DNA of 64,000 nt, taken from Phycicoccus sp. Soil748 (GTDB lineage Bacteria; Actinomycetota; Actinomycetes; Actinomycetales; Dermatophilaceae). Shown here in pieces: positions 1 to 64,000 of this stretch. The notes beneath the pieces were generated by a model, which worked only from the letters and a program-made list of their open reading frames with translations, ran no database searches and had not been told where the DNA came from. The stretch is taken from assembly GCF_001428025.1 (NCBI RefSeq), contig NZ_LMSC01000012.1:140547-204546 (forward strand), given 5' to 3'. How positions within the stretch are numbered: the first letter of the stretch is position 1; each line of letters begins with the position of its first letter. Both the position numbers and the translations under genes were made by a program.

Positions 1-553
1 GCCGGGAGTCCGCCTGCTCGAACGCGAAGCGGATGGCGGCGGCGGAGACCTCCGAGCCGTCCACGCCCACGACGACGCGGGCGTCGCCCAGGCTGTGGGT
101 GGGTGCCTCGTGGACGACGACGACCGGGCAGTGGGCGTGGGCCGCGACGTGCGTCGACACCGAGCCCAGGACCATGCCCCTGACGGCCCCGAGCCCTCGG
201 GCACCCACCACCACGAGCGCAGCCTCCTTCGACGCGTCGACGAGAGCCTCGCCGGGTGAGCCGGTGCTGGTCACGGTGCTGACGGCCAGGCCCGGGTGGC
301 CTGCGCGCACCTTCTCGGCCGCCTCGGAGCAGGCCTCGAGGGCCGTCTCGCGGAACACCCGGTCCAGGTCGGGCGGCAGGGGAGCGCCCGGCACCCCCGC
401 GCGCACCGCGGGGTAGCCCATGGCGGAGTACGTGTGGACGACGACGAGCGGCGTCGCGCGCCGGCTCGCCTCCTCGGCCGCCCAGTCGAGGGCGAGGTCG
501 CTCGTCCCGGACAGGTCGATGCCGACGATGACCGGACGGTGGGTGGTGTCCAT
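1..553 (-). CDS. Universal stress protein, two-domain, truncated by window edge
   Basis: Partial gene; the C-terminal end lies beyond base 1. The visible 184 codons give one full UspA domain (residues 1-150) and the start of a second (VVVGVDGSEVSAAAIRF). The first begins RPVIVGIDLSG and carries the ATP-binding signature GARGLGAVRGMVLGSVS (G-2x-G-9x-G-S). USPs bind ATP and slow growth or support survival in starvation and hypoxia; tandem-domain forms are typical of the mycobacterial DosR regulon (e.g. Rv2623). The ATG at 553 has a CAGGAGC ribosome site 6 nt upstream. It diverges from the CBS-BON gene across a DosR-like box centred exactly midway between the two starts, so joint control is likely. 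Confidence 0.93.
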   Translation of the reverse strand, partial: MDTTHRPVIVGIDLSGTSDLALDWAAEEASRRATPLVVVHTYSAMGYPAVRAGVPGAPLPPDLDRVFRETALEACSEAAEKVRAGHPGLAVSTVTSTGSPGEALVDASKEAALVVVGARGLGAVRGMVLGSVSTHVAAHAHCPVVVVHEAPTHSLGDARVVVGVDGSEVSAAAIRFAFEQADSR

Positions 554-618
554 GGCGTGCTCCTGGGTCGTGGGTTCCCTGCTGCCTCCACCGTCGGCCA
601 CACCCTCGGGACCGGACA

Positions 619-632
619 GGGCACTAGGTCCC
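619..632. promoter_or_regulatory. DosR-like box A (GGGCACTAGGTCCC)
   Basis: Core of a nearly perfect dyad spanning 614-637 (GGACAGGG and CCCTGTCC arms). It lies 66 bp from the USP start at 553 and 66 bp from the CBS start at 698, so one site could serve both divergent genes. Same 14-bp layout as nine other sites in this window. Confidence 0.7.
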
Positions 633-697
633 TGTCCGGGGTCACGTAGGAGCGGGAGCCTTGCAGCGCAACGTCCGTCGACCGCGGGGAGGCCGCC

Positions 698-1333
698 ATG
701 CTGGTGCGCGAGATCATGACCGTCCCGGCACACAGCCTGCCGCTGGGTGCCTCGATGGAGGTGGCGATCCAGCTCTTGGCGCGCGCGCACGTCTCCGCCC
801 TCCCGGTCGTCGACCCCGACCGCCGCGTCGTCGGCATCGTGAGCGAGGCCGACGTCCTGCGCGTCCACCTGGTGCCGGACCCGCGGGCCCACCTGCGGCC
901 CGTCGAGGCGCCGGAGGACCCGTGGCCGACCACGCTGGACGAGGTGATGACGCCCGACCCGGTGACGGTGATGGAGTCCGCGGACGTGGCCGACGTGGGG
1001 CAGCTGCTCGCCGACACCGGGTGGAAGAGCGTGCCCGTGACGCACGACGGCCGGCTCGTCGGCATCGTCAGCCGCAGCGACATCCTGCGGGCGCTGACCA
1101 CCTCCGACAGCTCGATACGCCGGCACCTCACGCGCGAGTTCGCGGAGCTGGGCCGTGCCCGCTGGGTCGTGTCGGTGAACGAGGGCCAGGTGACCGTGTC
1201 CGGCACCCGCGGCAAGCGGGAGGCGCGGCTCGCCGAGGTGATGGCCTCCGCGGTCGCCGGTGTACGCCGCGTCGTGGTCACACCGTCCAACCCGGCGCAG
1301 AGCCGGGCGGAGGGCCACCAGCCCGCTCGGTGA
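698..1333 (+). CDS. CBS-CBS-BON domain protein (Hrp1-like)
   Basis: 211 aa. Two CBS motifs (about residues 5-58 and 82-135, each ending in VGIVSxxDxLR) form a Bateman module that usually senses adenine nucleotides. A C-terminal BON domain (about 140-196, VNEGQVTVSGT) suggests a membrane or ligand contact. The two-CBS DosR-regulon protein of M. tuberculosis, Hrp1 (Rv2626c), is made of the CBS pair only, so the BON addition is a difference. A GGGGAGG site precedes the ATG. The gene is divergent from a USP gene and shares box A. The ligand is not known; the domain call is firm. Confidence 0.93.
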   Translation: MLVREIMTVPAHSLPLGASMEVAIQLLARAHVSALPVVDPDRRVVGIVSEADVLRVHLVPDPRAHLRPVEAPEDPWPTTLDEVMTPDPVTVMESADVADVGQLLADTGWKSVPVTHDGRLVGIVSRSDILRALTTSDSSIRRHLTREFAELGRARWVVSVNEGQVTVSGTRGKREARLAEVMASAVAGVRRVVVTPSNPAQSRAEGHQPAR

Positions 1334-1343
1334 CACCTGCACG

Positions 1344-1401
1344 CTCAGTGAGCGCAACGTGTCGGAATGCATGTCCCATGACGGCACCTTGCGCTCACTG
1401 A
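1344..1401. repeat. Inverted repeat, copy 1 of a dispersed element
   Basis: Arms TCAGTGAGCGCAA (1345-1357) and TTGCGCTCACTGA (1389-1401) pair perfectly. The left segment CTCAGTGAGCGCAACGTGTC resembles the arm of a second copy at 54713-54770. It lies between the convergent CBS and DoxX genes and may act as a terminator for the CBS gene. Confidence 0.65.
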
Positions 1402-1453
1402 AGCGCGCACTGAGCTGAGGTGCGTCGTACGGCGCCCCGCGGGACCGCACGAA

Positions 1454-1486
1454 AGGGGCCCGTCCCCGCGGGGCGGGAACGGGCCT
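1454..1486 (-). terminator. Probable terminator of the DoxX-like gene
   Basis: Stem GGCCCGT/ACGGGCC (1457-1463 with 1479-1485) with an inner GC stem. Read on the minus strand it is followed by CCCCTTTCG. It lies about 35 bp after the stop of the minus-strand gene. Confidence 0.6.
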
Positions 1487-1519
1487 GTCGGTGCTGGCCG
1501 GCGGAAGGACCGCGGAGGG

Positions 1520-2116
1520 CTACCGGAGCCAGTGGTGGTGGCGGACGATGTCGAGCCGGTTCCACGCGTTGCCGAGCCCGAGGTGGTGACCCGCGCCGGC
1601 GAGCAGCAGGACCACGAGGGACAGCGCGTAGACGAGGTGGTCGTCCATGAACGGGTTGTTGTCGGGTGCCAGGTAGGCGCTCCACATCATGACCAGCATG
1701 ACGACGCCGGACCACACGGCGACCCGCATGCCGATGCCGAGCATGAGGGCGAGCCCGATGCCGAGCAGGCCGATCATGAACGCCCAGTCGGCCCACGCCG
1801 CACCGGCGAAGCTGCCGTAGAAGTCCTTGAGCGGACCGGCGGTGCCGAACTTGAGGAAGCCCTCGGTGGGGGATCCTCCATGGATCCAGGCGGCGTCACC
1901 GAAGCGGTCGACGACCCCGGTCTTGGCGTCACGGCCGGTGGCGAAGCCGAGGGCGAACGTCTTGTCCAGGAACGCCCACAGGAAGATCCACCCGAGGGAG
2001 AGGCGCAGGATCCCCAGCACCGGGCCCAGTGCTGACGAACCGGTCGTCTCGGTCAGGTCATGGTGCGTCGTCGCGGCCGCAGAAGCCGTGCCGCGCGGAC
2101 GCGAGGTGGTGGTCAT
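1520..2116 (-). CDS. DoxX-family membrane protein
   Basis: 198 aa with four predicted membrane segments (starting near LGPVLGILRLSLGWIFLWAF, then WADWAFMIGLLGIGLAL, VAVWSGVVMLVMMWSAYL and VYALSLVVLLLAGAG), the DoxX/DoxD pattern. Relatives include a thiosulfate:quinone oxidoreductase subunit and redox-linked membrane proteins; the substrate here is unknown. The ATG at 2116 is preceded by AAGGAG; an alternative ATG at 2134 overlaps that site and is less likely. A DosR-like box lies 125 bp upstream, abutting the stop of the USP-like gene before it, so it may be transcribed alone or read through from 2734. Confidence 0.85.
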   Translation of the reverse strand: MTTTSRPRGTASAAATTHHDLTETTGSSALGPVLGILRLSLGWIFLWAFLDKTFALGFATGRDAKTGVVDRFGDAAWIHGGSPTEGFLKFGTAGPLKDFYGSFAGAAWADWAFMIGLLGIGLALMLGIGMRVAVWSGVVMLVMMWSAYLAPDNNPFMDDHLVYALSLVVLLLAGAGHHLGLGNAWNRLDIVRHHHWLR

Positions 2117-2240
2117 GGTCGTCTCCTTCTTCATCGGGTGGTGCAGGGGAGCCGGAGGGGTTGCTCCTCCTCGTCGGCGATGGTGCTGCCTCCGAAGGTC
2201 TCCAGCTCGAACGCTAGGGCCGGATGTGCCTGCCACGTAT

Positions 2241-2254
2241 GGGCTTAGGTCCTG
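2241..2254 (-). promoter_or_regulatory. DosR-like box B (minus strand CAGGACCTAAGCCC)
   Basis: Fits the shared GGGACCTANGGYCC pattern with two weaker positions. It abuts the stop codon of the USP-like gene and precedes the DoxX-like gene by 125 bp. Confidence 0.5.
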
Positions 2255-2734
2255 CTAACTCGTGAGTCCGGCCGCGGGACGGCGCTCAGCTGGCGTCGCA
2301 CCGTTGGGCCGGGGGACCACGTGGACCGGGCACCGCGCGTGCGCCAGGCAGTACGCCCCGACCGTGGCACCGTCGCCCGCGCCGGGGGGTGCGTCCGGTC
2401 CGAGCCTGTCCTCGCCGATGACCAGGGCGATGGCCCGGGCGCTGCGGTCGACGAGCAGGCGACCCGGGTCGCCGACGGGTGACTCGAACGTGGCGCCGCG
2501 GTGCCGGCCGTGGTGCAGGGCGTGGAGCCCGGCCGCGAACGTGGCGGTCTCGGCATCGGCCCGCTCGAACGAGTCGAGGGCGCTCGGCACCACCTGGACG
2601 AACCGGATGGGCGCCTCGTGGAGGTTGGCGAGGTGGACGGCCGCGGCGGCGACGGCGGCGGCTGAGCCGTCGTTGACGAGGCCGGCCACGACCTCGGGTC
2701 CCGAGGGGTGGGTGTGGGTTGAGCGCGTGGTCAT
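2255..2734 (-). CDS. Single-domain universal-stress-like protein
   Basis: 159 aa. The fold pattern is USP-like: VVAGLVNDGSAAAVAAAAVHLA at the start, a central RFVQVVPSALDSF strand, and HARCPVHVVP at the end. The classic ATP motif G-2x-G-9x-G-S/T is degenerate (GEDRLGPDAPPGAGDGATVG), so it may not bind ATP like its neighbours. The ATG at 2734 is the first sensible start; upstream codons are proline/arginine-rich and would cross the regulatory site. It diverges from the DosS-like kinase, with box C between them 37 bp from this start. Confidence 0.8.
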   Translation of the reverse strand: MTTRSTHTHPSGPEVVAGLVNDGSAAAVAAAAVHLANLHEAPIRFVQVVPSALDSFERADAETATFAAGLHALHHGRHRGATFESPVGDPGRLLVDRSARAIALVIGEDRLGPDAPPGAGDGATVGAYCLAHARCPVHVVPRPNGATPAERRPAAGLTS

Positions 2735-2770
2735 GCGGCGAGTGTGTGCCCATCGCAACGGGACCGGACA

Positions 2771-2784
2771 CGGCCGAAGGTCCC
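2771..2784. promoter_or_regulatory. DosR-like box C between USP-like gene and dosS
   Basis: CGGCCGAAGGTCCC; on the minus strand GGGACCTTCGGCCG. It lies 43 bp before the dosS ATG and 37 bp before the minus-strand USP-like start, and suggests that dosS-dosR is autoregulated. Confidence 0.65.
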
Positions 2785-2814
2785 GGACCGGCACCCAACA
2801 GGCACGAGTCGGCC

Positions 2815-2820
2815 TATCCT
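2815..2820 (+). promoter_or_regulatory. Predicted -10 (TATCCT) of dosS
   Basis: TATCCT ends 6 nt before the ATG at 2827 and there is no Shine-Dalgarno sequence, so the transcript is probably leaderless. Box C would then sit at about -43 to -56, a position usual for DosR-type activation. Confidence 0.5.
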
Positions 2821-2826
2821 GCGGCC

Positions 2827-4560
2827 ATGCCCTGGCACACGTCGCCCGACGGACCACCGCGCACTGCCCTGCAGGCGGAGGGTCTTCTCGACGCCGTGCT
2901 GGCCGTGAGCACCGGACTCGAGCTGTCCGAGGTGCTGCGCCGTATCGTGCGCTCGGCGTGCCAGCTCGTGGGGGCGCGGTACGGCGCGCTCGGGGTGCTC
3001 GCCCCCGACCGCGACCACCTCATGGAGTTCATCACCCACGGCCTCACGGACGAGCAACGTGCGGAGATCGGTGACCTGCCGCGGGGGCACGGCGTCCTCG
3101 GGCTGCTCATCCGCGACCCGAGGCCCCGGCGCATCGGCGACATCCGGACCCACCCCGACTCCTACGGCTTCCCGCCGCACCACCCGCCCATGGCCAGCTT
3201 CCTCGGGGCCCCGATCCGCGTTCGGGACGAGGTCTTCGGCAACCTCTACCTCGCAGACACGGAAGGGTCGGCGGCGTTCACCGAGGAGGACGAGAGCCTC
3301 GTGGTGGCGCTGGCCGGCGCGGCCGGTGTCGCCATCGAGAACGCACGGCTCTACGAGCGCAGCCGCGCCCAGCGCCGGTGGGCGCAGGCGATCGGTGACG
3401 TCAGCCAGGCCCTGCTCGAGAGCGAGACCGAGCTCGACGCCATGGCGGTCACCGCCGAGCAGGTGTGCCGCGTGGCTGGCGCGCGTGGCTGTGCCGTCGC
3501 CCGCGACCGCGAGGGCGACGCGCCGGTCGTCGTGGCCGTCCACCGCACCGACGACGAGCCCGCACCGGACCGGTTCATGGCGGGTGACCACGGGACCGGT
3601 CTGGGCGTGCTCGACGGTCCTCACTGGGAGGCCGTCCGCGACGTGCGGCACTCGCTGCTGCTCATTCCCGGAGAGGAGCGAGCAGCGGTCGCCGCCATCG
3701 TCGACGACGTCCGGGCGATGACGGGGCTGGACAAGCCGGGCCCCACGGCGCTCGTCCCGGTGACCGCCGGCGTCGGCCACGTCGGCCTGCTGCTCGTGAC
3801 GTGGGACGCGGCCGACGCGGACACCGCGTCCGAGGTGCTCGGCCACCTCGACGATTTCGCCCAGCACGTGGGTCTCGCCCTGGTTGCTGCCAGCGCGCAG
3901 CACGACCGGGCCGCCGTCGCGATGTTCGAGGACCGTGAACGAATCGCCCGCGACATGCACGACCACGTCATCCAGCGGCTCTTCGCGACGGGGCTCTCGT
4001 TGCAGGCAGGCGAACGGCTGGCACAGCACCCTGTCGTGCGCGGCCGCATCGAGGAGGCGGTGAGCGAGCTCGACCTCGCGATCAAGGACATCCGCCGGGC
4101 CATCTACCAGCTCACCCCCGCCCAGCCGGTGGCCGGGCTGCGGGGGCGGCTGGCGGAGCTGGTGGCGGGGTATGCCGACGTTCTCGGCTTCGGGGCACGG
4201 TTCAGCCTTTCGGGGGAGGCCACCGGGATCGGCCCCGCGCTGGAGATGGACGTGTCCGCGGTGATCCGCGAGGCCCTCGCCAACGTCGCCCGGCACGCCC
4301 ACGCCACGGAGGCGTCCGTGCGGGTCTTCATCGGCCCGAGCATCGAGGTCGTCGTCACCGACGACGGGACGGGGCTCGGCAACGGCGACCGGCGCAGCGG
4401 CCTGGCCAACCTCGCCGAACGCGCGACCGCCCGGGAGGGACGGTGCGAGGTCGAGGCCGTGCACCCGCACGGCACCAGGCTCACGTGGAGCGTGCCTGCA
4501 GGCAGCGCAGCGCGGCACACCGGGTGGACAGGACCATGGTCCCGCGAGGAGCACGGCTGA
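2827..4560 (+). CDS. dosS: DosS/DevS-like heme-GAF sensor histidine kinase
   Basis: 577 aa, the length of M. tuberculosis DosS. GAF-A covers about residues 30-175 and holds the motif YGFPPHHPPMASFLGAPIRV. The same HHPPM segment in mycobacterial DosS/DosT carries the proximal heme ligand, so this GAF probably binds heme and senses O2/NO/CO or redox state. GAF-B spans about 190-355. The HisKA_3 segment RERIARDMHDHVIQRLFATG contains the phospho-acceptor H378, and the ATPase domain closes with DDGTGLG and GLANLAERA. No membrane segment is seen, so it is soluble. It is followed 64 bp later by the DosR-like regulator. Family call is strong; the signal it senses is inferred. Confidence 0.93.
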   Translation: MPWHTSPDGPPRTALQAEGLLDAVLAVSTGLELSEVLRRIVRSACQLVGARYGALGVLAPDRDHLMEFITHGLTDEQRAEIGDLPRGHGVLGLLIRDPRPRRIGDIRTHPDSYGFPPHHPPMASFLGAPIRVRDEVFGNLYLADTEGSAAFTEEDESLVVALAGAAGVAIENARLYERSRAQRRWAQAIGDVSQALLESETELDAMAVTAEQVCRVAGARGCAVARDREGDAPVVVAVHRTDDEPAPDRFMAGDHGTGLGVLDGPHWEAVRDVRHSLLLIPGEERAAVAAIVDDVRAMTGLDKPGPTALVPVTAGVGHVGLLLVTWDAADADTASEVLGHLDDFAQHVGLALVAASAQHDRAAVAMFEDRERIARDMHDHVIQRLFATGLSLQAGERLAQHPVVRGRIEEAVSELDLAIKDIRRAIYQLTPAQPVAGLRGRLAELVAGYADVLGFGARFSLSGEATGIGPALEMDVSAVIREALANVARHAHATEASVRVFIGPSIEVVVTDDGTGLGNGDRRSGLANLAERATAREGRCEVEAVHPHGTRLTWSVPAGSAARHTGWTGPWSREEHG

Positions 4561-4624
4561 TGCGGCATCGTGGACGGGCAGGGTGCGACCGCCCCTGCGC
4601 TGGCAGCGGCGGAAAGGGCGCCCC

Positions 4625-5284
4625 ATGACGACGATCTTCCTTCTCGACGACCACGAGATCGTGCGGCGCGGGCTGCGGGAGCTCCTTGAGGGCACCGAGG
4701 GGTTCACCGTCATCGGCGAGTCGGGGTCTGCCCTCGAGGCGGCCCGGCGCATCCCGGCGCTGCGCCCCGACGTCGCGATCTTCGACGCCCGCCTCCCCGA
4801 CGGGTCGGGGATCGACGCCTGCCGCCAGGTCCGGTCGGTCGACCCCTCGATCGCCGGGCTCATCCTCACCTCGTTCGACGACGACACCGCCCTCGGTGCC
4901 GCGATCCTCGCCGGCGCGGCCGGATACCTCCTCAAGGACATCCACGGCAACGGCCTCATCGAGGCCATCAGGCGGGTCGCCCGCGGCGAGAACCTCCTCG
5001 ACCCCGAGCGCGCGCGCCGGGTCCGCACGGGCTGGCGCGAGGACCGCGACGCCGACCCGCGGCTGCGGTCGCTCAGCCCGCAGGAGCGCCGGATCCTCAA
5101 CCACATCGCGGCCGGGCTCACCAACCGGCAGATCGGCGAGGAGATGGCCCTCGCGGAGAAGACCGTGAAGAACTACGTCACGTCGGTGCTCGCCAAGATG
5201 GGGATGGAGCGCCGCACCCAGGCCGCCGTGTATGCCGCGACCCACGTGCCGTCGGGGCCGAACGGGCGTACCGCGCGACGGTAA
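4625..5284 (+). CDS. dosR: DosR/DevR-like response regulator (NarL family)
   Basis: 219 aa. The receiver domain (1-120) has DD at 8-9 and phospho-acceptor D54 in AIFDARLPDGSG; the LuxR-type helix-turn-helix is at about 150-210. The recognition helix region LAEKTVKNYV and following MERRTQAAV are the same as, or nearly the same as, M. tuberculosis DosR, including the Lys-Lys-Asn residues that contact GGGAC half-sites. This explains why this window's boxes keep the same outer bases. The ATG at 4625 follows GGAAAGGGCG; an upstream in-frame GTG at 4583 is less likely. It is the predicted activator of the units at boxes A-J. Confidence 0.94.
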   Translation: MTTIFLLDDHEIVRRGLRELLEGTEGFTVIGESGSALEAARRIPALRPDVAIFDARLPDGSGIDACRQVRSVDPSIAGLILTSFDDDTALGAAILAGAAGYLLKDIHGNGLIEAIRRVARGENLLDPERARRVRTGWREDRDADPRLRSLSPQERRILNHIAAGLTNRQIGEEMALAEKTVKNYVTSVLAKMGMERRTQAAVYAATHVPSGPNGRTARR

Positions 5285-5332
5285 CGTGCGTACCGCGCGA
5301 CGGTAACGGGCGTACCGCGCCACGGTAGGGCT
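5267..5332. repeat. 22-bp tandem repeat, three copies, at the dosR 3' end
   Basis: Unit CGTACCGCGCGACGGTAACG plus two bases, at 5267-5288, 5289-5310 and 5311-5332; the third copy has a few changes. Copy 1 encodes the last residues and the TAA of dosR. Its inverted CGTACCG/CGGTA parts could form small hairpins. Confidence 0.8.
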
Positions 5333-5348
5333 CCGCGGACGCCCCGGG

Positions 5349-5855
5349 TCAGCGGCCGGACGTCTCCCGTCCGGTGACGTCCCTGGTGGAGATCCGGATC
5401 CACCGCGTCGAGGACGGGTCCATGGCCACCCACGGGGGGCGGGAGATCGCCACGAGCCGGGCAACCTGCTGCTCGTCGTCGACGACCCCCGCCGTCCCGT
5501 GGACCAGGACCGACCAGCCCCAGCGCCGGGACGGGTCGAACCCGTCGACCTCGAAGGACACCCGGTCGCCGTCGATGGCGGCCTGGATCTTGGAGCCGCC
5601 CGCGGTGCGGAAGCAGATGTCGAGCCCGTCGAGGGTGTGGTTCACCGGCAGCACGGCGATCTCGCCGTCGAGGGCGAAGGCCACGCGTCCCACCGGCGCC
5701 GAGCCGATCCGGGCCAGGCAGTCCTGGAGGGTGAGCACGCGCATACCCGTGTGGTCGGTCGGCTCGGTCACCTCGGTGACCGGACCGGTGACCGGACCGG
5801 GGGCGGGGCTGGTGACGGGGCTGGTGACGGGGCCGGTGCTGTCGGTGTCGGTCAT
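5349..5855 (-). CDS. Pyridoxamine 5'-phosphate oxidase-like flavin-binding protein
   Basis: 168 aa. The core, from residue 38 (MRVLTLQDCLARI...GRVAFALDGEIAVLPVNH...FRTAGGSKI), is the split-barrel flavin fold used by PNPOx-like proteins, F420-dependent reductases and the DosR-regulon protein Rv3129. It probably binds FMN or F420; its substrate is unknown. Residues 6-35 are a low-complexity stretch rich in GPVT/SPVT repeats. GGAGGG precedes the ATG. It lies 91 bp after a two-domain USP gene on the same strand and is a paralogue of the gene at 6972. Confidence 0.87.
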   Translation of the reverse strand: MTDTDSTGPVTSPVTSPAPGPVTGPVTEVTEPTDHTGMRVLTLQDCLARIGSAPVGRVAFALDGEIAVLPVNHTLDGLDICFRTAGGSKIQAAIDGDRVSFEVDGFDPSRRWGWSVLVHGTAGVVDDEQQVARLVAISRPPWVAMDPSSTRWIRISTRDVTGRETSGR

Positions 5856-5916
5856 GGGACCCTCCGGTGCGCTGGTGGTGGGCGCCGCCGGGTCGGCCGG
5901 CGGCGCTGGATCTGTC

Positions 5917-5941
5917 GGCCGGGGCCTCTCGGCCCCCGGCC
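5917..5941 (-). terminator. GC hairpin between USP and flavin-protein genes
   Basis: Arms GGCCGGGG (5917-5924) and CCCCGGCC (5934-5941) with a short loop, just after the stop of the minus-strand USP gene. It has no T-run, so it could attenuate rather than end transcription into the next gene. Confidence 0.45.
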
Positions 5942-5946
5942 GTCGG

Positions 5947-6819
5947 TCAGGTCGAGCGGGGCGAGGGGACCACGAGGACGGGGCAGCTCGCGTGGGCGAT
6001 GAGGTGGGCGCTCACCGAACCCAGGAGCAGGCCGGTGAAGCCGCCGCGACCCCGGGTGCCCACGACGAGCAGCTGGGCCCCGAGGGACTCCTCCGCCAGC
6101 GCGGCCACGGTCTGGGCCCGGACCAGCGTCGTGGAGACCTCGACGTCCGGGTACTTCTCGTGCCAGCCGGCGAGCATCTCGGCCACCTCGAGGCGCTGGG
6201 AGTCCACCACCTCGCGCCAGTGACCTTCCCACTCGTAGCCGGACAGGAACGGGTCGGGCTCCTCCCACCACCACGAGTGCACGGCCACGAGCTTGGTCCC
6301 GCGGGCCTGGGCCTCGGCGAAGGCCCACTCGACGGCGGGCGCGGAGTGCCTCGAGGCGTCCACCCCGACCACGACCGGGCCGGTGTGGGTCCACTTGCCG
6401 TTGTGTGGCGTCACGAGCACGGGGCAGTGCGAGTGCGCCGCCACCTTGTGGGTCGTCGCGCCGAGCAGGACGCCGGCCGCGTGGCCGAGGCCGCCGGCGT
6501 CGAGGACCAGGACGTGGGCGGTCTGGCTGGCCTCGACGAGTGCCGCGGCCGGGTCGGCGACCACGGTGTCCCTCGTCACGCGGAGGTCGGGGGCCAGGGT
6601 GTGGGCGCGGTCGCTGAACTCGTCGGTGGTGCGGTCCTGCGCCTCGAGCCGCTCGACGGTCCACGGGACGATGCCGATGCCGGTGGCGTGCAGGATGTGC
6701 AGGGGCCGGTGCATGCGCTGGGCCTGGACGACTGCCTCGTCGAGCGCGTGGTGGGCTGCCGCGGAGCGGTCGACACCCACGACAACGGCGTCGCGGGGCT
6801 GTGCGTCCAACCTGGTCAT
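5947..6819 (-). CDS. Universal stress protein, two-domain
   Basis: 290 aa, two tandem UspA domains (about 8-140 and 147-288). The second keeps the full ATP site GTRGRGGFTGLLLGSVS; the first is a variant (DAGGLGHAAGVLLGATT). This is the architecture of the DosR-regulon USPs Rv2005c and Rv2623, which bind ATP and restrain growth. GAGAGGAC precedes the ATG. Box D lies 59 bp upstream, and a divergent flavin-protein gene has its own box E, so the intergenic region carries two sites 45 bp apart. Probably transcribed with the PNPOx-like gene downstream. Confidence 0.94.
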   Translation of the reverse strand: MTRLDAQPRDAVVVGVDRSAAAHHALDEAVVQAQRMHRPLHILHATGIGIVPWTVERLEAQDRTTDEFSDRAHTLAPDLRVTRDTVVADPAAALVEASQTAHVLVLDAGGLGHAAGVLLGATTHKVAAHSHCPVLVTPHNGKWTHTGPVVVGVDASRHSAPAVEWAFAEAQARGTKLVAVHSWWWEEPDPFLSGYEWEGHWREVVDSQRLEVAEMLAGWHEKYPDVEVSTTLVRAQTVAALAEESLGAQLLVVGTRGRGGFTGLLLGSVSAHLIAHASCPVLVVPSPRST

Positions 6820-6877
6820 GGCCTGTCCTCTCGGTGGTGGTCACCCTCACGGTCGCGCCCCGCAGGGGGTGGTGGGA

Positions 6878-6891
6878 GGGGCGAAGGTCCT
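6878..6891 (-). promoter_or_regulatory. DosR-like box D
   Basis: Plus strand GGGGCGAAGGTCCT, minus strand AGGACCTTCGCCCC, 59 bp before the USP start at 6819. Confidence 0.6.
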
Positions 6892-6922
6892 GCCCGCACG
6901 CCACTGGCGGAGGGCCGGATTC

Positions 6923-6936
6923 GGGACCTTGGACCC
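6923..6936 (+). promoter_or_regulatory. DosR-like box E (GGGACCTTGGACCC)
   Basis: 36 bp before the ATG at 6972; it is 45 bp centre-to-centre from box D. Its closeness to the start implies a very short leader. Confidence 0.6.
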
Positions 6937-6971
6937 CACCCCGCGCCGCCCGGCGACGCCACCGTGGACGT

Positions 6972-7409
6972 ATGGCGACGACGACCGACACCCCCATGAC
7001 CGAGATGCCGATGCACGAGTGCTGGGCCCTGGTGCGCGAGGCGGTGGTCGGACGGCTCGCCACCGTCTTCGACGGCCACCCGGAGATCTTCCCCGTCAAC
7101 CACGTGGTCGACCACGGCAGCGTGGTCATCCGGACCGCGGCGGGCGCCAAGCTGGAGAGCGCGGTGGGGCGGCTGGTGGCGTTCGAGGTGGACGGCTACG
7201 ACGTCGAGAACCGCAGCGCGTGGAGCGTGGTGGTCAAGGGCCGGGCCGTCGAGCTGACCAGGCTGCACGACGTCCTCGACGCCATGAGCCTGCCCCTCTT
7301 CCCCTGGCACGGCTCCTCCAAGCCGCACTTCCTGCGTATCGAGGCCAGCGAGGTGACAGGTCGGCGCTTCGTGGTCGCCGGCGGGACCGAGCACGCGGGG
7401 ACCTCGTGA
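6972..7409 (+). CDS. Pyridoxamine 5'-phosphate oxidase-like flavin-binding protein
   Basis: 145 aa, split-barrel flavin fold: GRLATVFDGHPEIFPVNHVV, then VIRTAAGAKLESA and FEVDGYDVENRSAWSVVVKG. It aligns along its length with the protein at 5349-5855, so the pair looks like a local duplication flanking the USP gene. A second in-frame ATG (codon 9) is possible. Its stop overlaps the GTG of the Ddn-like gene by 4 bp, so the two are translationally coupled. Role inferred: flavin or F420-linked reduction under hypoxia. Confidence 0.87.
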   Translation: MATTTDTPMTEMPMHECWALVREAVVGRLATVFDGHPEIFPVNHVVDHGSVVIRTAAGAKLESAVGRLVAFEVDGYDVENRSAWSVVVKGRAVELTRLHDVLDAMSLPLFPWHGSSKPHFLRIEASEVTGRRFVVAGGTEHAGTS

Positions 7410-7825
7410 CCGCTGGGCCGCAGGACACCGCCACGCGGCGACCGGTCCGGCACCACCGCCTGCTCTCGTGGTCCCTCGCCTCGCCCCTGCACCAGCTCCT
7501 CGGGCGGCTCGCGCTGCTGGAGTACACCGCCTCGGACGGGCGCACCGTCCGGCTCCCCGTGCAGTACGCCCGCACGGGGAGCGACCTGGTCGTCGCGGCC
7601 GGGGGAGCGTCGCACAAGCGGTGGTGGCGCGCCTTCCGCTCCTCACGCCGGGCCGTCGTGCTCGTGGACGGTCGGCGGTATGCCGTGACCGGCGAGGTGG
7701 TGCCCCGCAGCTCCGCCCCGTGGGCGGTGGTGGCCGCGGCCTACCGGTCGGCCTTCCCCCTCGCGCGGCTCGAGGACGCCGAGCTCGTCCTGCTGCACAG
7801 GGCCACCGACCTGCGCCCGGTCTGA
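7406..7825 (+). CDS. Deazaflavin-dependent nitroreductase-like protein (Ddn/DUF385 family)
   Basis: 139 aa. The segment RTVRLPVQYARTGSDLVVAAGG...HKRWWRAFRSS matches the Ddn-type split-barrel family, which uses F420 or related cofactors. The GTG at 7406 overlaps the previous stop (GTGA). Together with the flavin protein upstream it forms a two-gene unit under box E. It ends 12 bp before the stop of the convergent CoA-transferase gene. The exact cofactor is inferred from the family; sequence similarity is moderate. Confidence 0.75.
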   Translation: MTAGPQDTATRRPVRHHRLLSWSLASPLHQLLGRLALLEYTASDGRTVRLPVQYARTGSDLVVAAGGASHKRWWRAFRSSRRAVVLVDGRRYAVTGEVVPRSSAPWAVVAAAYRSAFPLARLEDAELVLLHRATDLRPV

Positions 7826-7837
7826 CGCGCGCTGAGG

Positions 7838-9130
7838 TCAGCGCGCAGCCAGGCCCATCGCCTCGGCCTCGTCCCACAGCTCGTGCCGCACCCGGGGGCG
7901 GGCTGCCTGGTCGATCAGCGCCCGGGCCTGCTGCGCCGAGTCGGCACCGAACATCTCCGCCGTGCCTTGCTCGGTGACCACGGCCGTGTGCTGGAACGAG
8001 GTGACCGGGCCCTCCAGCAGCGGCACGATGGCGGAGGCGTCGGCCTTGGGGTGCCAGGAACGCAGCGCGATCAGCGACTGGCCGCCGTTCGACTGCATCG
8101 CACCCGTGACGAAGTCGCACTGGCCACCGAGCCCGGAGTGCAGCCGCGAGCCGAGGTGGCTGGCGTTCGCCTGGTCGTAGAGGTCGACGGTCAGGGCGCT
8201 GTTGATGCTCGTCATGGCCGGGTTGGCTGCGATCCTCGTGGGGTCGTTGACGACCTCGGTGCGCAGCATGCGCACGCCGTGGTTGCGGTCGAGCCAGCCG
8301 CGCAGGCGCGCGCCGCCGATGGCGAACGAGGTGACCACCGGCCGGGACGGGTCCAGCGCGCCGGCGTCGGCGAGGTGGAGCACACCGTCGGAGACCATCT
8401 CGGTCCAGACGGCCAGGGCCCTGCGCCCGGCGAGCCGCGGCACGACGGCGTCGGGAACGGCGCCGATACCCATCTGCAGCGTCGCCCCGGACGGCACGCG
8501 GTCGGCGATGCGACGGCCGATGGCCTCGATGGGGTCCCCGGACACGGGGGACCGTTGCGTGCCAGGAGCGTTCGCGGCGCGAGGCAGGTCGTTCGCGACC
8601 TCGCCCTCGGCGCAGGGCGGTCGCCAGAGCACGTCGAGCTGGTCGAGCACGAGCTCACCGTCGCCGAACGTGTAGGGCACGTCGTCGTGCTCCTCGGCGA
8701 GGACGCTCCCGCCGTGGGCGCGGCAGGACTCGATCGCCGCGGGCAGGATGTTGACCTCCATCCCGAGCGAGGCGCGGCCCTTCCACGGTGCCGAGGTCGT
8801 CACGAGCACCAGGTCGGGCACGAAGGTCGTCGAGAGCAGCCTCGGCACGTGGGACAGCCGGGCGGGGAGGTAGCGCGTGGCGGGGTGCCGCCGCATGCCC
8901 GGCCCGGCGAACGGGGTGACGGGGACGATGCCGGCGTGGTCGGGGATGCCCAGGGGCGCGTTGAGCATGAACAGCTCGACGTCCTGGCCCCGGGTCGCCG
9001 CGTCGAGCTCGCGCAGGAGGGCCCACGGCGCGGCGGCGTTGCCGGACGCGACGACCCGCAGCGGCCGGCCGGGGGTGGCGGCCCGGGCGAGGACCCGGCG
9101 GACATCGGCCTGCGACGACGTACTCGGCAT
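7838..9130 (-). CDS. Acetyl-CoA hydrolase / 4-hydroxybutyrate CoA-transferase family protein
   Basis: 430 aa, two CoA-transferase halves. The catalytic-Glu segment [12 protein letters not shown] and the glycine loop [12 protein letters not shown] are typical. Enzymes of this family split acetyl-CoA or swap CoA between acids; in an oxygen-limited cell this could recycle CoA or release acetate. A strong GGAGGTG site lies 5 nt before the ATG at 9130. An open frame extends far upstream but would cross the regulatory region and the start of the divergent gene. Box F lies 84 bp upstream and is shared with the SPFH gene. Confidence 0.88.
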
Positions 9131-9213
9131 CGCGCACCTCCGGATCAGTCGGCCGGCCGACGGGGGTCGCGACGGCGGGGCACCACGGTGGCAGTGCGCC
9201 TGGTCGTCCGGTC

Positions 9214-9227
9214 GGGCCCTTGGTCCC
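9214..9227. promoter_or_regulatory. DosR-like box F (GGGCCCTTGGTCCC)
   Basis: Nearly perfect dyad in the divergent region between the CoA-transferase (start 9130) and the SPFH gene (start 9290). Confidence 0.65.
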
Positions 9228-9289
9228 GATCCGCTTCCGAGGCGTCGGCGCATGCTGGGAACACCAGTACCAACCCCTCGGAGCCCACC

Positions 9290-10207
9290 ATGTCCACCAC
9301 CGCCACCGTCCTGGTCGTCATCGGCGTCGTCGTGCTCGTCGCCCTCGCCCTGTCCCTGCGCATCGTCAAGCAGTACGAGCTCGGGGTCCTGTTCCGCCTC
9401 GGCCGGGTCATCGGCGTCCGCAAGCCCGGGCTGCGGGTGATCATCCCGATCGTCGACGTCCTGCGCCGGGTGTCGCTGCGGATCGTCACCATGCCGATCC
9501 AGTCGCAGGGGATCATCACCCGCGACAACGTCAGCGTGGACGTGTCGGCCGTCGCCTACTTCCGCGTCGTCGACGCCGTGAAGTCGGTCGTCGCCATCGA
9601 GAACGTGTATGCCGCGATCGACCAGATCGCCCAGACCACCCTGCGCAAGGTCGTCGGCCAGCACTCGCTCGACGAGACGCTGTCGGAGACCGACCGCATC
9701 AACGCCGACATCCGCGCGATCCTCGACGTGACCACCGTGGAGTGGGGTGTCGAGGTGACGCTCGTGGAGCTCAAGGACATCCAGCTGCCCGACAGCATGA
9801 AGCGGGCCATGGCGCGCCAGGCCGAGGCCGAGCGCGAGAAGAGGGCCAAGATCATCAACGCCGAGGGCGAGTCGCTGGCCGCGTCGGCTCTGGGCGAGGC
9901 CTCGGACACGATGATGGCCCACCCGCTGGCGCTGCAGCTGCGCAACCTGCAGAGCCTCGTGGAGATCGGGGTCGACAAGAACACGACCGTCGTCTTCCCC
10001 GCGCCGTTGATGAGCACCATCGAGGAGCTCGGCAGCTTCCTCGCCCGCGAGGGTGCGGCGGCCACCCGCCGAGCACCCCAGGTGGCCAACGGCGCCCCTC
10101 GCCCCGTCGTGCTGGCGGACATGGCGGACGGGGCCCCCGGTCCGAGCCCGGCCGGGCTCGGCGAGAAGGCGGACGGCGCGCCGGTCGAGGGCGGCGCCCT
10201 GGTCTGA
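9290..10207 (+). CDS. SPFH/Band-7 (stomatin/slipin-like) membrane protein
   Basis: 305 aa. One N-terminal membrane segment ([18 protein letters not shown]), then an SPFH domain (about 25-190: [40 protein letters not shown]) and a coiled-coil arm ([20 protein letters not shown]). SPFH proteins form oligomeric membrane scaffolds and often respond to membrane stress. Usual partners such as an NfeD protein are absent here. The last 60 residues are low-complexity Ala/Gly/Pro. The ATG follows CGGAGCCCACC. Box F is 63 bp upstream. Confidence 0.92.
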
Positions 10208-10308
10208 CCGGGCGCCCTCGGCCGAACGGACCAGGTTCGAGCACCTGACGGCGCCTGCGCGGCGGCGGCCCCTACGATGTGCCGGGCTCGCATCGAAGGG
10301 GTGCGTCG

Positions 10309-13161
10309 GTGCTGGAGCAGGGGTGTGTCGTGCGGGTGACTCGGACGGTCGCGGCAGGGGTCGTCCTGGCGTTGGGGGTGCTGGGCGGGGCCGCGGCCGC
10401 CGCACCGGGTGCCAACGCATCAGCAGCTGACGCATCAGGAGCCGGCGACATCGCCCTCATCGGCGACCACGACAACCCGGCCCCGCTGTCCAGCGGCTAC
10501 AAGTACTTCAGCGCCGGGCCGGTCGCCGGGGCCCCCACCGCTCGGGTGGATGCCGCCGACGCGACGGTGACGGTGTCGGTGACGGACACCTCGCACGGCG
10601 GTACGGCCAGCATCACGATGGCGTGGCCCGCGCGACCGGGGACATGGTCGCTGGACTTCACCGGACCCGACCCGGAGCAGACCATGAAGCTCACCCGGGG
10701 CTCGGCGGGCTGCACCTTCACCGCAGGCAGCCTGACCATCTACCGTGCCGACGCCACGGCCACCGGCGACGTCGCCGCGCTGTCGGCCGACGTCGACGGT
10801 TCCTGCTCCATCTCCGGCGGCGGGACCTACTCGGGTGCGCGGATCCGTATCGCTGACCCTGATCCCACGCGGCTGGTCGCCATCCCTCGCGCCACTCCCG
10901 CCAGCATCTCGACCGGCGCGCTGGCGGGCACCCCCGTCGCCCAGGACGTGACGGTGGGCAACACCGGCTCCAAGCCGTGGAAGGTGGGGGCCGTCGCCGT
11001 CGCCTCCACGAACTCCTGGAGCCCGCGCTTCAAGGTCGCCGCGGAGGCGAACCACTGCACCGGGGTCACGTTGGCCACGGGCGAGACGTGCACGGTCCAG
11101 GTCAGCATGACCGCCCCGGCATACCTGGTCACCGAGAACCTCATGGTGGGAGGCGACGCCGGGGCGACGCTGGTCGTGCCGCTCCGCTTCGAGGGCTACA
11201 ACCCCGTCGAGCCGCCCTCTTCTCTCACTGCGCAGCAGGGCCGGGCCTCCGCGACCCTCTCGTGGCAGCCGCCCAGCGTCCTTCCGCGTGTCGGGTACCG
11301 GGTCTACGACACGACGTCGGGAGCGCGGACCCTCGTGGCGTCGGCAGCGGCGTCGGCCACCTCGGTCAACGTCCCGGGCGCCGGGCCTCGCACACTGGCC
11401 CTGGTGGCCGCGAACGGCACGTTCGCCGAGTCCACGGACGTCACGGTGAGCCCTGCGAAGGTCGACAGCGAGGTCGTCGGGAACGACTGGTACGGAGCCT
11501 CGCAGAGCGTGGTGACCGACGCGACCACCTCGCAGGCGAGGACCCTGTCGCTGGAGCGCGTCGACCTCGACCCCTCCCGCACGCTGTGGGTGACGCCGGC
11601 CTACTCCGACGTGCGCGTCTGTCCCGTGGCGACCGAGGAGTGCACGACCGTGCCCGGCACCACGAGCACCAGTGACGCTGACACGCCGTACGAAGCGATC
11701 TGGATGCCGGACGGGACCATCGCGTTCCTGCGCGGTTGGTCCTCCGAGCTGCGCGCGCTGTGGGTGGTCCGCCGTGACGGCTCGGGCCTGCGGAAGGTGG
11801 CCAGCGTTCCCGAGCGGTCACAGCTGGCTGCGGTGCCGACCGGTGGTGAGGTCGTGCTGCGCAACTCGCGCGACGACAGGCTCGAGCGCGTGCGCCTGAG
11901 CGACGGCCGGACCACGGTCGTCCCTGCCACCAGCTGGGTCGACGACTTCACCGTCTCGACGCAGGGGCTCCTGGTGCTCGAGCGGCGGGCCGACCCCGCC
12001 GCCTGGCTCGGTGACCGGGTCACCACGGTGATGCGGTTGGACGGCACGGGCGCCCGTCGTCTCGCACTTCCCGCCGGGGACAACCGGGAAGTGGTGTTCG
12101 ACCCCACGGGCACCAAGGTGGCCTTCGCCCGCTACACCGACACGTACGAGGCGACCCTCTGGGTCGCAAGGGCCGACGGGTCTGCTGCCCGCGAGCTGTC
12201 TCCTGCGTCCACCGGGTGGCGTGACCTGAAGTGGTCGACCGAGGACGTCAGCACCCCTGGCGTCTCGGTCACAGTGCCGGCTTTCACGACGCGCACCGCG
12301 ACGCTCAGCGTCAGCGCCACCGACGCCGACGACGCATCCGGGTCCCTGCGCAGGCAGTGCCGGCTGGACGCAGCCGCCGCGTGGGCGGACTGTGGGTCCA
12401 CGGTGACCTACAGCGGGCTCGCGGCGGGGTCGCACCGAGTCACGGCCCGCAGCATCGACCCCGCCGGCCGGGTCTCGACCGAGGCGAACCGCAGCTGGTT
12501 GGTCGACGCGAGCGCACCCACCGCGTCCCTGGCAGCGCCCGCTTCCGTGCAGACCACCGTGCCCACGACCTTGAGCTGGACCGCTGCGGACACCGGAGGT
12601 TCGGGTCTCGCCACGTACGACGTGCGCGCCCGGGTCGCCACGCGATCGGCCGGCTTCGGCGCCTACCAGTACCCGGCGGCGTGGCAGGGGCTGACCGCAC
12701 GCACCATGCGCGTGACGCTCACCCGGGGGAGCCAGTACTGCTACTCGGTCAGGTCGCACGACAAGGCCGGCAACGTGGGCGCGTGGAGCGCCGAACGGTG
12801 CACGGCCCTCCCACTGGACGACCGCGACCTCGCTGCAGGCCGCGGCTGGACCCTCGGCTCGTCGCCTTCCTACCTGTTCGGCACGTACTCGCGCACCACC
12901 ACGTTCGGCGCCCAGCTCAGCGTCGGCGGCGTGCGAGGTCGCCGCCTCGTGGTCGTCGCCACCACCTGCTCGACCTGCGGCAGCATCGACGTCTACCACG
13001 CAGGCGTGAAGCTGGGTCGGGTGAGCCTCTACTCGGCGACGACCAGGACCCGTCAGGTGCTGTGGCTGCCCCTCGAACCCGTCACCCGGTACGGCACGGT
13101 CGTGGTCCGCAGTGCCGGCACGAAGCAGGTCGTCGTCGACGGCGTCGCAGTGGGCCACTGA
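10309..13161 (+). CDS. Large secreted protein with beta-propeller and Ig/FN3-like repeats
   Basis: About 950 aa. A signal peptide (VRVTRTVAAGVVLALGVLGG...) is followed by a beta-rich N-terminal region, a choice-of-anchor-like segment (TGETCTVQVSMTAPAYLVTENLM), an FN3-like domain (PPSSLTAQQGRASATLSW), TolB-like WD/PD repeats (VVFDPTGTKVAFARY, LWVVRRDGSGLRKV) and C-terminal Ig/FN3-like domains with paired cysteines. It is probably exported; no catalytic residues are recognised. Start chosen as GTG 10309, 9 nt after GAAGGGG; GTG 10330 is an alternative. No DosR-like box is upstream. Function unknown. Confidence 0.8.
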   Translation: MLEQGCVVRVTRTVAAGVVLALGVLGGAAAAAPGANASAADASGAGDIALIGDHDNPAPLSSGYKYFSAGPVAGAPTARVDAADATVTVSVTDTSHGGTASITMAWPARPGTWSLDFTGPDPEQTMKLTRGSAGCTFTAGSLTIYRADATATGDVAALSADVDGSCSISGGGTYSGARIRIADPDPTRLVAIPRATPASISTGALAGTPVAQDVTVGNTGSKPWKVGAVAVASTNSWSPRFKVAAEANHCTGVTLATGETCTVQVSMTAPAYLVTENLMVGGDAGATLVVPLRFEGYNPVEPPSSLTAQQGRASATLSWQPPSVLPRVGYRVYDTTSGARTLVASAAASATSVNVPGAGPRTLALVAANGTFAESTDVTVSPAKVDSEVVGNDWYGASQSVVTDATTSQARTLSLERVDLDPSRTLWVTPAYSDVRVCPVATEECTTVPGTTSTSDADTPYEAIWMPDGTIAFLRGWSSELRALWVVRRDGSGLRKVASVPERSQLAAVPTGGEVVLRNSRDDRLERVRLSDGRTTVVPATSWVDDFTVSTQGLLVLERRADPAAWLGDRVTTVMRLDGTGARRLALPAGDNREVVFDPTGTKVAFARYTDTYEATLWVARADGSAARELSPASTGWRDLKWSTEDVSTPGVSVTVPAFTTRTATLSVSATDADDASGSLRRQCRLDAAAAWADCGSTVTYSGLAAGSHRVTARSIDPAGRVSTEANRSWLVDASAPTASLAAPASVQTTVPTTLSWTAADTGGSGLATYDVRARVATRSAGFGAYQYPAAWQGLTARTMRVTLTRGSQYCYSVRSHDKAGNVGAWSAERCTALPLDDRDLAAGRGWTLGSSPSYLFGTYSRTTTFGAQLSVGGVRGRRLVVVATTCSTCGSIDVYHAGVKLGRVSLYSATTRTRQVLWLPLEPVTRYGTVVVRSAGTKQVVVDGVAVGH

Positions 13162-13266
13162 CCGGTCCTGTCCTGGCACCGGCGGCGCCGCGAACGTCAT
13201 CGTTCCCCGCGACGGTCGGTGAAAAATGGCGGGTGCGACCCTGCCTGGCTCCTCTAGCCTCGGGAC

Positions 13267-14271
13267 GTGGCGCGCGTGGACCCCGATGACGACAGCATCC
13301 GTCGCCTGAGCGCCGAGATCGAACGACGGCGCCGCGCAGGCGGCGAGCCCGACCCGGCGGCACCTGACCGACCTGGTCGTCGTGCCCTGGTCCTCGCCGG
13401 CGGGGGAGCGGCTGGCAACGCCTGGGAGCTCGGTCTCATCGCCGGGCTCCACGACGCAGGCGTCGACCTGACGGAGGCAGACGTCATCATCGGCACCTCC
13501 GCCGGGTCGACGGTTGCCGCGCAGGTCACCAGCGGCACGTCGCCGGCCGACCTGTATGCCCCGATCCTCGCGGAAGTCCCTGCGTCGCCGCCGGCGACCG
13601 GCCGAGAAGGGCTGCGGCACAGCGCGTCTCGCGGCGTCTCCGGGCAGAGCTACCTCGAGTGGTCGAACGCCGTCATCGCCTCCGCCGCCGACGCGCCGGA
13701 CATGCGTCGCAAGATGGGGGCGGCTGCGCTGCAGGCGGATTCGTCGCAGGGATCCGGCGCGGCTCGCTGGCGCGACATCGTCGCAGCCCGGCTCCCCAGC
13801 CACCAGTGGCCGGACCAGCATCACCTGGTGGTCGTAGCCGTCGACGCCCGCACGGGTGAGCCGGTCGTGTTCGACCGGCACAGCGGCGTCGACCTGGTGG
13901 ACGCGGTGGCGGCCAGCACGTCGGCGATGACGCCCTACCGGATCGGTGACGGCCTCTACATCAACGGGGGCTACCGGCGCAGCGAGAACGCCGACCTCGC
14001 AACGGGCTACGAGCGCGTGCTCGTGCTGTCACCGTTCAGCGGCCGGTCGCGCATGCCGCTCGAGTGGCGCATGGACCTGGCCGCGCAGGTCGAGGAGCTG
14101 CGGGGGAGCGGGAGCCGGGTCGAGACCGTGTTCCCCGGTGCCGGCGCGGGTGAGGTGTTCGACGCGAACGCACTGGACCCCTCGACCCGACGGCAGGCGG
14201 CTGTCGGCGGTCACGAGCAGGGTCGAGCCCTCGCGGCGACGCTCGCCGAGTTCTGGGGTCGTCCGGCATGA
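13267..14271 (+). CDS. Patatin-like phospholipase family protein with altered catalytic Asp
   Basis: 334 aa. It carries the patatin oxyanion loop AGGGAAGNAW (about residue 44), the nucleophile elbow GTSAG (about 78-82) and the late motif YINGGYRRSENADLA. In active patatins that motif reads DGG; here the aspartate is asparagine (NGG), while the neighbouring NADLA is kept. Activity may be lost or changed. The GTG start is 6 nt after TAGCCT, so the mRNA is probably leaderless. It sits in the block without DosR-like boxes. Confidence 0.88.
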   Translation: MARVDPDDDSIRRLSAEIERRRRAGGEPDPAAPDRPGRRALVLAGGGAAGNAWELGLIAGLHDAGVDLTEADVIIGTSAGSTVAAQVTSGTSPADLYAPILAEVPASPPATGREGLRHSASRGVSGQSYLEWSNAVIASAADAPDMRRKMGAAALQADSSQGSGAARWRDIVAARLPSHQWPDQHHLVVVAVDARTGEPVVFDRHSGVDLVDAVAASTSAMTPYRIGDGLYINGGYRRSENADLATGYERVLVLSPFSGRSRMPLEWRMDLAAQVEELRGSGSRVETVFPGAGAGEVFDANALDPSTRRQAAVGGHEQGRALAATLAEFWGRPA

Positions 14272-14387
14272 CGCTCAGCGCCAACGTCGCACCGTGCGCG
14301 GCCCCCTGCCGTCGCCCGGGCCTTCGCCGACAACGGGTCCGTGAGAGCGTGGGCGGGCACCGACCACGGGTGAGCTGAGGAGGGCCA

Positions 14388-14774
14388 ATGGCAGAGCTCG
14401 TTCTCGAGGGTGACCAGGTCGTCCTCAGGCTGACCACGCGGGAGCGCCTCCTCGCGGCACACCGTGACGTGCGGGTGCCGCTGTCTGCCGTCACCAGCGT
14501 CGAGCTCGTCGAAGCACCCATCCAGCGGATCCGAGGGCTGCGACCCAGGTGCTCCAAGGTGGTCGGCGGGTACTGGCCGGGCCTGTTCGCCTACGGGTCC
14601 TTCTTCGACGGCACCGTGCACAGGCGGCTCTTCGCCGCGGTCGGTGGCCGCACGCGCAGGGGCGTGGAGGTCGGCCTCGACGACGCCCGGTACAGCCGGC
14701 TCGTGGTGAGCCTCGACCAGCCCGAGGTGACCAAGGCCGCCCTGACCGCCCGGAGGCCGCCACGGCCGTCCTGA
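14388..14774 (+). CDS. Conserved hypothetical protein, PH-like fold suspected
   Basis: 128 aa, no signal or membrane segment. The pattern VVLRLTTRERLLAAHRDVRVPLSAVTSVEL and the later VEVGLDDARYSRLVVSLDQP are reminiscent of small actinobacterial PH-like or DUF proteins in which a beta-sandwich carries a long loop (PGLFAYGSFFDGTVHRRLFAAVGG). I do not recognise the family with certainty. GAGGAGG lies 6 nt before the ATG. It is convergent with ppdK, 59 bp away, and follows the patatin-like gene by 116 bp. Confidence 0.72.
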   Translation: MAELVLEGDQVVLRLTTRERLLAAHRDVRVPLSAVTSVELVEAPIQRIRGLRPRCSKVVGGYWPGLFAYGSFFDGTVHRRLFAAVGGRTRRGVEVGLDDARYSRLVVSLDQPEVTKAALTARRPPRPS

Positions 14775-14833
14775 TCACCAGCAAGTGGCCATCGCCCTCC
14801 TGACCACCTGAGGCCGCTACGGCGCGAACGCCC

Positions 14834-17602
14834 TCAGCGGGTGTCCGATCCCCTGGCCCCGCCGTCCGACGTCAGGACGGCATACCGACCGGCCTCGAGC
14901 CGAGCCACGGGCACCCGCGGCGGCGAGCAGGAGAGGTAGTCGACGCCGGCCGCCAGCAAGCGGTGGATCGACTCGGGGTCACCGGCGTGCTCGCCGCACA
15001 CACCGAGCCCCAGCGTCGGCCGGGCGAGTCGGCCCTCCTGCACCGACAGGCGGATGAGTCGGCCGACCCCGACGTCGTCGAGCGTCGAGAACGGGTCGGT
15101 CGTCAGCGTCCCGGACTGGCGGTAGGCGGCGAGGAAGCTCGTCTCGGCGTCGTCGCGCGACATGCCCCAGGTGGTCTGCGTCAGGTCGTTGGTGCCGAAC
15201 GAGAAGAACTCGACCTCCTCCGCGAGCCGCCCGGAGGTGAGGGCTGCCCGCGGGAGCTCGATCATCACGCCGAGCGGGATGCGCAGCTCCACGCCCTCGG
15301 TGGTGGCGACGTCGTCCACCTCGGCGCGGATGCGCACGAGTGCGGCGGTGAGCTCGCGGGCGTCGGCCACCAGCGGCACCATCACCTCGGGGCGCGGGTC
15401 CCGGCCCCGGTTCCGCAGCGACACCGTGGCCTCGGCCAGCGCGCGCACCTGGGCGGTCACGAGCTCCGGCACGGCGGCGAGCAGGCGCACGCCACGCAGG
15501 CCGAGCATCGGATTCTGCTCGTGCCAGCGGCGCACCATGGCGAGACGCCGCTCCGCCTCGGTGTCCGGGGAGCCGACGGCCCTGGCTACCGCCGTGCGCA
15601 CCTCGAGTTCGACCAGGTCGGGAAGGAACTCGTGCAGTGGCGGGTCGATCAGCCGGATGACGGTCGGCAGCCCGTCCATCTCCTCGAGCACCTGCTCCAG
15701 CTCCAGCCTGGCCAGCTCCTCGATCCGCGCCAGCGCCGCAGCGCGCTCGTGGCCGGTGACGACCTGCTCCACGAGGGTGCGCCGGTCGCCGAGCAGCATG
15801 TGCTCGGTCCGGGCGAGCCCGATGCCCTGCGCGCCGTACTCCCTCGCGGCGCGGGCGTCGGTCGGCGTCTCGGCGTTGGCGCGCACCCCGGCGGTGCGGC
15901 GCAGGTCGGCGTGGGCGAGCAGCCGGCCGACGGAGCGCACGGTGGCGTCCGGGTGCGAGAGGTACGGCGCGCCGTCCTGGCCGCGGCTGGTGGACCAGCT
16001 GCGGATGGCCACGGCACATGCGCTGGGGACGACCTCGCGCGCGCCGAGGAACACCTCACCGGTCGAGCCGTCGACGGACAGCGAGTCTCCCTCGTTGAGG
16101 ACTCCGCCCCCGGGAAGCGTTGCCCTGCGTGCGGACTCGTCGACCTCGAGGCCCTCGACGCCGGTGACGCAGGTCCGGCCGAGCCCTCGCGCCACGACGG
16201 CAGCATGCGACGTCAGCCCACCGCGGGCGGTGACGACGGCTGCCGAGGCCAGGAGGCCGCCGAGGTCGTCCGGGCTCGTCTCGGGGCGCACGAGCACGAC
16301 GCGTTCACCGCGCCCCGCCCACTCCATCGCAGTAGCGGCGTCGAAGACGGCCCGACCGGTGGCCGCCCCGGGGCTGGCCGCCAGCCCACGCGCGACCGGC
16401 TGCTCGCCTTCGCCAGCCGCCGGCCCCTCTCCGGCGCCCGTCACGAACCCCGGGTGCAGCAGCGACGCCAGCTGGTGCCCCTCCACCCGGCACAGCGCCT
16501 CGTCGAGGTCGATGACACCCTCGTCCACGAGGTCGCACGCGATGCGGAACGCCGCCGCCGGGCTCCGCTTGCCCACCCGGGTCTGCAGGATCCACAGCCG
16601 CCCCTCCTCGACGGTGAACTCCACGTCGCACAGGTCCCGGTAGTGCCCCTCCAGGGTGGCCAGGTGGCCGAGCAGCTCGCGGTGCACCGCGGGTTCGCGG
16701 ACACCGAGCTCGCCGAGGTCCATCGTCCGGCGGCTGCCGTTGACGACGTCCTCACCCTGCGCGTCGACGAGGTAGTCGCCGTAGGGCTCCGGGTCACCGG
16801 TGGCCGGGTTGCGGGTGAAGCAGACGCCGCTCCCGGAGCGCCGGCCGCGGTTGCCGAACACCATCTGCACGATGTTGACGGCGGTGCCCAGGTCCTCGGC
16901 GATCCCCTCGTGCGCCCGGTAGCGGCGCGCGCGGTCGCCGGTCCACGACGCGAACACGGCCAGCACCGCACGGTGCAGCTGGTCCCGTGGGTCCTGGGGC
17001 AGGTCCTCGCCGGCGTTGTCGCGCAGCAGCCGCCGGAAGTCGCCCGTCACCTCCTCGAGGACGCCCGCCGAGAGCTCCTGGTCGGTCGCCACCCCCGCGT
17101 CCGCCCTGGCCCGGGCCAGCCGCTCCTCGAACAGGGCGGCGTCGACCCCCAGCACCGTCCGCCCGTACATCTGCACGAGGCGCCGGTAGGAGTCCCAGGC
17201 GAAGCGCGCCCCCTGGCGGGCGGCCACGGTCGCCACGACCTCGTCGGTGAGCCCGACGTCGAGGATCGTCTCCATCATCCCCGGCATGGAGAACCTCGCC
17301 CCCGAGCGCACCGACACGAGCAGCGGGTCCACCGGGTCGCCGAGGGCCCGCCCTGCGGTCCGCTCCAGCCGGGCCAGTGCCGCAGCCAGCTCCCCGGCCA
17401 GGGCGGCAGGCTCGTGACCCTCGCGCAGGTACTCGCGGCAGGCTGCGGTCGTCACCGTGAACCCGGCAGGCACGGGCAGCCCCAGCCGGGTCATCTGCGC
17501 CAGCCCGGCACCCTTGCCCCCGAGGACCTCCGCCATCGTCCCGTCGCCGTCGGCGAAGGAGACGACCAGCGGGGTCGAGGTCGCGGTGGTCAGTGCGGTC
17601 AT
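14834..17602 (-). CDS. ppdK: Pyruvate, phosphate dikinase
   Basis: 922 aa. The ATP-grasp domain is N-terminal (GGKGAGLAQMTRLGLPVPAGF), the swivelling phospho-His domain carries H466 in TARGGLTSHAAVVA, and the C-terminal PEP/pyruvate barrel shows GTNDLTQTTWGMSRDDAE and GVCGEHAGDP. It interconverts pyruvate + ATP + Pi and PEP + AMP + PPi, which in energy-poor cells can form PEP or harvest PPi. GGGAGAC precedes the ATG. Box G lies 114 bp upstream, and ppdK is also part of the hypoxia (OsdR/DevR) cluster of Streptomyces coelicolor, so regulation by the DosR-like protein fits. Confidence 0.97.
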   Translation of the reverse strand: MTALTTATSTPLVVSFADGDGTMAEVLGGKGAGLAQMTRLGLPVPAGFTVTTAACREYLREGHEPAALAGELAAALARLERTAGRALGDPVDPLLVSVRSGARFSMPGMMETILDVGLTDEVVATVAARQGARFAWDSYRRLVQMYGRTVLGVDAALFEERLARARADAGVATDQELSAGVLEEVTGDFRRLLRDNAGEDLPQDPRDQLHRAVLAVFASWTGDRARRYRAHEGIAEDLGTAVNIVQMVFGNRGRRSGSGVCFTRNPATGDPEPYGDYLVDAQGEDVVNGSRRTMDLGELGVREPAVHRELLGHLATLEGHYRDLCDVEFTVEEGRLWILQTRVGKRSPAAAFRIACDLVDEGVIDLDEALCRVEGHQLASLLHPGFVTGAGEGPAAGEGEQPVARGLAASPGAATGRAVFDAATAMEWAGRGERVVLVRPETSPDDLGGLLASAAVVTARGGLTSHAAVVARGLGRTCVTGVEGLEVDESARRATLPGGGVLNEGDSLSVDGSTGEVFLGAREVVPSACAVAIRSWSTSRGQDGAPYLSHPDATVRSVGRLLAHADLRRTAGVRANAETPTDARAAREYGAQGIGLARTEHMLLGDRRTLVEQVVTGHERAAALARIEELARLELEQVLEEMDGLPTVIRLIDPPLHEFLPDLVELEVRTAVARAVGSPDTEAERRLAMVRRWHEQNPMLGLRGVRLLAAVPELVTAQVRALAEATVSLRNRGRDPRPEVMVPLVADARELTAALVRIRAEVDDVATTEGVELRIPLGVMIELPRAALTSGRLAEEVEFFSFGTNDLTQTTWGMSRDDAETSFLAAYRQSGTLTTDPFSTLDDVGVGRLIRLSVQEGRLARPTLGLGVCGEHAGDPESIHRLLAAGVDYLSCSPPRVPVARLEAGRYAVLTSDGGARGSDTR

Positions 17603-17715
17603 GGCGAGTCTCCCGTCGTCGCATCGCGGCGGCCGCAGGCACGACCGCCACCGGGAGCCGGCGATCCCTCGCGCTCCCTACCGCCGACGATCACGCGCCC
17701 CGGCAGGACGGGACA

Positions 17716-17729
17716 GTGCCGAAGGTCCC
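17716..17729 (-). promoter_or_regulatory. DosR-like box G (minus strand GGGACCTTCGGCAC)
   Basis: 114 bp before the ppdK ATG. It pairs with box H, 46 bp away centre-to-centre, in the ppdK/USP divergent region. Confidence 0.6.
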
Positions 17730-17761
17730 CGGCGGCCCCGCGGAGGGTGTGAGCCTCGCAG

Positions 17762-17775
17762 GGGACCTATGGCCC
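17762..17775 (+). promoter_or_regulatory. DosR-like box H (GGGACCTATGGCCC)
   Basis: 85 bp before the USP ATG at 17860. It is followed directly by TGTGGG, similar to the TGTCCGG flank of other boxes. Confidence 0.65.
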
Positions 17776-17859
17776 TGTGGGCTCCCCGGGCCCCACACCA
17801 CGCTGAGGGTGCGGCATGCACATCCCCCCACCCGCCCCTACGCCCACCCGGAGGCTGCC

Positions 17860-18876
17860 ATGGTCGACAACGAAGCTCCTCGCCGTACCGAGCCGCAGGC
17901 CGAAGGGTGTGTCGTCGTGGGTTGCGACGGTTCGTGGGAGTCGCTGGAGGCGGTGGACGTCGCCGCCCGTGAGGCCCGCTGGCGCGGGCAGGAGCTCGTC
18001 GTCGTGACGCTGGAGGAGGGTATGGGGCGCGGTGCCCACGGCCCACGCGACTGGGCCGGGTCGGCGCGCGAGGTGGCCGAGGAGGTGCGGTCGGCCGGTG
18101 CCCGCGCCCTGGAGCGGCTGCGCACCACGGACGTCCCGGCGCGCACCGTCACCGCCACCACCGCCGCCTCGCCCGCGCTCGAGCCCCTGGCGCAACGGGC
18201 GTCGGTGCTCGTGCTGGGGCGCCATGGCGCGCGGGGCGTCGGGATCTTCACGATGGGTTCGCCGAGCGAGGCGCTGGCTCGCAGGCTCGGGTGCCCGGTC
18301 ATGGTGGCGGGGCCGACCGGTCCGCAGGCGGAGCCGACGGGCTCCGCGGGCGCGGGCGGGCAGCACGTGAAGCCCAACGCCGCGAAGGCTGCTGCCCTGG
18401 CGCGTCGCCACCCGGTCGTCGTCGTGGGGGTCGACTCCTCACCCTCGGCGGACGCGGTGCTCGGTGTCGCCGTCGCCCAGGCGCAGACCCGCGGCTGGCC
18501 GCTGACCGTCGTGCACTCCGTCGGGCGGGCGGAGGCCGAGCTGCACGTCGAGGCGTCCGTGATCTGGGACCGCCACGCCGACCTGCTGCTGGCGCAGCGG
18601 GACCCCGACCACTCGCTCGCACGGGTCGTGGTCGACCTCGACGACCCGGTGCCGGCGCTGCTGTCCCACAGCGGTCCTCGTGACCTGCTCGTCGTGGGCA
18701 CCCGGGGGGAGGGGCGCCTGGCCGGGCTCATCGCCGGCTCGGTGGCCCGAGGCGTCCTGGACGCCATGCCCTGTGACGTCCTCGTGGTGCCCCGCCACAT
18801 GACGTCCGCCACGGCCCAGCAGGGCCGGGCCGCGACCGACACCGTGGTCGAGCCCACCACCAGCGGCGCCCGCTAG
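17860..18876 (+). CDS. Universal stress protein, two-domain
   Basis: 338 aa. Two UspA domains (about 15-150 and 185-310) joined by an Ala/Gly-rich linker. The second has GTRGEGRLAGLIAGSVA, fitting G-2x-G-9x-G-S; the first has GRHGARGVGIFTMGSPS, also a good ATP site. The C-terminal 25 residues are low complexity. GGAGG lies 5 nt before the ATG. It diverges from ppdK, each gene having its own box (G and H). It is convergent with the beta-CASP gene, the two stops being only 48 bp apart and separated by a 15-bp tandem repeat. Confidence 0.93.
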   Translation: MVDNEAPRRTEPQAEGCVVVGCDGSWESLEAVDVAAREARWRGQELVVVTLEEGMGRGAHGPRDWAGSAREVAEEVRSAGARALERLRTTDVPARTVTATTAASPALEPLAQRASVLVLGRHGARGVGIFTMGSPSEALARRLGCPVMVAGPTGPQAEPTGSAGAGGQHVKPNAAKAAALARRHPVVVVGVDSSPSADAVLGVAVAQAQTRGWPLTVVHSVGRAEAELHVEASVIWDRHADLLLAQRDPDHSLARVVVDLDDPVPALLSHSGPRDLLVVGTRGEGRLAGLIAGSVARGVLDAMPCDVLVVPRHMTSATAQQGRAATDTVVEPTTSGAR

Positions 18877-18926
18877 GGGTCCGCCAGCTAGGGGTCCGCC
18901 CGGTAGGGGTCGGCCCGGTAGGGGTC
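18874..18926. repeat. 15-bp tandem repeat between convergent genes
   Basis: Four TAGGGGTC blocks at 18874, 18889, 18904 and 18919, exactly 15 bp apart, with CCGCC/CGGCC spacers. The first supplies the TAG stop of the USP gene; the last reaches the stop of the convergent nuclease gene. Confidence 0.85.
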
Positions 18927-20295
18927 AGAGCAGGACGCGCTCGCCGAGCCGGGGCACCACGACGGTGGCGCCGGTGCGCTCGCGCACCTGGTCGGCCAGG
19001 GCGTGGGCGGCCTCCGGTTCGCCGTGGGTGACGAACACGGTCTCGGGCTCCTCCGGCAGCCCGAGCAGCCACTCCAGCAGCTCCTCGGCGTCGGCGTGCA
19101 CCGAGAACCCCTCGTCCTGCACGATCTCGGCGCGCACCCGGACGTACGACCCTGCGATCTTCACCTCCCGGGCGCCCTCGGCCAGCGCCCGCCCGCGGGT
19201 GCCGACCGCCTGGTACCCCGTCAGCACGACCGTGTTGCGCCGGTCGGGCAGCAACGCCCTCAGGTGGTGCACCACGCGCCCGCCGGAGGCCATGCCGGAG
19301 GAGGACACGATGATGCTCGGCTCGTGGGGCCGGTTGATGCGCGTCGACTCCTCCGCCGTCGGCAGCGTCCGCAGCCCCGGCAGGCTGACGAGCTCGGTCC
19401 CGAGGCCGGGGCGCAGCTCCTCGCGGTGCCGGGAGTCGCGGTACACCTCGAGGACCGCGAGGGCCATCGGGCTGTCGACGTACACGGGCACGTCGGGGAT
19501 CCGGCGGCTGCGCCAGAGCTCGCTCAGGGCGTGCAGCACGAGCTCGGTGCGGTCGACGGCGAACGCGGGGATGACGACCGAGCCGCCGCGCGCGATGGTG
19601 CGCGTGATGGCCTGGGCCAGCTCGTCGTGGCCGGGGTCCGGCGGTGGGTGGCTGCGGTCGCCGTACGTCGACTCCACCACGACCGCCCGCGCCGCCGGCG
19701 GTGTCTCCCGGGGCAGCAGGACCGGGTGGGCGGGCCGGCCGAGGTCGCCCGAGAACAGCACCGTGGTGTCCGCCGTCGTGAGGTGGGCGTTGGCCGAGCC
19801 GAGGACGTGGCCGGCGCGCACCAGCACGAGGGTGCCCTGGCCGCCCAGGGGGACCGGGGCGGCGTACGCGGTCTCGTGGAAGAGCCGCACGGCCCGCTCC
19901 ACGTCGCCACCGGTGTAGAGCGGCATCGGTGGGTGGTGCTTGGAGTAGCCGCTCGTGCGCGCGTACGACGCCTCCTCCTCGAGCAGGTGCGCGCTGTCAC
20001 GCAGGACGATCGGCGCGAGGTCGGCCGTTCCGCTCGTGCACCGGACGGGTCCGTCGAATCCCTGTCGTACCAACGCAGGCAGGTAGCCGCAGTGGTCGAG
20101 GTGGGTGTGGGTGAGCACCACCTCGTCGATGGTGTGGGCGCCGACCGGGAAGGGCTCCCAGTTGAGGCGACGCCACTGCCGTTCGCCTTGGTAGAGGCCG
20201 CAGTCCACGAGGGTGCGCCGGCCGGAGTGCTCCACCAGGGTCCGGCTCCCGGTGACCGTGCCCGCCGCCCCGAGGAACGTCAGCACGGTGCTCAT
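18925..20295 (-). CDS. MBL-fold beta-CASP RNA nuclease-like protein
   Basis: 456 aa. Metallo-beta-lactamase motif HTHLDHCG (63-70), then the metal-binding GHVLGSANAHL and FSGDLGR, a beta-CASP insert, and C-terminal SGMASGGR and FSVHADAEELL, as in CPSF73/YSH1-type RNA-processing nucleases. Its likely role is RNA maturation or decay; the target is unknown. The ATG at 20295 overlaps (ATGA) the stop of a 12-codon leader ORF that has the good ribosome site, so translation is probably coupled. Box I lies 88 bp upstream. Confidence 0.9.
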   Translation of the reverse strand: MSTVLTFLGAAGTVTGSRTLVEHSGRRTLVDCGLYQGERQWRRLNWEPFPVGAHTIDEVVLTHTHLDHCGYLPALVRQGFDGPVRCTSGTADLAPIVLRDSAHLLEEEASYARTSGYSKHHPPMPLYTGGDVERAVRLFHETAYAAPVPLGGQGTLVLVRAGHVLGSANAHLTTADTTVLFSGDLGRPAHPVLLPRETPPAARAVVVESTYGDRSHPPPDPGHDELAQAITRTIARGGSVVIPAFAVDRTELVLHALSELWRSRRIPDVPVYVDSPMALAVLEVYRDSRHREELRPGLGTELVSLPGLRTLPTAEESTRINRPHEPSIIVSSSGMASGGRVVHHLRALLPDRRNTVVLTGYQAVGTRGRALAEGAREVKIAGSYVRVRAEIVQDEGFSVHADAEELLEWLLGLPEEPETVFVTHGEPEAAHALADQVRERTGATVVVPRLGERVLL

Positions 20296-20330
20296 CGGTG
20301 GTTCCCGCCGTCCGCTTCCCCAGCTCCCAT
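20292..20330 (-). CDS. Possible 12-codon leader ORF of the beta-CASP gene
   Basis: Encodes MGAGEADGGNHR. Its ATG follows GAAGGGAG at proper spacing, whereas the main ATG has no good ribosome site. The leader TGA overlaps the main ATG as ATGA. The initiation region GGAGCCCACCATG is the same as at the SPFH gene start (9280-9292). Supports translational coupling; may be chance. Confidence 0.45.
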   Translation of the reverse strand: MGAGEADGGNHR

Positions 20331-20382
20331 GGTGGGCTCCCTTCGCTGGCCCCACGGTCCCGGTCGCGACGTGGACCGGACA

Positions 20383-20396
20383 GGGGCCTAGGTCCC
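20383..20396 (-). promoter_or_regulatory. DosR-like box I (minus strand GGGACCTAGGCCCC)
   Basis: 88 bp before the beta-CASP ATG and 53 bp before its leader ORF; flanked by TGTCCGGTCC on the minus strand. It sits just after the stop of the upstream ATPase gene. Confidence 0.7.
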
Positions 20397-20413
20397 GCCG
20401 GCAGTGCGCGGGC

Positions 20414-23062
20414 TCAGAGGCTCGAGGGACGCACCAGGCGCGCGGCGACGTATGCGGCCAGCCCGCTGCCCGCTGCCCATGCCCAGGACGAGAGCGGGGG
20501 AAGGTGCGCACCGAGGAGCTGGGCGAGGGGTGGCACCGTCACCGCGGCGACGAGGAGCAGGCCGGCTGCTGCGAGGGCGCCCGGGAGGACCAGCCGCTGC
20601 CGCCCGAGGTGACGTGCCGTCCGGGACCGCAGGGCCAGGGCGACACAGAGCTGGCCGACACCCAGGGCGAGCAGGGCGGTGGAGGGCCCGAAGTGGTCGC
20701 CGGCCACGACGGCCCCGGCGAGCGCCGCGGAGGCCACGACCGCGGCGAGCAGCCCCAGCCGCCACCACAGGCCGTCGAGAGCGTTCTGGCGCGGCGGACG
20801 GGGGCCGCGGGTCATGGCGCCGTCCTCCAGCGCCTCGGCGCCGAGTGCGGCTCCGGCGAACGAGTGCGTCACGAGGTTGACCCACAGGATCTGCGCCGGC
20901 AGCAGGGGCAGCGGCACCCCCACCAGCGGCCCGGCCAGCATGAGCAGGATCTCCGCCGCGCCGCCGGAGATGCCGTAGAGCAGGAAGCGGCGGATGTTGG
21001 CGTAGACGCGACGCCCCTCCTCGACCGCGGCGACGACCGTGCCGAGGTTGTCGTCGGTGAGGATGACGTCGGCCGCCTCTCGCGCCACCTCGGTGCCGCG
21101 GCGGCCCATGGCCACGCCGATGTCGGCGCGGTGCAGCGCCGGGGCGTCGTTGACGCCGTCGCCCAGCATCGCCACCACGTGGCCGGCGTGCTGCCACGCG
21201 GAGATGAGCTCGAGCTTGTCGGCGGGGGTGGCCCGTGCGATGACGCGGTGGCGGCTGACCTCCGCGACGCCCGGTGCCCCTGCCGGTGTCTGTGGTTCGG
21301 GCACCTGGTGCAGCGCAACGGGTCCCGACCCGACGGGGATGTTGACCGCGCGAGCCACGGCCCACGCCGTCGCGGGGTGGTCGCCCGTGACGAGTCCGAC
21401 CTCGATGCCGGCGCGCTGGCAGGCGGCCACGGCCTCGGCGGCGGCAGCGCGCGGCAGGTCCCGCAGGGCCACCAGGCCGGTCAGGTGCAGCCGGGGCACG
21501 TCAGCGGCGAGTGCGGGTAGGGCGCCGACGCGGCCGATGGCGACGGCCAGCACGCGTTCGCCGGCGGCGGCCAGGGTGCTCGCCTGCTCCAGCGCCTCGG
21601 CCACCAGCTCGGGCGGGTCGTCGAGCACGTCGGGACGGAGCATGACCTCGGGCGCCCCCTTCGAGACGACCAGCACCCCGCTCCCGGGGCCCTGCACCGA
21701 GGTGCCGGTGGCGAGCGGGTCGGTACCGGTGGCTTGCGGGTCCGGTGCGTCCGACGCCCACGGCGACTCCTGCGGTACGGCATGCCAGGTGGTCATCCGC
21801 TTCGTGCGGCTGTCGAAGGGGACCTCGGCCAGCCGCCGGTGCGCCGCCCGCAACCCCACGGTGTCGACCCCCGCGGCGCCGGCCGTGTCGAGGAGCGCCG
21901 ACTCGGTGGGGTCGTGGCGCAGCCCGCCGTCGACCCCGTCACCGACGTCGTTGCACAGCACCACTGCTCGCATGAGGGACTCCGGCGAGGCGCCCTCGGG
22001 CTGCCAGGTCGACGAGACCGCCATCAACCCTTCGGTCAGGGTGCCGGTCTTGTCCGTCGCCAGCAGCGTGACCGAGCCCAGCGTCTCGACGGCCGCGAGG
22101 TTGCGCACCACCGCGTGTCGCGAGGCCATGCGTCGTGCTGCCAGGGCCATGCTCAGGGTCACCACCAGCGGCAGCGACTCGGGCACGGCCGCGACGATGA
22201 GGCTGACCCCGGTGAGGAGCATCCGCTCGACGGGCTCGCCGCGCAACAGCCCGAGTGCGAAGACCAGGGAGCACAGCACGACGGCCGCGACGGCGAGGTG
22301 GCCGGAGAGCCGGCTCATCCGCAGCTGCAACGGGGTGCGGCGCTGCTGCGTCCCCACCATCAGGGCCGCGATGCGACCGGTGGCACTGGCGGAACCCGTG
22401 GCCGTGACCCGGGCCGTGCCGCGTCCGCGGACCACCGCGGTCCCGGCGTAGAGCGTGGCGGCCTCCAGCGCCGCCGCCTCGACCGAGGGATCGACCGTGG
22501 CGTCGAGCTGCGCGTCAGGCGTCGTCCGCGGGCCGGTTGGGGGCGCAGGCGCCTTCCCGACCGGCTCCGACTCACCGGTCAGCATCGACTCGTCGACCGT
22601 GACGCCGGTGCCCGCCACGAGCACCGCGTCGGCGGGCACGAGGTCGCCCTGGCGGAGGTGGACGAGGTCGCCCGGCACGAGGTCGCGGACCGACACCGTC
22701 TGCTCGCGCCCGTCGCGGGTCACCGTCGCCGACGGCGTCACGAGCGAGGACAAGGCCCGAACCGCCCGGTCGGCGTTGACCTCCTGACGGACCGCGAGCG
22801 TGGTGTTGACGACCACCACCAGCGCGATCACGGCTGCGTCGGTGAGGTCAGTCGTGACGAGGGTGAGGACCAGGGCGGCGAGCAGCACGAGCACCAGGGG
22901 GTCGCGCAGAGAACGCAGGACCCGCACGCCGACTGATGGCGGCCGGGCTTCGGGGATGGCGTTGGGGCCGTGGACTGCCCGCAGCCGGGCCACCTCGGCG
23001 CTGTCGAGCCCGGGCATGCCCGGTGCCGCTGCCGGGTCCGCCGATGCGGCGCGGGTGGGCAC
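20414..23062 (-). CDS. P-type cation-transporting ATPase (CtpF-like)
   Basis: 882 aa. N-terminal cation-ATPase domain, actuator TGES (162-165), channel motif VPESLP (293-298), phosphorylation site DKTGT (337-341), hinge GDGVNDAPAL, and about ten membrane segments including four at the C-terminus, giving a type II (P2) layout. M. tuberculosis CtpF (Rv1997, DosR regulon) is of this type and moves Ca2+; the ion here is not certain. The GTG at 23062 is the first in-frame start after a TGA. A 39-codon ORF and the gene at 23182 precede it closely, so it is likely co-transcribed from box J. Confidence 0.93.
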   Translation of the reverse strand: MPTRAASADPAAAPGMPGLDSAEVARLRAVHGPNAIPEARPPSVGVRVLRSLRDPLVLVLLAALVLTLVTTDLTDAAVIALVVVVNTTLAVRQEVNADRAVRALSSLVTPSATVTRDGREQTVSVRDLVPGDLVHLRQGDLVPADAVLVAGTGVTVDESMLTGESEPVGKAPAPPTGPRTTPDAQLDATVDPSVEAAALEAATLYAGTAVVRGRGTARVTATGSASATGRIAALMVGTQQRRTPLQLRMSRLSGHLAVAAVVLCSLVFALGLLRGEPVERMLLTGVSLIVAAVPESLPLVVTLSMALAARRMASRHAVVRNLAAVETLGSVTLLATDKTGTLTEGLMAVSSTWQPEGASPESLMRAVVLCNDVGDGVDGGLRHDPTESALLDTAGAAGVDTVGLRAAHRRLAEVPFDSRTKRMTTWHAVPQESPWASDAPDPQATGTDPLATGTSVQGPGSGVLVVSKGAPEVMLRPDVLDDPPELVAEALEQASTLAAAGERVLAVAIGRVGALPALAADVPRLHLTGLVALRDLPRAAAAEAVAACQRAGIEVGLVTGDHPATAWAVARAVNIPVGSGPVALHQVPEPQTPAGAPGVAEVSRHRVIARATPADKLELISAWQHAGHVVAMLGDGVNDAPALHRADIGVAMGRRGTEVAREAADVILTDDNLGTVVAAVEEGRRVYANIRRFLLYGISGGAAEILLMLAGPLVGVPLPLLPAQILWVNLVTHSFAGAALGAEALEDGAMTRGPRPPRQNALDGLWWRLGLLAAVVASAALAGAVVAGDHFGPSTALLALGVGQLCVALALRSRTARHLGRQRLVLPGALAAAGLLLVAAVTVPPLAQLLGAHLPPLSSWAWAAGSGLAAYVAARLVRPSSL

Positions 23063-23065
23063 GGG

Positions 23066-23185
23066 TCAGCCCCGCTGCCGCAGGAACCCATGGTGGGCGT
23101 CGACGCCCACCACTGCGGGTCCGGTGGAGGTGGGGGGGTGGGCCGTCCGCCCGGCGCCCAGGGCGAGGGCGGCCGGAGTGCTCAT
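23066..23185 (-). CDS. Possible 39-codon ORF between hypothetical gene and ATPase
   Basis: Its ATG overlaps the TGA of the preceding gene (ATGA) and its own TGA lies 3 nt before the ATPase GTG, an arrangement that would couple three genes. The text STGPAVVGVDAHHG resembles a USP N-terminus, so it could be a remnant of one. No known domain. Coding status is uncertain. Confidence 0.35.
   Translation of the reverse strand: MSTPAALALGAGRTAHPPTSTGPAVVGVDAHHGFLRQRG
23091..23112. repeat. 22-bp perfect palindrome upstream of the P-type ATPase
   Basis: Half-arm TGGTGGGCGTC followed directly by its complement, centre at 23101/23102. It lies 29 nt before the ATPase GTG. It could be an RNA hairpin limiting translation, or an operator. 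Confidence 0.6.
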
Positions 23186-23736
23186 GCGCCCGGGGGGCTC
23201 GAGGGGTCGATGCCGGTCGGTGACACCAGGACCACCGTGGTGTCGGGGTGGTCGCGGCAGACGCGGGCGACGGCCCGGGCCAGCGTCCGCGCCCGGTCGG
23301 CCGACGTCGTGCCCAGGGCGATCACCACGGCGTCACAGCCGGGGTCGTCGGCGAGGGCGTCCACGGCCGCGGCGAGGCTCCGTGCTGAGCAGTGCCTGGT
23401 GAGGTCCACGTAGTCCCGGACGCTGGCGGCGGGGGAGGAGCAGTGCCGGATCCGCATCTCCGTCTGCTGGCGCAGGTCGGGTGAGCGCGCCGGCGTGCCG
23501 CGCAGCACGCTGACCGCCTCGTCGCCCAGCTGGGCCTCGTCCGTGACGACGGCAACGCGTGGCGGACGGCTCCCCGCCGGCCGTCGCTGCAGGTGGTCGC
23601 CGGCCCCGGCGAGGTCGCCGACGGCGACGGGCAGCGCCCCGGGTGCGCGGTGACGGCCCACCACGTCCGTCCGGACCCGCCAGTGGCTCCCGTCAGCGAG
23701 CCGGTACGGCACCAGCCGCCGCGTCTGGTCCGACAT
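23182..23736 (-). CDS. Hypothetical protein of the DosR-like island
   Basis: 184 aa, soluble. I do not recognise the family. The C-terminal half looks like an alpha/beta nucleotide-binding unit (CDAVVIALGTTSADRARTLA ... DTTVVLVSPTGIDPSSPPGA), distantly USP- or CheY-like; the N-terminal half has GSHWRVRTDVVGRHRAPGALP. GAGGAGC lies 8 nt before the ATG at 23736. Box J is 79 bp upstream. Its stop overlaps the start of a 39-codon ORF that runs into the P-type ATPase, so the two are likely one operon. Confidence 0.72.
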   Translation of the reverse strand: MSDQTRRLVPYRLADGSHWRVRTDVVGRHRAPGALPVAVGDLAGAGDHLQRRPAGSRPPRVAVVTDEAQLGDEAVSVLRGTPARSPDLRQQTEMRIRHCSSPAASVRDYVDLTRHCSARSLAAAVDALADDPGCDAVVIALGTTSADRARTLARAVARVCRDHPDTTVVLVSPTGIDPSSPPGA

Positions 23737-23814
23737 CACCGAGCTCCTCACGTGACGGGGCGGCCGGGTCGCTCGTCCCGAGTCCACTGTCACCCCGGCG
23801 CGGCGCCGAAGGCA

Positions 23815-23828
23815 GAGACCTAGGTCCC
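23815..23828 (-). promoter_or_regulatory. DosR-like box J (minus strand GGGACCTAGGTCTC)
   Basis: 79 bp before the start at 23736. Only one base departs from a perfect GGGACCTAGGTCCC dyad. Predicted to drive the hypothetical-ATPase unit. Confidence 0.7.
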
Positions 23829-23890
23829 TTGGGAGCACCCCCGCGGTGTGCGAGACCACGGAAGGGCGAGCGGCCGGCTGCGACACGCTG

Positions 23891-23937
23891 ACCCCACATG
23901 TGGTGCCGCACCCCGGCCGCGTTCCCGCATATGGTGT
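23891..23937 (+). promoter_or_regulatory. Possible pair of NrdR boxes and -10 of nrdAB
   Basis: ACCCCACATGTGGTGC (23891-23906) and TTCCCGCATATGGTGT (23922-23937) each resemble the 16-bp NrdR box, with 10 and 9 matches to ACACWATATATWGTGT. Their centres are 31 bp apart, the spacing NrdR needs. TATGGT inside the second box could be the -10 element. Confidence 0.4.
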
Positions 23938-24153
23938 GCCTGCTGGTCCGGACCCCGCGCAACGGGGTCCGGGGCAAGAGGGAACCCGGTGCGAGTCCGG
24001 GACTGCCCCGCAGCGGTATGCGGAAACGACCGCCGTCACACAGCACTGCGCGCCCCGGCGTGTGGGAAGCGACGGCCAGTAGGTGCCGTGGACGCCTCGA
24101 GCGAGAGCCCGGGACGGCCTCGGAGGGTCCGTGAGTCCGAAGACCTGCCAGCG
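23938..24153 (+). ncRNA. Cobalamin riboswitch upstream of nrdAB
   Basis: Classic elements occur in order: GGGAACCCGGTGCGAGTCC, the box ACTGCCCCGCAGCGGT, GGAAGCGACGGCCAGTAGG, and a closing GTGAGTCCGAAGACCTGCC. The peripheral stem GGTCCGGACCCCG...CGGGGTCCGG is perfect. It should bind adenosylcobalamin and turn down nrdAB when B12 is present, as known for Streptomyces nrdABS, where a B12-dependent reductase takes over. The 5' limit is approximate. Confidence 0.95.
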
Positions 24154-24174
24154 ACCGCGCACGCCGTGCGCGGT
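24154..24174 (+). promoter_or_regulatory. Hairpin after the riboswitch, likely expression platform
   Basis: ACCGCGCAC/GTGCGCGGT stem of 9 bp with a 3-nt loop, directly after the riboswitch closing motif. No T-run follows. The rest of the leader (24175-24292) holds weaker GC-rich dyads and the GAGGAGAG ribosome site of nrdA; I see no gene in it. Confidence 0.5.
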
Positions 24175-24292
24175 GAGTCGTGGCCTCGCGGGTGGGTCAC
24201 ACGGCTTGGCGGTCCGACGTCCCTGCGACGTGGTCGCCCCGTCGTCCCCTCCGGCGTCCGCGGCACCGAACCGCTCGCGAGGAGAGAGCAGG

Positions 24293-26695
24293 ATGACCCA
24301 GGCGCCCGTGGTCGAGGACTCGACCACAGAACCGACCCCACCCACCGCACGCCGCACGACGATGGCGGTGCGCAAGCGCAACGGCGACAGCGAGCCCGTC
24401 GACGTGATGAAGATCGTCCGCGCCGTCGAGCGCTGGTGCGACGACCTCGACGAGGTCGACCCGACGGTGATCGCCACCCGCACCATCAGCGGGCTCTACG
24501 ACGGCGCCACCACGGCCGAGCTCGACCGGCTCTCGATCCAGACCGCCGCCGAGATGACCGCCACCGAGCCGCAGTACTCCAGGCTGGCCGCCCGGCTGCT
24601 GTCCAACTACATCGACAAGGAGGTGCGCGGCCAGCAGATCGCGTCGTTCAGCCAAGCCGTCCGGCTCGGGCACCTCGAAGGCCTCATCGGCGACGACACC
24701 GCGGCCTTCGTCGAGGCCAACGCCCGCAAGCTCGACCACGCTGTCGACGTGGCGCACGACCGGCGGTTCGAGTACTTCGGGCTGCGCACCGTCTACGACC
24801 GCTATCTGCTGCGGCACCCCGAGACGCGGAGCGTCATCGAGACGCCGCAGTACTTCCTGCTCCGTGTGGCATGCGGCCTGGCCAGCACGCCGCAGGAGGC
24901 CATCGCGTTCTACCGCCTCATGGCGTCCTTGGCCTACCTGCCGAGCTCGCCGACCCTGTTCAACTCCGGCACCCGCCACACGCAGATGTCGTCCTGCTAC
25001 CTCGTGGACTCGCCGCGCGACCAGCTCGAGTCGATCTACGACCGCTACACCCAGGTTGCAAGGCTGTCGAAGTTCGCTGGGGGCATCGGCATCTCGTGGT
25101 CGCGGGTGCGCTCGCGCGGTGCCCTGATTCGGGGCACGAACGGCCACTCCAACGGCATCGTCCCGTGGCTGCGCACCCTCGACTCGTCGGTGTCGGCGGT
25201 CAACCAGGGCGGACGCCGCAAGGGTGCGGCCTGCGTCTACCTCGAGCCGTGGCACCCCGACATCGAGGAGTTCCTCGAGCTGCGCGACAACACCGGTGAG
25301 GACGCCCGGCGGACCCACAACCTCAACATCGCGAACTGGGTCCCCGACGAGTTCATGCGCCGGGTCGAGGCCGACGAGCAGTGGAGCCTCGTGGACCCCG
25401 ACCAGGTGCCCGAGCTGCCAGACCTGTGGGGGCCGGCCTTCGAGAAGGCGTATGCGGCCGCGGAGCGCGACGGCCGCGTCGTGCGCACCGTCAGCGCCCG
25501 CGAGCTCTACGGGAAGATGATGCGCACGCTGGCCCAGACCGGGAACGGCTGGATGACGTTCAAGGACGCCAGCAACCGCACCTGCAACCAGACCAGCGAC
25601 GAGCAGGGTCCCGGCGCGCCCGTAGTGCACCTGTCCAACCTGTGCACGGAGATCATCGAGGTCTCCTCGGACACCGAGACCGCGGTCTGCAACCTCGGCT
25701 CGGTCAACCTGGCGCAGCACCTCACCGCGCCCCGTAACGGCGTGGACTGGGAGCGGCTCCGGGAGACCGTGCGCACCGCGGTGACCTACCTCGACCGCGT
25801 CATCGACATCAACTACTACCCGAGCGAGGAGTCCGGGGCCTCCAACCCGCGGTGGCGCCCGGTCGGGCTCGGCGTCATGGGCCTTCAGGACGTCTTCTTC
25901 GCCCTGCGCCTGCCGTTTGACTCGGACGAGGCGCGGGAGCTGTCCACCCGGGTCGCCGAGGAGGTCTACCTCTCGGCCCTGGAGCGGTCGGCAGAGCTGG
26001 CCTCCGAGCACGGTCCCCACCCGGCGTACGAGCAGACCCGCGCAGCACGCGGCGACCTGCAGCCGGACCTGTGGAGTGTCACCCCGACCCAGGCCGAGCG
26101 CTGGGCGGCGCTGCGAGCAGCGGTACAGGACAATGGACTCCGCAACTCGCTGCTCGTCGCCATCGCACCGACGGCGACCATCGCGTCCATCGCCGGTGTC
26201 TACGAGTGCATCGAGCCGCAGGTGTCCAACCTGTTCAAGCGCGAGACGCTCTCCGGCGAGTTCCTCCAGGTCAACACGGCCCTCGTGCGAGAGCTCAAGG
26301 CCCGGGACCTGTGGACCCCCGAGGTGCGCGAGGCCATCAAGCGCAGCGAGGGGTCGGTGCAGGGCATCTCCGCGATCCCGGCCGACGTGCGGCACCTGTT
26401 CCGGACGGCCTGGGAGCTGCCGCAGCGGGCGCTCATCGACCTGGCCGCCGCGAGGCAGCCGTTCATCGACCAGAGCCAGTCGCTCAACCTGTTCCTGGCC
26501 GCGCCGACGATCGGCAAGCTCAGCTCGATGTACCTCTACGCGTGGAAGGCCGGCCTCAAGACGACCTACTACCTGCGGTCGCGACCGGCGACCCGCATCC
26601 AGCAGGCGACCGTCTCGGTCGCCGTCAAGCCCACCGACCAGGAGGCCGTCGCCTGCTCCCTGGAGAACCCCGAGACCTGCGAGGCCTGCGAATGA
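24293..26695 (+). CDS. nrdA: Ribonucleoside-diphosphate reductase class Ia, alpha subunit
   Basis: 800 aa. An N-terminal ATP-cone (about 24-112) gives allosteric on/off control. Catalytic residues are visible: C235 (SSCYLVDS), N449-C451-E453 (SNLCTEII), C466 (AVCNLGSVNL), the tyrosine pair in KTTYYLRSRP, and a C-terminal redox pair ETCEACE. It reduces NDPs to dNDPs with NrdB. The ATG at 24293 has GAGGAGAG upstream; earlier codons would lie inside the riboswitch. The stop overlaps nrdB (ATGA). Controlled by the cobalamin riboswitch. Confidence 0.97.
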   Translation: MTQAPVVEDSTTEPTPPTARRTTMAVRKRNGDSEPVDVMKIVRAVERWCDDLDEVDPTVIATRTISGLYDGATTAELDRLSIQTAAEMTATEPQYSRLAARLLSNYIDKEVRGQQIASFSQAVRLGHLEGLIGDDTAAFVEANARKLDHAVDVAHDRRFEYFGLRTVYDRYLLRHPETRSVIETPQYFLLRVACGLASTPQEAIAFYRLMASLAYLPSSPTLFNSGTRHTQMSSCYLVDSPRDQLESIYDRYTQVARLSKFAGGIGISWSRVRSRGALIRGTNGHSNGIVPWLRTLDSSVSAVNQGGRRKGAACVYLEPWHPDIEEFLELRDNTGEDARRTHNLNIANWVPDEFMRRVEADEQWSLVDPDQVPELPDLWGPAFEKAYAAAERDGRVVRTVSARELYGKMMRTLAQTGNGWMTFKDASNRTCNQTSDEQGPGAPVVHLSNLCTEIIEVSSDTETAVCNLGSVNLAQHLTAPRNGVDWERLRETVRTAVTYLDRVIDINYYPSEESGASNPRWRPVGLGVMGLQDVFFALRLPFDSDEARELSTRVAEEVYLSALERSAELASEHGPHPAYEQTRAARGDLQPDLWSVTPTQAERWAALRAAVQDNGLRNSLLVAIAPTATIASIAGVYECIEPQVSNLFKRETLSGEFLQVNTALVRELKARDLWTPEVREAIKRSEGSVQGISAIPADVRHLFRTAWELPQRALIDLAAARQPFIDQSQSLNLFLAAPTIGKLSSMYLYAWKAGLKTTYYLRSRPATRIQQATVSVAVKPTDQEAVACSLENPETCEACE

Positions 26696-27747
26696 GCACC
26701 ACGACCGACACCACCCACACCACCGCGGACGCGGTCGCCACGGACAGGAGGATGCTGCTCGACCCGGGGATGAACCTCACCCTGCGGCCGATGCGCTACC
26801 CGCACTTCTACGAGCGCTACCGCGATGCCATCAAGAACACCTGGACCGTCGAGGAGGTCGACCTGCACAGCGACCTCAAGGACCTGCAGCGGCTGACCGC
26901 GGCGGAGCGCCACCTCGTCAGCCGGCTCGTGGCGTTCTTCGCGACTGGTGACACCATCGTCGCCAACAACCTCGTGCTCAACCTCTACCAGCACGTGAAC
27001 TCGCCCGAGGGACGCCTCTACCTCAGCCGGCAGCTGTTCGAGGAGGCGGTGCACGTGCAGTTCTACCTCACCCTCCTCGACACCTACGTGCCCGACGAGA
27101 AGGAGCGGCACGCGGCGTTCGCGGCGGTCGACAACATCCCGTCGATCAAGGCCAAGGCCGACTTCTGCTTCGAGTGGATTGACTCGGTCTTCGAGCTCGA
27201 CCGGCTCGAGACCCGCGAGCACCGGAGGGCGTTCCTGCTCAACGTCATCTGCTTCGCGGCGTGCATCGAAGGGCTGTTCTTCTACGGCGCCTTCGCCTAC
27301 GTCTACTTCCTGCGGTCGCGGGGGCTGCTCAACGGCCTGGCCAGCGGGACCAACTGGGTGTTCCGCGACGAGTCGATGCACATGGCGTTCGCGTTCGACG
27401 TGGTGCAGACGGTCCGCGAGGAGGAGCCCGACCTGTTCGACGACGACCTCGCCGGTCAGGTGCGGGCGATGGTGCGGGCGGCTGTCGACGCCGAGGCGCA
27501 GTTCGCCGAGGACCTGCTGGGCGGGGGAGTGGCGGGGCTCTCGACGGCCGACATGCGCACCTATCTCGAGAGCGTTGCTGACCGCAGGCTCGAGCAGCTG
27601 GGCCTCGAGCCCGAGTACGGCGCGACCAACCCGCTGGCGTTCATGGAGCTGCAGGACGTGCAGGAGCTGTCCAACTTCTTCGAGCGCCGGGTCTCCGCCT
27701 ACCAGGTGGGGGTGAGCGGGGCCGTCGGGTTCGACGAGGACTTCTGA
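26692..27747 (+). CDS. nrdB: Ribonucleoside-diphosphate reductase class Ia, beta subunit
   Basis: 351 aa. Ligands of the di-iron centre are D87, E118 and H121, with the radical tyrosine Y125 in EAVHVQFY, and E193, E227 and H230 (CIEGLFF, FRDESMH). Keeping the tyrosine means an oxygen-dependent class I enzyme, in contrast to the hypoxia genes next door. The start ATG overlaps the nrdA stop by 4 bp. A C-terminal peptide ending VGFDEDF is the usual docking tail for NrdA. The operon ends at a strong terminator 28 bp later. Confidence 0.97.
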   Translation: MSTTTDTTHTTADAVATDRRMLLDPGMNLTLRPMRYPHFYERYRDAIKNTWTVEEVDLHSDLKDLQRLTAAERHLVSRLVAFFATGDTIVANNLVLNLYQHVNSPEGRLYLSRQLFEEAVHVQFYLTLLDTYVPDEKERHAAFAAVDNIPSIKAKADFCFEWIDSVFELDRLETREHRRAFLLNVICFAACIEGLFFYGAFAYVYFLRSRGLLNGLASGTNWVFRDESMHMAFAFDVVQTVREEEPDLFDDDLAGQVRAMVRAAVDAEAQFAEDLLGGGVAGLSTADMRTYLESVADRRLEQLGLEPEYGATNPLAFMELQDVQELSNFFERRVSAYQVGVSGAVGFDEDF

Positions 27748-27774
27748 CGGGGGAGGGCCGCCGAGACGTCTGCG

Positions 27775-27810
27775 GGCCGGGGCACCACCGACAGCGGTGG
27801 TGCCCCGGCC
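27775..27810 (+). terminator. Terminator of nrdAB
   Basis: Perfect 15-bp arms GGCCGGGGCACCACC and GGTGGTGCCCCGGCC with a 6-nt loop, 28 bp after the nrdB stop. It lacks a long T-run, as is common in high-GC actinobacteria. Confidence 0.75.
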
Positions 27811-27830
27811 AGCGGGGTTACGCTCGACCG

Positions 27831-28028
27831 ATGAAGCCGGTGCGCGTTGCCTTCGGGGCCTTCCTCGTCCTCGTCGGGGTCGTCTGGCTCCTGCAGGGCA
27901 TCGGCGTCCTGGGCGGGAGCGTCATGAGCGGCGTGACCCTGTGGGCGGTCGTCGGACCGGTCGTCGCCGTGGTGGGGCTCTACCTGGCGGTCAGCGGGCT
28001 GCGCGGCGGTCGTCACCACCAGCCCTGA
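27831..28028 (+). CDS. Small two-segment membrane protein
   Basis: 65 aa with two hydrophobic helices (AFGAFLVLVGVVWLLQGIGV and TLWAVVGPVVAVVGLYLAVS) and a basic tail (GGRHHQP). Small proteins of this type are common in actinobacteria; function unknown. TACGCT lies 6 nt before the ATG, so the mRNA is probably leaderless. Its last 16 bp overlap the end of the convergent CorA-type gene. Confidence 0.75.
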   Translation: MKPVRVAFGAFLVLVGVVWLLQGIGVLGGSVMSGVTLWAVVGPVVAVVGLYLAVSGLRGGRHHQP

Positions 28029-28996
28029 CGGCGGGCCCACCGCAGCAGCCACAGGCTGATCGAGGTCATCACGGCCAGCACCACGGCGAGCTGGACCCAG
28101 TGGGTCTGCGCGTTGACGATGACGTTCATCCCGTAGACCGAGGCGATGGCGGTGACGGGCAGCGTGATGGCCGCGATCACCGCGAGCCGCTCCATCGCCA
28201 CGGTCATCTTGGTCGTGACCCGGGTCTGGTAGAGCTCGATCACCCCGAACAGGAACCCGCTCTCGTCGTCGGCCATGCTGCGTACGCGGTCGAACTGCTC
28301 GCTGAGGTCACGGGCGTGGCGTCGGGACTCCTCGGAGGAGAAGCGCTCCAGGGAGGCGAGCCGGCCGAAGACGTCGTGCGCCTGCCCGGCCTGCGTCCGC
28401 GAGATGAGCAGCTCGTGGCGCAGCAGGAACAGCTCCTCGAGCAGCGCCTCCGGCTGGTGGAAGTCCGAACCCATGACACGCATCTCGAGGGCCGGCAGGC
28501 GTTGGGCGACCGAGCGGACGACCTCGCTCTGCCGGCGCGCGACCGCCGACCCGATGGCGTAGGACAGCTCGCCGGGGGTAGTGGGGCGCAGCCGACCCGC
28601 CAGCAGGCGCTCGCGTACCGCGTCCGTCTGCGCCGTCGCGTCGGCTGCCGACACCGCCGGGTTCCGCGGCCCGTGGACGGTCACGAGGTAGCGCGTGCCG
28701 ACGAGCTGGTCGAGCTCGAGCATGTGCACGTGACCGCCCTCACCGGGCAGCGGCGTGTGCACGATGACGAACACGTGCTCCTCGTAGGCGTGCACGGTGG
28801 GGACGAAGTTGCGCTCCCGGCAGGCCCGGAGCACCAGCGGGTGCGCGTGGAGGTGCTCGGTGAGCACGTGCTCCACCTCGTCGTCGAAGTCGGGTGCATC
28901 GACCCACACGAACCCGTCGGTGCGCTCGAGCAGCGCAGGGATGTCCGAGGACGGGTGCTCCTCGAGCGCCCCGGCGGTCACCAGCCAGGCCTGCAC
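28013..28996 (-). CDS. CorA-type magnesium/divalent cation transporter
   Basis: 327 aa. A soluble N-terminal alpha/beta domain, a long helix (about 200-260) and two C-terminal membrane helices with the signature YGMNV (GMN selectivity motif) between them. The usual MPEL loop is replaced by VNAQTH, seen in many CorA-like proteins. The family forms pentameric Mg2+, Co2+ or Zn2+ channels. It starts at GTG 28996, 7 bp after the stop of osmC on the same strand, so the two are likely co-transcribed. Confidence 0.88.
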   Translation of the reverse strand: MQAWLVTAGALEEHPSSDIPALLERTDGFVWVDAPDFDDEVEHVLTEHLHAHPLVLRACRERNFVPTVHAYEEHVFVIVHTPLPGEGGHVHMLELDQLVGTRYLVTVHGPRNPAVSAADATAQTDAVRERLLAGRLRPTTPGELSYAIGSAVARRQSEVVRSVAQRLPALEMRVMGSDFHQPEALLEELFLLRHELLISRTQAGQAHDVFGRLASLERFSSEESRRHARDLSEQFDRVRSMADDESGFLFGVIELYQTRVTTKMTVAMERLAVIAAITLPVTAIASVYGMNVIVNAQTHWVQLAVVLAVMTSISLWLLRWARRQGWW

Positions 28997-29003
28997 CCCG
29001 CAC

Positions 29004-29432
29004 CTACCCGGTGAAGCTCGTCTCCAGGGTGATGGGCACCGCCGCGAGGGCCTGGCTCACCGGGCAGCCGGCCTTGGCTGCCTGGGCGGCCTCCTCGAAC
29101 TGCTCGGCGGTGATGCCGGGCACCGATCCCGTGACGGACAGGGCGATCCCGGTGATGCCGGTGCCCGGCTGGAACGTCACGTTCGCGGTGGTGTCGATGG
29201 TGGTGGGCGGCGTGCCGGCCTGCGCGAGCCCGTGGGAGAGGGCCATGGAGAAGCAGGTGGAGTGGGCCGCGGCGATGAGCTCCTCCGGACTGGTCTTGCC
29301 GTTCGCCTCCTCGGCGCGCGAGGGCCAGGAGACGGCGTAGGTGCCGATGCCCGAGGACTCGAGGGTCACCTCCCCGGAGCCGTCCATGAGGGAGCCCTCC
29401 CAGTGGGCGGAGGCGGTACGCGTCGTGGCCAT
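29004..29432 (-). CDS. OsmC/Ohr-family peroxiredoxin
   Basis: 142 aa. The two redox cysteines are in AHSTCFSMAL and KAGCPVSQAL, with the Arg in PSRAEEANGKTSPEELI, matching OsmC, which reduces organic hydroperoxides using a thiol donor. AGGAGAAG lies 5 nt before the ATG. It is the first gene of a pair with the CorA-type gene. The mix of OsmC and Ohr features leaves the exact subfamily open; OsmC is favoured. Confidence 0.9.
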   Translation of the reverse strand: MATTRTASAHWEGSLMDGSGEVTLESSGIGTYAVSWPSRAEEANGKTSPEELIAAAHSTCFSMALSHGLAQAGTPPTTIDTTANVTFQPGTGITGIALSVTGSVPGITAEQFEEAAQAAKAGCPVSQALAAVPITLETSFTG

Positions 29433-29466
29433 GTCTTCTCCTGCGGGTCGGTGGTGCCGGGTGATC

Positions 29467-30234
29467 TCAGAACGCCGTGTAGCCGCCGTCGGCGACGAGC
29501 ACGGAGCCGGTGACGAACGAGGAGGCGTCGCTGGCGAGGAAGACGACGGCCGGGGCCAGCTCCTCGACCGTGCCGTAGCGCTGCATGGGCGCGTCCTCGA
29601 TCCAGTGCCGACGGAACGCGGGGTCGTCGACGGGGGACATGTCGGTCTTGATGTAGCCGGGGGCCAGCGCGTTCACGCGCACGCCGTACGGTGCCCACTC
29701 CGCCGCGAGGCTCCGGGTCAGGTGGTGGACCGCGGCCTTGGAGGCGTTGTAGGCCGGCTGCCACTGGGGGCGGTTGACGATGATGCCGGACATCGAGCCG
29801 ATGTTGACGATGGTGCCCGCGCGCTGCTCGACGAAGTGACGTCCGAACGTCTGCGAGCAGGTCCAGACCGCGTCGAGGTTGACGTCCATGACGGCACGCC
29901 AGTCCTCGGGGGTGACGTCGAGCGCGGGTGCGTGGACGCAGGCCCCGGCGTTGTTGACCAGGACGTCGACGCGGTCGAAGCGGTCGAGCGTCGTCGCCAG
30001 CACGCGCTCCACGTCGGCGCGGGACGTGACGTCGGCTGCGACGAACTCAGCCCGGATGTCGCTGTCCCGCAACGACTTCAGCACGCCATCAGCTGCACCC
30101 TCGTCACGTCCGACGAGCATGACCGCTGCACCTGCGTCCCCGAGCGCGGCGGCGAACCCGGCACCCAGGCCGCGCGTCCCGCCGGTGACGACGGCGACCT
30201 TGCCGGTCAGGGAGAAGCGCTCCAGTGCACCCAT
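29467..30234 (-). CDS. SDR-family oxidoreductase
   Basis: 255 aa. Classical short-chain dehydrogenase: cofactor loop TGGTRGLG (18-25), NNAG, catalytic Ser in GSMSG and YNASK, and PGYIKTDM. It resembles 3-oxoacyl-ACP reductase or gluconate 5-dehydrogenase types; substrate unknown. TACATT lies 6 nt before the ATG on the minus strand, so the mRNA is probably leaderless, and the longer upstream frame is not used. Confidence 0.9.
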   Translation of the reverse strand: MGALERFSLTGKVAVVTGGTRGLGAGFAAALGDAGAAVMLVGRDEGAADGVLKSLRDSDIRAEFVAADVTSRADVERVLATTLDRFDRVDVLVNNAGACVHAPALDVTPEDWRAVMDVNLDAVWTCSQTFGRHFVEQRAGTIVNIGSMSGIIVNRPQWQPAYNASKAAVHHLTRSLAAEWAPYGVRVNALAPGYIKTDMSPVDDPAFRRHWIEDAPMQRYGTVEELAPAVVFLASDASSFVTGSVLVADGGYTAF

Positions 30235-30287
30235 GGAGCCAATGTATGGGGTCCGTGTGCCGGACGGGAGGTGGAGAGGTGCCGCGG

Positions 30288-30821
30288 TCAGCCTGCGAGC
30301 TCGCTGGAGCCGTGCCGCCGCCACTGACGGGCCACGCTCTGGCCCCACGCCCTGGCCCGCTCGAGCTCACCGTCCGACAGCGGGCCCTCACGGCCCTGCA
30401 CGTGGAACGTCTCCGGTGGGCAGACCTGCCGCACACCCAGCCGGCGCAGCCGCCGGGCGACGGCGTGGGCCGCGGACCCCGGCAGCCTCGGCCGGGCGAC
30501 CTTGGTGTCGAACGTCGCCAGCGCCACCTGGGTCGTCGGCGCGCTCAAGGCCTCGGTCCACTCCCGGATGCCCCGGCGACCGGAGACCACCGGCCGGGCG
30601 GCGCTGCGGGCGGCGTCCTCACGGGTGCTGGCGCGCGACATGCCGAAGGCGTGGGTCGGCCCGCCGACGACGAGCAGCTCGACGTCCGGAAGCGTGTCAG
30701 GGGCGACACCCACCTCGCAGACGATCGCGTCGACGTGGTCGCGCAGCCCCTCGGCGATGGCCTGGGCGACACGTCCGGTGTTCCCGTACATGGACTCGTA
30801 GACGACCAGTGCTGTGCCCAT
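30288..30821 (-). CDS. Flavodoxin-domain protein
   Basis: 177 aa. The N-terminal FMN-phosphate loop ESMYGNTGRVA and GGPTHAFGM are typical of flavodoxin folds; the C-terminal half (GVRQVCPPETFHVQGREGPL) is like single-domain flavodoxins of actinobacteria that carry electrons or act as quinone reductases. Start chosen as ATG 30821; an upstream frame continues into the spacer. It is 53 bp from the SDR gene start and is a separate short unit on the same strand. Confidence 0.82.
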   Translation of the reverse strand: MGTALVVYESMYGNTGRVAQAIAEGLRDHVDAIVCEVGVAPDTLPDVELLVVGGPTHAFGMSRASTREDAARSAARPVVSGRRGIREWTEALSAPTTQVALATFDTKVARPRLPGSAAHAVARRLRRLGVRQVCPPETFHVQGREGPLSDGELERARAWGQSVARQWRRHGSSELAG

Positions 30822-30888
30822 GCGTCCATGCTGCGCGTGGCCACGCCGGGGGACCCGGGTCGAACGTCCCCCGGCGTGGGCGGTCGCG

Positions 30889-31539
30889 TCAGCCGGCCAG
30901 CAGCTGCTCGAACGGCACCGGGTCGGCGAGCTCGCCGTCGAGGCGAGCCGGGGCCCGGCGGGCGGAGCCTGCCCCGCTGACGAGGTCGGCCAGCTCGCCC
31001 GCAGCGACGTCCACCCGGGCAGCGAGACCGTGGTCGAGACCACCCGAACCCCAGTCCTCCGACGCCGCGAACACCGCGGTGGGCACGGTGACGGCCTTGA
31101 GGTGGGCGAACAGCGGGCGCATCGCGTGCTCCAGCACCAGGGAGTGCCGGGCGGTGCCGGCCGTCGCCGCGAGCAGCACGGGGGTGCCCCTGAGGGCGTC
31201 CGCGTCGAGGATGTCGACGAAGCTCTTGAACAGGCCGCTGTAGGACGCCTGGTAGACCGGGGTGGCCGCGATCAGGGCGTCGGCGCCGCGCACGGCCTCG
31301 ACCGCCTCGGCCAGGGCGCCGGAGGCGAACCCGGTGAGCATGGCGTTGGCGAGCTCGTGGACGTGCAGGCGCAGGTCGACGTACTCCACCACCGACTCCT
31401 CGCCGCGCTCGAGCAGGGCGTCCCCGGTGGCGGTCGCGAGGCGCTCGGCCAGCAGGCGCGTGGAGGACGGCTGCCCGACCCCGGCCTGGACGACCACGAG
31501 GCGGCGCGGCGTACGGGTGGTGCTCGTGGACGTGCTCAT
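30889..31539 (-). CDS. NADPH-dependent FMN reductase (CE1759 family)
   Basis: 216 aa. The flavodoxin-like FMN site is VVVQAGVGQPSSTRLLAERL, with ATPVYQASYSGLFKSFVD as the second flavin loop; this matches the FMN reductase of the LLM-duo family. It should supply reduced FMN to the partner monooxygenase. The ATG overlaps the stop of the LLM gene by 4 bp (31536-31539), so both are one operon. The N-terminal MSTSTSTTRTP is low complexity. Confidence 0.9.
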   Translation of the reverse strand: MSTSTSTTRTPRRLVVVQAGVGQPSSTRLLAERLATATGDALLERGEESVVEYVDLRLHVHELANAMLTGFASGALAEAVEAVRGADALIAATPVYQASYSGLFKSFVDILDADALRGTPVLLAATAGTARHSLVLEHAMRPLFAHLKAVTVPTAVFAASEDWGSGGLDHGLAARVDVAAGELADLVSGAGSARRAPARLDGELADPVPFEQLLAG

Positions 31540-32693
31540 CGGGCGACCTCCTCGGTCTGCCGGGTGGGGGACGTGGCGGCGGCTGCGGTTGCGCCGGCCC
31601 CGACGCCTGCACTGACGCTGCGGGTCGCGGCGAGGCGGCTGGCGTGGGTGGGGGCGTCGGGGACGTGGGCGGGCTTGCGGGCGGCGGCGATCTTCCGCAC
31701 CTCGGGCACGACCTCGCCACCGAGGATGTCGAGCTGCTCGAGCACCGTCTTCAGCGGGAGCCCGGCGTGGTCGATGAGGAACAGCTGGCGCTGGTAGTCG
31801 CCGACGTGGTCGGCCATCGCGGCATACCGCTCGATGACCTGCTGCGGCGACCCCACGGTGAGCGGCGTCTCCCGGCTGAAGTCCTCCAGCGACGGCCCGT
31901 GCCCGTAGACGGGGGCGTTGTCGAAGTAGGGCCGGAACTCGCGGACTGCGTCCTGGCTGTTGGCCCGCATGAACACCTGGCCGCCGAGGCCGACGATGGC
32001 CTGGTCGGCGGAGCCGTGGCCGTAGTGCTCGAACCGGCGACGGTACAGCGCCACCATCTGCTTGGTGTGGCTCATCGGCCAGAAGATGTTGTTGTGGAAG
32101 AAGCCGTCGCCGTAGTAGGCGGCCTGCTCGGCGATCTCGGGGCTGCGGATCGACCCGTGCCAGACGAAGGGCGCGACACCGTCGAGCGGGCGCGGTGTCG
32201 AGGTGAACCCCTGCAGCGGCGTGCGGTGCTTCCCGGACCAGGTGACGTTCTCCTCGGTCCACAGGCGGCGCAGCAGCGCGTAGTTCTCCACGGCCAGCCC
32301 GATGCCGTCGCGGATGTCCTTGCCGAACCACGGGTAGACCGGGCCGGTGTTGCCGCGACCCATCATCAGGTCGACGCGGCCGTCGGCGAGGTGCTGGAGG
32401 TAGGCGTAGTCCTCCGCGAGGCGCACCGGGTCGTTGGTGGTGATGAGGGTGGTGGACGTCGAGAGGATGATGCGCTCGGTCTGGGCCGCGACCGAGGCCA
32501 GCAGCACGGGCGGGTTGGCCGGGGCGGCGAACGGCGGGTTGTGGTGCTCGCCGGTGGCGAAGACGTCGAGCCCGACCTCCTCGGCCTTCTTCGCGATGGC
32601 GACCGTGGCCTTGATGCGCTCGTGCTCGGTGGGGGTGGTGCCGGTGGTCGGGTCGGTGGTGACGTCCCCGACGGTGAAGATCCCGAACTGCAT
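31536..32693 (-). CDS. LLM-class flavin-dependent monooxygenase (CE1758 family)
   Basis: 385 aa. Luciferase-like barrel: FATGEHHNPPFAAP, LSTSTTLITTNDPVRLAEDY, and GRGNTGPVYPWFGKD. The family oxidises small substrates with FMNH2; the substrate here is unknown. It is the first gene of the two-gene unit. The C-terminal 40 residues are Ala/Thr/Ser-rich and look dispensable. An inverted-repeat operator 24 bp upstream suggests control by a MarR-type repressor not encoded here. Confidence 0.9.
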   Translation of the reverse strand: MQFGIFTVGDVTTDPTTGTTPTEHERIKATVAIAKKAEEVGLDVFATGEHHNPPFAAPANPPVLLASVAAQTERIILSTSTTLITTNDPVRLAEDYAYLQHLADGRVDLMMGRGNTGPVYPWFGKDIRDGIGLAVENYALLRRLWTEENVTWSGKHRTPLQGFTSTPRPLDGVAPFVWHGSIRSPEIAEQAAYYGDGFFHNNIFWPMSHTKQMVALYRRRFEHYGHGSADQAIVGLGGQVFMRANSQDAVREFRPYFDNAPVYGHGPSLEDFSRETPLTVGSPQQVIERYAAMADHVGDYQRQLFLIDHAGLPLKTVLEQLDILGGEVVPEVRKIAAARKPAHVPDAPTHASRLAATRSVSAGVGAGATAAAATSPTRQTEEVAR

Positions 32694-32716
32694 CTGTCCT
32701 CGCGCTCCTTGATTGG

Positions 32717-32734
32717 TAGTTGCGAATTCAACTA
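32717..32734. promoter_or_regulatory. Palindromic operator before the LLM/FMN-reductase unit
   Basis: TAGTTGCGAATTCAACTA: perfect TAGTTG/CAACTA arms with a 6-bp spacer, unusually AT-rich for this DNA. It resembles MarR-type binding sites. It starts 24 bp before the LLM ATG. Confidence 0.6.
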
Positions 32735-32792
32735 CATCAACCCGGCGGCTGTCACGTTCATTCCACCGCCGGCGAGGCGCTCAGTCAGGCGC

Positions 32793-33983
32793 TCAGCTGG
32801 GTGACGACTCCAGCCCGGTGCAGGCGTTCGCCTGATTCCACAGCCCCATGAGCCGGGCGGTGTCCGCGGTCCCCGGCCGGCGGGGTATGCCGTCAGCGCC
32901 GATGAGCATCGGCGTCCAGCCGGCCTTGCGCACCAGGCTGTGCCCGTCGTCCGCGCGGGCCTTGGCGCGCCGTACGTCGAGGGAGAGGGTGAGGACACCC
33001 GAGCGGGAGTCGGGCTCGTGGCTGCGCCACCAGACGAAGTTGCCCAGGCCGTACGCGACGTACGAGCGCCCGAGCCACCCGGCACCGTTCACGCGGTGGG
33101 AGTGCCCGCCGACGATCACGTCGGCGCCGGCCTCGGCGAGGGCCTGGGCCGTCTCCGCCGAGAGGTTGTCCGGGCACTTCTGGTAGTCCAGGCCCCAGTG
33201 GAGGACGACGACGACGACGTCGTACTTGCGGTGGGCGGCGGCGACGGCCTGGCGCAGGCGGGTGACCGGCGCGGCGCTGGCGATGCCGCCCTTGCCCGGC
33301 CCGGCGGAGTACCGCGCCAGCGTCATCTCGAACACCTCGGAGGCGCCGAACACCGCCACCTTCAGGCCCTTTGCCGACAGGACGGCCGGCGCATAGGCCT
33401 CTGCCTCGTCGGCCCCGATCCCGACGACGGGGATCGGGCTGCTCTTCTTGGCGGCCAGGGTGTCCTGCAGCCCGACCGGGCCGTAGTCGACCCCGTGGTT
33501 GTTGGCCATGCTCACGGCGTCGACGCCGGCGTTCTGGACGGTCACCAGGGCCGAGGCGGGTGCGCGGAAGTGGAACTCCTTGCCGATCTTGGTGCCCCGC
33601 TCGGTGATCGCGGTCTCGAGGTTGACGACGGACAGGTCGGCAGCGCCCAGCGTGGACCGCAGCTCGGCCAGTCCCTGGGGGTCCCGCGCGAGTGGCGCGA
33701 GGTAGTCCTCGAAGTGCACGTCACCGGCGAACGCCATGGTGAGCACGTCGGGGTCGGAGGGCAGGGTCGTCGTGGCGCTCGGGGAGGCCGGAGCGGTGGC
33801 GGAGCCGGTGGACGAGCCACCCGCGGTGGTCGCCGAGGAGGAGGGGGACGCGCTCGCCGAGCTGCCGGAGGTCGTCCGCGAGCCGGTCGACGTCGAAGCA
33901 GCGGGGGCCGCGGCGCTGCCGGAGCAGGCGGCGGTGAGGGCGACCACGAGGCCGGCCGCGGCGAGGGGGGCGAGAGCGCGCAT
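32793..33983 (-). CDS. CapA-family lipoprotein (PGA synthesis-like)
   Basis: 396 aa. A lipobox LTAAC (about 16-20) indicates a lipoprotein, followed by a Ser/Thr/Ala-rich linker (to about 75). The CapA metallophosphatase-like domain has FAGDVHFEDYL, VNLETAITERG, MANNHGVDYGP and VGGHSHRVNGAGW. Relatives take part in poly-gamma-glutamate capsule assembly or cell-wall work; no other pga genes are near, so the substrate is open. TACACT lies 8 nt before the ATG, overlapping the divergent pabB promoter region. Confidence 0.88.
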   Translation of the reverse strand: MRALAPLAAAGLVVALTAACSGSAAAPAASTSTGSRTTSGSSASASPSSSATTAGGSSTGSATAPASPSATTTLPSDPDVLTMAFAGDVHFEDYLAPLARDPQGLAELRSTLGAADLSVVNLETAITERGTKIGKEFHFRAPASALVTVQNAGVDAVSMANNHGVDYGPVGLQDTLAAKKSSPIPVVGIGADEAEAYAPAVLSAKGLKVAVFGASEVFEMTLARYSAGPGKGGIASAAPVTRLRQAVAAAHRKYDVVVVVLHWGLDYQKCPDNLSAETAQALAEAGADVIVGGHSHRVNGAGWLGRSYVAYGLGNFVWWRSHEPDSRSGVLTLSLDVRRAKARADDGHSLVRKAGWTPMLIGADGIPRRPGTADTARLMGLWNQANACTGLESSPS

Positions 33984-34018
33984 GAGGGGGGAGTGTAGGT
34001 CGCCCTAGGATCGCCGTC

Positions 34019-35047
34019 GTGGAGGCGGCCGCATCGGGACACGTCCGGTTCGGGTCCCTCGTGGCGACCGAGCCCGTCGAGGTGCGCCACGACCTCGGCG
34101 GGGTGACGTCGGGGTTCTGGGCGGTCGTCGCCGAGTTCGAGGGCCACTTCACGGCCGTGCGCCTCGACCACGTGGTCCGCGACGCCCCGCCGCCGCGACC
34201 GGTCGCCTGGGCGCCGCTGGAGGGGGAGTGGGCGACGAGCCTGGACCACGCGGCGTACGTCGAGGGCGTGCAGGAGGTGCGCCGCCGCATCGCCGACGGC
34301 ACCGTCTACCAGGTCAACCTCTGCCGCGTGCTCTCGCACGAGCTGCCCGAGGAGGCCGACCTCGACGGGCTCGCGTCGCTGCTCGCCCGGGGCAACCCGG
34401 CCCCGCACGCCGGCCGGGTGCACCTGCCCTCCGCGGGGCTCGACGTCGTGTGCGCCAGCCCGGAGGCGTTCCTGCTGCGCGACGGCGACCGGCTGGAGTC
34501 GCGGCCCATCAAGGGCACCGCGACGTCGATGCCGGCCATGCTGCCCAAGGACTACGCCGAGAACGTCATGATCGTCGACCTGGTCCGCAACGACCTCTCC
34601 CACGTGTGCCGACCCGGGACGGTGCAGGTCGACCACCTCTGTGCCCCCGAGCAGCACCCCGGGATGGTGCACCTCGTCTCCTCGGTCGCGGGCCGCCTTC
34701 GCCCGGAGGCGGGGTGGGACGAGGTGCTGGCGGCGACGTTCCCGCCCGGGTCGGTCTCCGGGGCGCCGAAGCACACGGCCCTGCAGGCCATCGGCGACCT
34801 CGAGCCGGTCGCGCGCGGGCCATACTGCGGCGCCGTCGGGTGGGTCGACCTCGACCGCGGCACCGCCGAGCTGGCCGTCGGCATCCGCACGTTCTGGGCC
34901 GACCGCGGTGGCGACGGTCGGCGGTGGCTGCGCTTCGGCACGGGCGCCGGCATCACCTGGGGGTCGGACCCCGAGGGTGAGTGGGAGGAGACACGGGTCA
35001 AGGCCGCGCGGCTCGTGGGGCTCGCATCTGGGAAGGTTGACCCATGA
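34019..35047 (+). CDS. pabB: Aminodeoxychorismate synthase component I
   Basis: 342 aa, chorismate-binding family. Motifs: IADGTVYQVNLCR, SRPIKGT (conserved catalytic region), VMIVDLVRNDLSHVC, and FPPGSVSGAPKHTAL. It makes 4-amino-4-deoxychorismate for folate with a glutamine amidotransferase (pabA, not seen here). It is shorter than E. coli PabB (453 aa), lacking part of the N-terminal half, as is usual for this actinobacterial type. GTG start with TAGGAT 7 nt upstream. The stop overlaps pabC by 4 bp. Confidence 0.9.
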   Translation: MEAAASGHVRFGSLVATEPVEVRHDLGGVTSGFWAVVAEFEGHFTAVRLDHVVRDAPPPRPVAWAPLEGEWATSLDHAAYVEGVQEVRRRIADGTVYQVNLCRVLSHELPEEADLDGLASLLARGNPAPHAGRVHLPSAGLDVVCASPEAFLLRDGDRLESRPIKGTATSMPAMLPKDYAENVMIVDLVRNDLSHVCRPGTVQVDHLCAPEQHPGMVHLVSSVAGRLRPEAGWDEVLAATFPPGSVSGAPKHTALQAIGDLEPVARGPYCGAVGWVDLDRGTAELAVGIRTFWADRGGDGRRWLRFGTGAGITWGSDPEGEWEETRVKAARLVGLASGKVDP

Positions 35048-35886
35048 CGGATGTCAGGGTCTGGGTCAACGGCCGGCTGACCGGGGTGGACGAGCCGTCC
35101 ATCGCGGCGCTCGACCACGGGGTCACCGTCGGTGACGGCGCGTTCGAGACGGCCAAGGTCGACCGGGGGCAGGTCTTCGCGGCCACCCGGCACGCGCGGC
35201 GGCTCGACCGCACGCTCGCGGGGCTGGGCCTGCCGCCCGCCGACCACGAATTCATCGCCGAGGGCACCAAGGCGGTGCTCGAGGCCGGTGCGCCGATCGA
35301 GTTCGGGCGCCTGCGCTACTCCGTCACCGGCGGGGCCGGCCCGCTCGGATCGGACCGCGACGACAGCCCGCTGACCTACATCGTCACCGCCGGCCCGCAG
35401 CCGCGACCACCGGCCAGCGCCAAGGTCGCCGTCACGCCGTGGACGCGCAACGAGCGGTCCGCGGTCGCGGGACTGAAGACCACGTCGTACGCCGAGAACG
35501 TCGTCGCGCTCGCGTACGCCAAGGAGCGCGGCGCGATCGAGGCGGTCTTCGCCAACACCCGCGGCGAGCTGTGCGAGTGCACGGGTTCCAACATCTTCGT
35601 CGTCGTCGACGGGATCATCCGCACGCCGCCGCTGGGCTCCGGCTGCCTGGCGGGCATCACCCGCGAGGTGACCATCGAGTGGTGCCGTGAGGAGGGGATG
35701 GAGGTCCGCGAGGAGGCGCTGCCGCTCGACGTGCTCCAGCACGCCGACGAGGTCTTCATCACCAGCAGCACCAAGGACGTCCTGCCGATCCACGCCGTCG
35801 ACGACCGCGACCTCGAGGTCGGCCCCGTCACGCGGCGCGCCGCCGAGGTGTTCGCCCGCCTCTGCGCGGAGAGGCTCGACCCGTGA
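35044..35886 (+). CDS. pabC: Aminodeoxychorismate lyase / class IV aminotransferase
   Basis: 280 aa, PLP fold type IV. Key features: LDHGVTVGDGAFET (N-terminal), KTTSYAENVVALAYAKERGA with the PLP lysine, NTRGELCECTGSNIF, and DEVFITSSTKDVLPI. Coupled to pabB (ATGA), it releases 4-aminobenzoate and pyruvate, completing PABA synthesis. Its own stop overlaps the next GTG (GTGA), so three genes form one operon. A branched-chain or D-amino acid aminotransferase role is possible but the pairing argues for pabC. Confidence 0.9.
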   Translation: MTDVRVWVNGRLTGVDEPSIAALDHGVTVGDGAFETAKVDRGQVFAATRHARRLDRTLAGLGLPPADHEFIAEGTKAVLEAGAPIEFGRLRYSVTGGAGPLGSDRDDSPLTYIVTAGPQPRPPASAKVAVTPWTRNERSAVAGLKTTSYAENVVALAYAKERGAIEAVFANTRGELCECTGSNIFVVVDGIIRTPPLGSGCLAGITREVTIEWCREEGMEVREEALPLDVLQHADEVFITSSTKDVLPIHAVDDRDLEVGPVTRRAAEVFARLCAERLDP

Positions 35887-36359
35887 CCGACCAGCGCGGC
35901 TCGGTCACGACCGACGGTGGGGGCGCCGACGGTGACGACCGCCGGCCGCGCCAGCAGCGGGAGGACAAGGACTGGGAGTGGCGGCGCCGCATCCGCTCCA
36001 ACCCGCACAGCCACCGCATCTACAAGTGGGTCGTCGGCATCGTGGGCGGCCTCGTCACCATCGCCGGGCTCGTCGCCGTCCCGGCACCGGGGCCGGGGTG
36101 GCTCATCGTCTTCCTCGGCATCGGGATCCTGGCGTCGGAGTTCGAGCGCGCCCAGCGGCTGCTCGACTGGGGCCGGGCCAGGCTCGACGACTGGAACGAC
36201 TGGCTGCGGCCCAAGGCCTTGTGGTTCAAGGGACTGGTCGGCCTGGCCACGGCGGTGCTCGTCGCGCTCGTGTTCTACGGGCTGTTCCTGCTGTCCGGGG
36301 TGCCGACGTTCTTCCCGGACGTCGTCGAGGACCGGCTGACGAGGCTGCCCGGGCTCTGA
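35883..36359 (+). CDS. TIGR02611-type membrane protein (PGPGW)
   Basis: 158 aa. The N-terminus is charged and soluble (to about residue 48), followed by helices around the signature VPAPGPGWLIVFLGIGILASEF and a third helix (LVGLATAVLVALVFYGLF). The PGPGW motif defines this actinobacterial family; function unknown. The GTG at 35883 overlaps the pabC stop, so it is translated as part of the pabBC operon. Confidence 0.88.
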   Translation: MTDQRGSVTTDGGGADGDDRRPRQQREDKDWEWRRRIRSNPHSHRIYKWVVGIVGGLVTIAGLVAVPAPGPGWLIVFLGIGILASEFERAQRLLDWGRARLDDWNDWLRPKALWFKGLVGLATAVLVALVFYGLFLLSGVPTFFPDVVEDRLTRLPGL

Positions 36360-36434
36360 CGCGCGGAGGTCGGCACCCGATTTCGCCCCGGGCACCGGGT
36401 CCGGCTATTCTTCGGCAGGCCCGCAAGGGCACCT

Positions 36435-36511
36435 GGACGTGTAGCTCAGTTGGTTAGAGCGTTCGCTTCACACGCGAGAGGCCATGGGTTCGAGTCCCTT
36501 CACGTCCACCA
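36435..36511 (+). tRNA. tRNA-Val (anticodon CAC)
   Basis: Cloverleaf readable by eye: acceptor GGACGTG/CACGTCC, D-arm GCTC...GAGC, anticodon stem TTCGC/GCGAG with loop TTCACAC (anticodon CAC at 36469-36471, codon GUG), T-arm with GGTTCGAGTCC. The CCA end is encoded (36509-36511). TATTCT at 36406-36411 is a likely -10. Confidence 0.96.
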
Positions 36512-36538
36512 CCGCGTCGGTCCGCCGGCCGCACGACC

Positions 36539-36570
36539 AAGCCCCTCCCGGGTCCACCGGAGAGGGGCTT
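36539..36570 (+). terminator. Terminator after tRNA-Val
   Basis: Arms AAGCCCCTC and GAGGGGCTT with an inner CCGG/CCGG stem, followed by T-rich TCGTCGTCTT. Confidence 0.8.
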
Positions 36571-36642
36571 TCGTCGTCTTGGTCCCGGGTCGCGAAAATC
36601 ATCGACCCCCGGTGCCGACGGGAGTAGCGTGGCCGGAAGACG

Positions 36643-37707
36643 GTGGCACCGTGCGCCGGTCGCTTCCGACCGGCCCTGGCGGAGGGAGCTGTCACGTCGC
36701 AGCAGGGCGAGCAGGTCACGAGCCGCACGGGGGTCGACGCGGCTGACCATCCGCTGCGTCCCGCCAGGCCGAGCCACGACGGCTACCGGCACGAGGCGTT
36801 CCTCTGGTCGGGCGACGAGCAGTTCGTCGCCGGCACCGAGTGGTTCGTCCGCGAGGGCCTCGACGCCGGGCAGGCCGTCATGGTGGCGGTGACCCGGCCG
36901 CAGACCGAGCTCCTGCGCGAGGCCCTGGGGCCGGACGCCCGGAGCGTCGAGTTCGTCGACATGGAGGAGCTCGGCGCCAACCCCGCGCGCATCATCCCGG
37001 CCTGGCACGCGTTCACCGACGAGCACGCCGCCGAGGGGCGTCCGGTCCGGGGGATCGGCGAACCCATCTGGGCGGGCCGGCGGGCGGTGGAGCTCACGGA
37101 GTGCCAGCTGCACGAGGCCCTGCTCAACATGGCGGTCCACCCCGACACCCCGCTGTGGCTGCTCTGCCCGTACGACGTGGAGAGCCTGCCAGCGTCGGTG
37201 GTGGAGGAGGCACACCGGTCCCACCCCGTGGTCCTGGACGTCGAGGCGCACCGCGGCAGCACGGCGTACGGCGGCGCCCACCACGTGGGCACCATGTTCG
37301 AGGCGGACCTGCCGTGGGTCGACGTGGTGGTGGCGCACCGGTCCTTCGGTGACGGCGACTACGCGGCGGTCCGTCGTGACGTGGCCGCCCACGCCTCGTC
37401 GGCGGGGGTGGGCGCCGACCGCTGCGACGACCTCGTCCTCGCGGTGCACGAGGTGGCGGTCAACAGCGTGAGGTACGGCAGCGGGGTGGGGGAGCTGCGC
37501 ATCTGGCACCAGGACGAGGCCCTGGTCTGCGAGGTGCGGGGGCGCGGGCAGATCTCCGACCCGATGACCGGCCGCCGCCGCCCCTCCCAGGAGGTGTCGC
37601 GGGGGCGGGGGCTCTGGATGGCCAACCAGCTGTGCGACCTCGTGCAGGTCAGGTCGGGCTCGACCGGGACCACCGTGCGGATCTACACGTGGCTGGGCCG
37701 GCCGTAG
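36643..37707 (+). CDS. MEDS-domain anti-sigma regulatory histidine kinase
   Basis: 354 aa. The N-terminal MEDS sensory domain (about 50-215: HEAFLWSGDEQFVAGTEWFV, LWLLCPYDVESLP) is followed by an RsbW-like ATPase domain (about 235-350: DDLVLAVHEVAVNSVRYG, GRGLWMANQLCDLVQV). Such proteins usually phosphorylate an anti-anti-sigma factor and thereby set SigB-type stress sigma activity. No partner is encoded next to it. The GTG at 36643 follows GGAAG closely; the next possible start is far inside the domain. Confidence 0.82.
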   Translation: MAPCAGRFRPALAEGAVTSQQGEQVTSRTGVDAADHPLRPARPSHDGYRHEAFLWSGDEQFVAGTEWFVREGLDAGQAVMVAVTRPQTELLREALGPDARSVEFVDMEELGANPARIIPAWHAFTDEHAAEGRPVRGIGEPIWAGRRAVELTECQLHEALLNMAVHPDTPLWLLCPYDVESLPASVVEEAHRSHPVVLDVEAHRGSTAYGGAHHVGTMFEADLPWVDVVVAHRSFGDGDYAAVRRDVAAHASSAGVGADRCDDLVLAVHEVAVNSVRYGSGVGELRIWHQDEALVCEVRGRGQISDPMTGRRRPSQEVSRGRGLWMANQLCDLVQVRSGSTGTTVRIYTWLGRP

Positions 37708-37779
37708 CAGACGGGGCCACCGGCCGACGCGGCGCGGGCCGCCGAACCCGCCGGGAGGCGCAGGCATAGCATCCGAAGG

Positions 37780-38538
37780 GTGAGTGACTCCCTGCGTGCG
37801 ACGACGATCCGGATCACGGGCGACGGTGGTGACGAGGTGGAGGCCTACCTCGCGCGCCCCGACGGTCACGGCCCCCGCGGTGGTGTCGTCGTCATCCACC
37901 ACATGCCCGGCTACGACCGCGCCACCAAGGAGATCGTGCGCCGCTTCGCCGAGATGGGGTACGACGCGATCTGCCCCAACCTGTACTGGCGGGAGGCGCC
38001 CGGTGCGGCACCCGACGACGCGGCAGCCACGGTGCGCGCCGCTGGCGGTGTGCCCGACGCGCGGCTCGTGGGGGACGTCTCAGGCGCGGCCGCGTACCTG
38101 CGCTCGCTCCCGAGCAGCAACGGGCGCGTCGGCGTCATCGGCTACTGCTCCGGCGGCCGCCAGAGCGTGCTGGCCGCCTGCCGTACGGACCTCGACGCCG
38201 CGGTCGACTGCTACGGCGCGTTCGTGACCGGACAGCCGCCGGAGGGTTTCCCGTTGCGCGTGACCAACCTCGTCGACGAGCTGCCCGACCTGGCGGCGCC
38301 GCTGCTCGGGCTCTTCGGGGTGGAGGACAAGACCCCGAGCCCTGAGCACGTGGCCGAGCTGGAGGAGATCCTGACCCGGCTGGGCAAGCCGCACGAGCTG
38401 CACTCCTACGACGGCGCAGGCCACGCCTTCTTCGCCACCGACCGCCCGTCCTACCGCGTCGCGGCGGCCAACGACGGCTGGGAGCGCATCGGCGACTTCT
38501 TCGCGACCCACCTGTCCGTGCCGTCCCCGGAGGCCTGA
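37780..38538 (+). CDS. Dienelactone hydrolase family protein
   Basis: 252 aa alpha/beta hydrolase. The nucleophile is a cysteine in GYCSGGRQ; the acid is in GVEDKTPS and the base in GAGHAFF, as in dienelactone hydrolase. It also has VVVIHHMPGYD for the oxyanion region. Substrate unknown. GTG start with TAGCAT 7 nt upstream. The DUF6295 gene begins 2 bp after its stop, suggesting one transcript. Confidence 0.88.
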   Translation: MSDSLRATTIRITGDGGDEVEAYLARPDGHGPRGGVVVIHHMPGYDRATKEIVRRFAEMGYDAICPNLYWREAPGAAPDDAAATVRAAGGVPDARLVGDVSGAAAYLRSLPSSNGRVGVIGYCSGGRQSVLAACRTDLDAAVDCYGAFVTGQPPEGFPLRVTNLVDELPDLAAPLLGLFGVEDKTPSPEHVAELEEILTRLGKPHELHSYDGAGHAFFATDRPSYRVAAANDGWERIGDFFATHLSVPSPEA

Positions 38539-38539
38539 G

Positions 38540-38800
38540 ATGTGCACCTACGCCACCGTCACCGAGTGCGTGGACGCGAGCGCCAAGGGCCCGGGGGGCC
38601 AGTGGTTCCACGTCACCGACGCCACGGTCTACTACGACCACCCGGTCCACGTCATGGCCGAGCACAGCCTCAACATCGACCTGTCCGACCCCTCGCGCGG
38701 ACCGGGCGCGCGCCTCGCCGTCGAGCTGACGCGCGAGTCGGCCGAGCGGCTCGTCGCTGCGATCCGCACGGCCCTCGACTCCGCGCCGGCAGGGGGGTGA
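38540..38800 (+). CDS. DUF6295 family protein
   Basis: 86 aa. It matches the pattern of small actinobacterial DUF6295 proteins: MCTYATVTECVDASAKGPGG, DATVYYDHPVHVMAEHSLNI and LAVELTRESAERLVAAI. No known function; the histidine pairs around DHPVH could bind a metal, an inference only. The start is one base after the previous TGA, and its stop overlaps the next gene start (GTGA), so it is translated within a coupled series. Confidence 0.82.
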   Translation: MCTYATVTECVDASAKGPGGQWFHVTDATVYYDHPVHVMAEHSLNIDLSDPSRGPGARLAVELTRESAERLVAAIRTALDSAPAGG

Positions 38801-39150
38801 GCGTGGCCGAGCTGCTGGAGATCCACACCTACCCGGTCAAGGGCGAGCCCGGCCACGACCACGCCGAGTCGCTCGTCGAGGTCGACGGACTCGAGGGCGA
38901 CCGACGCAAGAAGGCGCCGGTCCATGTCGTCGCGGCTGGGGAGACCCGTCCCGACACGCGCGCCAACCTCGTCGTGTCGCTGCCCGCGGCCGACCTGGTC
39001 GCGGCCATCGGGTCGCGCCTGCACGTGGGGGACGTCGAGCTCGCGGTGACGGGTACGGCGCGCGACTGCCCCGGTGTCTACGCGGACGTCGCGACCGGTG
39101 GCCGGGTGCGTGTCGGTGACCCGGTGACCACGAGGCGGGAACCCGCGTGA
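38797..39150 (+). CDS. Short MOSC-domain-like protein
   Basis: 117 aa. The sequence LEIHTYPVKGEPGHDHAESLVEVDGLEGDRR and the later LHVGDVELAVTGTARDCPGVYADV fit the MOSC beta-barrel, which handles activated sulfur for molybdenum-cofactor enzymes. It is shorter than typical MOSC proteins; one cysteine remains (ARDCPG). GTG 38797 overlaps the previous stop; GTG 38803 is an alternative. Role unknown. Confidence 0.75.
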   Translation: MSVAELLEIHTYPVKGEPGHDHAESLVEVDGLEGDRRKKAPVHVVAAGETRPDTRANLVVSLPAADLVAAIGSRLHVGDVELAVTGTARDCPGVYADVATGGRVRVGDPVTTRREPA

Positions 39151-39182
39151 CGACCCCGACGACGGCGGCATAGGGTCCGGTT

Positions 39183-40598
39183 GTGGCTGACTCCACGGCG
39201 GCAGGGACCGCGCGACAGGCGACCCCCCGGGAGGGGCGGCTCGCAGCCCACGAGCAGGCGGTGGCCAGGCTGGCCGCCAGCTACCGCGCCATACCCGCGC
39301 ACGTTCCGGTGCGGCTGGCGAAGAAGACCTCCAACCTCTTCCGGGCCCGCGCGAAGACCGACGCCCCCGGGCTGGACGTCTCGGGGCTGACCGGCGTCAT
39401 CGACGTCGACCCCGACGCGCGCACCGCCGACGTCCAGGGCATGTGCACCTACGAGGACCTCGTCGACGCCACACTGCCCCACGGCCTGGCGCCGCTGGTC
39501 GTCCCGCAGCTGAAGACGATCACCCTTGGCGGCGCCGTCACCGGGCTCGGCATCGAGTCGACGTCGTTCCGCAACGGCCTTCCCCACGAGTCCGTCCTCG
39601 AGATGGACATCCTCACCGGCTCCGGCGAGATCGTCACGGCCCGGCCGGAGGGCGAGCACGCCGACCTGTTCCACGGCTTCCCCAACTCCTACGGCACCCT
39701 CGGCTACGCCACCCGGCTGCGCATCGCGCTGGAGGAGGTCGATCCCGCAGTCGCGTTGCGGCACCTGCGCTTCCACGACCTCGACGAGCTCGTGGCCACG
39801 ATGGGCGTTATCGCCGAGACGTCGCAGCACGACGGCACGCCGGTGGACTACCTCGACGGCGTGGTCTTCTCGGCGACCGAGGCCTACCTCACCCTCGGCA
39901 CCAAGTCGCCGCTGACCGGTCCGACCAGCGACTACACCGGCATGGACGTCTACTACCGGTCACTGCAGCACGACGGGCCCTCGCCGCGCACCGACCTCCT
40001 CGCCACCCACGACTACCTCTGGCGCTGGGACACCGACTGGTTCTGGTGCAGCCGCGCCTTCGGGGCCCAGAACCCCTGGGTCCGTCGCTTCTGGCCGCGC
40101 CGCTACCGGCGAAGTGCCTTCTACTGGAAGCTGATCGCGCTCGACCACCGTTTCGACGTCGCCGACCGGCTCGAGGCCCGCAAGGGGCGACCGCCGCGCG
40201 AGCGCGTGGTCCAGGACATCGAGGTGCCGCTCGGGCGCACCGCCGAGTTCCTGCACTGGTTCCTGCGCGAGGTGCCCATCGAGCCGATCTGGCTGTGCCC
40301 CGTGCGCAGCCACGACCGGTGGCCCCTCTACCCGCTGCGACCGGGGGAGACCTACGTCAACGTGGGCTTCTGGTCCAGCGTCCCCCGCGACCCGGCAGAC
40401 CCGGGCGCGACCAACCGGCTCGTCGAGGCAGAGGTCACCCGGCTCGACGGCCACAAGTCCCTCTACTCCGACGCGTACTACAGCGAGGACGAGTTCTGGC
40501 GGCTCTACGGCGGCGACACCTACGCCGACCTCAAGCGCCGCTACGACCCCGGTTCCCGACTGCTCGATCTCTACTCCAAGGCGGTGCGACGCAAGTGA
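39183..40598 (+). CDS. tmsA: FAD-binding oxidoreductase of 10-methyl fatty acid synthesis (TmsA/BfaA type)
   Basis: 471 aa. FAD-linked oxidase (PCMH) domain: VQGMCTYEDLVDATLPHGL, GGAVTGLGIESTSFRNGLPHESV, and NSYGTLGYATRLRI. In actinobacteria this protein, next to a SAM methyltransferase, reduces the 10-methylene intermediate to give 10-methyl (tuberculostearic-type) chains. The pairing here is direct, with the stop overlapping tmsB by 4 bp. GTG start with TAGGGT 6 nt upstream. Without the neighbour it would be called only an FAD-binding oxidoreductase. Confidence 0.85.
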   Translation: MADSTAAGTARQATPREGRLAAHEQAVARLAASYRAIPAHVPVRLAKKTSNLFRARAKTDAPGLDVSGLTGVIDVDPDARTADVQGMCTYEDLVDATLPHGLAPLVVPQLKTITLGGAVTGLGIESTSFRNGLPHESVLEMDILTGSGEIVTARPEGEHADLFHGFPNSYGTLGYATRLRIALEEVDPAVALRHLRFHDLDELVATMGVIAETSQHDGTPVDYLDGVVFSATEAYLTLGTKSPLTGPTSDYTGMDVYYRSLQHDGPSPRTDLLATHDYLWRWDTDWFWCSRAFGAQNPWVRRFWPRRYRRSAFYWKLIALDHRFDVADRLEARKGRPPRERVVQDIEVPLGRTAEFLHWFLREVPIEPIWLCPVRSHDRWPLYPLRPGETYVNVGFWSSVPRDPADPGATNRLVEAEVTRLDGHKSLYSDAYYSEDEFWRLYGGDTYADLKRRYDPGSRLLDLYSKAVRRK

Positions 40599-41896
40599 CG
40601 ATCCTCAAGAGCAACCATCCCGACGCCGGCACCAGGTTGTCGATGGCCGAGATCCTCGACGCCGTGACCAGGGGCGAGGTGCCCCTGCGCTTCAGCGCGT
40701 ACGACGGCTCCCGCACAGGTCCCGACGACGCCGAGTTCGGCCTGCACCTGCGCACCCCGCGCGGGGCCAGCTACCTCGCGACCGCTCCCGGCGACCTCGG
40801 TATGGCGCGCGCCTACGTCGCGGGCGACCTCGAGCTGGTCGGTGTGCACCCCGGCGACCCCTACCCGCTGCTCGCGGCGCTGGGCGAGTTGCACTTCCAG
40901 GTCCCGTCCGCGAAGACCGCTGCCACCATTGCCCGTTCGCTCGGCATCGAGCTGCTCAAGCCGCCGCCGCCCCCGCCGCAGGAGACGCTCCCGCGCTGGC
41001 GCCGGGTGGCCGAGGGACTGCGCCACACGCGCACCCGCGACGCCGAGGCCATCCACCACCACTACGACGTCTCCAACGCCTTCTACGAGAAGGTGCTGGG
41101 CCCGTCGATGACCTACACGTGTGCGGCCTACCCGACGGAGTCGGCGACGCTGGAGGAGGCGCAGGAGTACAAGTACCGCCTGGTCTTCGACAAGCTGCGG
41201 CTCAAGGAGGGCGACCGGCTGCTCGACATCGGCTGCGGCTGGGGTGGCATGGTCCGCTACGCCGCCCGCCGGGGCGTCCACGTCATCGGCGCGACGCTGT
41301 CGGCGGAGCAGGCGTCCTGGGCGCGCGACGCCATCGAGCGCGAGGGACTGTCGCACCTCGCGGAGGTCCGGCACTCGGACTACCGCGACATCACCGAGAC
41401 CGGGTTCGACGCGGTGTCCTCGATCGGGCTCACCGAGCACATCGGCGTCCGCAACTACCCGTCGTACTTCCGGTTCATCGAGTCCAAGCTGCGTGAGGGG
41501 GGCCTGCTGCTCAACCACTGCATCACCCGGCCCGACAACAAGCGCACCTCGACCGGCGCCTTCATCGACCGCTACGTCTTCCCCGACGGCGAGCTGACCG
41601 GGTCGGGCGCGATCATCAGCGCCATCCAGGACATCGGCATGGAGGTGCGCCACGAGGAGAACCTGCGCGAGCACTACGCCCGCACGCTCTCCGGCTGGTG
41701 CGACAACCTGCGCGACAACTGGGACGCGTGCGTCGCCGAGGTCGGCGAGGCCACAGCGCGGGTGTGGGGCCTCTACATGGCCGGGTCGCAGCTCGGGTTC
41801 GAGCGCAACGTCGTGCAGCTGCACCAGGTGCTGGCAGTCAAGCTCGGCGACAAGGGCGCGGCCGGCCTGCCGCTGCGCCCCTGGTGGCAGGGCTGA
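40595..41896 (+). CDS. tmsB: SAM-dependent fatty-acid methyltransferase (TmsB/BfaB type)
   Basis: 433 aa, cyclopropane-fatty-acid synthase family. N-terminal domain to about 165; SAM site LLDIGCGWGGMVRYAARRG, HHHYDVSNAFYEKVLGPSMTYTCA, and SSIGLTEHIGVRNYPSYF. It methylates the double bond of phospholipid oleate at C10 to give the methylene product that TmsA reduces. GTG 40595 overlaps the tmsA stop. A VOC gene follows with a 1-bp overlap, perhaps in the same operon. Confidence 0.87.
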   Translation: MTILKSNHPDAGTRLSMAEILDAVTRGEVPLRFSAYDGSRTGPDDAEFGLHLRTPRGASYLATAPGDLGMARAYVAGDLELVGVHPGDPYPLLAALGELHFQVPSAKTAATIARSLGIELLKPPPPPPQETLPRWRRVAEGLRHTRTRDAEAIHHHYDVSNAFYEKVLGPSMTYTCAAYPTESATLEEAQEYKYRLVFDKLRLKEGDRLLDIGCGWGGMVRYAARRGVHVIGATLSAEQASWARDAIEREGLSHLAEVRHSDYRDITETGFDAVSSIGLTEHIGVRNYPSYFRFIESKLREGGLLLNHCITRPDNKRTSTGAFIDRYVFPDGELTGSGAIISAIQDIGMEVRHEENLREHYARTLSGWCDNLRDNWDACVAEVGEATARVWGLYMAGSQLGFERNVVQLHQVLAVKLGDKGAAGLPLRPWWQG

Positions 41897-42315
41897 TGGA
41901 CCAGCGGCTCTCGCTGGTCACCCTCGGCGTGCGCGACCTCGCGCGCGCCGAGGCGTTCTACTCGGCCCTGGGTTGGCAGCGCGGCAACGAGGACGAGGAG
42001 GTCGCGTTCTACCAGTGCGGCGGCCTGGTCGTCGCCCTGTGGGACCGGGCGTCGCTGGCCGAGGACTCGGTGGTCACCGACTCCGGGGGGTGGGGCGGGG
42101 TGACGCTCGCCCTCAACGTCGGCGGCCCGGGCGAGGTGGACGCGCTGCTCGAGGAGGCGCGCGCCGCCGGCGCCACCATCGGGCGTGCCGGTGCCGAGAC
42201 GGCTTGGGGCGGCTACTCGGGCATCTTCGTCGACCCGGATGGCCACCCGTGGGAGGTCGCCCACAACCCGTTCTGGACGGTCACCGACGACGGTCGGACC
42301 TTGTTGCGCGGCTGA
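41896..42315 (+). CDS. VOC-family (glyoxalase-like) protein
   Basis: 139 aa. Two beta-alpha-beta-beta-beta units: LVTLGVRDLARAEAFYSALGW and a closing GGYSGIFVDPDGHPWEVAHNP, the usual vicinal-oxygen-chelate pattern with a C-terminal Glu metal ligand. Substrate unknown. The ATG shares one base with the tmsB stop (TGATG). Being last in the unit, it may be an unrelated passenger. Confidence 0.87.
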   Translation: MDQRLSLVTLGVRDLARAEAFYSALGWQRGNEDEEVAFYQCGGLVVALWDRASLAEDSVVTDSGGWGGVTLALNVGGPGEVDALLEEARAAGATIGRAGAETAWGGYSGIFVDPDGHPWEVAHNPFWTVTDDGRTLLRG

Positions 42316-42366
42316 GGAACTCGGGGTTTCAGGGCCGCGGTGCTCAGGGTTGCAGTGCGAGGGGAC

Positions 42367-44283
42367 TCAGGCCACGGGCTCGAGTAGCTCGGTGCCCAGC
42401 CACTCCTGCGGGATGCCGAACGCATCGACGAGTGTCTGCGCGTGTGGGCGCAGGACGGCGCAGAGGTCGTTGACCGCCGCGGTGACCTGCTTGCTGCGGG
42501 CCGGGGTGATCCGGCCGTGCTCGAGGTACCAGCCCTTCTCGGCCTCGATCGTCGACAGCGCGTAGAGGTCGCACACGGTGCCGAGCATCGCCGCGGCCGC
42601 CTGGTCGGTGCATTCGTCGATGGCCGCCACGAACGCCTCGAGGACGGTCCGGTCCACGTGGGCCCGGGCCGCCTCGACGACGTGGTCCTGGGCGTCGTTG
42701 AACACGGCGAAGGCGTCGGCGCCCGGCTTGCCGGCTGCCCGCAGCCGACGCGCGAGCGTCTCGAGCAGGTGCTTCTCTCGGTCCTCGAACAGGTCGAGCT
42801 GCCACCCGCGGTCGGTCGGTCCCTTCTCGCTGTCGCGCCCCGGTGCCGCCGCGATGAGCCGCTGGACGAGGCCACGTGCCGCGGTCCGCTCGATGACCAC
42901 GCCGGTCAGCTGTCGCGCCCCGAACCGCACCATGCCGAGCGTGTCGAGGTTGCCGAAGGTGTCGCGGTAGTCGGTCAGCAGCCCCTTGGCGACGAGCTGC
43001 AGCAGGACGGTGTTGTCGCCCTCGAACGTCGTGAACACGTCGGTGTCGGCCTTGAGCGACGGGAGCCGGTTGACCGCAAGGTATCCCGCGCCGCCGCAGG
43101 CCTCACGGCACATCTGGATCGTCGTGGTGGCGTGAGTCGTGGCGACCGCCTTGATGCCGGCAGCGCGCGCCTCGAGCTCGCGCTGGCGGTGCTCGTCGGC
43201 GTCGTCGCCCTGGGTCTGGACGTCGTGCATCAGCGAGACCAGATCGTTCTGGGCCAGCTGCAGTGCGTAGGAGCGCGCGAGCGCCGGCAGCAGCTTGCGC
43301 TGGTGGGTGCGGTAGTCCAGCAGCACGACCTCCTCGTCGGTCCCGGGCGGCGCGAACTGGCGCCGGTGCCCGGCATACGTGACGGCCAGGGCCAGCGCGG
43401 TACGGGTGGCGGAGCCGGCCGCTCCGGCGACGCTCACCCGCCCGCGGACGAGCGTGCCGAGCATCGTGAAGAACCGACGGGTCGGGTTGTCGATGGGGGA
43501 GGTGTAGCGGCCCTGGTCGTCAAGGTTGCCGTAGCGGCCCAGCAGGTTGGTCCGCGGCACCCGGACGTGGTCGAACGACAGCCGCCCGTTGTCGACGCCC
43601 GCCAGCCCCGCCTTCGCGCCGCAGTCGCCGATCGTGACGCCCGGCATCGGGGCGCCCTCCTCGTCACGGATGGTTACGAGGACGCAGTGCACGCCATGGC
43701 TCTCCCCGCCGGTCACCAGCTGGGCGAACACCGCCGCGAGGCGCCCGTCCCTGGCCGCGCCGCCGATGTAGTCCTTGCGGCTGCGCAGGTCCGGCGTGTG
43801 CACGACCAGCTCGTCGGTCTCGGGGTCGTACGTCGCGGTCGTGCCGAGCGACTGGACGTCCGAGCCGTGCCCGGTCTCGGTCATCGCGAAGCAGCCGGGG
43901 AGCGTCGCGTCGATGATGCGCGGCAGGTACTCCGCGTGGTGGGCAGCGGTGCCGAGGTTCGCCACCGCGCCCCCGAACAGGCCCCAGTGCACACCCGCCT
44001 TGACCATGACGGAGAGGTCGGCGTGGCCGAGCATCTCGAACGCCGTGACCGACCCACCCAGGTCACCGTTCCCGCCCACCTCGGGGGCGAAGCCGCGAGC
44101 GGGGTGGCCGGTGGCGGCGATCTTCTGCACCTGCTCCGCGACGCGGGCGCGGTACTCCTCCATCGTGAGCTCCTCACGAGGAGCCGCGAAGTCAGCGGGG
44201 GACAGGTCGGTGCGCGCCTCCTCCCGGATGTGGGCCCAGCGGCCGTCGAGGACGTGGCGCAGCTCGGTGGCGAGGTCGGTCAT
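42367..44283 (-). CDS. fadE5: Acyl-CoA dehydrogenase (FadE5-like)
   Basis: 638 aa, longer than classical acyl-CoA dehydrogenases and close to mycobacterial FadE5/acyl-CoA oxidase-like forms. Motifs: FAMTETGHGSDVQSL, GGAGYLAVNRLPSLKADTDV, TTFEGDNTVLLQLVAKGLL with the candidate catalytic base. It introduces the alpha-beta double bond in acyl-CoA. It overlaps the tetR gene upstream by 4 bp and sits across from fadA2-fabG4-htdX, the same set as Rv0241c-Rv0244c in M. tuberculosis. Confidence 0.92.
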   Translation of the reverse strand: MTDLATELRHVLDGRWAHIREEARTDLSPADFAAPREELTMEEYRARVAEQVQKIAATGHPARGFAPEVGGNGDLGGSVTAFEMLGHADLSVMVKAGVHWGLFGGAVANLGTAAHHAEYLPRIIDATLPGCFAMTETGHGSDVQSLGTTATYDPETDELVVHTPDLRSRKDYIGGAARDGRLAAVFAQLVTGGESHGVHCVLVTIRDEEGAPMPGVTIGDCGAKAGLAGVDNGRLSFDHVRVPRTNLLGRYGNLDDQGRYTSPIDNPTRRFFTMLGTLVRGRVSVAGAAGSATRTALALAVTYAGHRRQFAPPGTDEEVVLLDYRTHQRKLLPALARSYALQLAQNDLVSLMHDVQTQGDDADEHRQRELEARAAGIKAVATTHATTTIQMCREACGGAGYLAVNRLPSLKADTDVFTTFEGDNTVLLQLVAKGLLTDYRDTFGNLDTLGMVRFGARQLTGVVIERTAARGLVQRLIAAAPGRDSEKGPTDRGWQLDLFEDREKHLLETLARRLRAAGKPGADAFAVFNDAQDHVVEAARAHVDRTVLEAFVAAIDECTDQAAAAMLGTVCDLYALSTIEAEKGWYLEHGRITPARSKQVTAAVNDLCAVLRPHAQTLVDAFGIPQEWLGTELLEPVA

Positions 44284-44942
44284 CGTTGCTCCTGCGGGGT
44301 CCAGGCGGACGCGAGTCCGCTCCAGGCGAGGTTGGTGAGGTGGTCGGTCAGCTCTTCCCGGGGCATCGGTCCCGGGCTGGAGAGCCACTGGTCGGCAGCG
44401 GCGCGGACCATGCCGACGAGGCCGGCGGCCCACACGCTCGCAGCGCGCGGGTCGCGGCCGGCGGCCAGCAGCGCCTCGTCCAGCACGGTGGCCAACCGTG
44501 CTGCGATGTGGCTCGTCACCGGGCCCGCCGGGTCCCCGCTCGACGGCGCGTCCAGCAGGGGAGCGGTGACGACGAAGCGGTAGACCTCCGGGTCGCGCTC
44601 GACCAGCCGAAGGTAGGAGTCGATGGCTGCGGCGATGAGGGCCCGGGGGGAGACGTCGACGTCGGCCAGGTCCGCACCACTCGACACGCCGAGGGCCCGC
44701 TGGAGGTCCCGGAGGATGCGGGCGTCCACGCTCTCGGACACCGCGGCGTACAGCCCGGCACGGTCGGTGAAGTGGCGGTAGAAGACCGTCTTCGAGGTGC
44801 CGGCCACGGCAGCGATGTCGTCCATGCCCACGCCGGCACCGTGCTGGCGGATGGCGCGCAGCGTGGCCTCGACGAGCTCTCGTCGCCTGGTGGCCCGGTG
44901 CTCGTCCCAGCGGGTGCTGCGGCCGTCGGTGATGGTGCCCAC
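44280..44942 (-). CDS. TetR-family transcriptional regulator
   Basis: 220 aa. The N-terminal helix-turn-helix (about 18-65: TLRAIRQHGAGVGMDDIAAVAG, SKTVFYRHFTDRAGLYAAV) is canonical; the C-terminal ligand domain is FadR/KstR-like in size. A perfect 11-bp inverted repeat in its promoter is the likely operator. It is translated with fadE5 (ATGA overlap) and divergent from fadA2, so it probably represses both arms; an acyl-CoA inducer is an inference. Confidence 0.92.
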   Translation of the reverse strand: MGTITDGRSTRWDEHRATRRRELVEATLRAIRQHGAGVGMDDIAAVAGTSKTVFYRHFTDRAGLYAAVSESVDARILRDLQRALGVSSGADLADVDVSPRALIAAAIDSYLRLVERDPEVYRFVVTAPLLDAPSSGDPAGPVTSHIAARLATVLDEALLAAGRDPRAASVWAAGLVGMVRAAADQWLSSPGPMPREELTDHLTNLAWSGLASAWTPQEQR

Positions 44943-44952
44943 GTCCGGGACC

Positions 44953-44979
44953 GTAGCAGGTACGAGGGGTACCTGCTAC
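44953..44979. promoter_or_regulatory. TetR operator between tetR-fadE5 and fadA2
   Basis: Arms GTAGCAGGTAC (44953-44963) and GTACCTGCTAC (44969-44979) with spacer GAGGG. It lies 11 bp before the tetR start and 40 bp before the fadA2 start. Confidence 0.8.
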
Positions 44980-45018
44980 CGTCCGTAGCCAGTAATCGAG
45001 TCGACCCCAGGAGCATCC

Positions 45019-46308
45019 GTGGCCACCACCGCGCCCCGCCGCGCCGCCGTCATCGGCGGCAACCGCATCCCCTTCGCCCGCGCCAACGGCGCGTACGCGA
45101 AGGCCTCCAACCAGGACATGCTCACCGCGGCACTCGAGGGGCTCGTCGCCCGCCACGGCCTCGCCGGGGAGCACGTGGGGGAGGTGGCTGCCGGCGCGGT
45201 CCTCAAGCACAGCCGCGACTTCAACCTGACTCGCGAGTCGGTCCTGGGCTCCAGCCTCGCCGCCACCACCCCGGCGTACGACGTGCAGCAGGCGTGCGGC
45301 ACCGGGCTGGAGGCGGCAGTCCTCGTCGCCAACAAGATCGCCCTCGGCCAGGTCGAGTCCGGCATCGCGGGGGGCACCGACACCGCGTCCGACGCCCCGA
45401 TCGCCGTCCACGAGGGCCTGCGCCAGGCGCTGCTGTCGCTCAACCGGGCCAAGACCCCGGCGCAACGGCTCAAGGCGGTCTCGAGGCTGCGTCCCGGCCA
45501 GCTCGTCCCGGAGGTGCCGCGCAACGTCGAGCCGCGGACGGGCCTGTCGATGGGCGAGCACATGGCCCAGACGGCGGCGCAGTGGGGCGTCACCCGCGAG
45601 GCGCAGGACGAGCTCGCGGTCGAGAGCCACCGCAACCTCGCCGCCGCCTACGACCGCGGCTTCTTCGACGACCTGGTCACGCCCTACCTCGGACTCACCC
45701 GTGACCAGAACCTGCGCCCCGACTCCTCGGTCGACAAGCTCTCCAAGCTCAAGCCGGTCTTCGGCCGTGGGGACGACGCCACGATGACGGCTGCCAACTC
45801 CACCCCGCTCACCGACGGCGCCTCCGTGGTGCTGCTCGGCAGCGACGAGTGGGCCGCCGAGCGCGGCCTGCCGGTGCTGGCCCACGTCGTCGACGCGCAG
45901 ACCGCGGCCGTCGACTACGTCACGGGTCACGAGGGCCTGCTGATGGCCCCCGCATACGCCCTGCCTCACCTGCTCGAGCGCCAGGGGATGAAGCTGCAGG
46001 ACTTCGACCTGGTGGAGATCCACGAGGCGTTCGCGGCCACGGTCCTGTGCACCCTGGCCGCCTGGGAGAGCGAGTCGTTCTGCCGCGACCGCCTCGGCCT
46101 CGACGCCCCCGTGGGGGCGCTCGACCGGAGTCGCCTCAGCGTCAACGGGTCCTCCCTCGCGGCTGGGCACCCCTTCGCCGCCACCGGGGGACGGATCGTT
46201 GCTTCGTTGGCAAAGGCGTTGCACGAGAAGGGATCCGGCGCGCGTGGCCTGATCTCGATCTGCGCTGCCGGTGGCCAGGGCGTCATGGCGATCCTCGAGG
46301 CCGCGTGA
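45019..46308 (+). CDS. fadA2: Acetyl-CoA C-acyltransferase (thiolase, FadA2-like)
   Basis: 429 aa thiolase. The active-site Cys is in QQACGTGLEA (about residue 94), the His in GHPFAATGG and the second Cys in CAAGGQG; the NEAFA-like loop reads HEAFA. It splits 3-ketoacyl-CoA with CoA, the last beta-oxidation step, or runs in reverse. GTG start. The stop shares one base with fabG4 (TGATG), and htdX follows, forming an operon opposite fadE5. Confidence 0.94.
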   Translation: MATTAPRRAAVIGGNRIPFARANGAYAKASNQDMLTAALEGLVARHGLAGEHVGEVAAGAVLKHSRDFNLTRESVLGSSLAATTPAYDVQQACGTGLEAAVLVANKIALGQVESGIAGGTDTASDAPIAVHEGLRQALLSLNRAKTPAQRLKAVSRLRPGQLVPEVPRNVEPRTGLSMGEHMAQTAAQWGVTREAQDELAVESHRNLAAAYDRGFFDDLVTPYLGLTRDQNLRPDSSVDKLSKLKPVFGRGDDATMTAANSTPLTDGASVVLLGSDEWAAERGLPVLAHVVDAQTAAVDYVTGHEGLLMAPAYALPHLLERQGMKLQDFDLVEIHEAFAATVLCTLAAWESESFCRDRLGLDAPVGALDRSRLSVNGSSLAAGHPFAATGGRIVASLAKALHEKGSGARGLISICAAGGQGVMAILEAA

Positions 46309-47651
46309 TGGCCGGCGCCTACGCTGGTTTCGTCAACAGCGCCGTCGGCGCACGGCTCGCAGCGCAGCTCGGGCTGCCTCGCCCCGTGCGGCTGCGCCGG
46401 TACTCCGCGGACGCACCGCTCGTCGACAGCCCCGTCGTCGTGGCCGGGCTCTCGGAGGCGCCGGTGGCGGCTCGCGCGCGTGCGCTGCTCACCGGGGAGG
46501 GTGTCGAGGTCGTCGCCTCGGTGCCGGAGGGTGCCAAGGTCGGAGCCGTCGTGCTCGACCTCACGGCCGTCCGTGAGCCGGCCGACCTGTCCCTGGTGCG
46601 CGATGTCCTCGGCCCGGCGGTCAAGGCCCTCCGGCCCTCGGGTCGCGTGGTGCTCGTCGGTGCCGCCCCCGCCGAGGCGTCGACGGTTGTCCAGGCTGCG
46701 GCACGGCGTGCGCTCGAGGGCATCAGCCGGTCGGTGGGCAAGGAGCTGCGTGCCGGGGCGACGGCCAACCTGATCCTCGTGGCCCGGGGCGCGGAGGACC
46801 ATGCCGACGCCACCCTGCGGTTCCTCCTCTCTGGCCGGGCTGCCTACGTCGACGGGCAGGTGGTGCGGGTCGGGGCAGGCGCGCCCACGGAGCCCGCCGA
46901 CTGGAGCCTCCCGCTGGCGGGGAAGGTCGCCGTGGTGACCGGGGCGGCGCGCGGTATCGGTGCCTCGATCGCCCAGGTGCTCGCCCGTGACGGTGCCCGC
47001 GTGGTCTGCGTGGACATCCCGGCAGCCGGTGAGGCGTTGGCGCGCACGGCCAACCGCGTCGGTGGCACCGCGCTGCAGGTCGACGTCACGGCGCCGGACG
47101 CCGGGCAGCGGATCCTCGACCACGCCACCACCCGCCACGGCGGGCTCGACATCGTCGTCCACAACGCCGGCATCACTCGCGACAAGCTCCTCGCCAACAT
47201 GGACGAGTCGCGCTGGGCCTCGGTGCTCGACGTCAACCTCGGGTCGATCCTGCGCATGAACGAGGTGCTCCTGGCCGACGGTGGGCTCCGCGACGGCGGC
47301 CACGTCGTCCTCGTCTCCTCGATCGCGGGCATAGCCGGCAACCGGGGCCAGACCAACTACGCAGCGTCCAAGGCGGGCGTCATCGGGCTCGTCGACGCCC
47401 TGTCGACCGATGAAGACCTGCGCCGACGCCGCATCACGGTCAACGCGGTGGCACCGGGGTTCATCGAGACGGAGATGACGGCCAAGGTGCCGTTCGCGAC
47501 CCGCGAGGTGGGTCGCCTGCTCAACTCGCTGAGCCAGGGTGGGCTGCCCGTGGACGTCGCGGAGACCATCGCGTGGTTCAGCCAGGACGCCAACGCCGGA
47601 GTGACCGGCAACGTCGTCCGGGTCTGCGGCCAGAGCCTGCTGGGAGCCTGA
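46308..47651 (+). CDS. fabG4: High-molecular-weight 3-oxoacyl-(ACP/CoA) reductase (FabG4-like)
   Basis: 447 aa, twice the usual FabG size. The C-terminal half (about 205-447) is an active SDR: TGAARGIG, NAGITRDKLLANMD, SSIAGIAGNRGQTNYAASK. The N-terminal half is a degenerate flavodoxin/Rossmann-like domain without the cofactor loop, as in mycobacterial FabG4 (Rv0242c). It reduces 3-oxoacyl groups, probably on CoA in this setting. Overlaps fadA2 by one base; htdX starts one base after its stop. Confidence 0.93.
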   Translation: MAGAYAGFVNSAVGARLAAQLGLPRPVRLRRYSADAPLVDSPVVVAGLSEAPVAARARALLTGEGVEVVASVPEGAKVGAVVLDLTAVREPADLSLVRDVLGPAVKALRPSGRVVLVGAAPAEASTVVQAAARRALEGISRSVGKELRAGATANLILVARGAEDHADATLRFLLSGRAAYVDGQVVRVGAGAPTEPADWSLPLAGKVAVVTGAARGIGASIAQVLARDGARVVCVDIPAAGEALARTANRVGGTALQVDVTAPDAGQRILDHATTRHGGLDIVVHNAGITRDKLLANMDESRWASVLDVNLGSILRMNEVLLADGGLRDGGHVVLVSSIAGIAGNRGQTNYAASKAGVIGLVDALSTDEDLRRRRITVNAVAPGFIETEMTAKVPFATREVGRLLNSLSQGGLPVDVAETIAWFSQDANAGVTGNVVRVCGQSLLGA

Positions 47652-47652
47652 G

Positions 47653-48516
47653 GTGGAGCTGCGCGAGGTCGCGTCCGCGCCCTCCCTCGGACCGCTGTTC
47701 GCCCGAGCCGCGTTGTCGCAGAAGGGTCGTGGTGGCCAGCTACCCTCCCACGGCCTGCGGCTGGCCCGCCTCGAGGTCGACCGTTGGCGGCTGCTGGACT
47801 ACCAGCACCTGTGCCGGTTCACCGGGGGAGACGTCCTGCCGCACACCTACCCGCACGTCCTCGGGTTCCCGCTGCAGGTCGCGCTCATGGCCGACCGCGG
47901 CTTCCCCCTGGCGCTGCCGGGGCTCGTGCACCTCGAGAACCACATCACCGTCCACCGACGGCTGACCACTGCCGACCGGCTCGACATCGTCGTGCACGCC
48001 GCCGACCTCCGCCCGCACCCCAAGGGCACGCTCGTCGACCTGCTGACGGAGGTCGAGGTGGCTGGCGAGCGGGTGTGGGAGGGCCGCAGCACCTACCTGC
48101 GCCGCGGCCGCAGTGCGGCGGACGAGCAGGGTGCGGCTCCAGCCGGGGGCGCCGGCGCTCCGGACATGCCCGGGGGGCCGCCAGCAGGCCTCCTGCGGGT
48201 GCCGGAGGACCTGGGGCGCCGGTACGCAGCCGTGTCCGGGGACGTCAACCCGATCCACCTGCACGCCCTGACCGCCAGGACGATGGGCTTCCCCCGCGCC
48301 ATCGCCCACGGCATGTGGAGCGCAGCGCGGACCCTGGCGGCGCTCGGTCCACGCGCCGACGGGCCGTCCTCGTCGTCGGTGTGGTTCCGCAAGCCCGTGC
48401 TGCTGCCCTCGACGGTCGAGCTCCTGGTCCACGACTCGCCCCACCGGGCGGTCGCGGGCCTGGTGTCCGGGCGGGACGAGCGGCGCGAGCACCTCGTCCT
48501 CGAGCTACATACCTGA
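47653..48516 (+). CDS. htdX: MaoC-like 3-hydroxyacyl dehydratase (HtdX-like)
   Basis: 287 aa, double hot-dog. The hydratase-2 signature is in YAAVSGDVNPIHLHALTA (Asp-His pair), followed by FPRAIAHGMWSAA. It hydrates or dehydrates enoyl/3-hydroxyacyl thioesters and completes the set with fadE5, fadA2 and fabG4. Residues about 155-185 are a Gly/Ala/Pro linker between the two halves. GTG start one base after fabG4. A terminator follows immediately. Confidence 0.9.
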   Translation: MELREVASAPSLGPLFARAALSQKGRGGQLPSHGLRLARLEVDRWRLLDYQHLCRFTGGDVLPHTYPHVLGFPLQVALMADRGFPLALPGLVHLENHITVHRRLTTADRLDIVVHAADLRPHPKGTLVDLLTEVEVAGERVWEGRSTYLRRGRSAADEQGAAPAGGAGAPDMPGGPPAGLLRVPEDLGRRYAAVSGDVNPIHLHALTARTMGFPRAIAHGMWSAARTLAALGPRADGPSSSSVWFRKPVLLPSTVELLVHDSPHRAVAGLVSGRDERREHLVLELHT

Positions 48517-48523
48517 GTCGCTC

Positions 48524-48568
48524 GTGAGCGCCTCCGCAGCGGCTTTTTGCCGCCGCGGAGGCGCTCAC
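48524..48568 (+). terminator. Strong terminator of the fadA2-fabG4-htdX operon
   Basis: Arms GTGAGCGCCTCCGC and GCGGAGGCGCTCAC, an inner GCGGC/GCCGC stem and a TTTTT loop. It ends 14 bp before the next gene start. The outer GTGAGCGC resembles the dispersed repeat at 1345 and 54716. Confidence 0.8.
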
Positions 48569-48582
48569 CTATCGTCGGCGGG

Positions 48583-49803
48583 ATGCAGTCCTCCGCCGAA
48601 CACCCGCCGCAGTCCTGGCCGGCACGGGTCCTGGACGAGGTGAGCGGGTGGGTCCGCACGGCGGGTCATGCGTTCCGCCACGCGGGTCCCCAGCGCGACG
48701 CAGCCCTGCTCATGGGCAAGGCCGCGCTGGCAACGGTGCTCGCCTGGCAGTTCGCCGTCCGCGTCCTCGACAGCCCCAACCCCTTCTACGCCCCGATGGC
48801 CGCCCTCCTCGTCGTCGACCGCACGATGGTCCGCTCGATCGGCGCCAGCGCCCAGCGCGTCGTGGCCGTCATCGTGGGGATGAGTGCCGCGTGGCTGGTC
48901 GGGTCGGTGGTCGGCGTGCACTGGTGGTCGATGCTGCCGGTGCTCTACCTCGCCCTGCTCATCGCACGCTGGCGTCGACTCGGTGACCACGGCATCCAGG
49001 TGCCGACCATGGTGCTGCTGTCGCTGCTCACGGTCGGCGGCACCGACATGGAGTTCACCTACCTCACCATCGTCGAGACCCTCGCCGGCGGCGTCATCGG
49101 GGTGCTGACCAACGCGGTCGTCCTCGCGCCCCTGCACGTGCAGCAGCCCCGCGAGCAGATCAAGACCCTGACGGCGCGGGTGTGCAAGCTGCTCAACGAC
49201 ATCGCGGCCGGGCTGCGCGAGGGCTGGGACGGTGACGACGCGCGGGAGTGGTATGACACGAGCACCGAGCTGATCCACCTCGCACCCGACATCCAGGCCG
49301 AGATCGAGACCGGCCGGGAGAGCCTGCGGTTCAACCCCAGGGACAACCTCCGCGGGCTCCAGATCGACTGGACGGGATACGCCCAGGCCGTCGAGGCCGT
49401 CCGCCGCACCCAGTGGCAGGTCTCGGGCATCGCCCGCACCCTGGTCGACGCCGCCGACGAGGACGAGAGCCAGCCCTCGCCGACGCAGCAGTTCCTCGAG
49501 CGCTACGCCGAGGTCCTCGACAAGGTCGCCGGCGCCATCTCGCACTTCGGCCGCTCCGAGGACGTCGAACGCGAGGCCGTGTCCGACTACCTCGGCTCGG
49601 CCAGCAAGATCATCGATGACCTGGGTGCCCAGGTGCGTGAGGCCGAGCTCGAGGACCCCCGCGCGTGGCCGGCCTACGGCTCGCTGCTGCTCGACGCCCA
49701 GCGCCTCATCCGCGAGCTCCAGGTGCACGGCCAGCGGGCCGTCGTGCCCACCGACAGCGGACCGATCCGCAAGCCCGGGCGCAGGATCGTCGGCATACGC
49801 TGA
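48583..49803 (+). CDS. FUSC-family aromatic-acid-exporter-like membrane protein
   Basis: 406 aa. Five or so membrane helices in residues 45-185 (ALLMGKAALATVLAWQFAVRV, PFYAPMAALLVVDRTMVRSI, VVAVIVGMSAAWLVGSVVGV), then a long soluble helical region to the end, the ArAE/FUSC layout. These proteins export small acids or are linked to efflux; no membrane-fusion partner is adjacent. TATCGT lies 7 nt before the ATG, so the mRNA is probably leaderless. Confidence 0.85.
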   Translation: MQSSAEHPPQSWPARVLDEVSGWVRTAGHAFRHAGPQRDAALLMGKAALATVLAWQFAVRVLDSPNPFYAPMAALLVVDRTMVRSIGASAQRVVAVIVGMSAAWLVGSVVGVHWWSMLPVLYLALLIARWRRLGDHGIQVPTMVLLSLLTVGGTDMEFTYLTIVETLAGGVIGVLTNAVVLAPLHVQQPREQIKTLTARVCKLLNDIAAGLREGWDGDDAREWYDTSTELIHLAPDIQAEIETGRESLRFNPRDNLRGLQIDWTGYAQAVEAVRRTQWQVSGIARTLVDAADEDESQPSPTQQFLERYAEVLDKVAGAISHFGRSEDVEREAVSDYLGSASKIIDDLGAQVREAELEDPRAWPAYGSLLLDAQRLIRELQVHGQRAVVPTDSGPIRKPGRRIVGIR

Positions 49804-49894
49804 TCCGCACTGCCGCCCGTGGTGACGGGCGATGAGTTCTGCTCCCGGTCCGGGTCAGAGCCTTCACACACACCCACACCTGCCGGAGGCCGCC

Positions 49895-50470
49895 GTGCGC
49901 AAGATCGTGCTCTACACCCTGATGTCCCTCGACGGGGCGGTGGACGACCCTGACCGGTTCTTCATCCAGCCCGGGGAGCGCACAGCGGTGCCCGAGTTCG
50001 ACGAGGCCATGGTGGAGAACGAGGAACGGGTCATCGCGGCGCAGGACACGGTGCTGCTCGGTCGGGGCATGTACGACCAGTGGGCGCGGTTCTGGCCGAC
50101 CGCCGACGACCAGCCCTTTACCCGCTTCATCAACAGTGTCCAGAAGTACGTCATCACCTCCTCGCCCCTGTCGACCGCGTGGCACAACGCGGAGGCGGTC
50201 CACGAGCCCGTGGTGCAGTTCGTCCAGGGACTCAAGGCCCGACCCGGCGGCGACATCGGCATCCACGGCAGCATCGAGCTGGCCCAGTCGCTCCTGGCGG
50301 CCGGGCTCGTCGACGAGCTGCAGCTGGTGGTGGGGCCCACCGTCGGGTTCTCTGGGCGCCGGCTGTTCACCGGTGACGACCAGGTCCGCCGACTCGACCT
50401 CGTCCGAGCGCGGCCGACCCCCAGCGGGGCCGTCCTGCTGACCTACTCCGTCGGTCGGGAAGGCGCCTGA
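49895..50470 (+). CDS. Dihydrofolate reductase-like (RibD C-terminal) protein
   Basis: 191 aa. RibD_C/DHFR fold: KIVLYTLMSLDGAVDDPD, DTVLLGRGMYDQWARFWP, GGDIGIHGSIELAQSLLAAGLVDELQLVVGP. Members of this group are NADPH reductases of unknown substrate, not true folate enzymes. GGAGG lies 6 nt before the GTG. It stands alone between the FUSC gene and peptidase E. Confidence 0.88.
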   Translation: MRKIVLYTLMSLDGAVDDPDRFFIQPGERTAVPEFDEAMVENEERVIAAQDTVLLGRGMYDQWARFWPTADDQPFTRFINSVQKYVITSSPLSTAWHNAEAVHEPVVQFVQGLKARPGGDIGIHGSIELAQSLLAAGLVDELQLVVGPTVGFSGRRLFTGDDQVRRLDLVRARPTPSGAVLLTYSVGREGA

Positions 50471-50591
50471 ACTCCTGAGCGGGCGATGGGTCATGCGTCG
50501 TGCATCGCCAACGGCTGCCAAGGCGATGAGTTCCGCGAGGTGGCAGGGTCTACGCAACGTACGCAGTCCGCACTGACCTCGGGAGGCATCG

Positions 50592-51254
50592 GTGAAGCTC
50601 CTTCTCACCTCTGGCGGCATCACGAACCAGAGCATCCGCGACGCCCTCGTGGACCTGCTGGGCAAGGAGATCGCCGACTCGAAGGCACTCTGCATCCCCA
50701 CGGCGCAGTGGGGACACCCGATGTGCGGCCCGACCTCGGTGCGCGGCTTCGTCAGCGGCCTGCCGCCGTGGGGTGGGATGAGCAGCCTCGGCTGGGCCTC
50801 ACTGGGCGTCCTCGAGCTCACCGCGCTGCCCAGCATCGGGGAGGAACGCTGGGTCCCGTGGGTGTTGGACGCCGACGTGCTGCTGGTGGACGGCGGTGAC
50901 GCGACCTACCTGTACCACTGGATTCGGCAGTCGGGGCTGGAGGCCTTGCTGCCGTCCCTCACCGACACCGTCTGGGTGGGGGTGAGCGCGGGCAGCATGG
51001 TCACCACGCCGCGGATCGGTGACTACTTCGTGGAGTGGCCCTCCGCGCCTGACGACCGCACGCTGGGGCTCGTCGACTTCTCGATCTTCCCCCACCTCGA
51101 CCTCTTCCCGGGCAACTCCATGGAGCATGCGGAGAAGTGGGCCGCTGACATCGCTGGCCCGGCCTACGTCCTGGACGAGGAGTCGGCCGTCATGGTGGTC
51201 GACGGCGCCGTGGAGGTGGTGTCGGAGGGCCGGTGGCGGCGCTTTCCCTCCTGA
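50592..51254 (+). CDS. Peptidase E / type 1 glutamine amidotransferase-like protein
   Basis: 220 aa, S51 peptidase family. Ser nucleophile in VGVSAGSMVTTPRIG, preceded by VDGGDATYLYHWIRQSG; this fits alpha-aspartyl dipeptidase or the wider family of class I GAT-like hydrolases. A GGGAGG site lies 5 nt before the GTG. Catalytic His may be in FPHLDLFPG. Function beyond peptide or cyanophycin-like hydrolysis is not certain. Confidence 0.87.
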   Translation: MKLLLTSGGITNQSIRDALVDLLGKEIADSKALCIPTAQWGHPMCGPTSVRGFVSGLPPWGGMSSLGWASLGVLELTALPSIGEERWVPWVLDADVLLVDGGDATYLYHWIRQSGLEALLPSLTDTVWVGVSAGSMVTTPRIGDYFVEWPSAPDDRTLGLVDFSIFPHLDLFPGNSMEHAEKWAADIAGPAYVLDEESAVMVVDGAVEVVSEGRWRRFPS

Positions 51255-51282
51255 GGTGCGCCGGAGCGTGCGTCGGGGCCGT

Positions 51283-51831
51283 TCAATCGGTGCGAGTGCC
51301 AGTGGCCGGGAGGCGCTTGCCGTAGCAGCGTGAGAGGTCGGAGTCGGCGTAGTGGCCGAAGTCGATCGTCCGGGCGTAGCCGCTGGAGGTGTAGAGCGCG
51401 ATGGCGTCCTGCTGCACGACACCGGTCTCCAGGACGATCATCGTGACGCCGGCGGCCGCCGCGGTCGCCTCGAGCTCGGCGAGCACCAGCCGTGAGATGC
51501 CCAGGCGGCGGGCCCGCGGGGTGACATACATGCGCTTGACCTCGGCGGTTGTCGCGTCGAACCACGCGTCGAGGTCGGGGCGCAGCCGCCACCCGCCGGT
51601 GGCGACCGGGCCGTCGTCGTCGCGCGCCAGCACGAAGTGACCGGCCGGCGGGGTGAACTCGTCGTGGTCGATGGGGGAGTCGTCCGGTCCGCCGTAGATC
51701 GTGACGTAGTAGGCCTGCACCTCCGCGACCAGCTGCTGCACGTCGGGGTCGTCGAAGCGGCTGGCCATGAGCTGCACCGGACGGTCCGTCACTGCGCGGT
51801 ACGCCGCCGCGGCGCTGTCGTGGTCGGTCAC
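51283..51831 (-). CDS. GNAT-family N-acetyltransferase
   Basis: 182 aa. Acetyl-CoA motif A reads VKRMYVTPRARRLGISRLVL with the R-x-x-G-I pattern, followed by TMIVLETGVVQQDAIALYTSSGY. Substrate unknown; similar proteins acetylate small molecules or protein termini. GTG start at 51831, 8 bp after the stop of the Rossmann-protein gene on the same strand, so the two are probably transcribed together. Confidence 0.9.
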   Translation of the reverse strand: MTDHDSAAAAYRAVTDRPVQLMASRFDDPDVQQLVAEVQAYYVTIYGGPDDSPIDHDEFTPPAGHFVLARDDDGPVATGGWRLRPDLDAWFDATTAEVKRMYVTPRARRLGISRLVLAELEATAAAAGVTMIVLETGVVQQDAIALYTSSGYARTIDFGHYADSDLSRCYGKRLPATGTRTD

Positions 51832-51839
51832 GTCCGGTC

Positions 51840-52496
51840 TCAGTCGTGCAGGGCAGCCGCAGCTTCGGCCAGGGGCACCGACCCGCTCACGACCTCGAGC
51901 TGGGCACGGAGGCCGGCGCCGGAGCTCAGCAGCTCGGCGAGCAGCGCTGCGACGTCGGCCCGGGGCACCTCGCCGCGCCCGACGGACTCGCCCACCTGCA
52001 CGCGTCCGGTGCCGGGGTCGTCGGTGAGCCGACCCGGACGCACGATGGTCCAGGCGAGGTCGGTGCGGGCCCGCAGGTCGGCGTCCGCGGCACCCTTGGC
52101 CCGCAGGTAGACCTGGAACACGTCGTCGGAGTCGGGGTCTGCGGAGTCGGCGCCCATCGACGAGACCATGACGTAGCGCTCGACCCCTGCTGCGACGGCC
52201 GCGTCGGCAAGCAGTACGGCCGCACCACGGTCAACGGTCTCCTTGCGCGCCGCGCCGCTGTCCGGACCTGCCCCTGCGGCGAACACGACGGCATCTGCGC
52301 CTGCGATCGCGGCCGAGAGCGCCTCGACGGTGGTGTGCTCGAGGTCCACGACCGCGGCGCGCGCACCCTGCTTCTCCACGTCCGGGACGTGGTCGGGGTT
52401 GCGCACCAGCGCGACGGCCTCGTGGCCGCGCCCGGTGAGCTCCTTCTCGAGCAGCAGGGCGATCTGTCCGTGTCCTCCGGCGATGGCGACGATCAT
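51840..52496 (-). CDS. NAD(P)-binding atypical SDR protein
   Basis: 218 aa. Rossmann start MIVAIAGGHGQIALLLEKEL (GGxGxI), NmrA/YwnB-like pattern with VFAAGAGPDSGAARKETVDRG and VMVSSMGADSADPD. Relatives are NADPH-sensing or flavin-reductase-like epimerases; activity unknown. Probably first in a two-gene unit with the GNAT gene. Divergent from thrS. Confidence 0.9.
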   Translation of the reverse strand: MIVAIAGGHGQIALLLEKELTGRGHEAVALVRNPDHVPDVEKQGARAAVVDLEHTTVEALSAAIAGADAVVFAAGAGPDSGAARKETVDRGAAVLLADAAVAAGVERYVMVSSMGADSADPDSDDVFQVYLRAKGAADADLRARTDLAWTIVRPGRLTDDPGTGRVQVGESVGRGEVPRADVAALLAELLSSGAGLRAQLEVVSGSVPLAEAAAALHD

Positions 52497-52688
52497 GGTC
52501 CCTGTCTACAACCTCGCCGCCGGGACCGCGCGGCCGGGCGCCGCCGGACGTGCCGAGGGGGCTGCGTATCTCGCGCGCGGGCGCCGAGCGGCGGCCGATA
52601 GCATCGGAGGGCTGCGTACGGGTCCCGTGTGCGGCACCCCGACGGGGCCGGTCACCGGTCCCACCCCCTGAACCGAGGAGAGCGCACC

Positions 52689-54674
52689 GTGTCTGCCCAG
52701 ATCACCGTCACCATCGCCGGGAGCGAGCGACAGGTGCCGGAGCAGACGACTGCCGCCGACCTGTTCGAGGGTGACCGCGCGGTCCTGGTCGCCCGAGTCA
52801 ACGGCGAGCTGCGCGACCTGGCCCACGTGGTCGCCGACGGCGACGTCGTCGAGCCGGTGACCGCCCAGGAGCAGGACGGCCTCGACGTGCTGCGGCACAG
52901 CGCCGCCCACGTCCTCGCGCAGGCGGTCCAGGAGCTCAACCCCAAGGCGCGCCTCGGGATCGGCCCGCCCATCCGTGACGGCTTCTACTACGACTTCGAC
53001 ACCGAGGAGCCGTTCCAGCCCGAGGACCTCAAGGCCCTCGAGAAGACCATGCAGCGCATCGTCAACGAGGGCCAGACCTTCGTGCGGCGCGAGATCAGCG
53101 ACGCCGACGCCCTCGCCGAGCTCGCCGACGAGCCCTACAAGTGCGAGCTGATCGGGCTCAAGGGCGGCTCCGCGGGCGACGCGGCCGAGGGCGCCGACGT
53201 CGAGGTGGGTGGCGCGCAGCTGACCATCTACGACAACGTCAAGCGCGACGGCAGCCGGGCCTGGGGTGACCTGTGCCGCGGACCGCACGTGCCCACCACC
53301 AAGGTGCTCGGCAACGCCTTCAAGCTCATGCGCAGCGCCGCCGCCTACTGGCGCGGGTCGGAGAAGAACCCCCAGCTGCAGCGCGTCTACGGCACCGCCT
53401 GGGCGACCAAGGACGACCTCAAGGCCTACCTCGACCGCCTGGCCGAGGCCGAGAAGCGCGACCACCGCAAGATCGGCGCCGAGCAGGACCTCTTCAGCTT
53501 CCCCGACGAGCTCGGCTCCGGCCTGCCCGTGTTCCACCCCAAGGGCGGCGTCATCAAGCGGGAGATGGAGGACTACGTCCGCCGTCGGCACATCGAGGAG
53601 GGCTTCCAGTACGTCGGGACCCCCCACATCAGCAAGGACGGGCTGTTCCACACCTCGGGGCACCTGCCTTACTACGCGGACACCATGTTCCCGGCCATGG
53701 AGTTCGAGGGCACCGAGTACCGCCTCAAGGCGATGAACTGCCCCATGCACAACCTCATCTTCCGCTCCCGCGGCCGCTCCTACCGCGAGCTGCCGTTGCG
53801 GCTGTTCGAGTTCGGCTCGGTCTACCGGTTCGAGAAGTCGGGTGTGGTGCACGGCCTGACCCGCGTGCGGGGCATGACGCAGGACGACTCGCACTCCTAC
53901 GTCACCGCCGAGCAGGCTCCGGGCGAGATCAAGCACCTGCTGGACTTCGTGCTGTCGCTGCTGCGTGACTTCGGGATGGACGACTACTACCTCGAGCTGT
54001 CGACCCGCGAGACCGAGGGCGACAAGAAGGACAAGTTCATCGGCTCCGACGAGCAGTGGGAGCACGCCACCGAGGTGCTGCGTGACGTCGCGACCGGATC
54101 GGGCCTCGAGCTGGTCATGGACCCGGGCGGCGCGGCCTACTACGGCCCGAAGATCTCCGTCCAGGCCCGTGACGCGATCGGCCGCACCTGGCAGATGTCG
54201 ACCATCCAGTACGACTTCAACCAGCCCGAGCGGTTCGGGCTGGAGTACCAGGCTGCCGACGGCTCCCGCCAGCAGCCGGTGATGATCCACTCGGCCAAGT
54301 TCGGCTCCATCGAGCGGTTCCTCGGCGTGCTCGTCGAGCACTACGCCGGTGCGTTCCCGCCCTGGCTCTCCCCGGTGCAGGTCCTCATGGTGCCGGTCGC
54401 GGAGGAGTACTCCGACTACCTGCACGACGTGGCGGACCAGCTGCGGCGCAAGGGGATCCGCGTCGAGATCGACGACAGCGACGACCGGTTCCCCAAGAAG
54501 ATCCGCAACGCCAGCAAGTCGCGCGTCCCCTTCACGCTCATCGCCGGCGAGGAGGACCGCTCCGCCGGTGCAGTCTCGTTCCGCTACCGCAGCGGCGAGC
54601 AGAAGAACGGTGTCCCGGTGGCGGACGCGATCGCCGAGGTCGTGGCCGCAGTGGAGTCCCGCACCCAGGTCTGA
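52689..54674 (+). CDS. thrS: Threonyl-tRNA synthetase
   Basis: 661 aa. TGS domain (1-65), editing-like N2 domain with [11 protein letters not shown], class II catalytic core with [10 protein letters not shown] and motif 2 [14 protein letters not shown], and a C-terminal anticodon domain ([16 protein letters not shown]). It charges tRNA-Thr. GTG 52689 follows GAGGAG; the frame is open further upstream but has no better site. No T-box leader is seen in the 192 bp before it. First of the conserved thrS-HIT-pgsA order. Confidence 0.98.
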
Positions 54675-54712
54675 GCGCGGTCTGGGGTCGGTGCCACCAA
54701 CTCCCGCCCCGA

Positions 54713-54770
54713 CTCAGTGAGCGCGAAGTGTCGGCAACCGACCCCGGTTCCGACACTTCGCGCTCACTCA
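54713..54770. repeat. Inverted repeat, copy 2 of a dispersed element / terminator
   Basis: Perfect 19-bp arms AGTGAGCGCGAAGTGTCGG (54716-54734) and its complement (54750-54768), with an inner AACC/GGTT pair. Similar to the repeat at 1344-1401. It lies between convergent thrS and a GNAT gene and includes the GNAT stop codon. Confidence 0.8.
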
Positions 54771-55280
54771 GTGTGTGGAAGCAGCGGTACTGCGCCTGCT
54801 CGACCGGCCGCGTGGACGCCAGACCATGCGCACGTCCGGCGCGCCCTCCTCGTTGTCGCCGTCCGTGTGCTCGACGGGCACGAAACCGTGCCGCTCGTAG
54901 AACCGCAGCGCGTCGGTGTTGCTCTCGAACGCCCACAGCTGCAGCCCCTCGGGGAACCGTTGCTTGGCGACGTCCAGCAACCGCATCCCGAGGCCGTGGC
55001 CGGTGTGGTCGGCCCTGAGGTAGAGGTGGCCCAGCACGTCCGGAGCGACCACGGCCAGGAACCCGACCAGCCGGCCGCCCGACTCGGCCACCCAGACCTC
55101 GAACTCGGCCAGCAGCACGTGCTCGACGAAGGGCAGGACGCTCTCGCGGGGGTGCACGATCATCGGGATGTGCGGCACCGACTCGCGGCGCGCCTCCCAG
55201 AAGAGCTCGGCAAGGTCCTCGGCATCGGCAGGGGTGCCTCGACGCAGGCTGGTGCGGGCAGGCTCGGTACGGGTGCTCAC
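54768..55280 (-). CDS. GNAT-family N-acetyltransferase
   Basis: 170 aa. Motif A reads VLGHLYLRADHTGHGLGMRLLDVAKQRF and the C-terminal part WAFESNTDALRFYERHGFVP is typical. Substrate unknown. Start chosen as GTG 55280 (a second GTG is adjacent at 55283); the longer frame would overlap the divergent HIT promoter. Its TGA lies in the dispersed inverted repeat. Not part of the thrS-HIT order in M. tuberculosis, so probably a local insertion. Confidence 0.87.
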   Translation of the reverse strand: MSTRTEPARTSLRRGTPADAEDLAELFWEARRESVPHIPMIVHPRESVLPFVEHVLLAEFEVWVAESGGRLVGFLAVVAPDVLGHLYLRADHTGHGLGMRLLDVAKQRFPEGLQLWAFESNTDALRFYERHGFVPVEHTDGDNEEGAPDVRMVWRPRGRSSRRSTAASTH

Positions 55281-55351
55281 CACCCCATTCTGCCGAGGGG
55301 GGACCACGTCGTACCCGGCCCCCTGCGCCGTGCCCTGCATAGGATCGGGGC

Positions 55352-55972
55352 ATGAGCCACCCACCCGAGCCGCACACCGACTTCGCGAGCGTCCCGGACG
55401 GGTTCGAGCGGCTGTGGACCCCGCACCGCATGGCCTACATCTCCGGCGAGCGGCCGAGCGAGGACGCCGGCGACGGCTGCCCGTTCTGCGCGGCCCCCGG
55501 GCGTGGTGACGCGGAGGGGCTCGTCGTCCACCGCGGCGAGCACTGCTACGTCGTGATGAACCTGTTCCCCTACAACCCCGGGCACGTCCTGGTGTGCCCC
55601 TACCGCCACGTCTCGCTCTACGTCGACCTCACCGACGAGGAGACCCTGGAGCTGGGTCGCCTCACCAAGGAGGCCATCGGCGCACTCGACGCGACCTCCC
55701 AGCCCATGGGCTACAACATCGGCATGAACCAGGGCGCCGTCGCGGGCGCGGGCGTGCAGGCGCACCTGCACCAGCACGTCGTCCCGCGATGGGGCGGCGA
55801 CATGAACTTCCTGCCCATCATCGGGCAGACGAAAGCTCTTCCGATGCTGCTGGAGGACGTCCGGAGCCGGCTGGCGGCGGCGTGGCCCTCCGCCGTCCCG
55901 GGAGGCGCGACAGGAGCCGGGACCGGCCCCGCGACCGGTTCCGCGACCGCAGCCGCTCCCACGGACGGGTAG
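55352..55972 (+). CDS. HIT-family hydrolase / Ap4A phosphorylase-like
   Basis: 206 aa. HIT motif AHLHQHVVPRWGGD and a zinc-like pair GCPFCAAPG; the pattern FPYNPGHVLVCPYRHV is that of Rv2613c-type Ap4A phosphorylases, found next to thrS and pgsA in actinobacteria. It breaks down dinucleoside polyphosphates. The last 30 residues are Gly/Ala/Thr repeats, and 155 bp of the 3' end overlap the convergent HTTM gene. TAGGAT 6 nt before the ATG suggests a leaderless mRNA. Confidence 0.92.
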   Translation: MSHPPEPHTDFASVPDGFERLWTPHRMAYISGERPSEDAGDGCPFCAAPGRGDAEGLVVHRGEHCYVVMNLFPYNPGHVLVCPYRHVSLYVDLTDEETLELGRLTKEAIGALDATSQPMGYNIGMNQGAVAGAGVQAHLHQHVVPRWGGDMNFLPIIGQTKALPMLLEDVRSRLAAAWPSAVPGGATGAGTGPATGSATAAAPTDG

Positions 55973-56783
55973 ACCACCACGGCCCGAGCCGCTCCAGCGG
56001 CAGGAAGCTGAGCAGGCACACGACCAGCGGCAGGAAGTGGATCTTGAGCATGAGGTAGGTGCTCAGGTGGAACCCGGCCCAGAAGGCGAGTCCTGCATAC
56101 AGCGCCCGGCCGCGCAGCCACAGCAGGACAGGCGAGCAGAACTCGGCGACCAGCACCACCCACTGCAGGGCGTGCGTGAGGGCGGGGTGCGAGCCGACCC
56201 AGGGGCCGATCCCGTTGGGACGCCTGGTGAGCGCCCAGATGAGGGTCGCACCGTTCGCCCAGCCCCACCCGCCGAACCGCATCTTCGCGCTGGCCGACAG
56301 CCAGTAGATGCAGACTGCCCCGACCTGCACCATGCGGACCGCCCAGCCGGCGGCCTGCGAGCGCACGTCGACGTCGGCCACCCGCGCCCGGCCCGCGGTG
56401 GGCAGCACGAACAGCGCCAGCACGAGGGCGAAGTGGTCGTGGTCCACCTTGGAGTAGGCGAACGCGTTGCTCACCCAGTCGAGCATCCCCACGGCGCAGA
56501 CCCAACCCGCGATGCGAGGCAGGCGGCCGGTCGCCGCGACCAGCGCGCTGAGGACGATGACGCCGAGGAGCACGTGCACGTAGGTGTGTGACGGTGCCGG
56601 CAGGTGCAGGGCGTCGCGCACCACGAGCCCGCGGTAGAGGCTTGGTGGCACGTCGCCGTGGGGGATCGGGTCGGTGACGATCCACAGGACATCGAGCAGG
56701 ACGAACGGGTAGATCACGTGCCGGAGCCACGCGACCCGGGCCAGCGGGACCGCGGGGACGAGGAACCGCTCGAGGGCGTTCAC
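55818..56783 (-). CDS. HTTM-domain membrane protein (gamma-carboxylase-like)
   Basis: 321 aa with about eight membrane helices (HVIYPFVLLDVLWIVTD, HVLLGVIVLSALVAATG, FALVLALFVLPTAG and others). The HTTM family includes the membrane part of vitamin K-dependent gamma-carboxylase; bacterial members often occur with DCC thiol-redox proteins, as here. The 40-residue Arg/Ser-rich C-terminus lies antisense to the HIT gene. GTG start overlaps the previous stop (GTGA). Reaction unknown. Confidence 0.85.
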   Translation of the reverse strand: MNALERFLVPAVPLARVAWLRHVIYPFVLLDVLWIVTDPIPHGDVPPSLYRGLVVRDALHLPAPSHTYVHVLLGVIVLSALVAATGRLPRIAGWVCAVGMLDWVSNAFAYSKVDHDHFALVLALFVLPTAGRARVADVDVRSQAAGWAVRMVQVGAVCIYWLSASAKMRFGGWGWANGATLIWALTRRPNGIGPWVGSHPALTHALQWVVLVAEFCSPVLLWLRGRALYAGLAFWAGFHLSTYLMLKIHFLPLVVCLLSFLPLERLGPWWSTRPWERLRSRNRSRGRSRLLSRLPGRRRATPPPAGSGRPPAASEELSSAR

Positions 56784-57343
56784 CTGCCGTCCTCCCCGCC
56801 CGGTATGCCGCTGGGGCGCGGGTCGAGGGGGTCGCGCACCTGCCAGGTGGCGAGGGTCGACGTGGTGGCGTTGCCCGTGGGGATGTTCGTCGAGGTGTTG
56901 CGCAGCCAGATGGTCCGGTAGGCGGCCTCGAGGGGGAGCCGGCGCCGGTGCAGCACCGCGATGTCCTGGAGCAGGGCCGGGTCGGCAATGATCCGTGGCG
57001 CCTGGCCCTCGATCTCGGAGCGCTCGATACCGATCATCTCCTTGGACAGCGGCACCCGGACCACCTCGCCGTCCACGGTGAGCGCGTCCATCGTGAGGGA
57101 GTTGATGACGCCGTCGTTGCGGACCGAGAACGCGTACTGCGACATCGGCCCGAACGGCCACCACTGGTCGTTGCCCACCCAGGTGCCGAGGCACACGGTC
57201 GTCACGACGGCGGCGGTGGTCGCGAGGCGCCACAGCACGGAGTAGGAGCCCAGCTCACCGGACCGCGGCTGGGGCAGGGCGCCCGACGAGGCCGGTGCGA
57301 GCGTGCCCGACGACCCTGCGCGACGCCCCCTCATGGCCGTCAT
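56780..57343 (-). CDS. Hypothetical membrane-anchored partner of the HTTM protein
   Basis: 187 aa. One membrane segment (VLWRLATTAAVVTTVCLGTWV) after a Ser/Gly/Pro-rich N-terminus, then an extracellular-type domain beginning GNDQWWPFGPMSQYAFSVRNDG. I do not recognise the family. The WPFGPMSQY part recurs in proteins beside HTTM genes in actinobacteria, by memory only. ATG 57343 or 57334. Coupled to the HTTM gene by a GTGA overlap, and divergent from the DCC gene with only 28 bp between starts. Confidence 0.7.
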   Translation of the reverse strand: MTAMRGRRAGSSGTLAPASSGALPQPRSGELGSYSVLWRLATTAAVVTTVCLGTWVGNDQWWPFGPMSQYAFSVRNDGVINSLTMDALTVDGEVVRVPLSKEMIGIERSEIEGQAPRIIADPALLQDIAVLHRRRLPLEAAYRTIWLRNTSTNIPTGNATTSTLATWQVRDPLDPRPSGIPGGEDGR

Positions 57344-57371
57344 GGTGCCACGCGGATGAGAGACTTCGGCC

Positions 57372-57779
57372 ATGGACATGGCCAGGGACAGGGAACGAGG
57401 CCTGCTCATCTTCGACGGGGACTGCGGCTTCTGCACGACCAGCGCCCGCTTCGTCTCGCGCTGGGTCGACCGCCGCGACCGCTACGACGTGCGGCCGTGG
57501 CAGGAGCTCGACCTCGGCTCCCTCGGGGTGACCGAGGCCGACTGCATCGAGGCCGCCCAGTTCGTGCGCCGCGACGGGTCGGTCCTGGCGGGGCACCGCG
57601 CCATCGCCGCGGGGCTGACCCACGGGGCGCCGCTGTGGCGGCCCCTGGGGCACCTGCTCACGCTGCCGGGCGTCTCGCAGCTGGCTGCCCGTGTCTACGC
57701 CTGGGTCGCCGACCACCGCTACGCCCTTCCCGGCGGCACCGCGGCGTGCGCGCCCGGGATCCCCGCCCAGCCTCAGTAG
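57372..57779 (+). CDS. DCC-family thiol-disulfide oxidoreductase-like protein (DUF393)
   Basis: 135 aa. The defining motif DGDCGFC (16-22) holds the redox Cys pair, followed by RFVSRWVDRRDRYDVRPWQEL. DCC proteins have a thioredoxin-like fold and often pair with HTTM proteins, present here on the other strand. Substrate unknown. ATG 57372 is the first of two (MDM). It ends 12 bp before pgsA, so it may read into the PIM operon. Confidence 0.88.
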   Translation: MDMARDRERGLLIFDGDCGFCTTSARFVSRWVDRRDRYDVRPWQELDLGSLGVTEADCIEAAQFVRRDGSVLAGHRAIAAGLTHGAPLWRPLGHLLTLPGVSQLAARVYAWVADHRYALPGGTAACAPGIPAQPQ

Positions 57780-57791
57780 GCTGCCCCCACC

Positions 57792-58406
57792 ATGCTCAAC
57801 AAGTACGCACGTGCCCTCTTCACGACCATCTTCACGCCGGTTGCCAGGCTGTTCCTCAAGCTGGGGATCAGCCCCGACGTCGTGACCATCGTCGGGACCC
57901 TCGGCGTGTGCTTCGGCGCCTTGGCGTTCTACCCGCGCCACGAGTTCTTCTGGGGCACGATCGTCATCACGCTCTTCGTGTTCTCCGACACCGTCGACGG
58001 CGTCATGGCCCGCATGTCCGGCCGGTCCGGCCGCTGGGGCGCCTACCTCGACTCCACCCTCGACCGGTTCGGCGACTCGGCCATCTTCGGCGGCCTCGTC
58101 CTCTGGTACGCCGGCCGCGGCGACGACTTCCTCATGGCCGGCCTCGCGCTCGCGTGCCTCATCCTCGGCAGCGTCGTGTCCTACGCCAAGGCGCGCGCGG
58201 AGGGGCTCGGCTTCTCCGCGGACGTCGGCATCGCCGAGCGCGCCGACCGCCTCGTCGCCGTCCTGGTGACCACGGGCCTGGTCGGCCTCGGCCTGCCCGA
58301 GGTGGTGCTGACGATCGTCCTGGCGCTCCTCGCCGTGGCGAGCCTGGTCACTGTGGTGCAGCGCATGCTCATGGTGCGCCGCCAGGCGCTCACCGCAGCC
58401 CAGTGA
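57792..58406 (+). CDS. pgsA: Phosphatidylinositol phosphate synthase (CDP-alcohol phosphatidyltransferase)
   Basis: 204 aa, six membrane helices. The CDP-alcohol motif D-x2-D-G-x2-A-R-x8-G-x3-D-x3-D is present as D66, D69, G70, A73-R74, G83, D87 and D91 (DTVDGVMARMSG, GAYLDSTLDR). In actinobacteria the enzyme at this position joins CDP-diacylglycerol and inositol-1-phosphate to make PI phosphate, the base of PIMs. The stop overlaps the acyltransferase (GTGA), and pimA follows, so these are coupled. Confidence 0.93.
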   Translation: MLNKYARALFTTIFTPVARLFLKLGISPDVVTIVGTLGVCFGALAFYPRHEFFWGTIVITLFVFSDTVDGVMARMSGRSGRWGAYLDSTLDRFGDSAIFGGLVLWYAGRGDDFLMAGLALACLILGSVVSYAKARAEGLGFSADVGIAERADRLVAVLVTTGLVGLGLPEVVLTIVLALLAVASLVTVVQRMLMVRRQALTAAQ

Positions 58407-59377
58407 GCCGGCTCGGCGACCTGCTCGCCGTGAGCGGCTTCCGCCTCGGCTGGGCCACCGTACGGCGCCTGCCCGAGCGCGCCGCGTACGCCGCCTTCGA
58501 CCGCGTCGCCGACCTCACCGTCGCCCGAGGGGGCAAGGGGGTGCAGCGCCTGCGGAGCAACTACGCGCGGGTGCGTCCCGAGCTGGACGACCCAGCCCTC
58601 GATGCGCTGGTGCGCGCCGGCATGCGGTCCTACATGCGCTACTACTGCGAGGCGTTCCGGCTGCCCGACCGCAGCCGGGCCGGCATCGAGGCCCAGGTTG
58701 TCGTGCACGGCGACGCCCCGGTGCGCGCCGAGCTCGCCGCGGGCCGTCCCGTCGTCTGCTTCCTCGGCCACCTCGGCAACTGGGACATCGCCGGTGCGTG
58801 GGGGACCATGGCGATCGCGCCGGTCGTCACCGTCGCCGAGCGCCTGGAGCCGGAGGAGGTCTTCACCGAGTTCCTGGAGTTCCGGGAGTCGCTGGGCATG
58901 ACGATCCTGCCGCTGACCGGAGGCGGTGACGTCTTCGCCCAGCTGCGCGGGCACCTGGCCGCGCCGGTGCTGATGCCCCTGCTCGCGGACCGCGACCTGA
59001 CGGCCCGGGGGATCGAGGTCGACCTGTGCGGCCACCGCTCGAAGATGGCCGCCGGCCCCGCCGCCCTCGCGCTCGCCAGCGGGGTGGCGCTGCACCCGGT
59101 GTCCATCCACTACGAACCCGTACCCGGGTCCTGGCGGCACCGCGTCGTCATCACCTTCCACGACCGCGTCGAGGTGCCGGCGACCGGCACGACCCGCGCC
59201 AAGGCCGTGGCCATGACCCAGCAGTGCGCCGATGCCCTCGGGGCGGCCATCGTCGAGCACACCGCCGACTGGCACATGCTGCAGCGGGTGTTCCTCGAGG
59301 ACCTCGAGCCGAGGTCGGCGGCGACCGAGGCCGCTGGGGCCGCGGGGGCCCCGGGGTCCGCTGGAGCCGCGTCGTGA
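58403..59377 (+). CDS. patA: Phosphatidylinositol mannoside acyltransferase (PatA-like)
   Basis: 324 aa, lysophospholipid acyltransferase-like fold. The HX4D motif is H123-LGNW-D128; a second conserved Glu lies further on. It puts a palmitoyl chain on the 2-mannose of PIM1/PIM2 at the inner membrane face. GTG start overlaps pgsA; stop overlaps pimA (GTGA). The C-terminus is Ala/Gly-rich (AAGAAGAPGSAGAAS). Placement between pgsA and pimA, as in Rv2612c-Rv2610c, makes the assignment firm. Confidence 0.93.
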   Translation: MSRLGDLLAVSGFRLGWATVRRLPERAAYAAFDRVADLTVARGGKGVQRLRSNYARVRPELDDPALDALVRAGMRSYMRYYCEAFRLPDRSRAGIEAQVVVHGDAPVRAELAAGRPVVCFLGHLGNWDIAGAWGTMAIAPVVTVAERLEPEEVFTEFLEFRESLGMTILPLTGGGDVFAQLRGHLAAPVLMPLLADRDLTARGIEVDLCGHRSKMAAGPAALALASGVALHPVSIHYEPVPGSWRHRVVITFHDRVEVPATGTTRAKAVAMTQQCADALGAAIVEHTADWHMLQRVFLEDLEPRSAATEAAGAAGAPGSAGAAS

Positions 59378-60585
59378 GGATCGGGATCGTCTGCCCCTAC
59401 TCCTTCGACGTGCCCGGGGGAGTGCAGTTCCACGTGCGCGACCTCGCCGAGCACTTCCTCGCCCAGGGACACCACGCGTCGGTGCTGGCGCCGGCCGACG
59501 ACGACACCCCGCTGCCCGACTACGTCGAGTCGGTGGGCCGGGCCGTCCCCGTCCGCTACAACGGCTCCGTCGCCCGCCTCAACTTCGGGCCCGTCACCGC
59601 GGCTCGGGTCGGGCGTTGGCTCGAGCGTGGCGAGTTCGACGTGCTCCACATCCACGAGCCGGTGACCCCCTCGATCGCCCTGCTCGCCCTGTGGTCCGCC
59701 GACGGCCCGGTCGTCGCCACGTTCCACACGTCCAACCTGCGCTCGCGCGCCATGCAGGCCGCCTACCCGCTGCTGCGGCCCAGCCTCGAGAAGATCAGCG
59801 GCCGCATCGCCGTCTCCGAGGACGCGCGCCGCACGGTCACCACCCACCTCGGCGGTGACGCCGTCGTGATCCCCAACGGTGTCAACGTCGCCCGCTTCGC
59901 CGAGGCAGCGCCCGAGCCGGCCTGGCAGGGCACGACCGACGCGCCGACCCTGGCCTTCCTCGGGCGGATCGACGAGCCCCGCAAGGGCCTCCCGGTGCTG
60001 GCGGCCGCGATGCCTGCGGTGCTGGCGCGGCACCCCGGGGCGCGCGTGCTCGTCGCCGGCCCCGGTGACGTCGAGGCTGCCCGCGAGCGGATGGATCCTG
60101 CGGTCGCCTCTGCCACCGAGTTCCTCGGCATGGTCAGCGACGAGGAGAAGGCGGCCCTGCTCTCGTCCGTCGACGCCTACGTCGCCCCGCACACCGGCGG
60201 CGAGAGCTTTGGCATCGTCCTCGTCGAGGCCATGAGTGCCGGAGCGCCCGTGGTCGCCTCCGACCTCGCGGCGTTCGTCCGGGTCCTCGACGGCGGCCGG
60301 TGCGGGGCGATGTTCACCAACGAGGACCCCGGAGACCTGTCGCGACAGCTGCTCCGCGTGCTCGGCGACCCCGGCGAGCGCGAGCGCCTGGCCGCACTCG
60401 GCAGCAAGCGCGCGATGGTGTTCGACTGGTCGGTCGTGGCCGAGGACGTCATGGCGGTCTACGAGACGGTCACGCACGGCATGGACGACGTGCGCACCGA
60501 CCACACCGGCCACCTGCGGGCCGACCCGACCGACACGCGGTGGACGCGACTGCTGCGCGGTGCGCGGCGCGGAGGTGAGGACTGA
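59374..60585 (+). CDS. pimA: Phosphatidyl-myo-inositol mannosyltransferase PimA
   Basis: 403 aa, GT4 retaining glycosyltransferase (GT-B fold). N-terminal VRIGIVCPYSFDVPGGVQFHV holds the acceptor-binding glycine loop; the donor site E-x7-E is in HTGGESFGIVLVEAM. It transfers mannose from GDP-mannose to PI to form PIM1 at the cytosolic membrane face. The C-terminal 20 residues are extra. GTG overlaps patA stop; the LemA-like gene overlaps its stop by one base. Confidence 0.95.
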   Translation: MRIGIVCPYSFDVPGGVQFHVRDLAEHFLAQGHHASVLAPADDDTPLPDYVESVGRAVPVRYNGSVARLNFGPVTAARVGRWLERGEFDVLHIHEPVTPSIALLALWSADGPVVATFHTSNLRSRAMQAAYPLLRPSLEKISGRIAVSEDARRTVTTHLGGDAVVIPNGVNVARFAEAAPEPAWQGTTDAPTLAFLGRIDEPRKGLPVLAAAMPAVLARHPGARVLVAGPGDVEAARERMDPAVASATEFLGMVSDEEKAALLSSVDAYVAPHTGGESFGIVLVEAMSAGAPVVASDLAAFVRVLDGGRCGAMFTNEDPGDLSRQLLRVLGDPGERERLAALGSKRAMVFDWSVVAEDVMAVYETVTHGMDDVRTDHTGHLRADPTDTRWTRLLRGARRGGED

Positions 60586-61166
60586 TGGAGCTCCTGACGT
60601 ATGCCGCGGTCGGGGTGGCCGTGCTCCTCGGCGTGGCGTGGTACCTCTCCTACAACGCCGCCCGCCTCGACCGCCTGCACACCCGGGCCGAGGGTGCGTT
60701 GTCCGCGCTGGACGCCCAGCTGGTCCGCCGGGCGGAGGCGACCCTGGAGCTCGCCAACTCCGGTGCAGTCGATCCCGCCACCGCCCTGATGCTCGCGGGC
60801 GCGGCCTCGGACTCCCTCGAGGCCCACAACGAGCGCGCGCTCGAGGACGACCTGCTCGAGGGGCAGAGCTTCGGTGCCCGCGAGGGGCTGGAGAGCGACC
60901 TCACCGCCGCGCTGCAGGCGGCGCTGACGCCCGACGTGGTTGCCGAGATCAGGGCCGAGGACGCCGCGGGCGCGGCCGCCCTCCAGCGCGTCGAGGGAGC
61001 CGGGGTCCGGGTGCAGCTCGCCCGGCGCTTCCACAACGACGCCGTCACCGACGTACGCCGCGTGCGCCGCAAGGCGGTCGTGCGCCTCTTCCGGCTCGCC
61101 GGGCACGCCGACCTCCCGCGCACGGTCGAGTTCGACGACGAGCTGCCTCCCGCCGTCCGCGACTGA
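60585..61166 (+). CDS. LemA-like membrane protein
   Basis: 193 aa. One N-terminal membrane helix (LLTYAAVGVAVLLGVAWYL) then LemA-like helices (YNAARLDRLHTRAEGALSALDAQLVRRAEATLELA, HNDAVTDVRRVRR), which fits the LemA/NudL-linked family in the PIM operon of actinobacteria. In M. tuberculosis this position is occupied by Rv2609c with an added NUDIX domain; no NUDIX box is present here. Overlaps pimA by one base. Function unknown; membrane-anchored. Confidence 0.8.
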   Translation: MELLTYAAVGVAVLLGVAWYLSYNAARLDRLHTRAEGALSALDAQLVRRAEATLELANSGAVDPATALMLAGAASDSLEAHNERALEDDLLEGQSFGAREGLESDLTAALQAALTPDVVAEIRAEDAAGAAALQRVEGAGVRVQLARRFHNDAVTDVRRVRRKAVVRLFRLAGHADLPRTVEFDDELPPAVRD

Positions 61167-61288
61167 CCCCGGCCACCGGTCCCAGCCGGGTCGCAGGGGC
61201 GGTCGGAGGCACGGGACGCACCAACTAGCATGGGATGCGAAGCGCGTCCCCTGCGCTGCGCCCTGAACAGAATCTGGAGCACGTCGTC

Positions 61289-62215
61289 ATGTCCGCCGAC
61301 ACCACCACCCCCGCCAGCCAGCCCTCGTCGCAGCCCACCACCGGCACGTCCCGCGTCAAGCGCGGCATGGCCGAGATGCTCAAGGGCGGCGTCATCATGG
61401 ACGTCGTCAACGCCGAGCAGGCCAAGATCGCCGAGGACGCCGGTGCCGTCGCCGTCATGGCGCTCGAGCGGGTCCCCGCCGACATCCGCGCCCAGGGCGG
61501 CGTCTCGCGCATGTCCGACCCCGACATGATCGACGGCATCATCGAGGCCGTCTCCATCCCGGTGATGGCCAAGGCCCGCATCGGCCACTTCGTCGAGGCG
61601 CAGGTGCTGCAGTCCCTCGGCGTCGACTACATCGACGAGTCCGAGGTCCTGACCCCGGCCGACTACGCCAACCACATCGACAAGTGGAACTTCACCGTCC
61701 CCTTCGTCTGTGGTGCGACCAACCTCGGCGAGGCCCTGCGCCGCATCACCGAGGGTGCGGCGATGATCCGCTCCAAGGGTGAGGCCGGCACCGGTGACGT
61801 CTCCAACGCCACCACCCACATGCGCCAGATCCGCCAGCAGATCCGCAAGCTCCAGAACCTCCCCGAGGACGAGCTGTTCGTCGCGGCGAAGGAGCTCCAG
61901 GCTCCCTACGAGCTCGTGAAGGAGGTCGCCGAGGCCGGCAAGCTGCCTGTGGTGCTGTTCACCGCCGGCGGCATCGCCACCCCCGCCGACGCCGCGATGA
62001 TGATGCAGCTCGGCGCCGAGGGCGTCTTCGTCGGCTCGGGCATCTTCAAGTCCGGCAACCCCGCCCAGCGGGCCGAGGCGATCGTCAAGGCCACCACGTT
62101 CTTCGACGACCCCGACGTGATCGCCAAGGTCTCGCGCGGCCTCGGTGAGGCCATGGTCGGCATCAACGTCGACGAGATCCCCGAGCCGCACCGACTCGCC
62201 GAGCGCGGCTGGTAG
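61289..62215 (+). CDS. pdxS: Pyridoxal 5'-phosphate synthase subunit PdxS
   Basis: 308 aa TIM barrel. Active residues: Asp in GGVIMDVVN, Lys in VMAKARIGH (imine with ribose 5-phosphate) and the second Lys in [11 protein letters not shown]; the family is very conserved. It makes PLP from ribose 5-phosphate, glyceraldehyde 3-phosphate and ammonia supplied by PdxT. ATG 61289 follows TGGAG. pdxT is 0.7 kb downstream, separated by a GNAT gene on the other strand. Confidence 0.97.
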
Positions 62216-62249
62216 CCACCCGCTCCCGGCACTTCCGGCGCCCATTGCA

Positions 62250-62309
62250 ACGAAGGGTGGGAAGCGGCTGCTCCAGCACCACCTGAGGCAGCCGGTTCCC
62301 ACCCTTCGT
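62250..62309. terminator. Long bidirectional hairpin between pdxS and a GNAT gene
   Basis: Arms ACGAAGGGTGGGAA (62250-62263) and its complement (62296-62309), plus CGGCTGC/GCAGCCG inside. It lies between convergent stops 35 bp and 17 bp away. Confidence 0.75.
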
Positions 62310-62325
62310 CATCGCCGTCGGGGCT

Positions 62326-62856
62326 TCAGCCCCTGTCGTCGGGGAGCGCCATGAAGAGCACGGGCAGGTGGTCGGCAGGAAGCCACCAGGGGCGGCCCTC
62401 GCCGACCACCTCCCACCCCGTCCTGCGGTAGAGCTCGACGGCAGCGGTCGTCTCCTGGACCACGTCGAGGACGGGGGTCCGGCCGCTGGCCCGGATCGCC
62501 TCGACCGCTGTCGCCAGCAGCCCACTGCCGACGCCCCGGCCGCGCGCGGTGTGGGCCACGAACAGCACCGAGACCGCTGCCAGCTCCTCGGCCCCGCGCC
62601 CCGTGCCGGCGGTCCAGAGGTCCGCCTCCATCCCCGTCCCGACCCCGCAGACCGACACGTGGCCGACGACCTCGGCGTCGAGGTCTGCCACCCAGGCGGC
62701 GTCCTCGCCGTCGCGGCGGATGAAGTCCTCGGCAGGGAAGGGCAGGGGCCAGCGCTGGGGGTAGCCGGAGTACGGCCGTTGCGCCGCGAGCATCTCGGCA
62801 AGAGCGGGGAGGTCGTCGGGGGTGCGGGCGCGGATGCGCGCGTCGGGCAGGGGCAC
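62326..62856 (-). CDS. GNAT-family N-acetyltransferase
   Basis: 176 aa. Motif A is [20 protein letters not shown] (R-G-x-G-x-G), and [20 protein letters not shown] completes the fold. Substrate unknown. GTG 62856 is chosen, since ATGs farther out overlap the divergent pdxT promoter. The gene interrupts the pdxS-pdxT pair. Convergent with pdxS across a long hairpin. Confidence 0.87.
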
Positions 62857-62896
62857 GGTGACCAGCCTAGGTGGGCGCCCCCGTAGCATTCCGGCC

Positions 62897-63511
62897 GTGA
62901 CGAATCCCTCCAGCCCGACCATCGGTGTCCTCGCCGTCCAGGGGGACGTGCGCGAGCACCTGTACGCCGTCGAGCAGGCCGGCGCGCGCAGCGCCACGGT
63001 CCGCCGCCCGCGCGAGCTGGAGGCGGTCGACGCGCTCATCATCCCCGGTGGCGAGTCGACGACGATGGACAAGCTCGTCCGCGCCTTCGACCTGTACGAC
63101 CCGCTGCGGGAGCGCCTCGCGGCAGGCATGCCGGCCTACGGGTCGTGCGCGGGCATGATCATGCTCGCGGACCGCATCGCCGACGCCCGACCCGACCAGC
63201 AGACGCTCGGCGGTCTCGACATCACGGTGCGGCGCAACGCCTTCGGACGCCAGGTCGACTCCTTCGAGGAGGACCTCCACATCCGAGCCATCGGCGGGGC
63301 CCCGATGCGGGCCGTGTTCATCCGCGCCCCGTGGGTCGAGGAGGTCGGCGAGGGCGTGGAGGTCCTGGCCCGCGTCGAGGACGGCCCGGCCGCAGGTAGG
63401 ATCGTCGCCGTTCGTCAGGGGTCGGTGATGGCCACCTCCTTCCACCCGGAAGTGACCGGTGACCACCGGTTCCACCAGTTGTTCGTCGAGATCGTGAGAG
63501 GCAAGGCATGA
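62897..63511 (+). CDS. pdxT: Pyridoxal 5'-phosphate synthase glutaminase subunit PdxT
   Basis: 204 aa. Glutaminase triad: Cys84 in [10 protein letters not shown], and His-Glu in SFHPEVTGD, plus [11 protein letters not shown] for the oxyanion strand. It frees ammonia from glutamine and feeds it to PdxS. GTG start; TAGCAT lies 7 nt upstream, so it probably has its own leaderless promoter. The stop overlaps yebC (ATGA). Confidence 0.96.
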
Positions 63512-64000
63512 GCGGCCACAGCAAATGGGCGACCACCAAGCACAAGAAGGCCGCCATCGACGCCAAGCGCGGCAAGCTCTTCGCCAAGCTGATCAAGAAC
63601 ATCGAGGTCGCGGCGCGCACGGGTGGCGGTGACCCCACGGGCAACCCGACGCTCTACGACGCCATCCAGAAGGCCAAGAAGTCCTCGGTCCCCAACAACA
63701 ACATCGACAACGCGGTCAAGCGTGGCTCGGGCGCCACCGCCGGCGGCTCGGACTGGGAGACCATCACGTACGAGGGCTACGCGCCAGGTGGCGTGGCCGT
63801 CCTCATCGAGTGCCTGACCGACAACCGCAACCGCGCCGCGGCCGAGGTCCGGACCGCGCTGACCCGCAACGGCGGGCAGCTCGCCGACCCGGGCTCGGTC
63901 TCCTACGTGTTCGACCGCAAGGGCGTCGTCGTGGTGCCCAAGGGTGACAAGACCGAGGACGACATCCTCGAGGTGGTGCTCGAGGCGGGGGCCGACGAGG
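63508..64000 (+). CDS. yebC: YebC/PmpR-family DNA-binding regulator, truncated
   Basis: Partial; the C-terminal third lies beyond the window. It begins [22 protein letters not shown] with the basic YebC N-terminus, then [28 protein letters not shown] and [20 protein letters not shown]. Members regulate transcription or help translate polyproline stretches. It overlaps pdxT by 4 bp; pdxT-yebC is followed by ruvC-ruvA-ruvB in many actinobacteria, which is expected next. Confidence 0.96.

Follow-up and report, generated by a model that had tools for sequence, protein, structure and literature searches.

Most of what is known about DosR comes from mycobacteria, in which it controls dormancy under hypoxia. 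In Mycobacterium tuberculosis, dosR lies before dosS, and the classic consensus of the operator has T/A beside a WW center. In the locus described here, the gene order is the reverse, dosS then dosR, and the bases beside the center are mostly C/G. The mycobacterial DosR/DevR regulon also has GGGAC half-sites, universal stress protein (USP) genes as targets, and a heme GAF-A domain in DosS (PMC3029386, PMC6448022, and PMC4082495); the box overlaps the −35 element and lies 34 bp from the start (PMC5360333), and the −10 elements are reported to be poor (PMC5360333 and PMC3029386). The locus is like the mycobacterial regulon in all of these features, those of the promoter and the heme domain being predicted ones.

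The OsdR/OsdK regulon of Streptomyces coelicolor is a direct precedent. Its description (PMC5069765) presents OsdR as a DosR orthologue that has its own gene among its targets and a similar palindrome as its site; binding to such sites was shown by EMSA. Like the locus studied here, S. coelicolor has a ppdK/USP gene pair with sites (SCO0208/SCO0207) and a pyridoxamine-oxidase gene (SCO0214), and predicted OsdR sites such as AGGGACCTTCGGCCCC are nearly identical to ours. Streptomyces differs in two respects: GGGCCG predominates in its half-site where ours has GGGACC, and its −10 element peaks at 23 instead of 22 nucleotides (nt) beyond the box. Our literature search of open-licence PMC papers, in which absence is weak evidence, found no description of a DosR regulon in Phycicoccus and no paper that had the DosR regulons of Rhodococcus or Arthrobacter as its subject by title.

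We analyzed a stretch of 64,000 nt, here called the window (C12:140547-204546 of a 3.97-Mb genome). It contains an apparently complete DosR circuit in a distant relative. The regulon is of a known kind, and its C/G-flanked box is a form common among actinobacteria, not a special one. The most useful addition to what is known is the fixed spacing between box and −10 element over distant clades.

It is highly probable that the palindromes serve as operators for the product of the adjacent dosR gene, a two-component response regulator. DosS, a GAF sensor whose homology suggests that it detects low oxygen (or NO or redox state) through heme, would phosphorylate DosR at D54. DosR would then bind the 16-bp palindrome MGGGACCWWGGTCCCK, which would stand in for the −35 element; centered at about −42.5 from the transcription start, the box would bring RNA polymerase to a −10 element of the weak form ANNNT, starting 22 to 23 nt beyond the box (class II activation). 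Some target mRNAs would be leaderless, with their 5′ ends on the start codon or beside it. Where two boxes lie between divergent genes (6877/6922 and 17715/17761), each would serve one gene; boxes 618 and 9213 may serve the genes on both sides. The probable targets encode USPs, PpdK, an acetyl-CoA hydrolase/transferase-family enzyme, flavin-type proteins, and a P-type ATPase. The parts of this scheme that can be read directly from sequence are the boxes, their spacing, the residues, and a partial co-occurrence with DosR.

The dosS and dosR genes and the boxes around them

The predicted features of the window are listed below; bits are matrix scores, and offsets are counted from the box. Genes were called with our own script, and a few start codons were set by hand.

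618..633, unstranded: DosR box, 15.6 bits, intergenic, facing a USP gene at 1-553 (−) and a CBS-domain gene at 698-1333 (+); −10-like elements (nAnnnT) at 590-595 (−) and 656-661 (+), offset 22 both ways
2239..2254 (−): weak DosR box before the gene at 1520-2116 (−); −10-like TAGCGT at 2211-2216 (TAnnnT at offset 22)
2770..2785 (−): DosR box, 13.0 bits, between the gene at 2255-2734 (−) and dosS; −10-like CACACT at 2741-2746, offset 23, facing 2255-2734
2815..2820 (+): TATCCT, probable −10 of dosS, offset 29 from box 2770, with the ATG 6 nt later
2827..4560 (+): dosS, GAF sensor histidine kinase (Pfam GAF and HisKA_3)
4529..4544 (+): palindrome resembling a DosR box within the 3′-terminal part of dosS, 17.9 bits, coding, 80 nt before dosR; CATCGT at offset 21; function uncertain
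4625..5284 (+): dosR, NarL-family response regulator
6877..6892 (−): DosR box, 13.7 bits, before a USP gene at 5947-6819 (−); −10-like GACCGT at 6849-6854
6922..6937 (+): DosR box, 14.8 bits, before a pyridoxamine-oxidase-family gene (Pfam) at 6972-7409 (+); −10-like CACCGT at 6960-6965; gap to start 34, predicted leaderless
9213..9228, unstranded: DosR box, 16.9 bits, facing an acetyl-CoA hydrolase/transferase-family gene at 7838-9130 (−) and an SPFH gene at 9290-10207 (+) (both Pfam); −10-like elements at 9185-9190 and 9251-9256, offset 22 both ways
17715..17730 (−): DosR box, 12.85 bits, before ppdK (Pfam) at 14834-17602 (−); −10-like GATCGT at 17687-17692
17761..17776 (+): DosR box, 14.3 bits, before a two-domain USP gene (Pfam) at 17860-18876 (+); −10-like CACGCT at 17799-17804
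20382..20397 (−): DosR box, 15.7 bits, before a beta-CASP nuclease gene (Pfam) at 18925-20295 (−); −10-like GACCGT at 20354-20359
23814..23829 (−): DosR box, 19.9 bits, the window's best, before the gene at 23182-23739 (−, no Pfam match); −10-like GACAGT at 23786-23791
20414-23062: P-type ATPase gene (Pfam), downstream of 23182-23739 behind box 23814
30856..30871 (−): DosR box absent from the earlier note, 13.2 bits, before a flavodoxin-domain gene (Flavodoxin_1) at 30288-30821 (−); −10-like CAGCAT at 30828-30833; gap to start 34, predicted leaderless

DosR is closest to the DevR structure 3c3w (7.7e-60). Its closest named match is from Phycicoccus sp. Root101 (92% over the best-matching segment, in a comparison that possibly left out the record of the window itself), which suggests a Phycicoccus relative. 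A two-domain NarL-type protein like DosR, DevR, and OsdR, it keeps D54, K179, K182, and N183, as well as K104, and it bears out the earlier claim that the DNA-contact helix is kept, since K179, K182, and N183 are the same as in DevR. The crystal structure shows base contacts for these three residues (PMC4082495), and residue roles in DosR are also given in PMC3029386. The D54-K104-K179-K182-N183 set is intact in 112 of 114 loci with a match, some loci containing one and the same gene in two copies of the count. The GAF domain of DosS matches DosT GAF-A (2vzw, 1.5e-48) and DevS GAF-A (2y8h, 3.5e-47), and its H119 and Y141 are spaced like His149 and Tyr171, which PMC4082495 gives as the proximal His and distal Tyr of the DosS heme GAF-A. 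With a putative GAF-A domain of this kind and a HisKA_3 kinase, the protein has the makeup of DosS/DosT.

All ten coordinates given in the earlier note carry a DosR-box-like palindrome (its site 2241 is scored here as 2240). It had put the sites 36 to 125 bp before their genes; we measured 34 to 122 nt to the gene faced by the −10 element. Site 2771 more likely serves the gene at 2255-2734 than dosS, since the correctly spaced −10 faces that gene. As regards a possible autoregulation of dosRS, the −10 of dosS, TATCCT, lies 7 nt beyond the usual spacing from box 2770, a misfit that speaks against dosS as a target of this box, and the box-like sequence before dosR, 4529, is coding.

Several minor features accompany the boxes. 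The coding palindrome at 4529-4544, with ANNNT at offset 21 toward dosR, may be an internal dosR promoter. GTCCGG(TCC) directly adjoins boxes 618, 2770, and 20382 on the gene side. An extended arm, TGTCCGGTCC, seen by eye at sites 619, 2771, and 20383, came to only a weak GTC tendency after the box (14, 10, and 14 of 26 orientations with a −10) and was therefore kept out of the motif. Tandem boxes had no sharply preferred distance, the fullest bin (25 bp) having 5 pairs. A cobalamin riboswitch at 23927-24166 (+) (Rfam RF00174, 77.2 bits) precedes the genes for the large (24293-26695) and small (26692-27747) chains of ribonucleotide reductase; the −10 of box 23814 points away from them.

The palindrome and its center

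To describe the motif independently of the ten sites, we enumerated palindromes of all 5-base half-sites with spacers of 0 to 10, intergenic versus coding, in 13 related loci (L031 to L043) with the window excluded. The top palindrome was GGGAC-N4-GTCCC, with 21 intergenic and 24 coding occurrences (log10P, −11.8); it was again top when some gene calls were redone (19 intergenic and 26 coding; log10P, −9.8). Enumeration was used instead of an EM motif search because the latter converged on coding-like repeats in the relatives' loci, genes having been under-called.

A matrix trained on the same 13 loci is not fully independent of orthologous sites, L031 being a close relative; it gave 12 window matches of at least 12 bits, 10 of them intergenic against 0.79 expected, and nine of these are sites of the earlier note. 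The best 11 window matches are nine of the ten sites, 30856, and the coding 4529. Site 2240 is absent from the 40 best matches (the lowest listed has 7.14 bits); it is supported because its TAGCGT −10 is at the exact spacing. A second matrix, built on the OsdR sites predicted for S. coelicolor in the literature (26 sequences), gave 13 window matches of at least 9 bits, 7 intergenic against 0.86 expected; just four of these 7 are among the ten sites, and the two top matches are coding. In 26 further stretches of the genome, 20 of which were chosen around pattern matches and none by −10 element, 25 of 38 matches of at least 12 bits were intergenic (4.17 expected). The ten sites are real, the agreement with independent matrices being well beyond chance. 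As in the mycobacterial DosR regulon, a palindrome with GGGAC/GTCCC half-sites stands upstream of the probable target genes.

The pattern as the earlier note wrote it, GGGACCTANGGYCC, fared worse. It fits exactly only at 17762 (1 of 10), the remaining nine sites needing one to three mismatches. With up to three mismatches it matches the window 67 times versus 69.96 expected from shuffles, and with up to one it matches the genome 21 times versus 16 in the control; because these counts are about those of expectation and control, the written pattern shows no enrichment.

The same note took a changed center as the sign of a lineage-specific operator. The window boxes keep the central WW, and the difference is confined to its neighbors, mostly C/G; at these positions the classic M. 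tuberculosis consensus, also so quoted there, has T/A. Clade matrices seeded with the outer half-site only, not the center, gave WW flanked chiefly by C/G in Dermatophilaceae, Nocardioidaceae, Micrococcaceae (C or G 60%, T 28%), a Frankia-type group, Acidimicrobiia, and Streptosporangiales/Actinospica. Most clades have A as the fifth base; no single base prevails there in Micrococcaceae (A 36, C 39) or in Acidimicrobiia (A 33, C 30, T 31). Unseeded enumeration in nine groups put GGGAC-N4-GTCCC at the top in four and GGGCC-N4/5-GGCCC in two; the top palindrome was not DosR-like in the Frankia-type group (GGGGG/CCCCC), in three other Micrococcales loci, or in three Propionibacteriales loci, and the clade matrices of the last two sets were poor. 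Published OsdR sites such as the one quoted above carry a C/G-flanked center (PMC5069765), and a weak mycobacterial consensus, RRGNCYWNNGNMM, allows one (PMC6448022). Because the clade matrices and these published sites share it, the supposedly lineage-specific center is a common actinobacterial form.

Spacing between box and −10 element

At all ten sites, a −10-like ANNNT facing a gene lies beyond the 16-bp box, at offset 22 in nine and 23 in one (2771); sites 619 and 9214 have it at offset 22 in both directions. The intergenic base rate of ANNNT at a given offset is 2.04%, and if two directions and two offsets are allowed at each of the ten sites, the chance of 10 of 10, estimated by hand, is about 1e-11. 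Three extra candidate sites (2217, 5922, and 23766) were rejected for having no ANNNT at offset 22 or 23.

For a larger set we took every intergenic box orientation of at least 11 bits facing a gene no more than 200 bp away in the window and the 26 further stretches (n = 53). nAnnnT stood exactly at offset 22 in 26 of these (49%), against a mean of 2.7% over 60 offsets; where the gap from box to start codon was at least 40, the figure for offset-22 ANNNT was 43% of 42 orientations. G residues follow the −10 element at the next two positions (22/26 and 20/26). In relatives (242 orientations, 80 named loci), ANNNT was at offset 22 in 35.5% and at 23 in 13.6%. The gap from box to start codon was exactly 34 in 6 of the 53 orientations, and in relatives it was 34 or 35 in 22 of 228 versus 1.16 per nucleotide elsewhere. 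This peak suggests leaderless mRNAs with the box over the −35 region; together with the offset-22 −10 element, it would place the box center near −42.5. A box over the −35 element about 34 bp from the start, the starts here being predicted ones, is also what the mycobacterial regulon has.

Offset 22 ranked top in Dermatophilaceae, Micrococcaceae, Nocardioidaceae, the Frankia-type group, Acidimicrobiia, and Streptosporangiales/Actinospica, and offset 23 did so in Streptomyces with its own matrix (nine loci; 23% of 26 orientations). Three sets had too few orientations for a judgment: the other Micrococcales (three loci, 12 or 6 orientations), the Propionibacteriales (three loci, 3 or 4), and Streptomyces when scanned with the relatives' matrix (3). 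Operator and promoter spacing are common to clades far apart, and we lean toward, without holding firmly to, one ancient DosR promoter grammar across Actinomycetota: a box, 22 or 23 nt, ANNNT, and a G-rich stretch after it, often leaderless. The regulon, and the gene served by each box, would then be readable from sequence alone, even in Acidimicrobiia, and the spacing rule would predict both DosR targets and transcription starts.

Boxes across genomes and competing explanations

The box pattern alone, GGGACCWWSGTCCC, with up to two mismatches, matched the genome 436 times versus 218 in the control (palindromes counted on both strands). Box plus −10 gave 46 matches versus 5, of which 12 fall in the window. 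Of the single local regulon proposed earlier, the cluster of probable targets around dosRS stands and the restriction to it does not: strong sites occur at C12 74-118 kb, before genes for an AMP-binding enzyme, a P-type ATPase, and a DUF4389 protein, and on other contigs, including C7 (zinc-type dehydrogenase, AAA_33 protein, and Rv2632c-like protein genes).

We counted the box plus −10 pattern, with up to two mismatches, in 58 genomes and compared the counts with the presence of DosR; these counts are not wholly independent of the pattern, which came from this genome and its relatives. Genomes with DosR at E ≤ 1e-80, a cutoff picked after the list was seen (24 genomes, our own included), had 500 matches versus 121 in the control, and those with no DosR (E > 1e-50; 20 genomes) had 148 versus 97 (P = 1.1e-05 on differences and 0.00018 on ratios). 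At the wider cutoff of 1e-50 (38 genomes), there were 648 matches versus 241 (P = 0.0028 and 0.019, respectively). Where DosR was moderately similar (E of 1e-80 to 1e-50; 14 genomes), there was little excess (148 versus 120). Within the family, our own genome excluded, 19 genomes with a close DosR had 380 matches versus 98, 64 of the 380 from G001, and 10 genomes without one had 61 versus 47 (P = 9.9e-05 against the 19). Two genus members with a DosR 79% identical to ours, G004 and G005, had hardly any excess (13 versus 8 and 8 versus 7). G044 and G052, classed as without DosR, had a clear excess; their best homologues (40 to 44% identity) keep K179, K182, and N183, an explanation reached after the fact.

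An operator peculiar to this lineage, with a CTAG center unlike the DosR family, is very improbable, even though CTAG or similar centers are common among the window sites and the classic M. tuberculosis consensus has T at the flank: the clade matrices have WW with C/G predominating beside it in Nocardioidaceae, Acidimicrobiia, Micrococcaceae, and Streptosporangiales/Actinospica, and the published OsdR and weak mycobacterial sites include it. Chance palindromes in GC-rich intergenic DNA would account for the failure of the pattern as first written to exceed shuffles, yet the independent matrices, the −10 spacing fixed at 10 of 10 sites, and the co-occurrence with a close DosR leave that explanation next to no room.

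Slightly less improbable than a lineage-specific operator, and still unlikely, is that the sites belong to another regulator, either a different NarL-type protein or an unrelated dimer, and that dosRS is merely nearby. The excess in G044 and G052 and its near absence in G004 and G005 would fit such a regulator, and the genome has three further NarL matches, two of them, among the matches listed, at 34 and 38% identity. However, NarL paralogues also occur in DosR-less genomes such as G002, a member of the same genus with 3 matches versus 1 in the control and a best homologue without K179. The clustering of a dozen of the 46 composite matches around dosRS, and the binding of such sites by OsdR in EMSA as described in PMC5069765, also favor DosR as the regulator. 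The reading of the sites as DosR-type operators, offered in the earlier note, is supported by the independent matrices and the fixed −10 spacing.

Some genomes stand apart in these counts. G001, of the same genus, has 64 box plus −10 matches versus 2 in the control, the highest of the 58, and perhaps has an unusually large DosR regulon. G019, G020, G024, G028, and G030 (loci L029, L030, L026, L025, and L027) encode DosR-like proteins of 58 to 62% identity and have little or no box excess; the protein of L027 has R at position 182. These family members perhaps use a different operator. In our own genome, a second GAF-GAF-HisKA_3 sensor gene (L132:14493-15887), possibly encoding a second DosS/DosT-like kinase, lies 136 nt downstream of a weak box-like sequence (L132:14341-14356, C12:74341; 11.4 bits).
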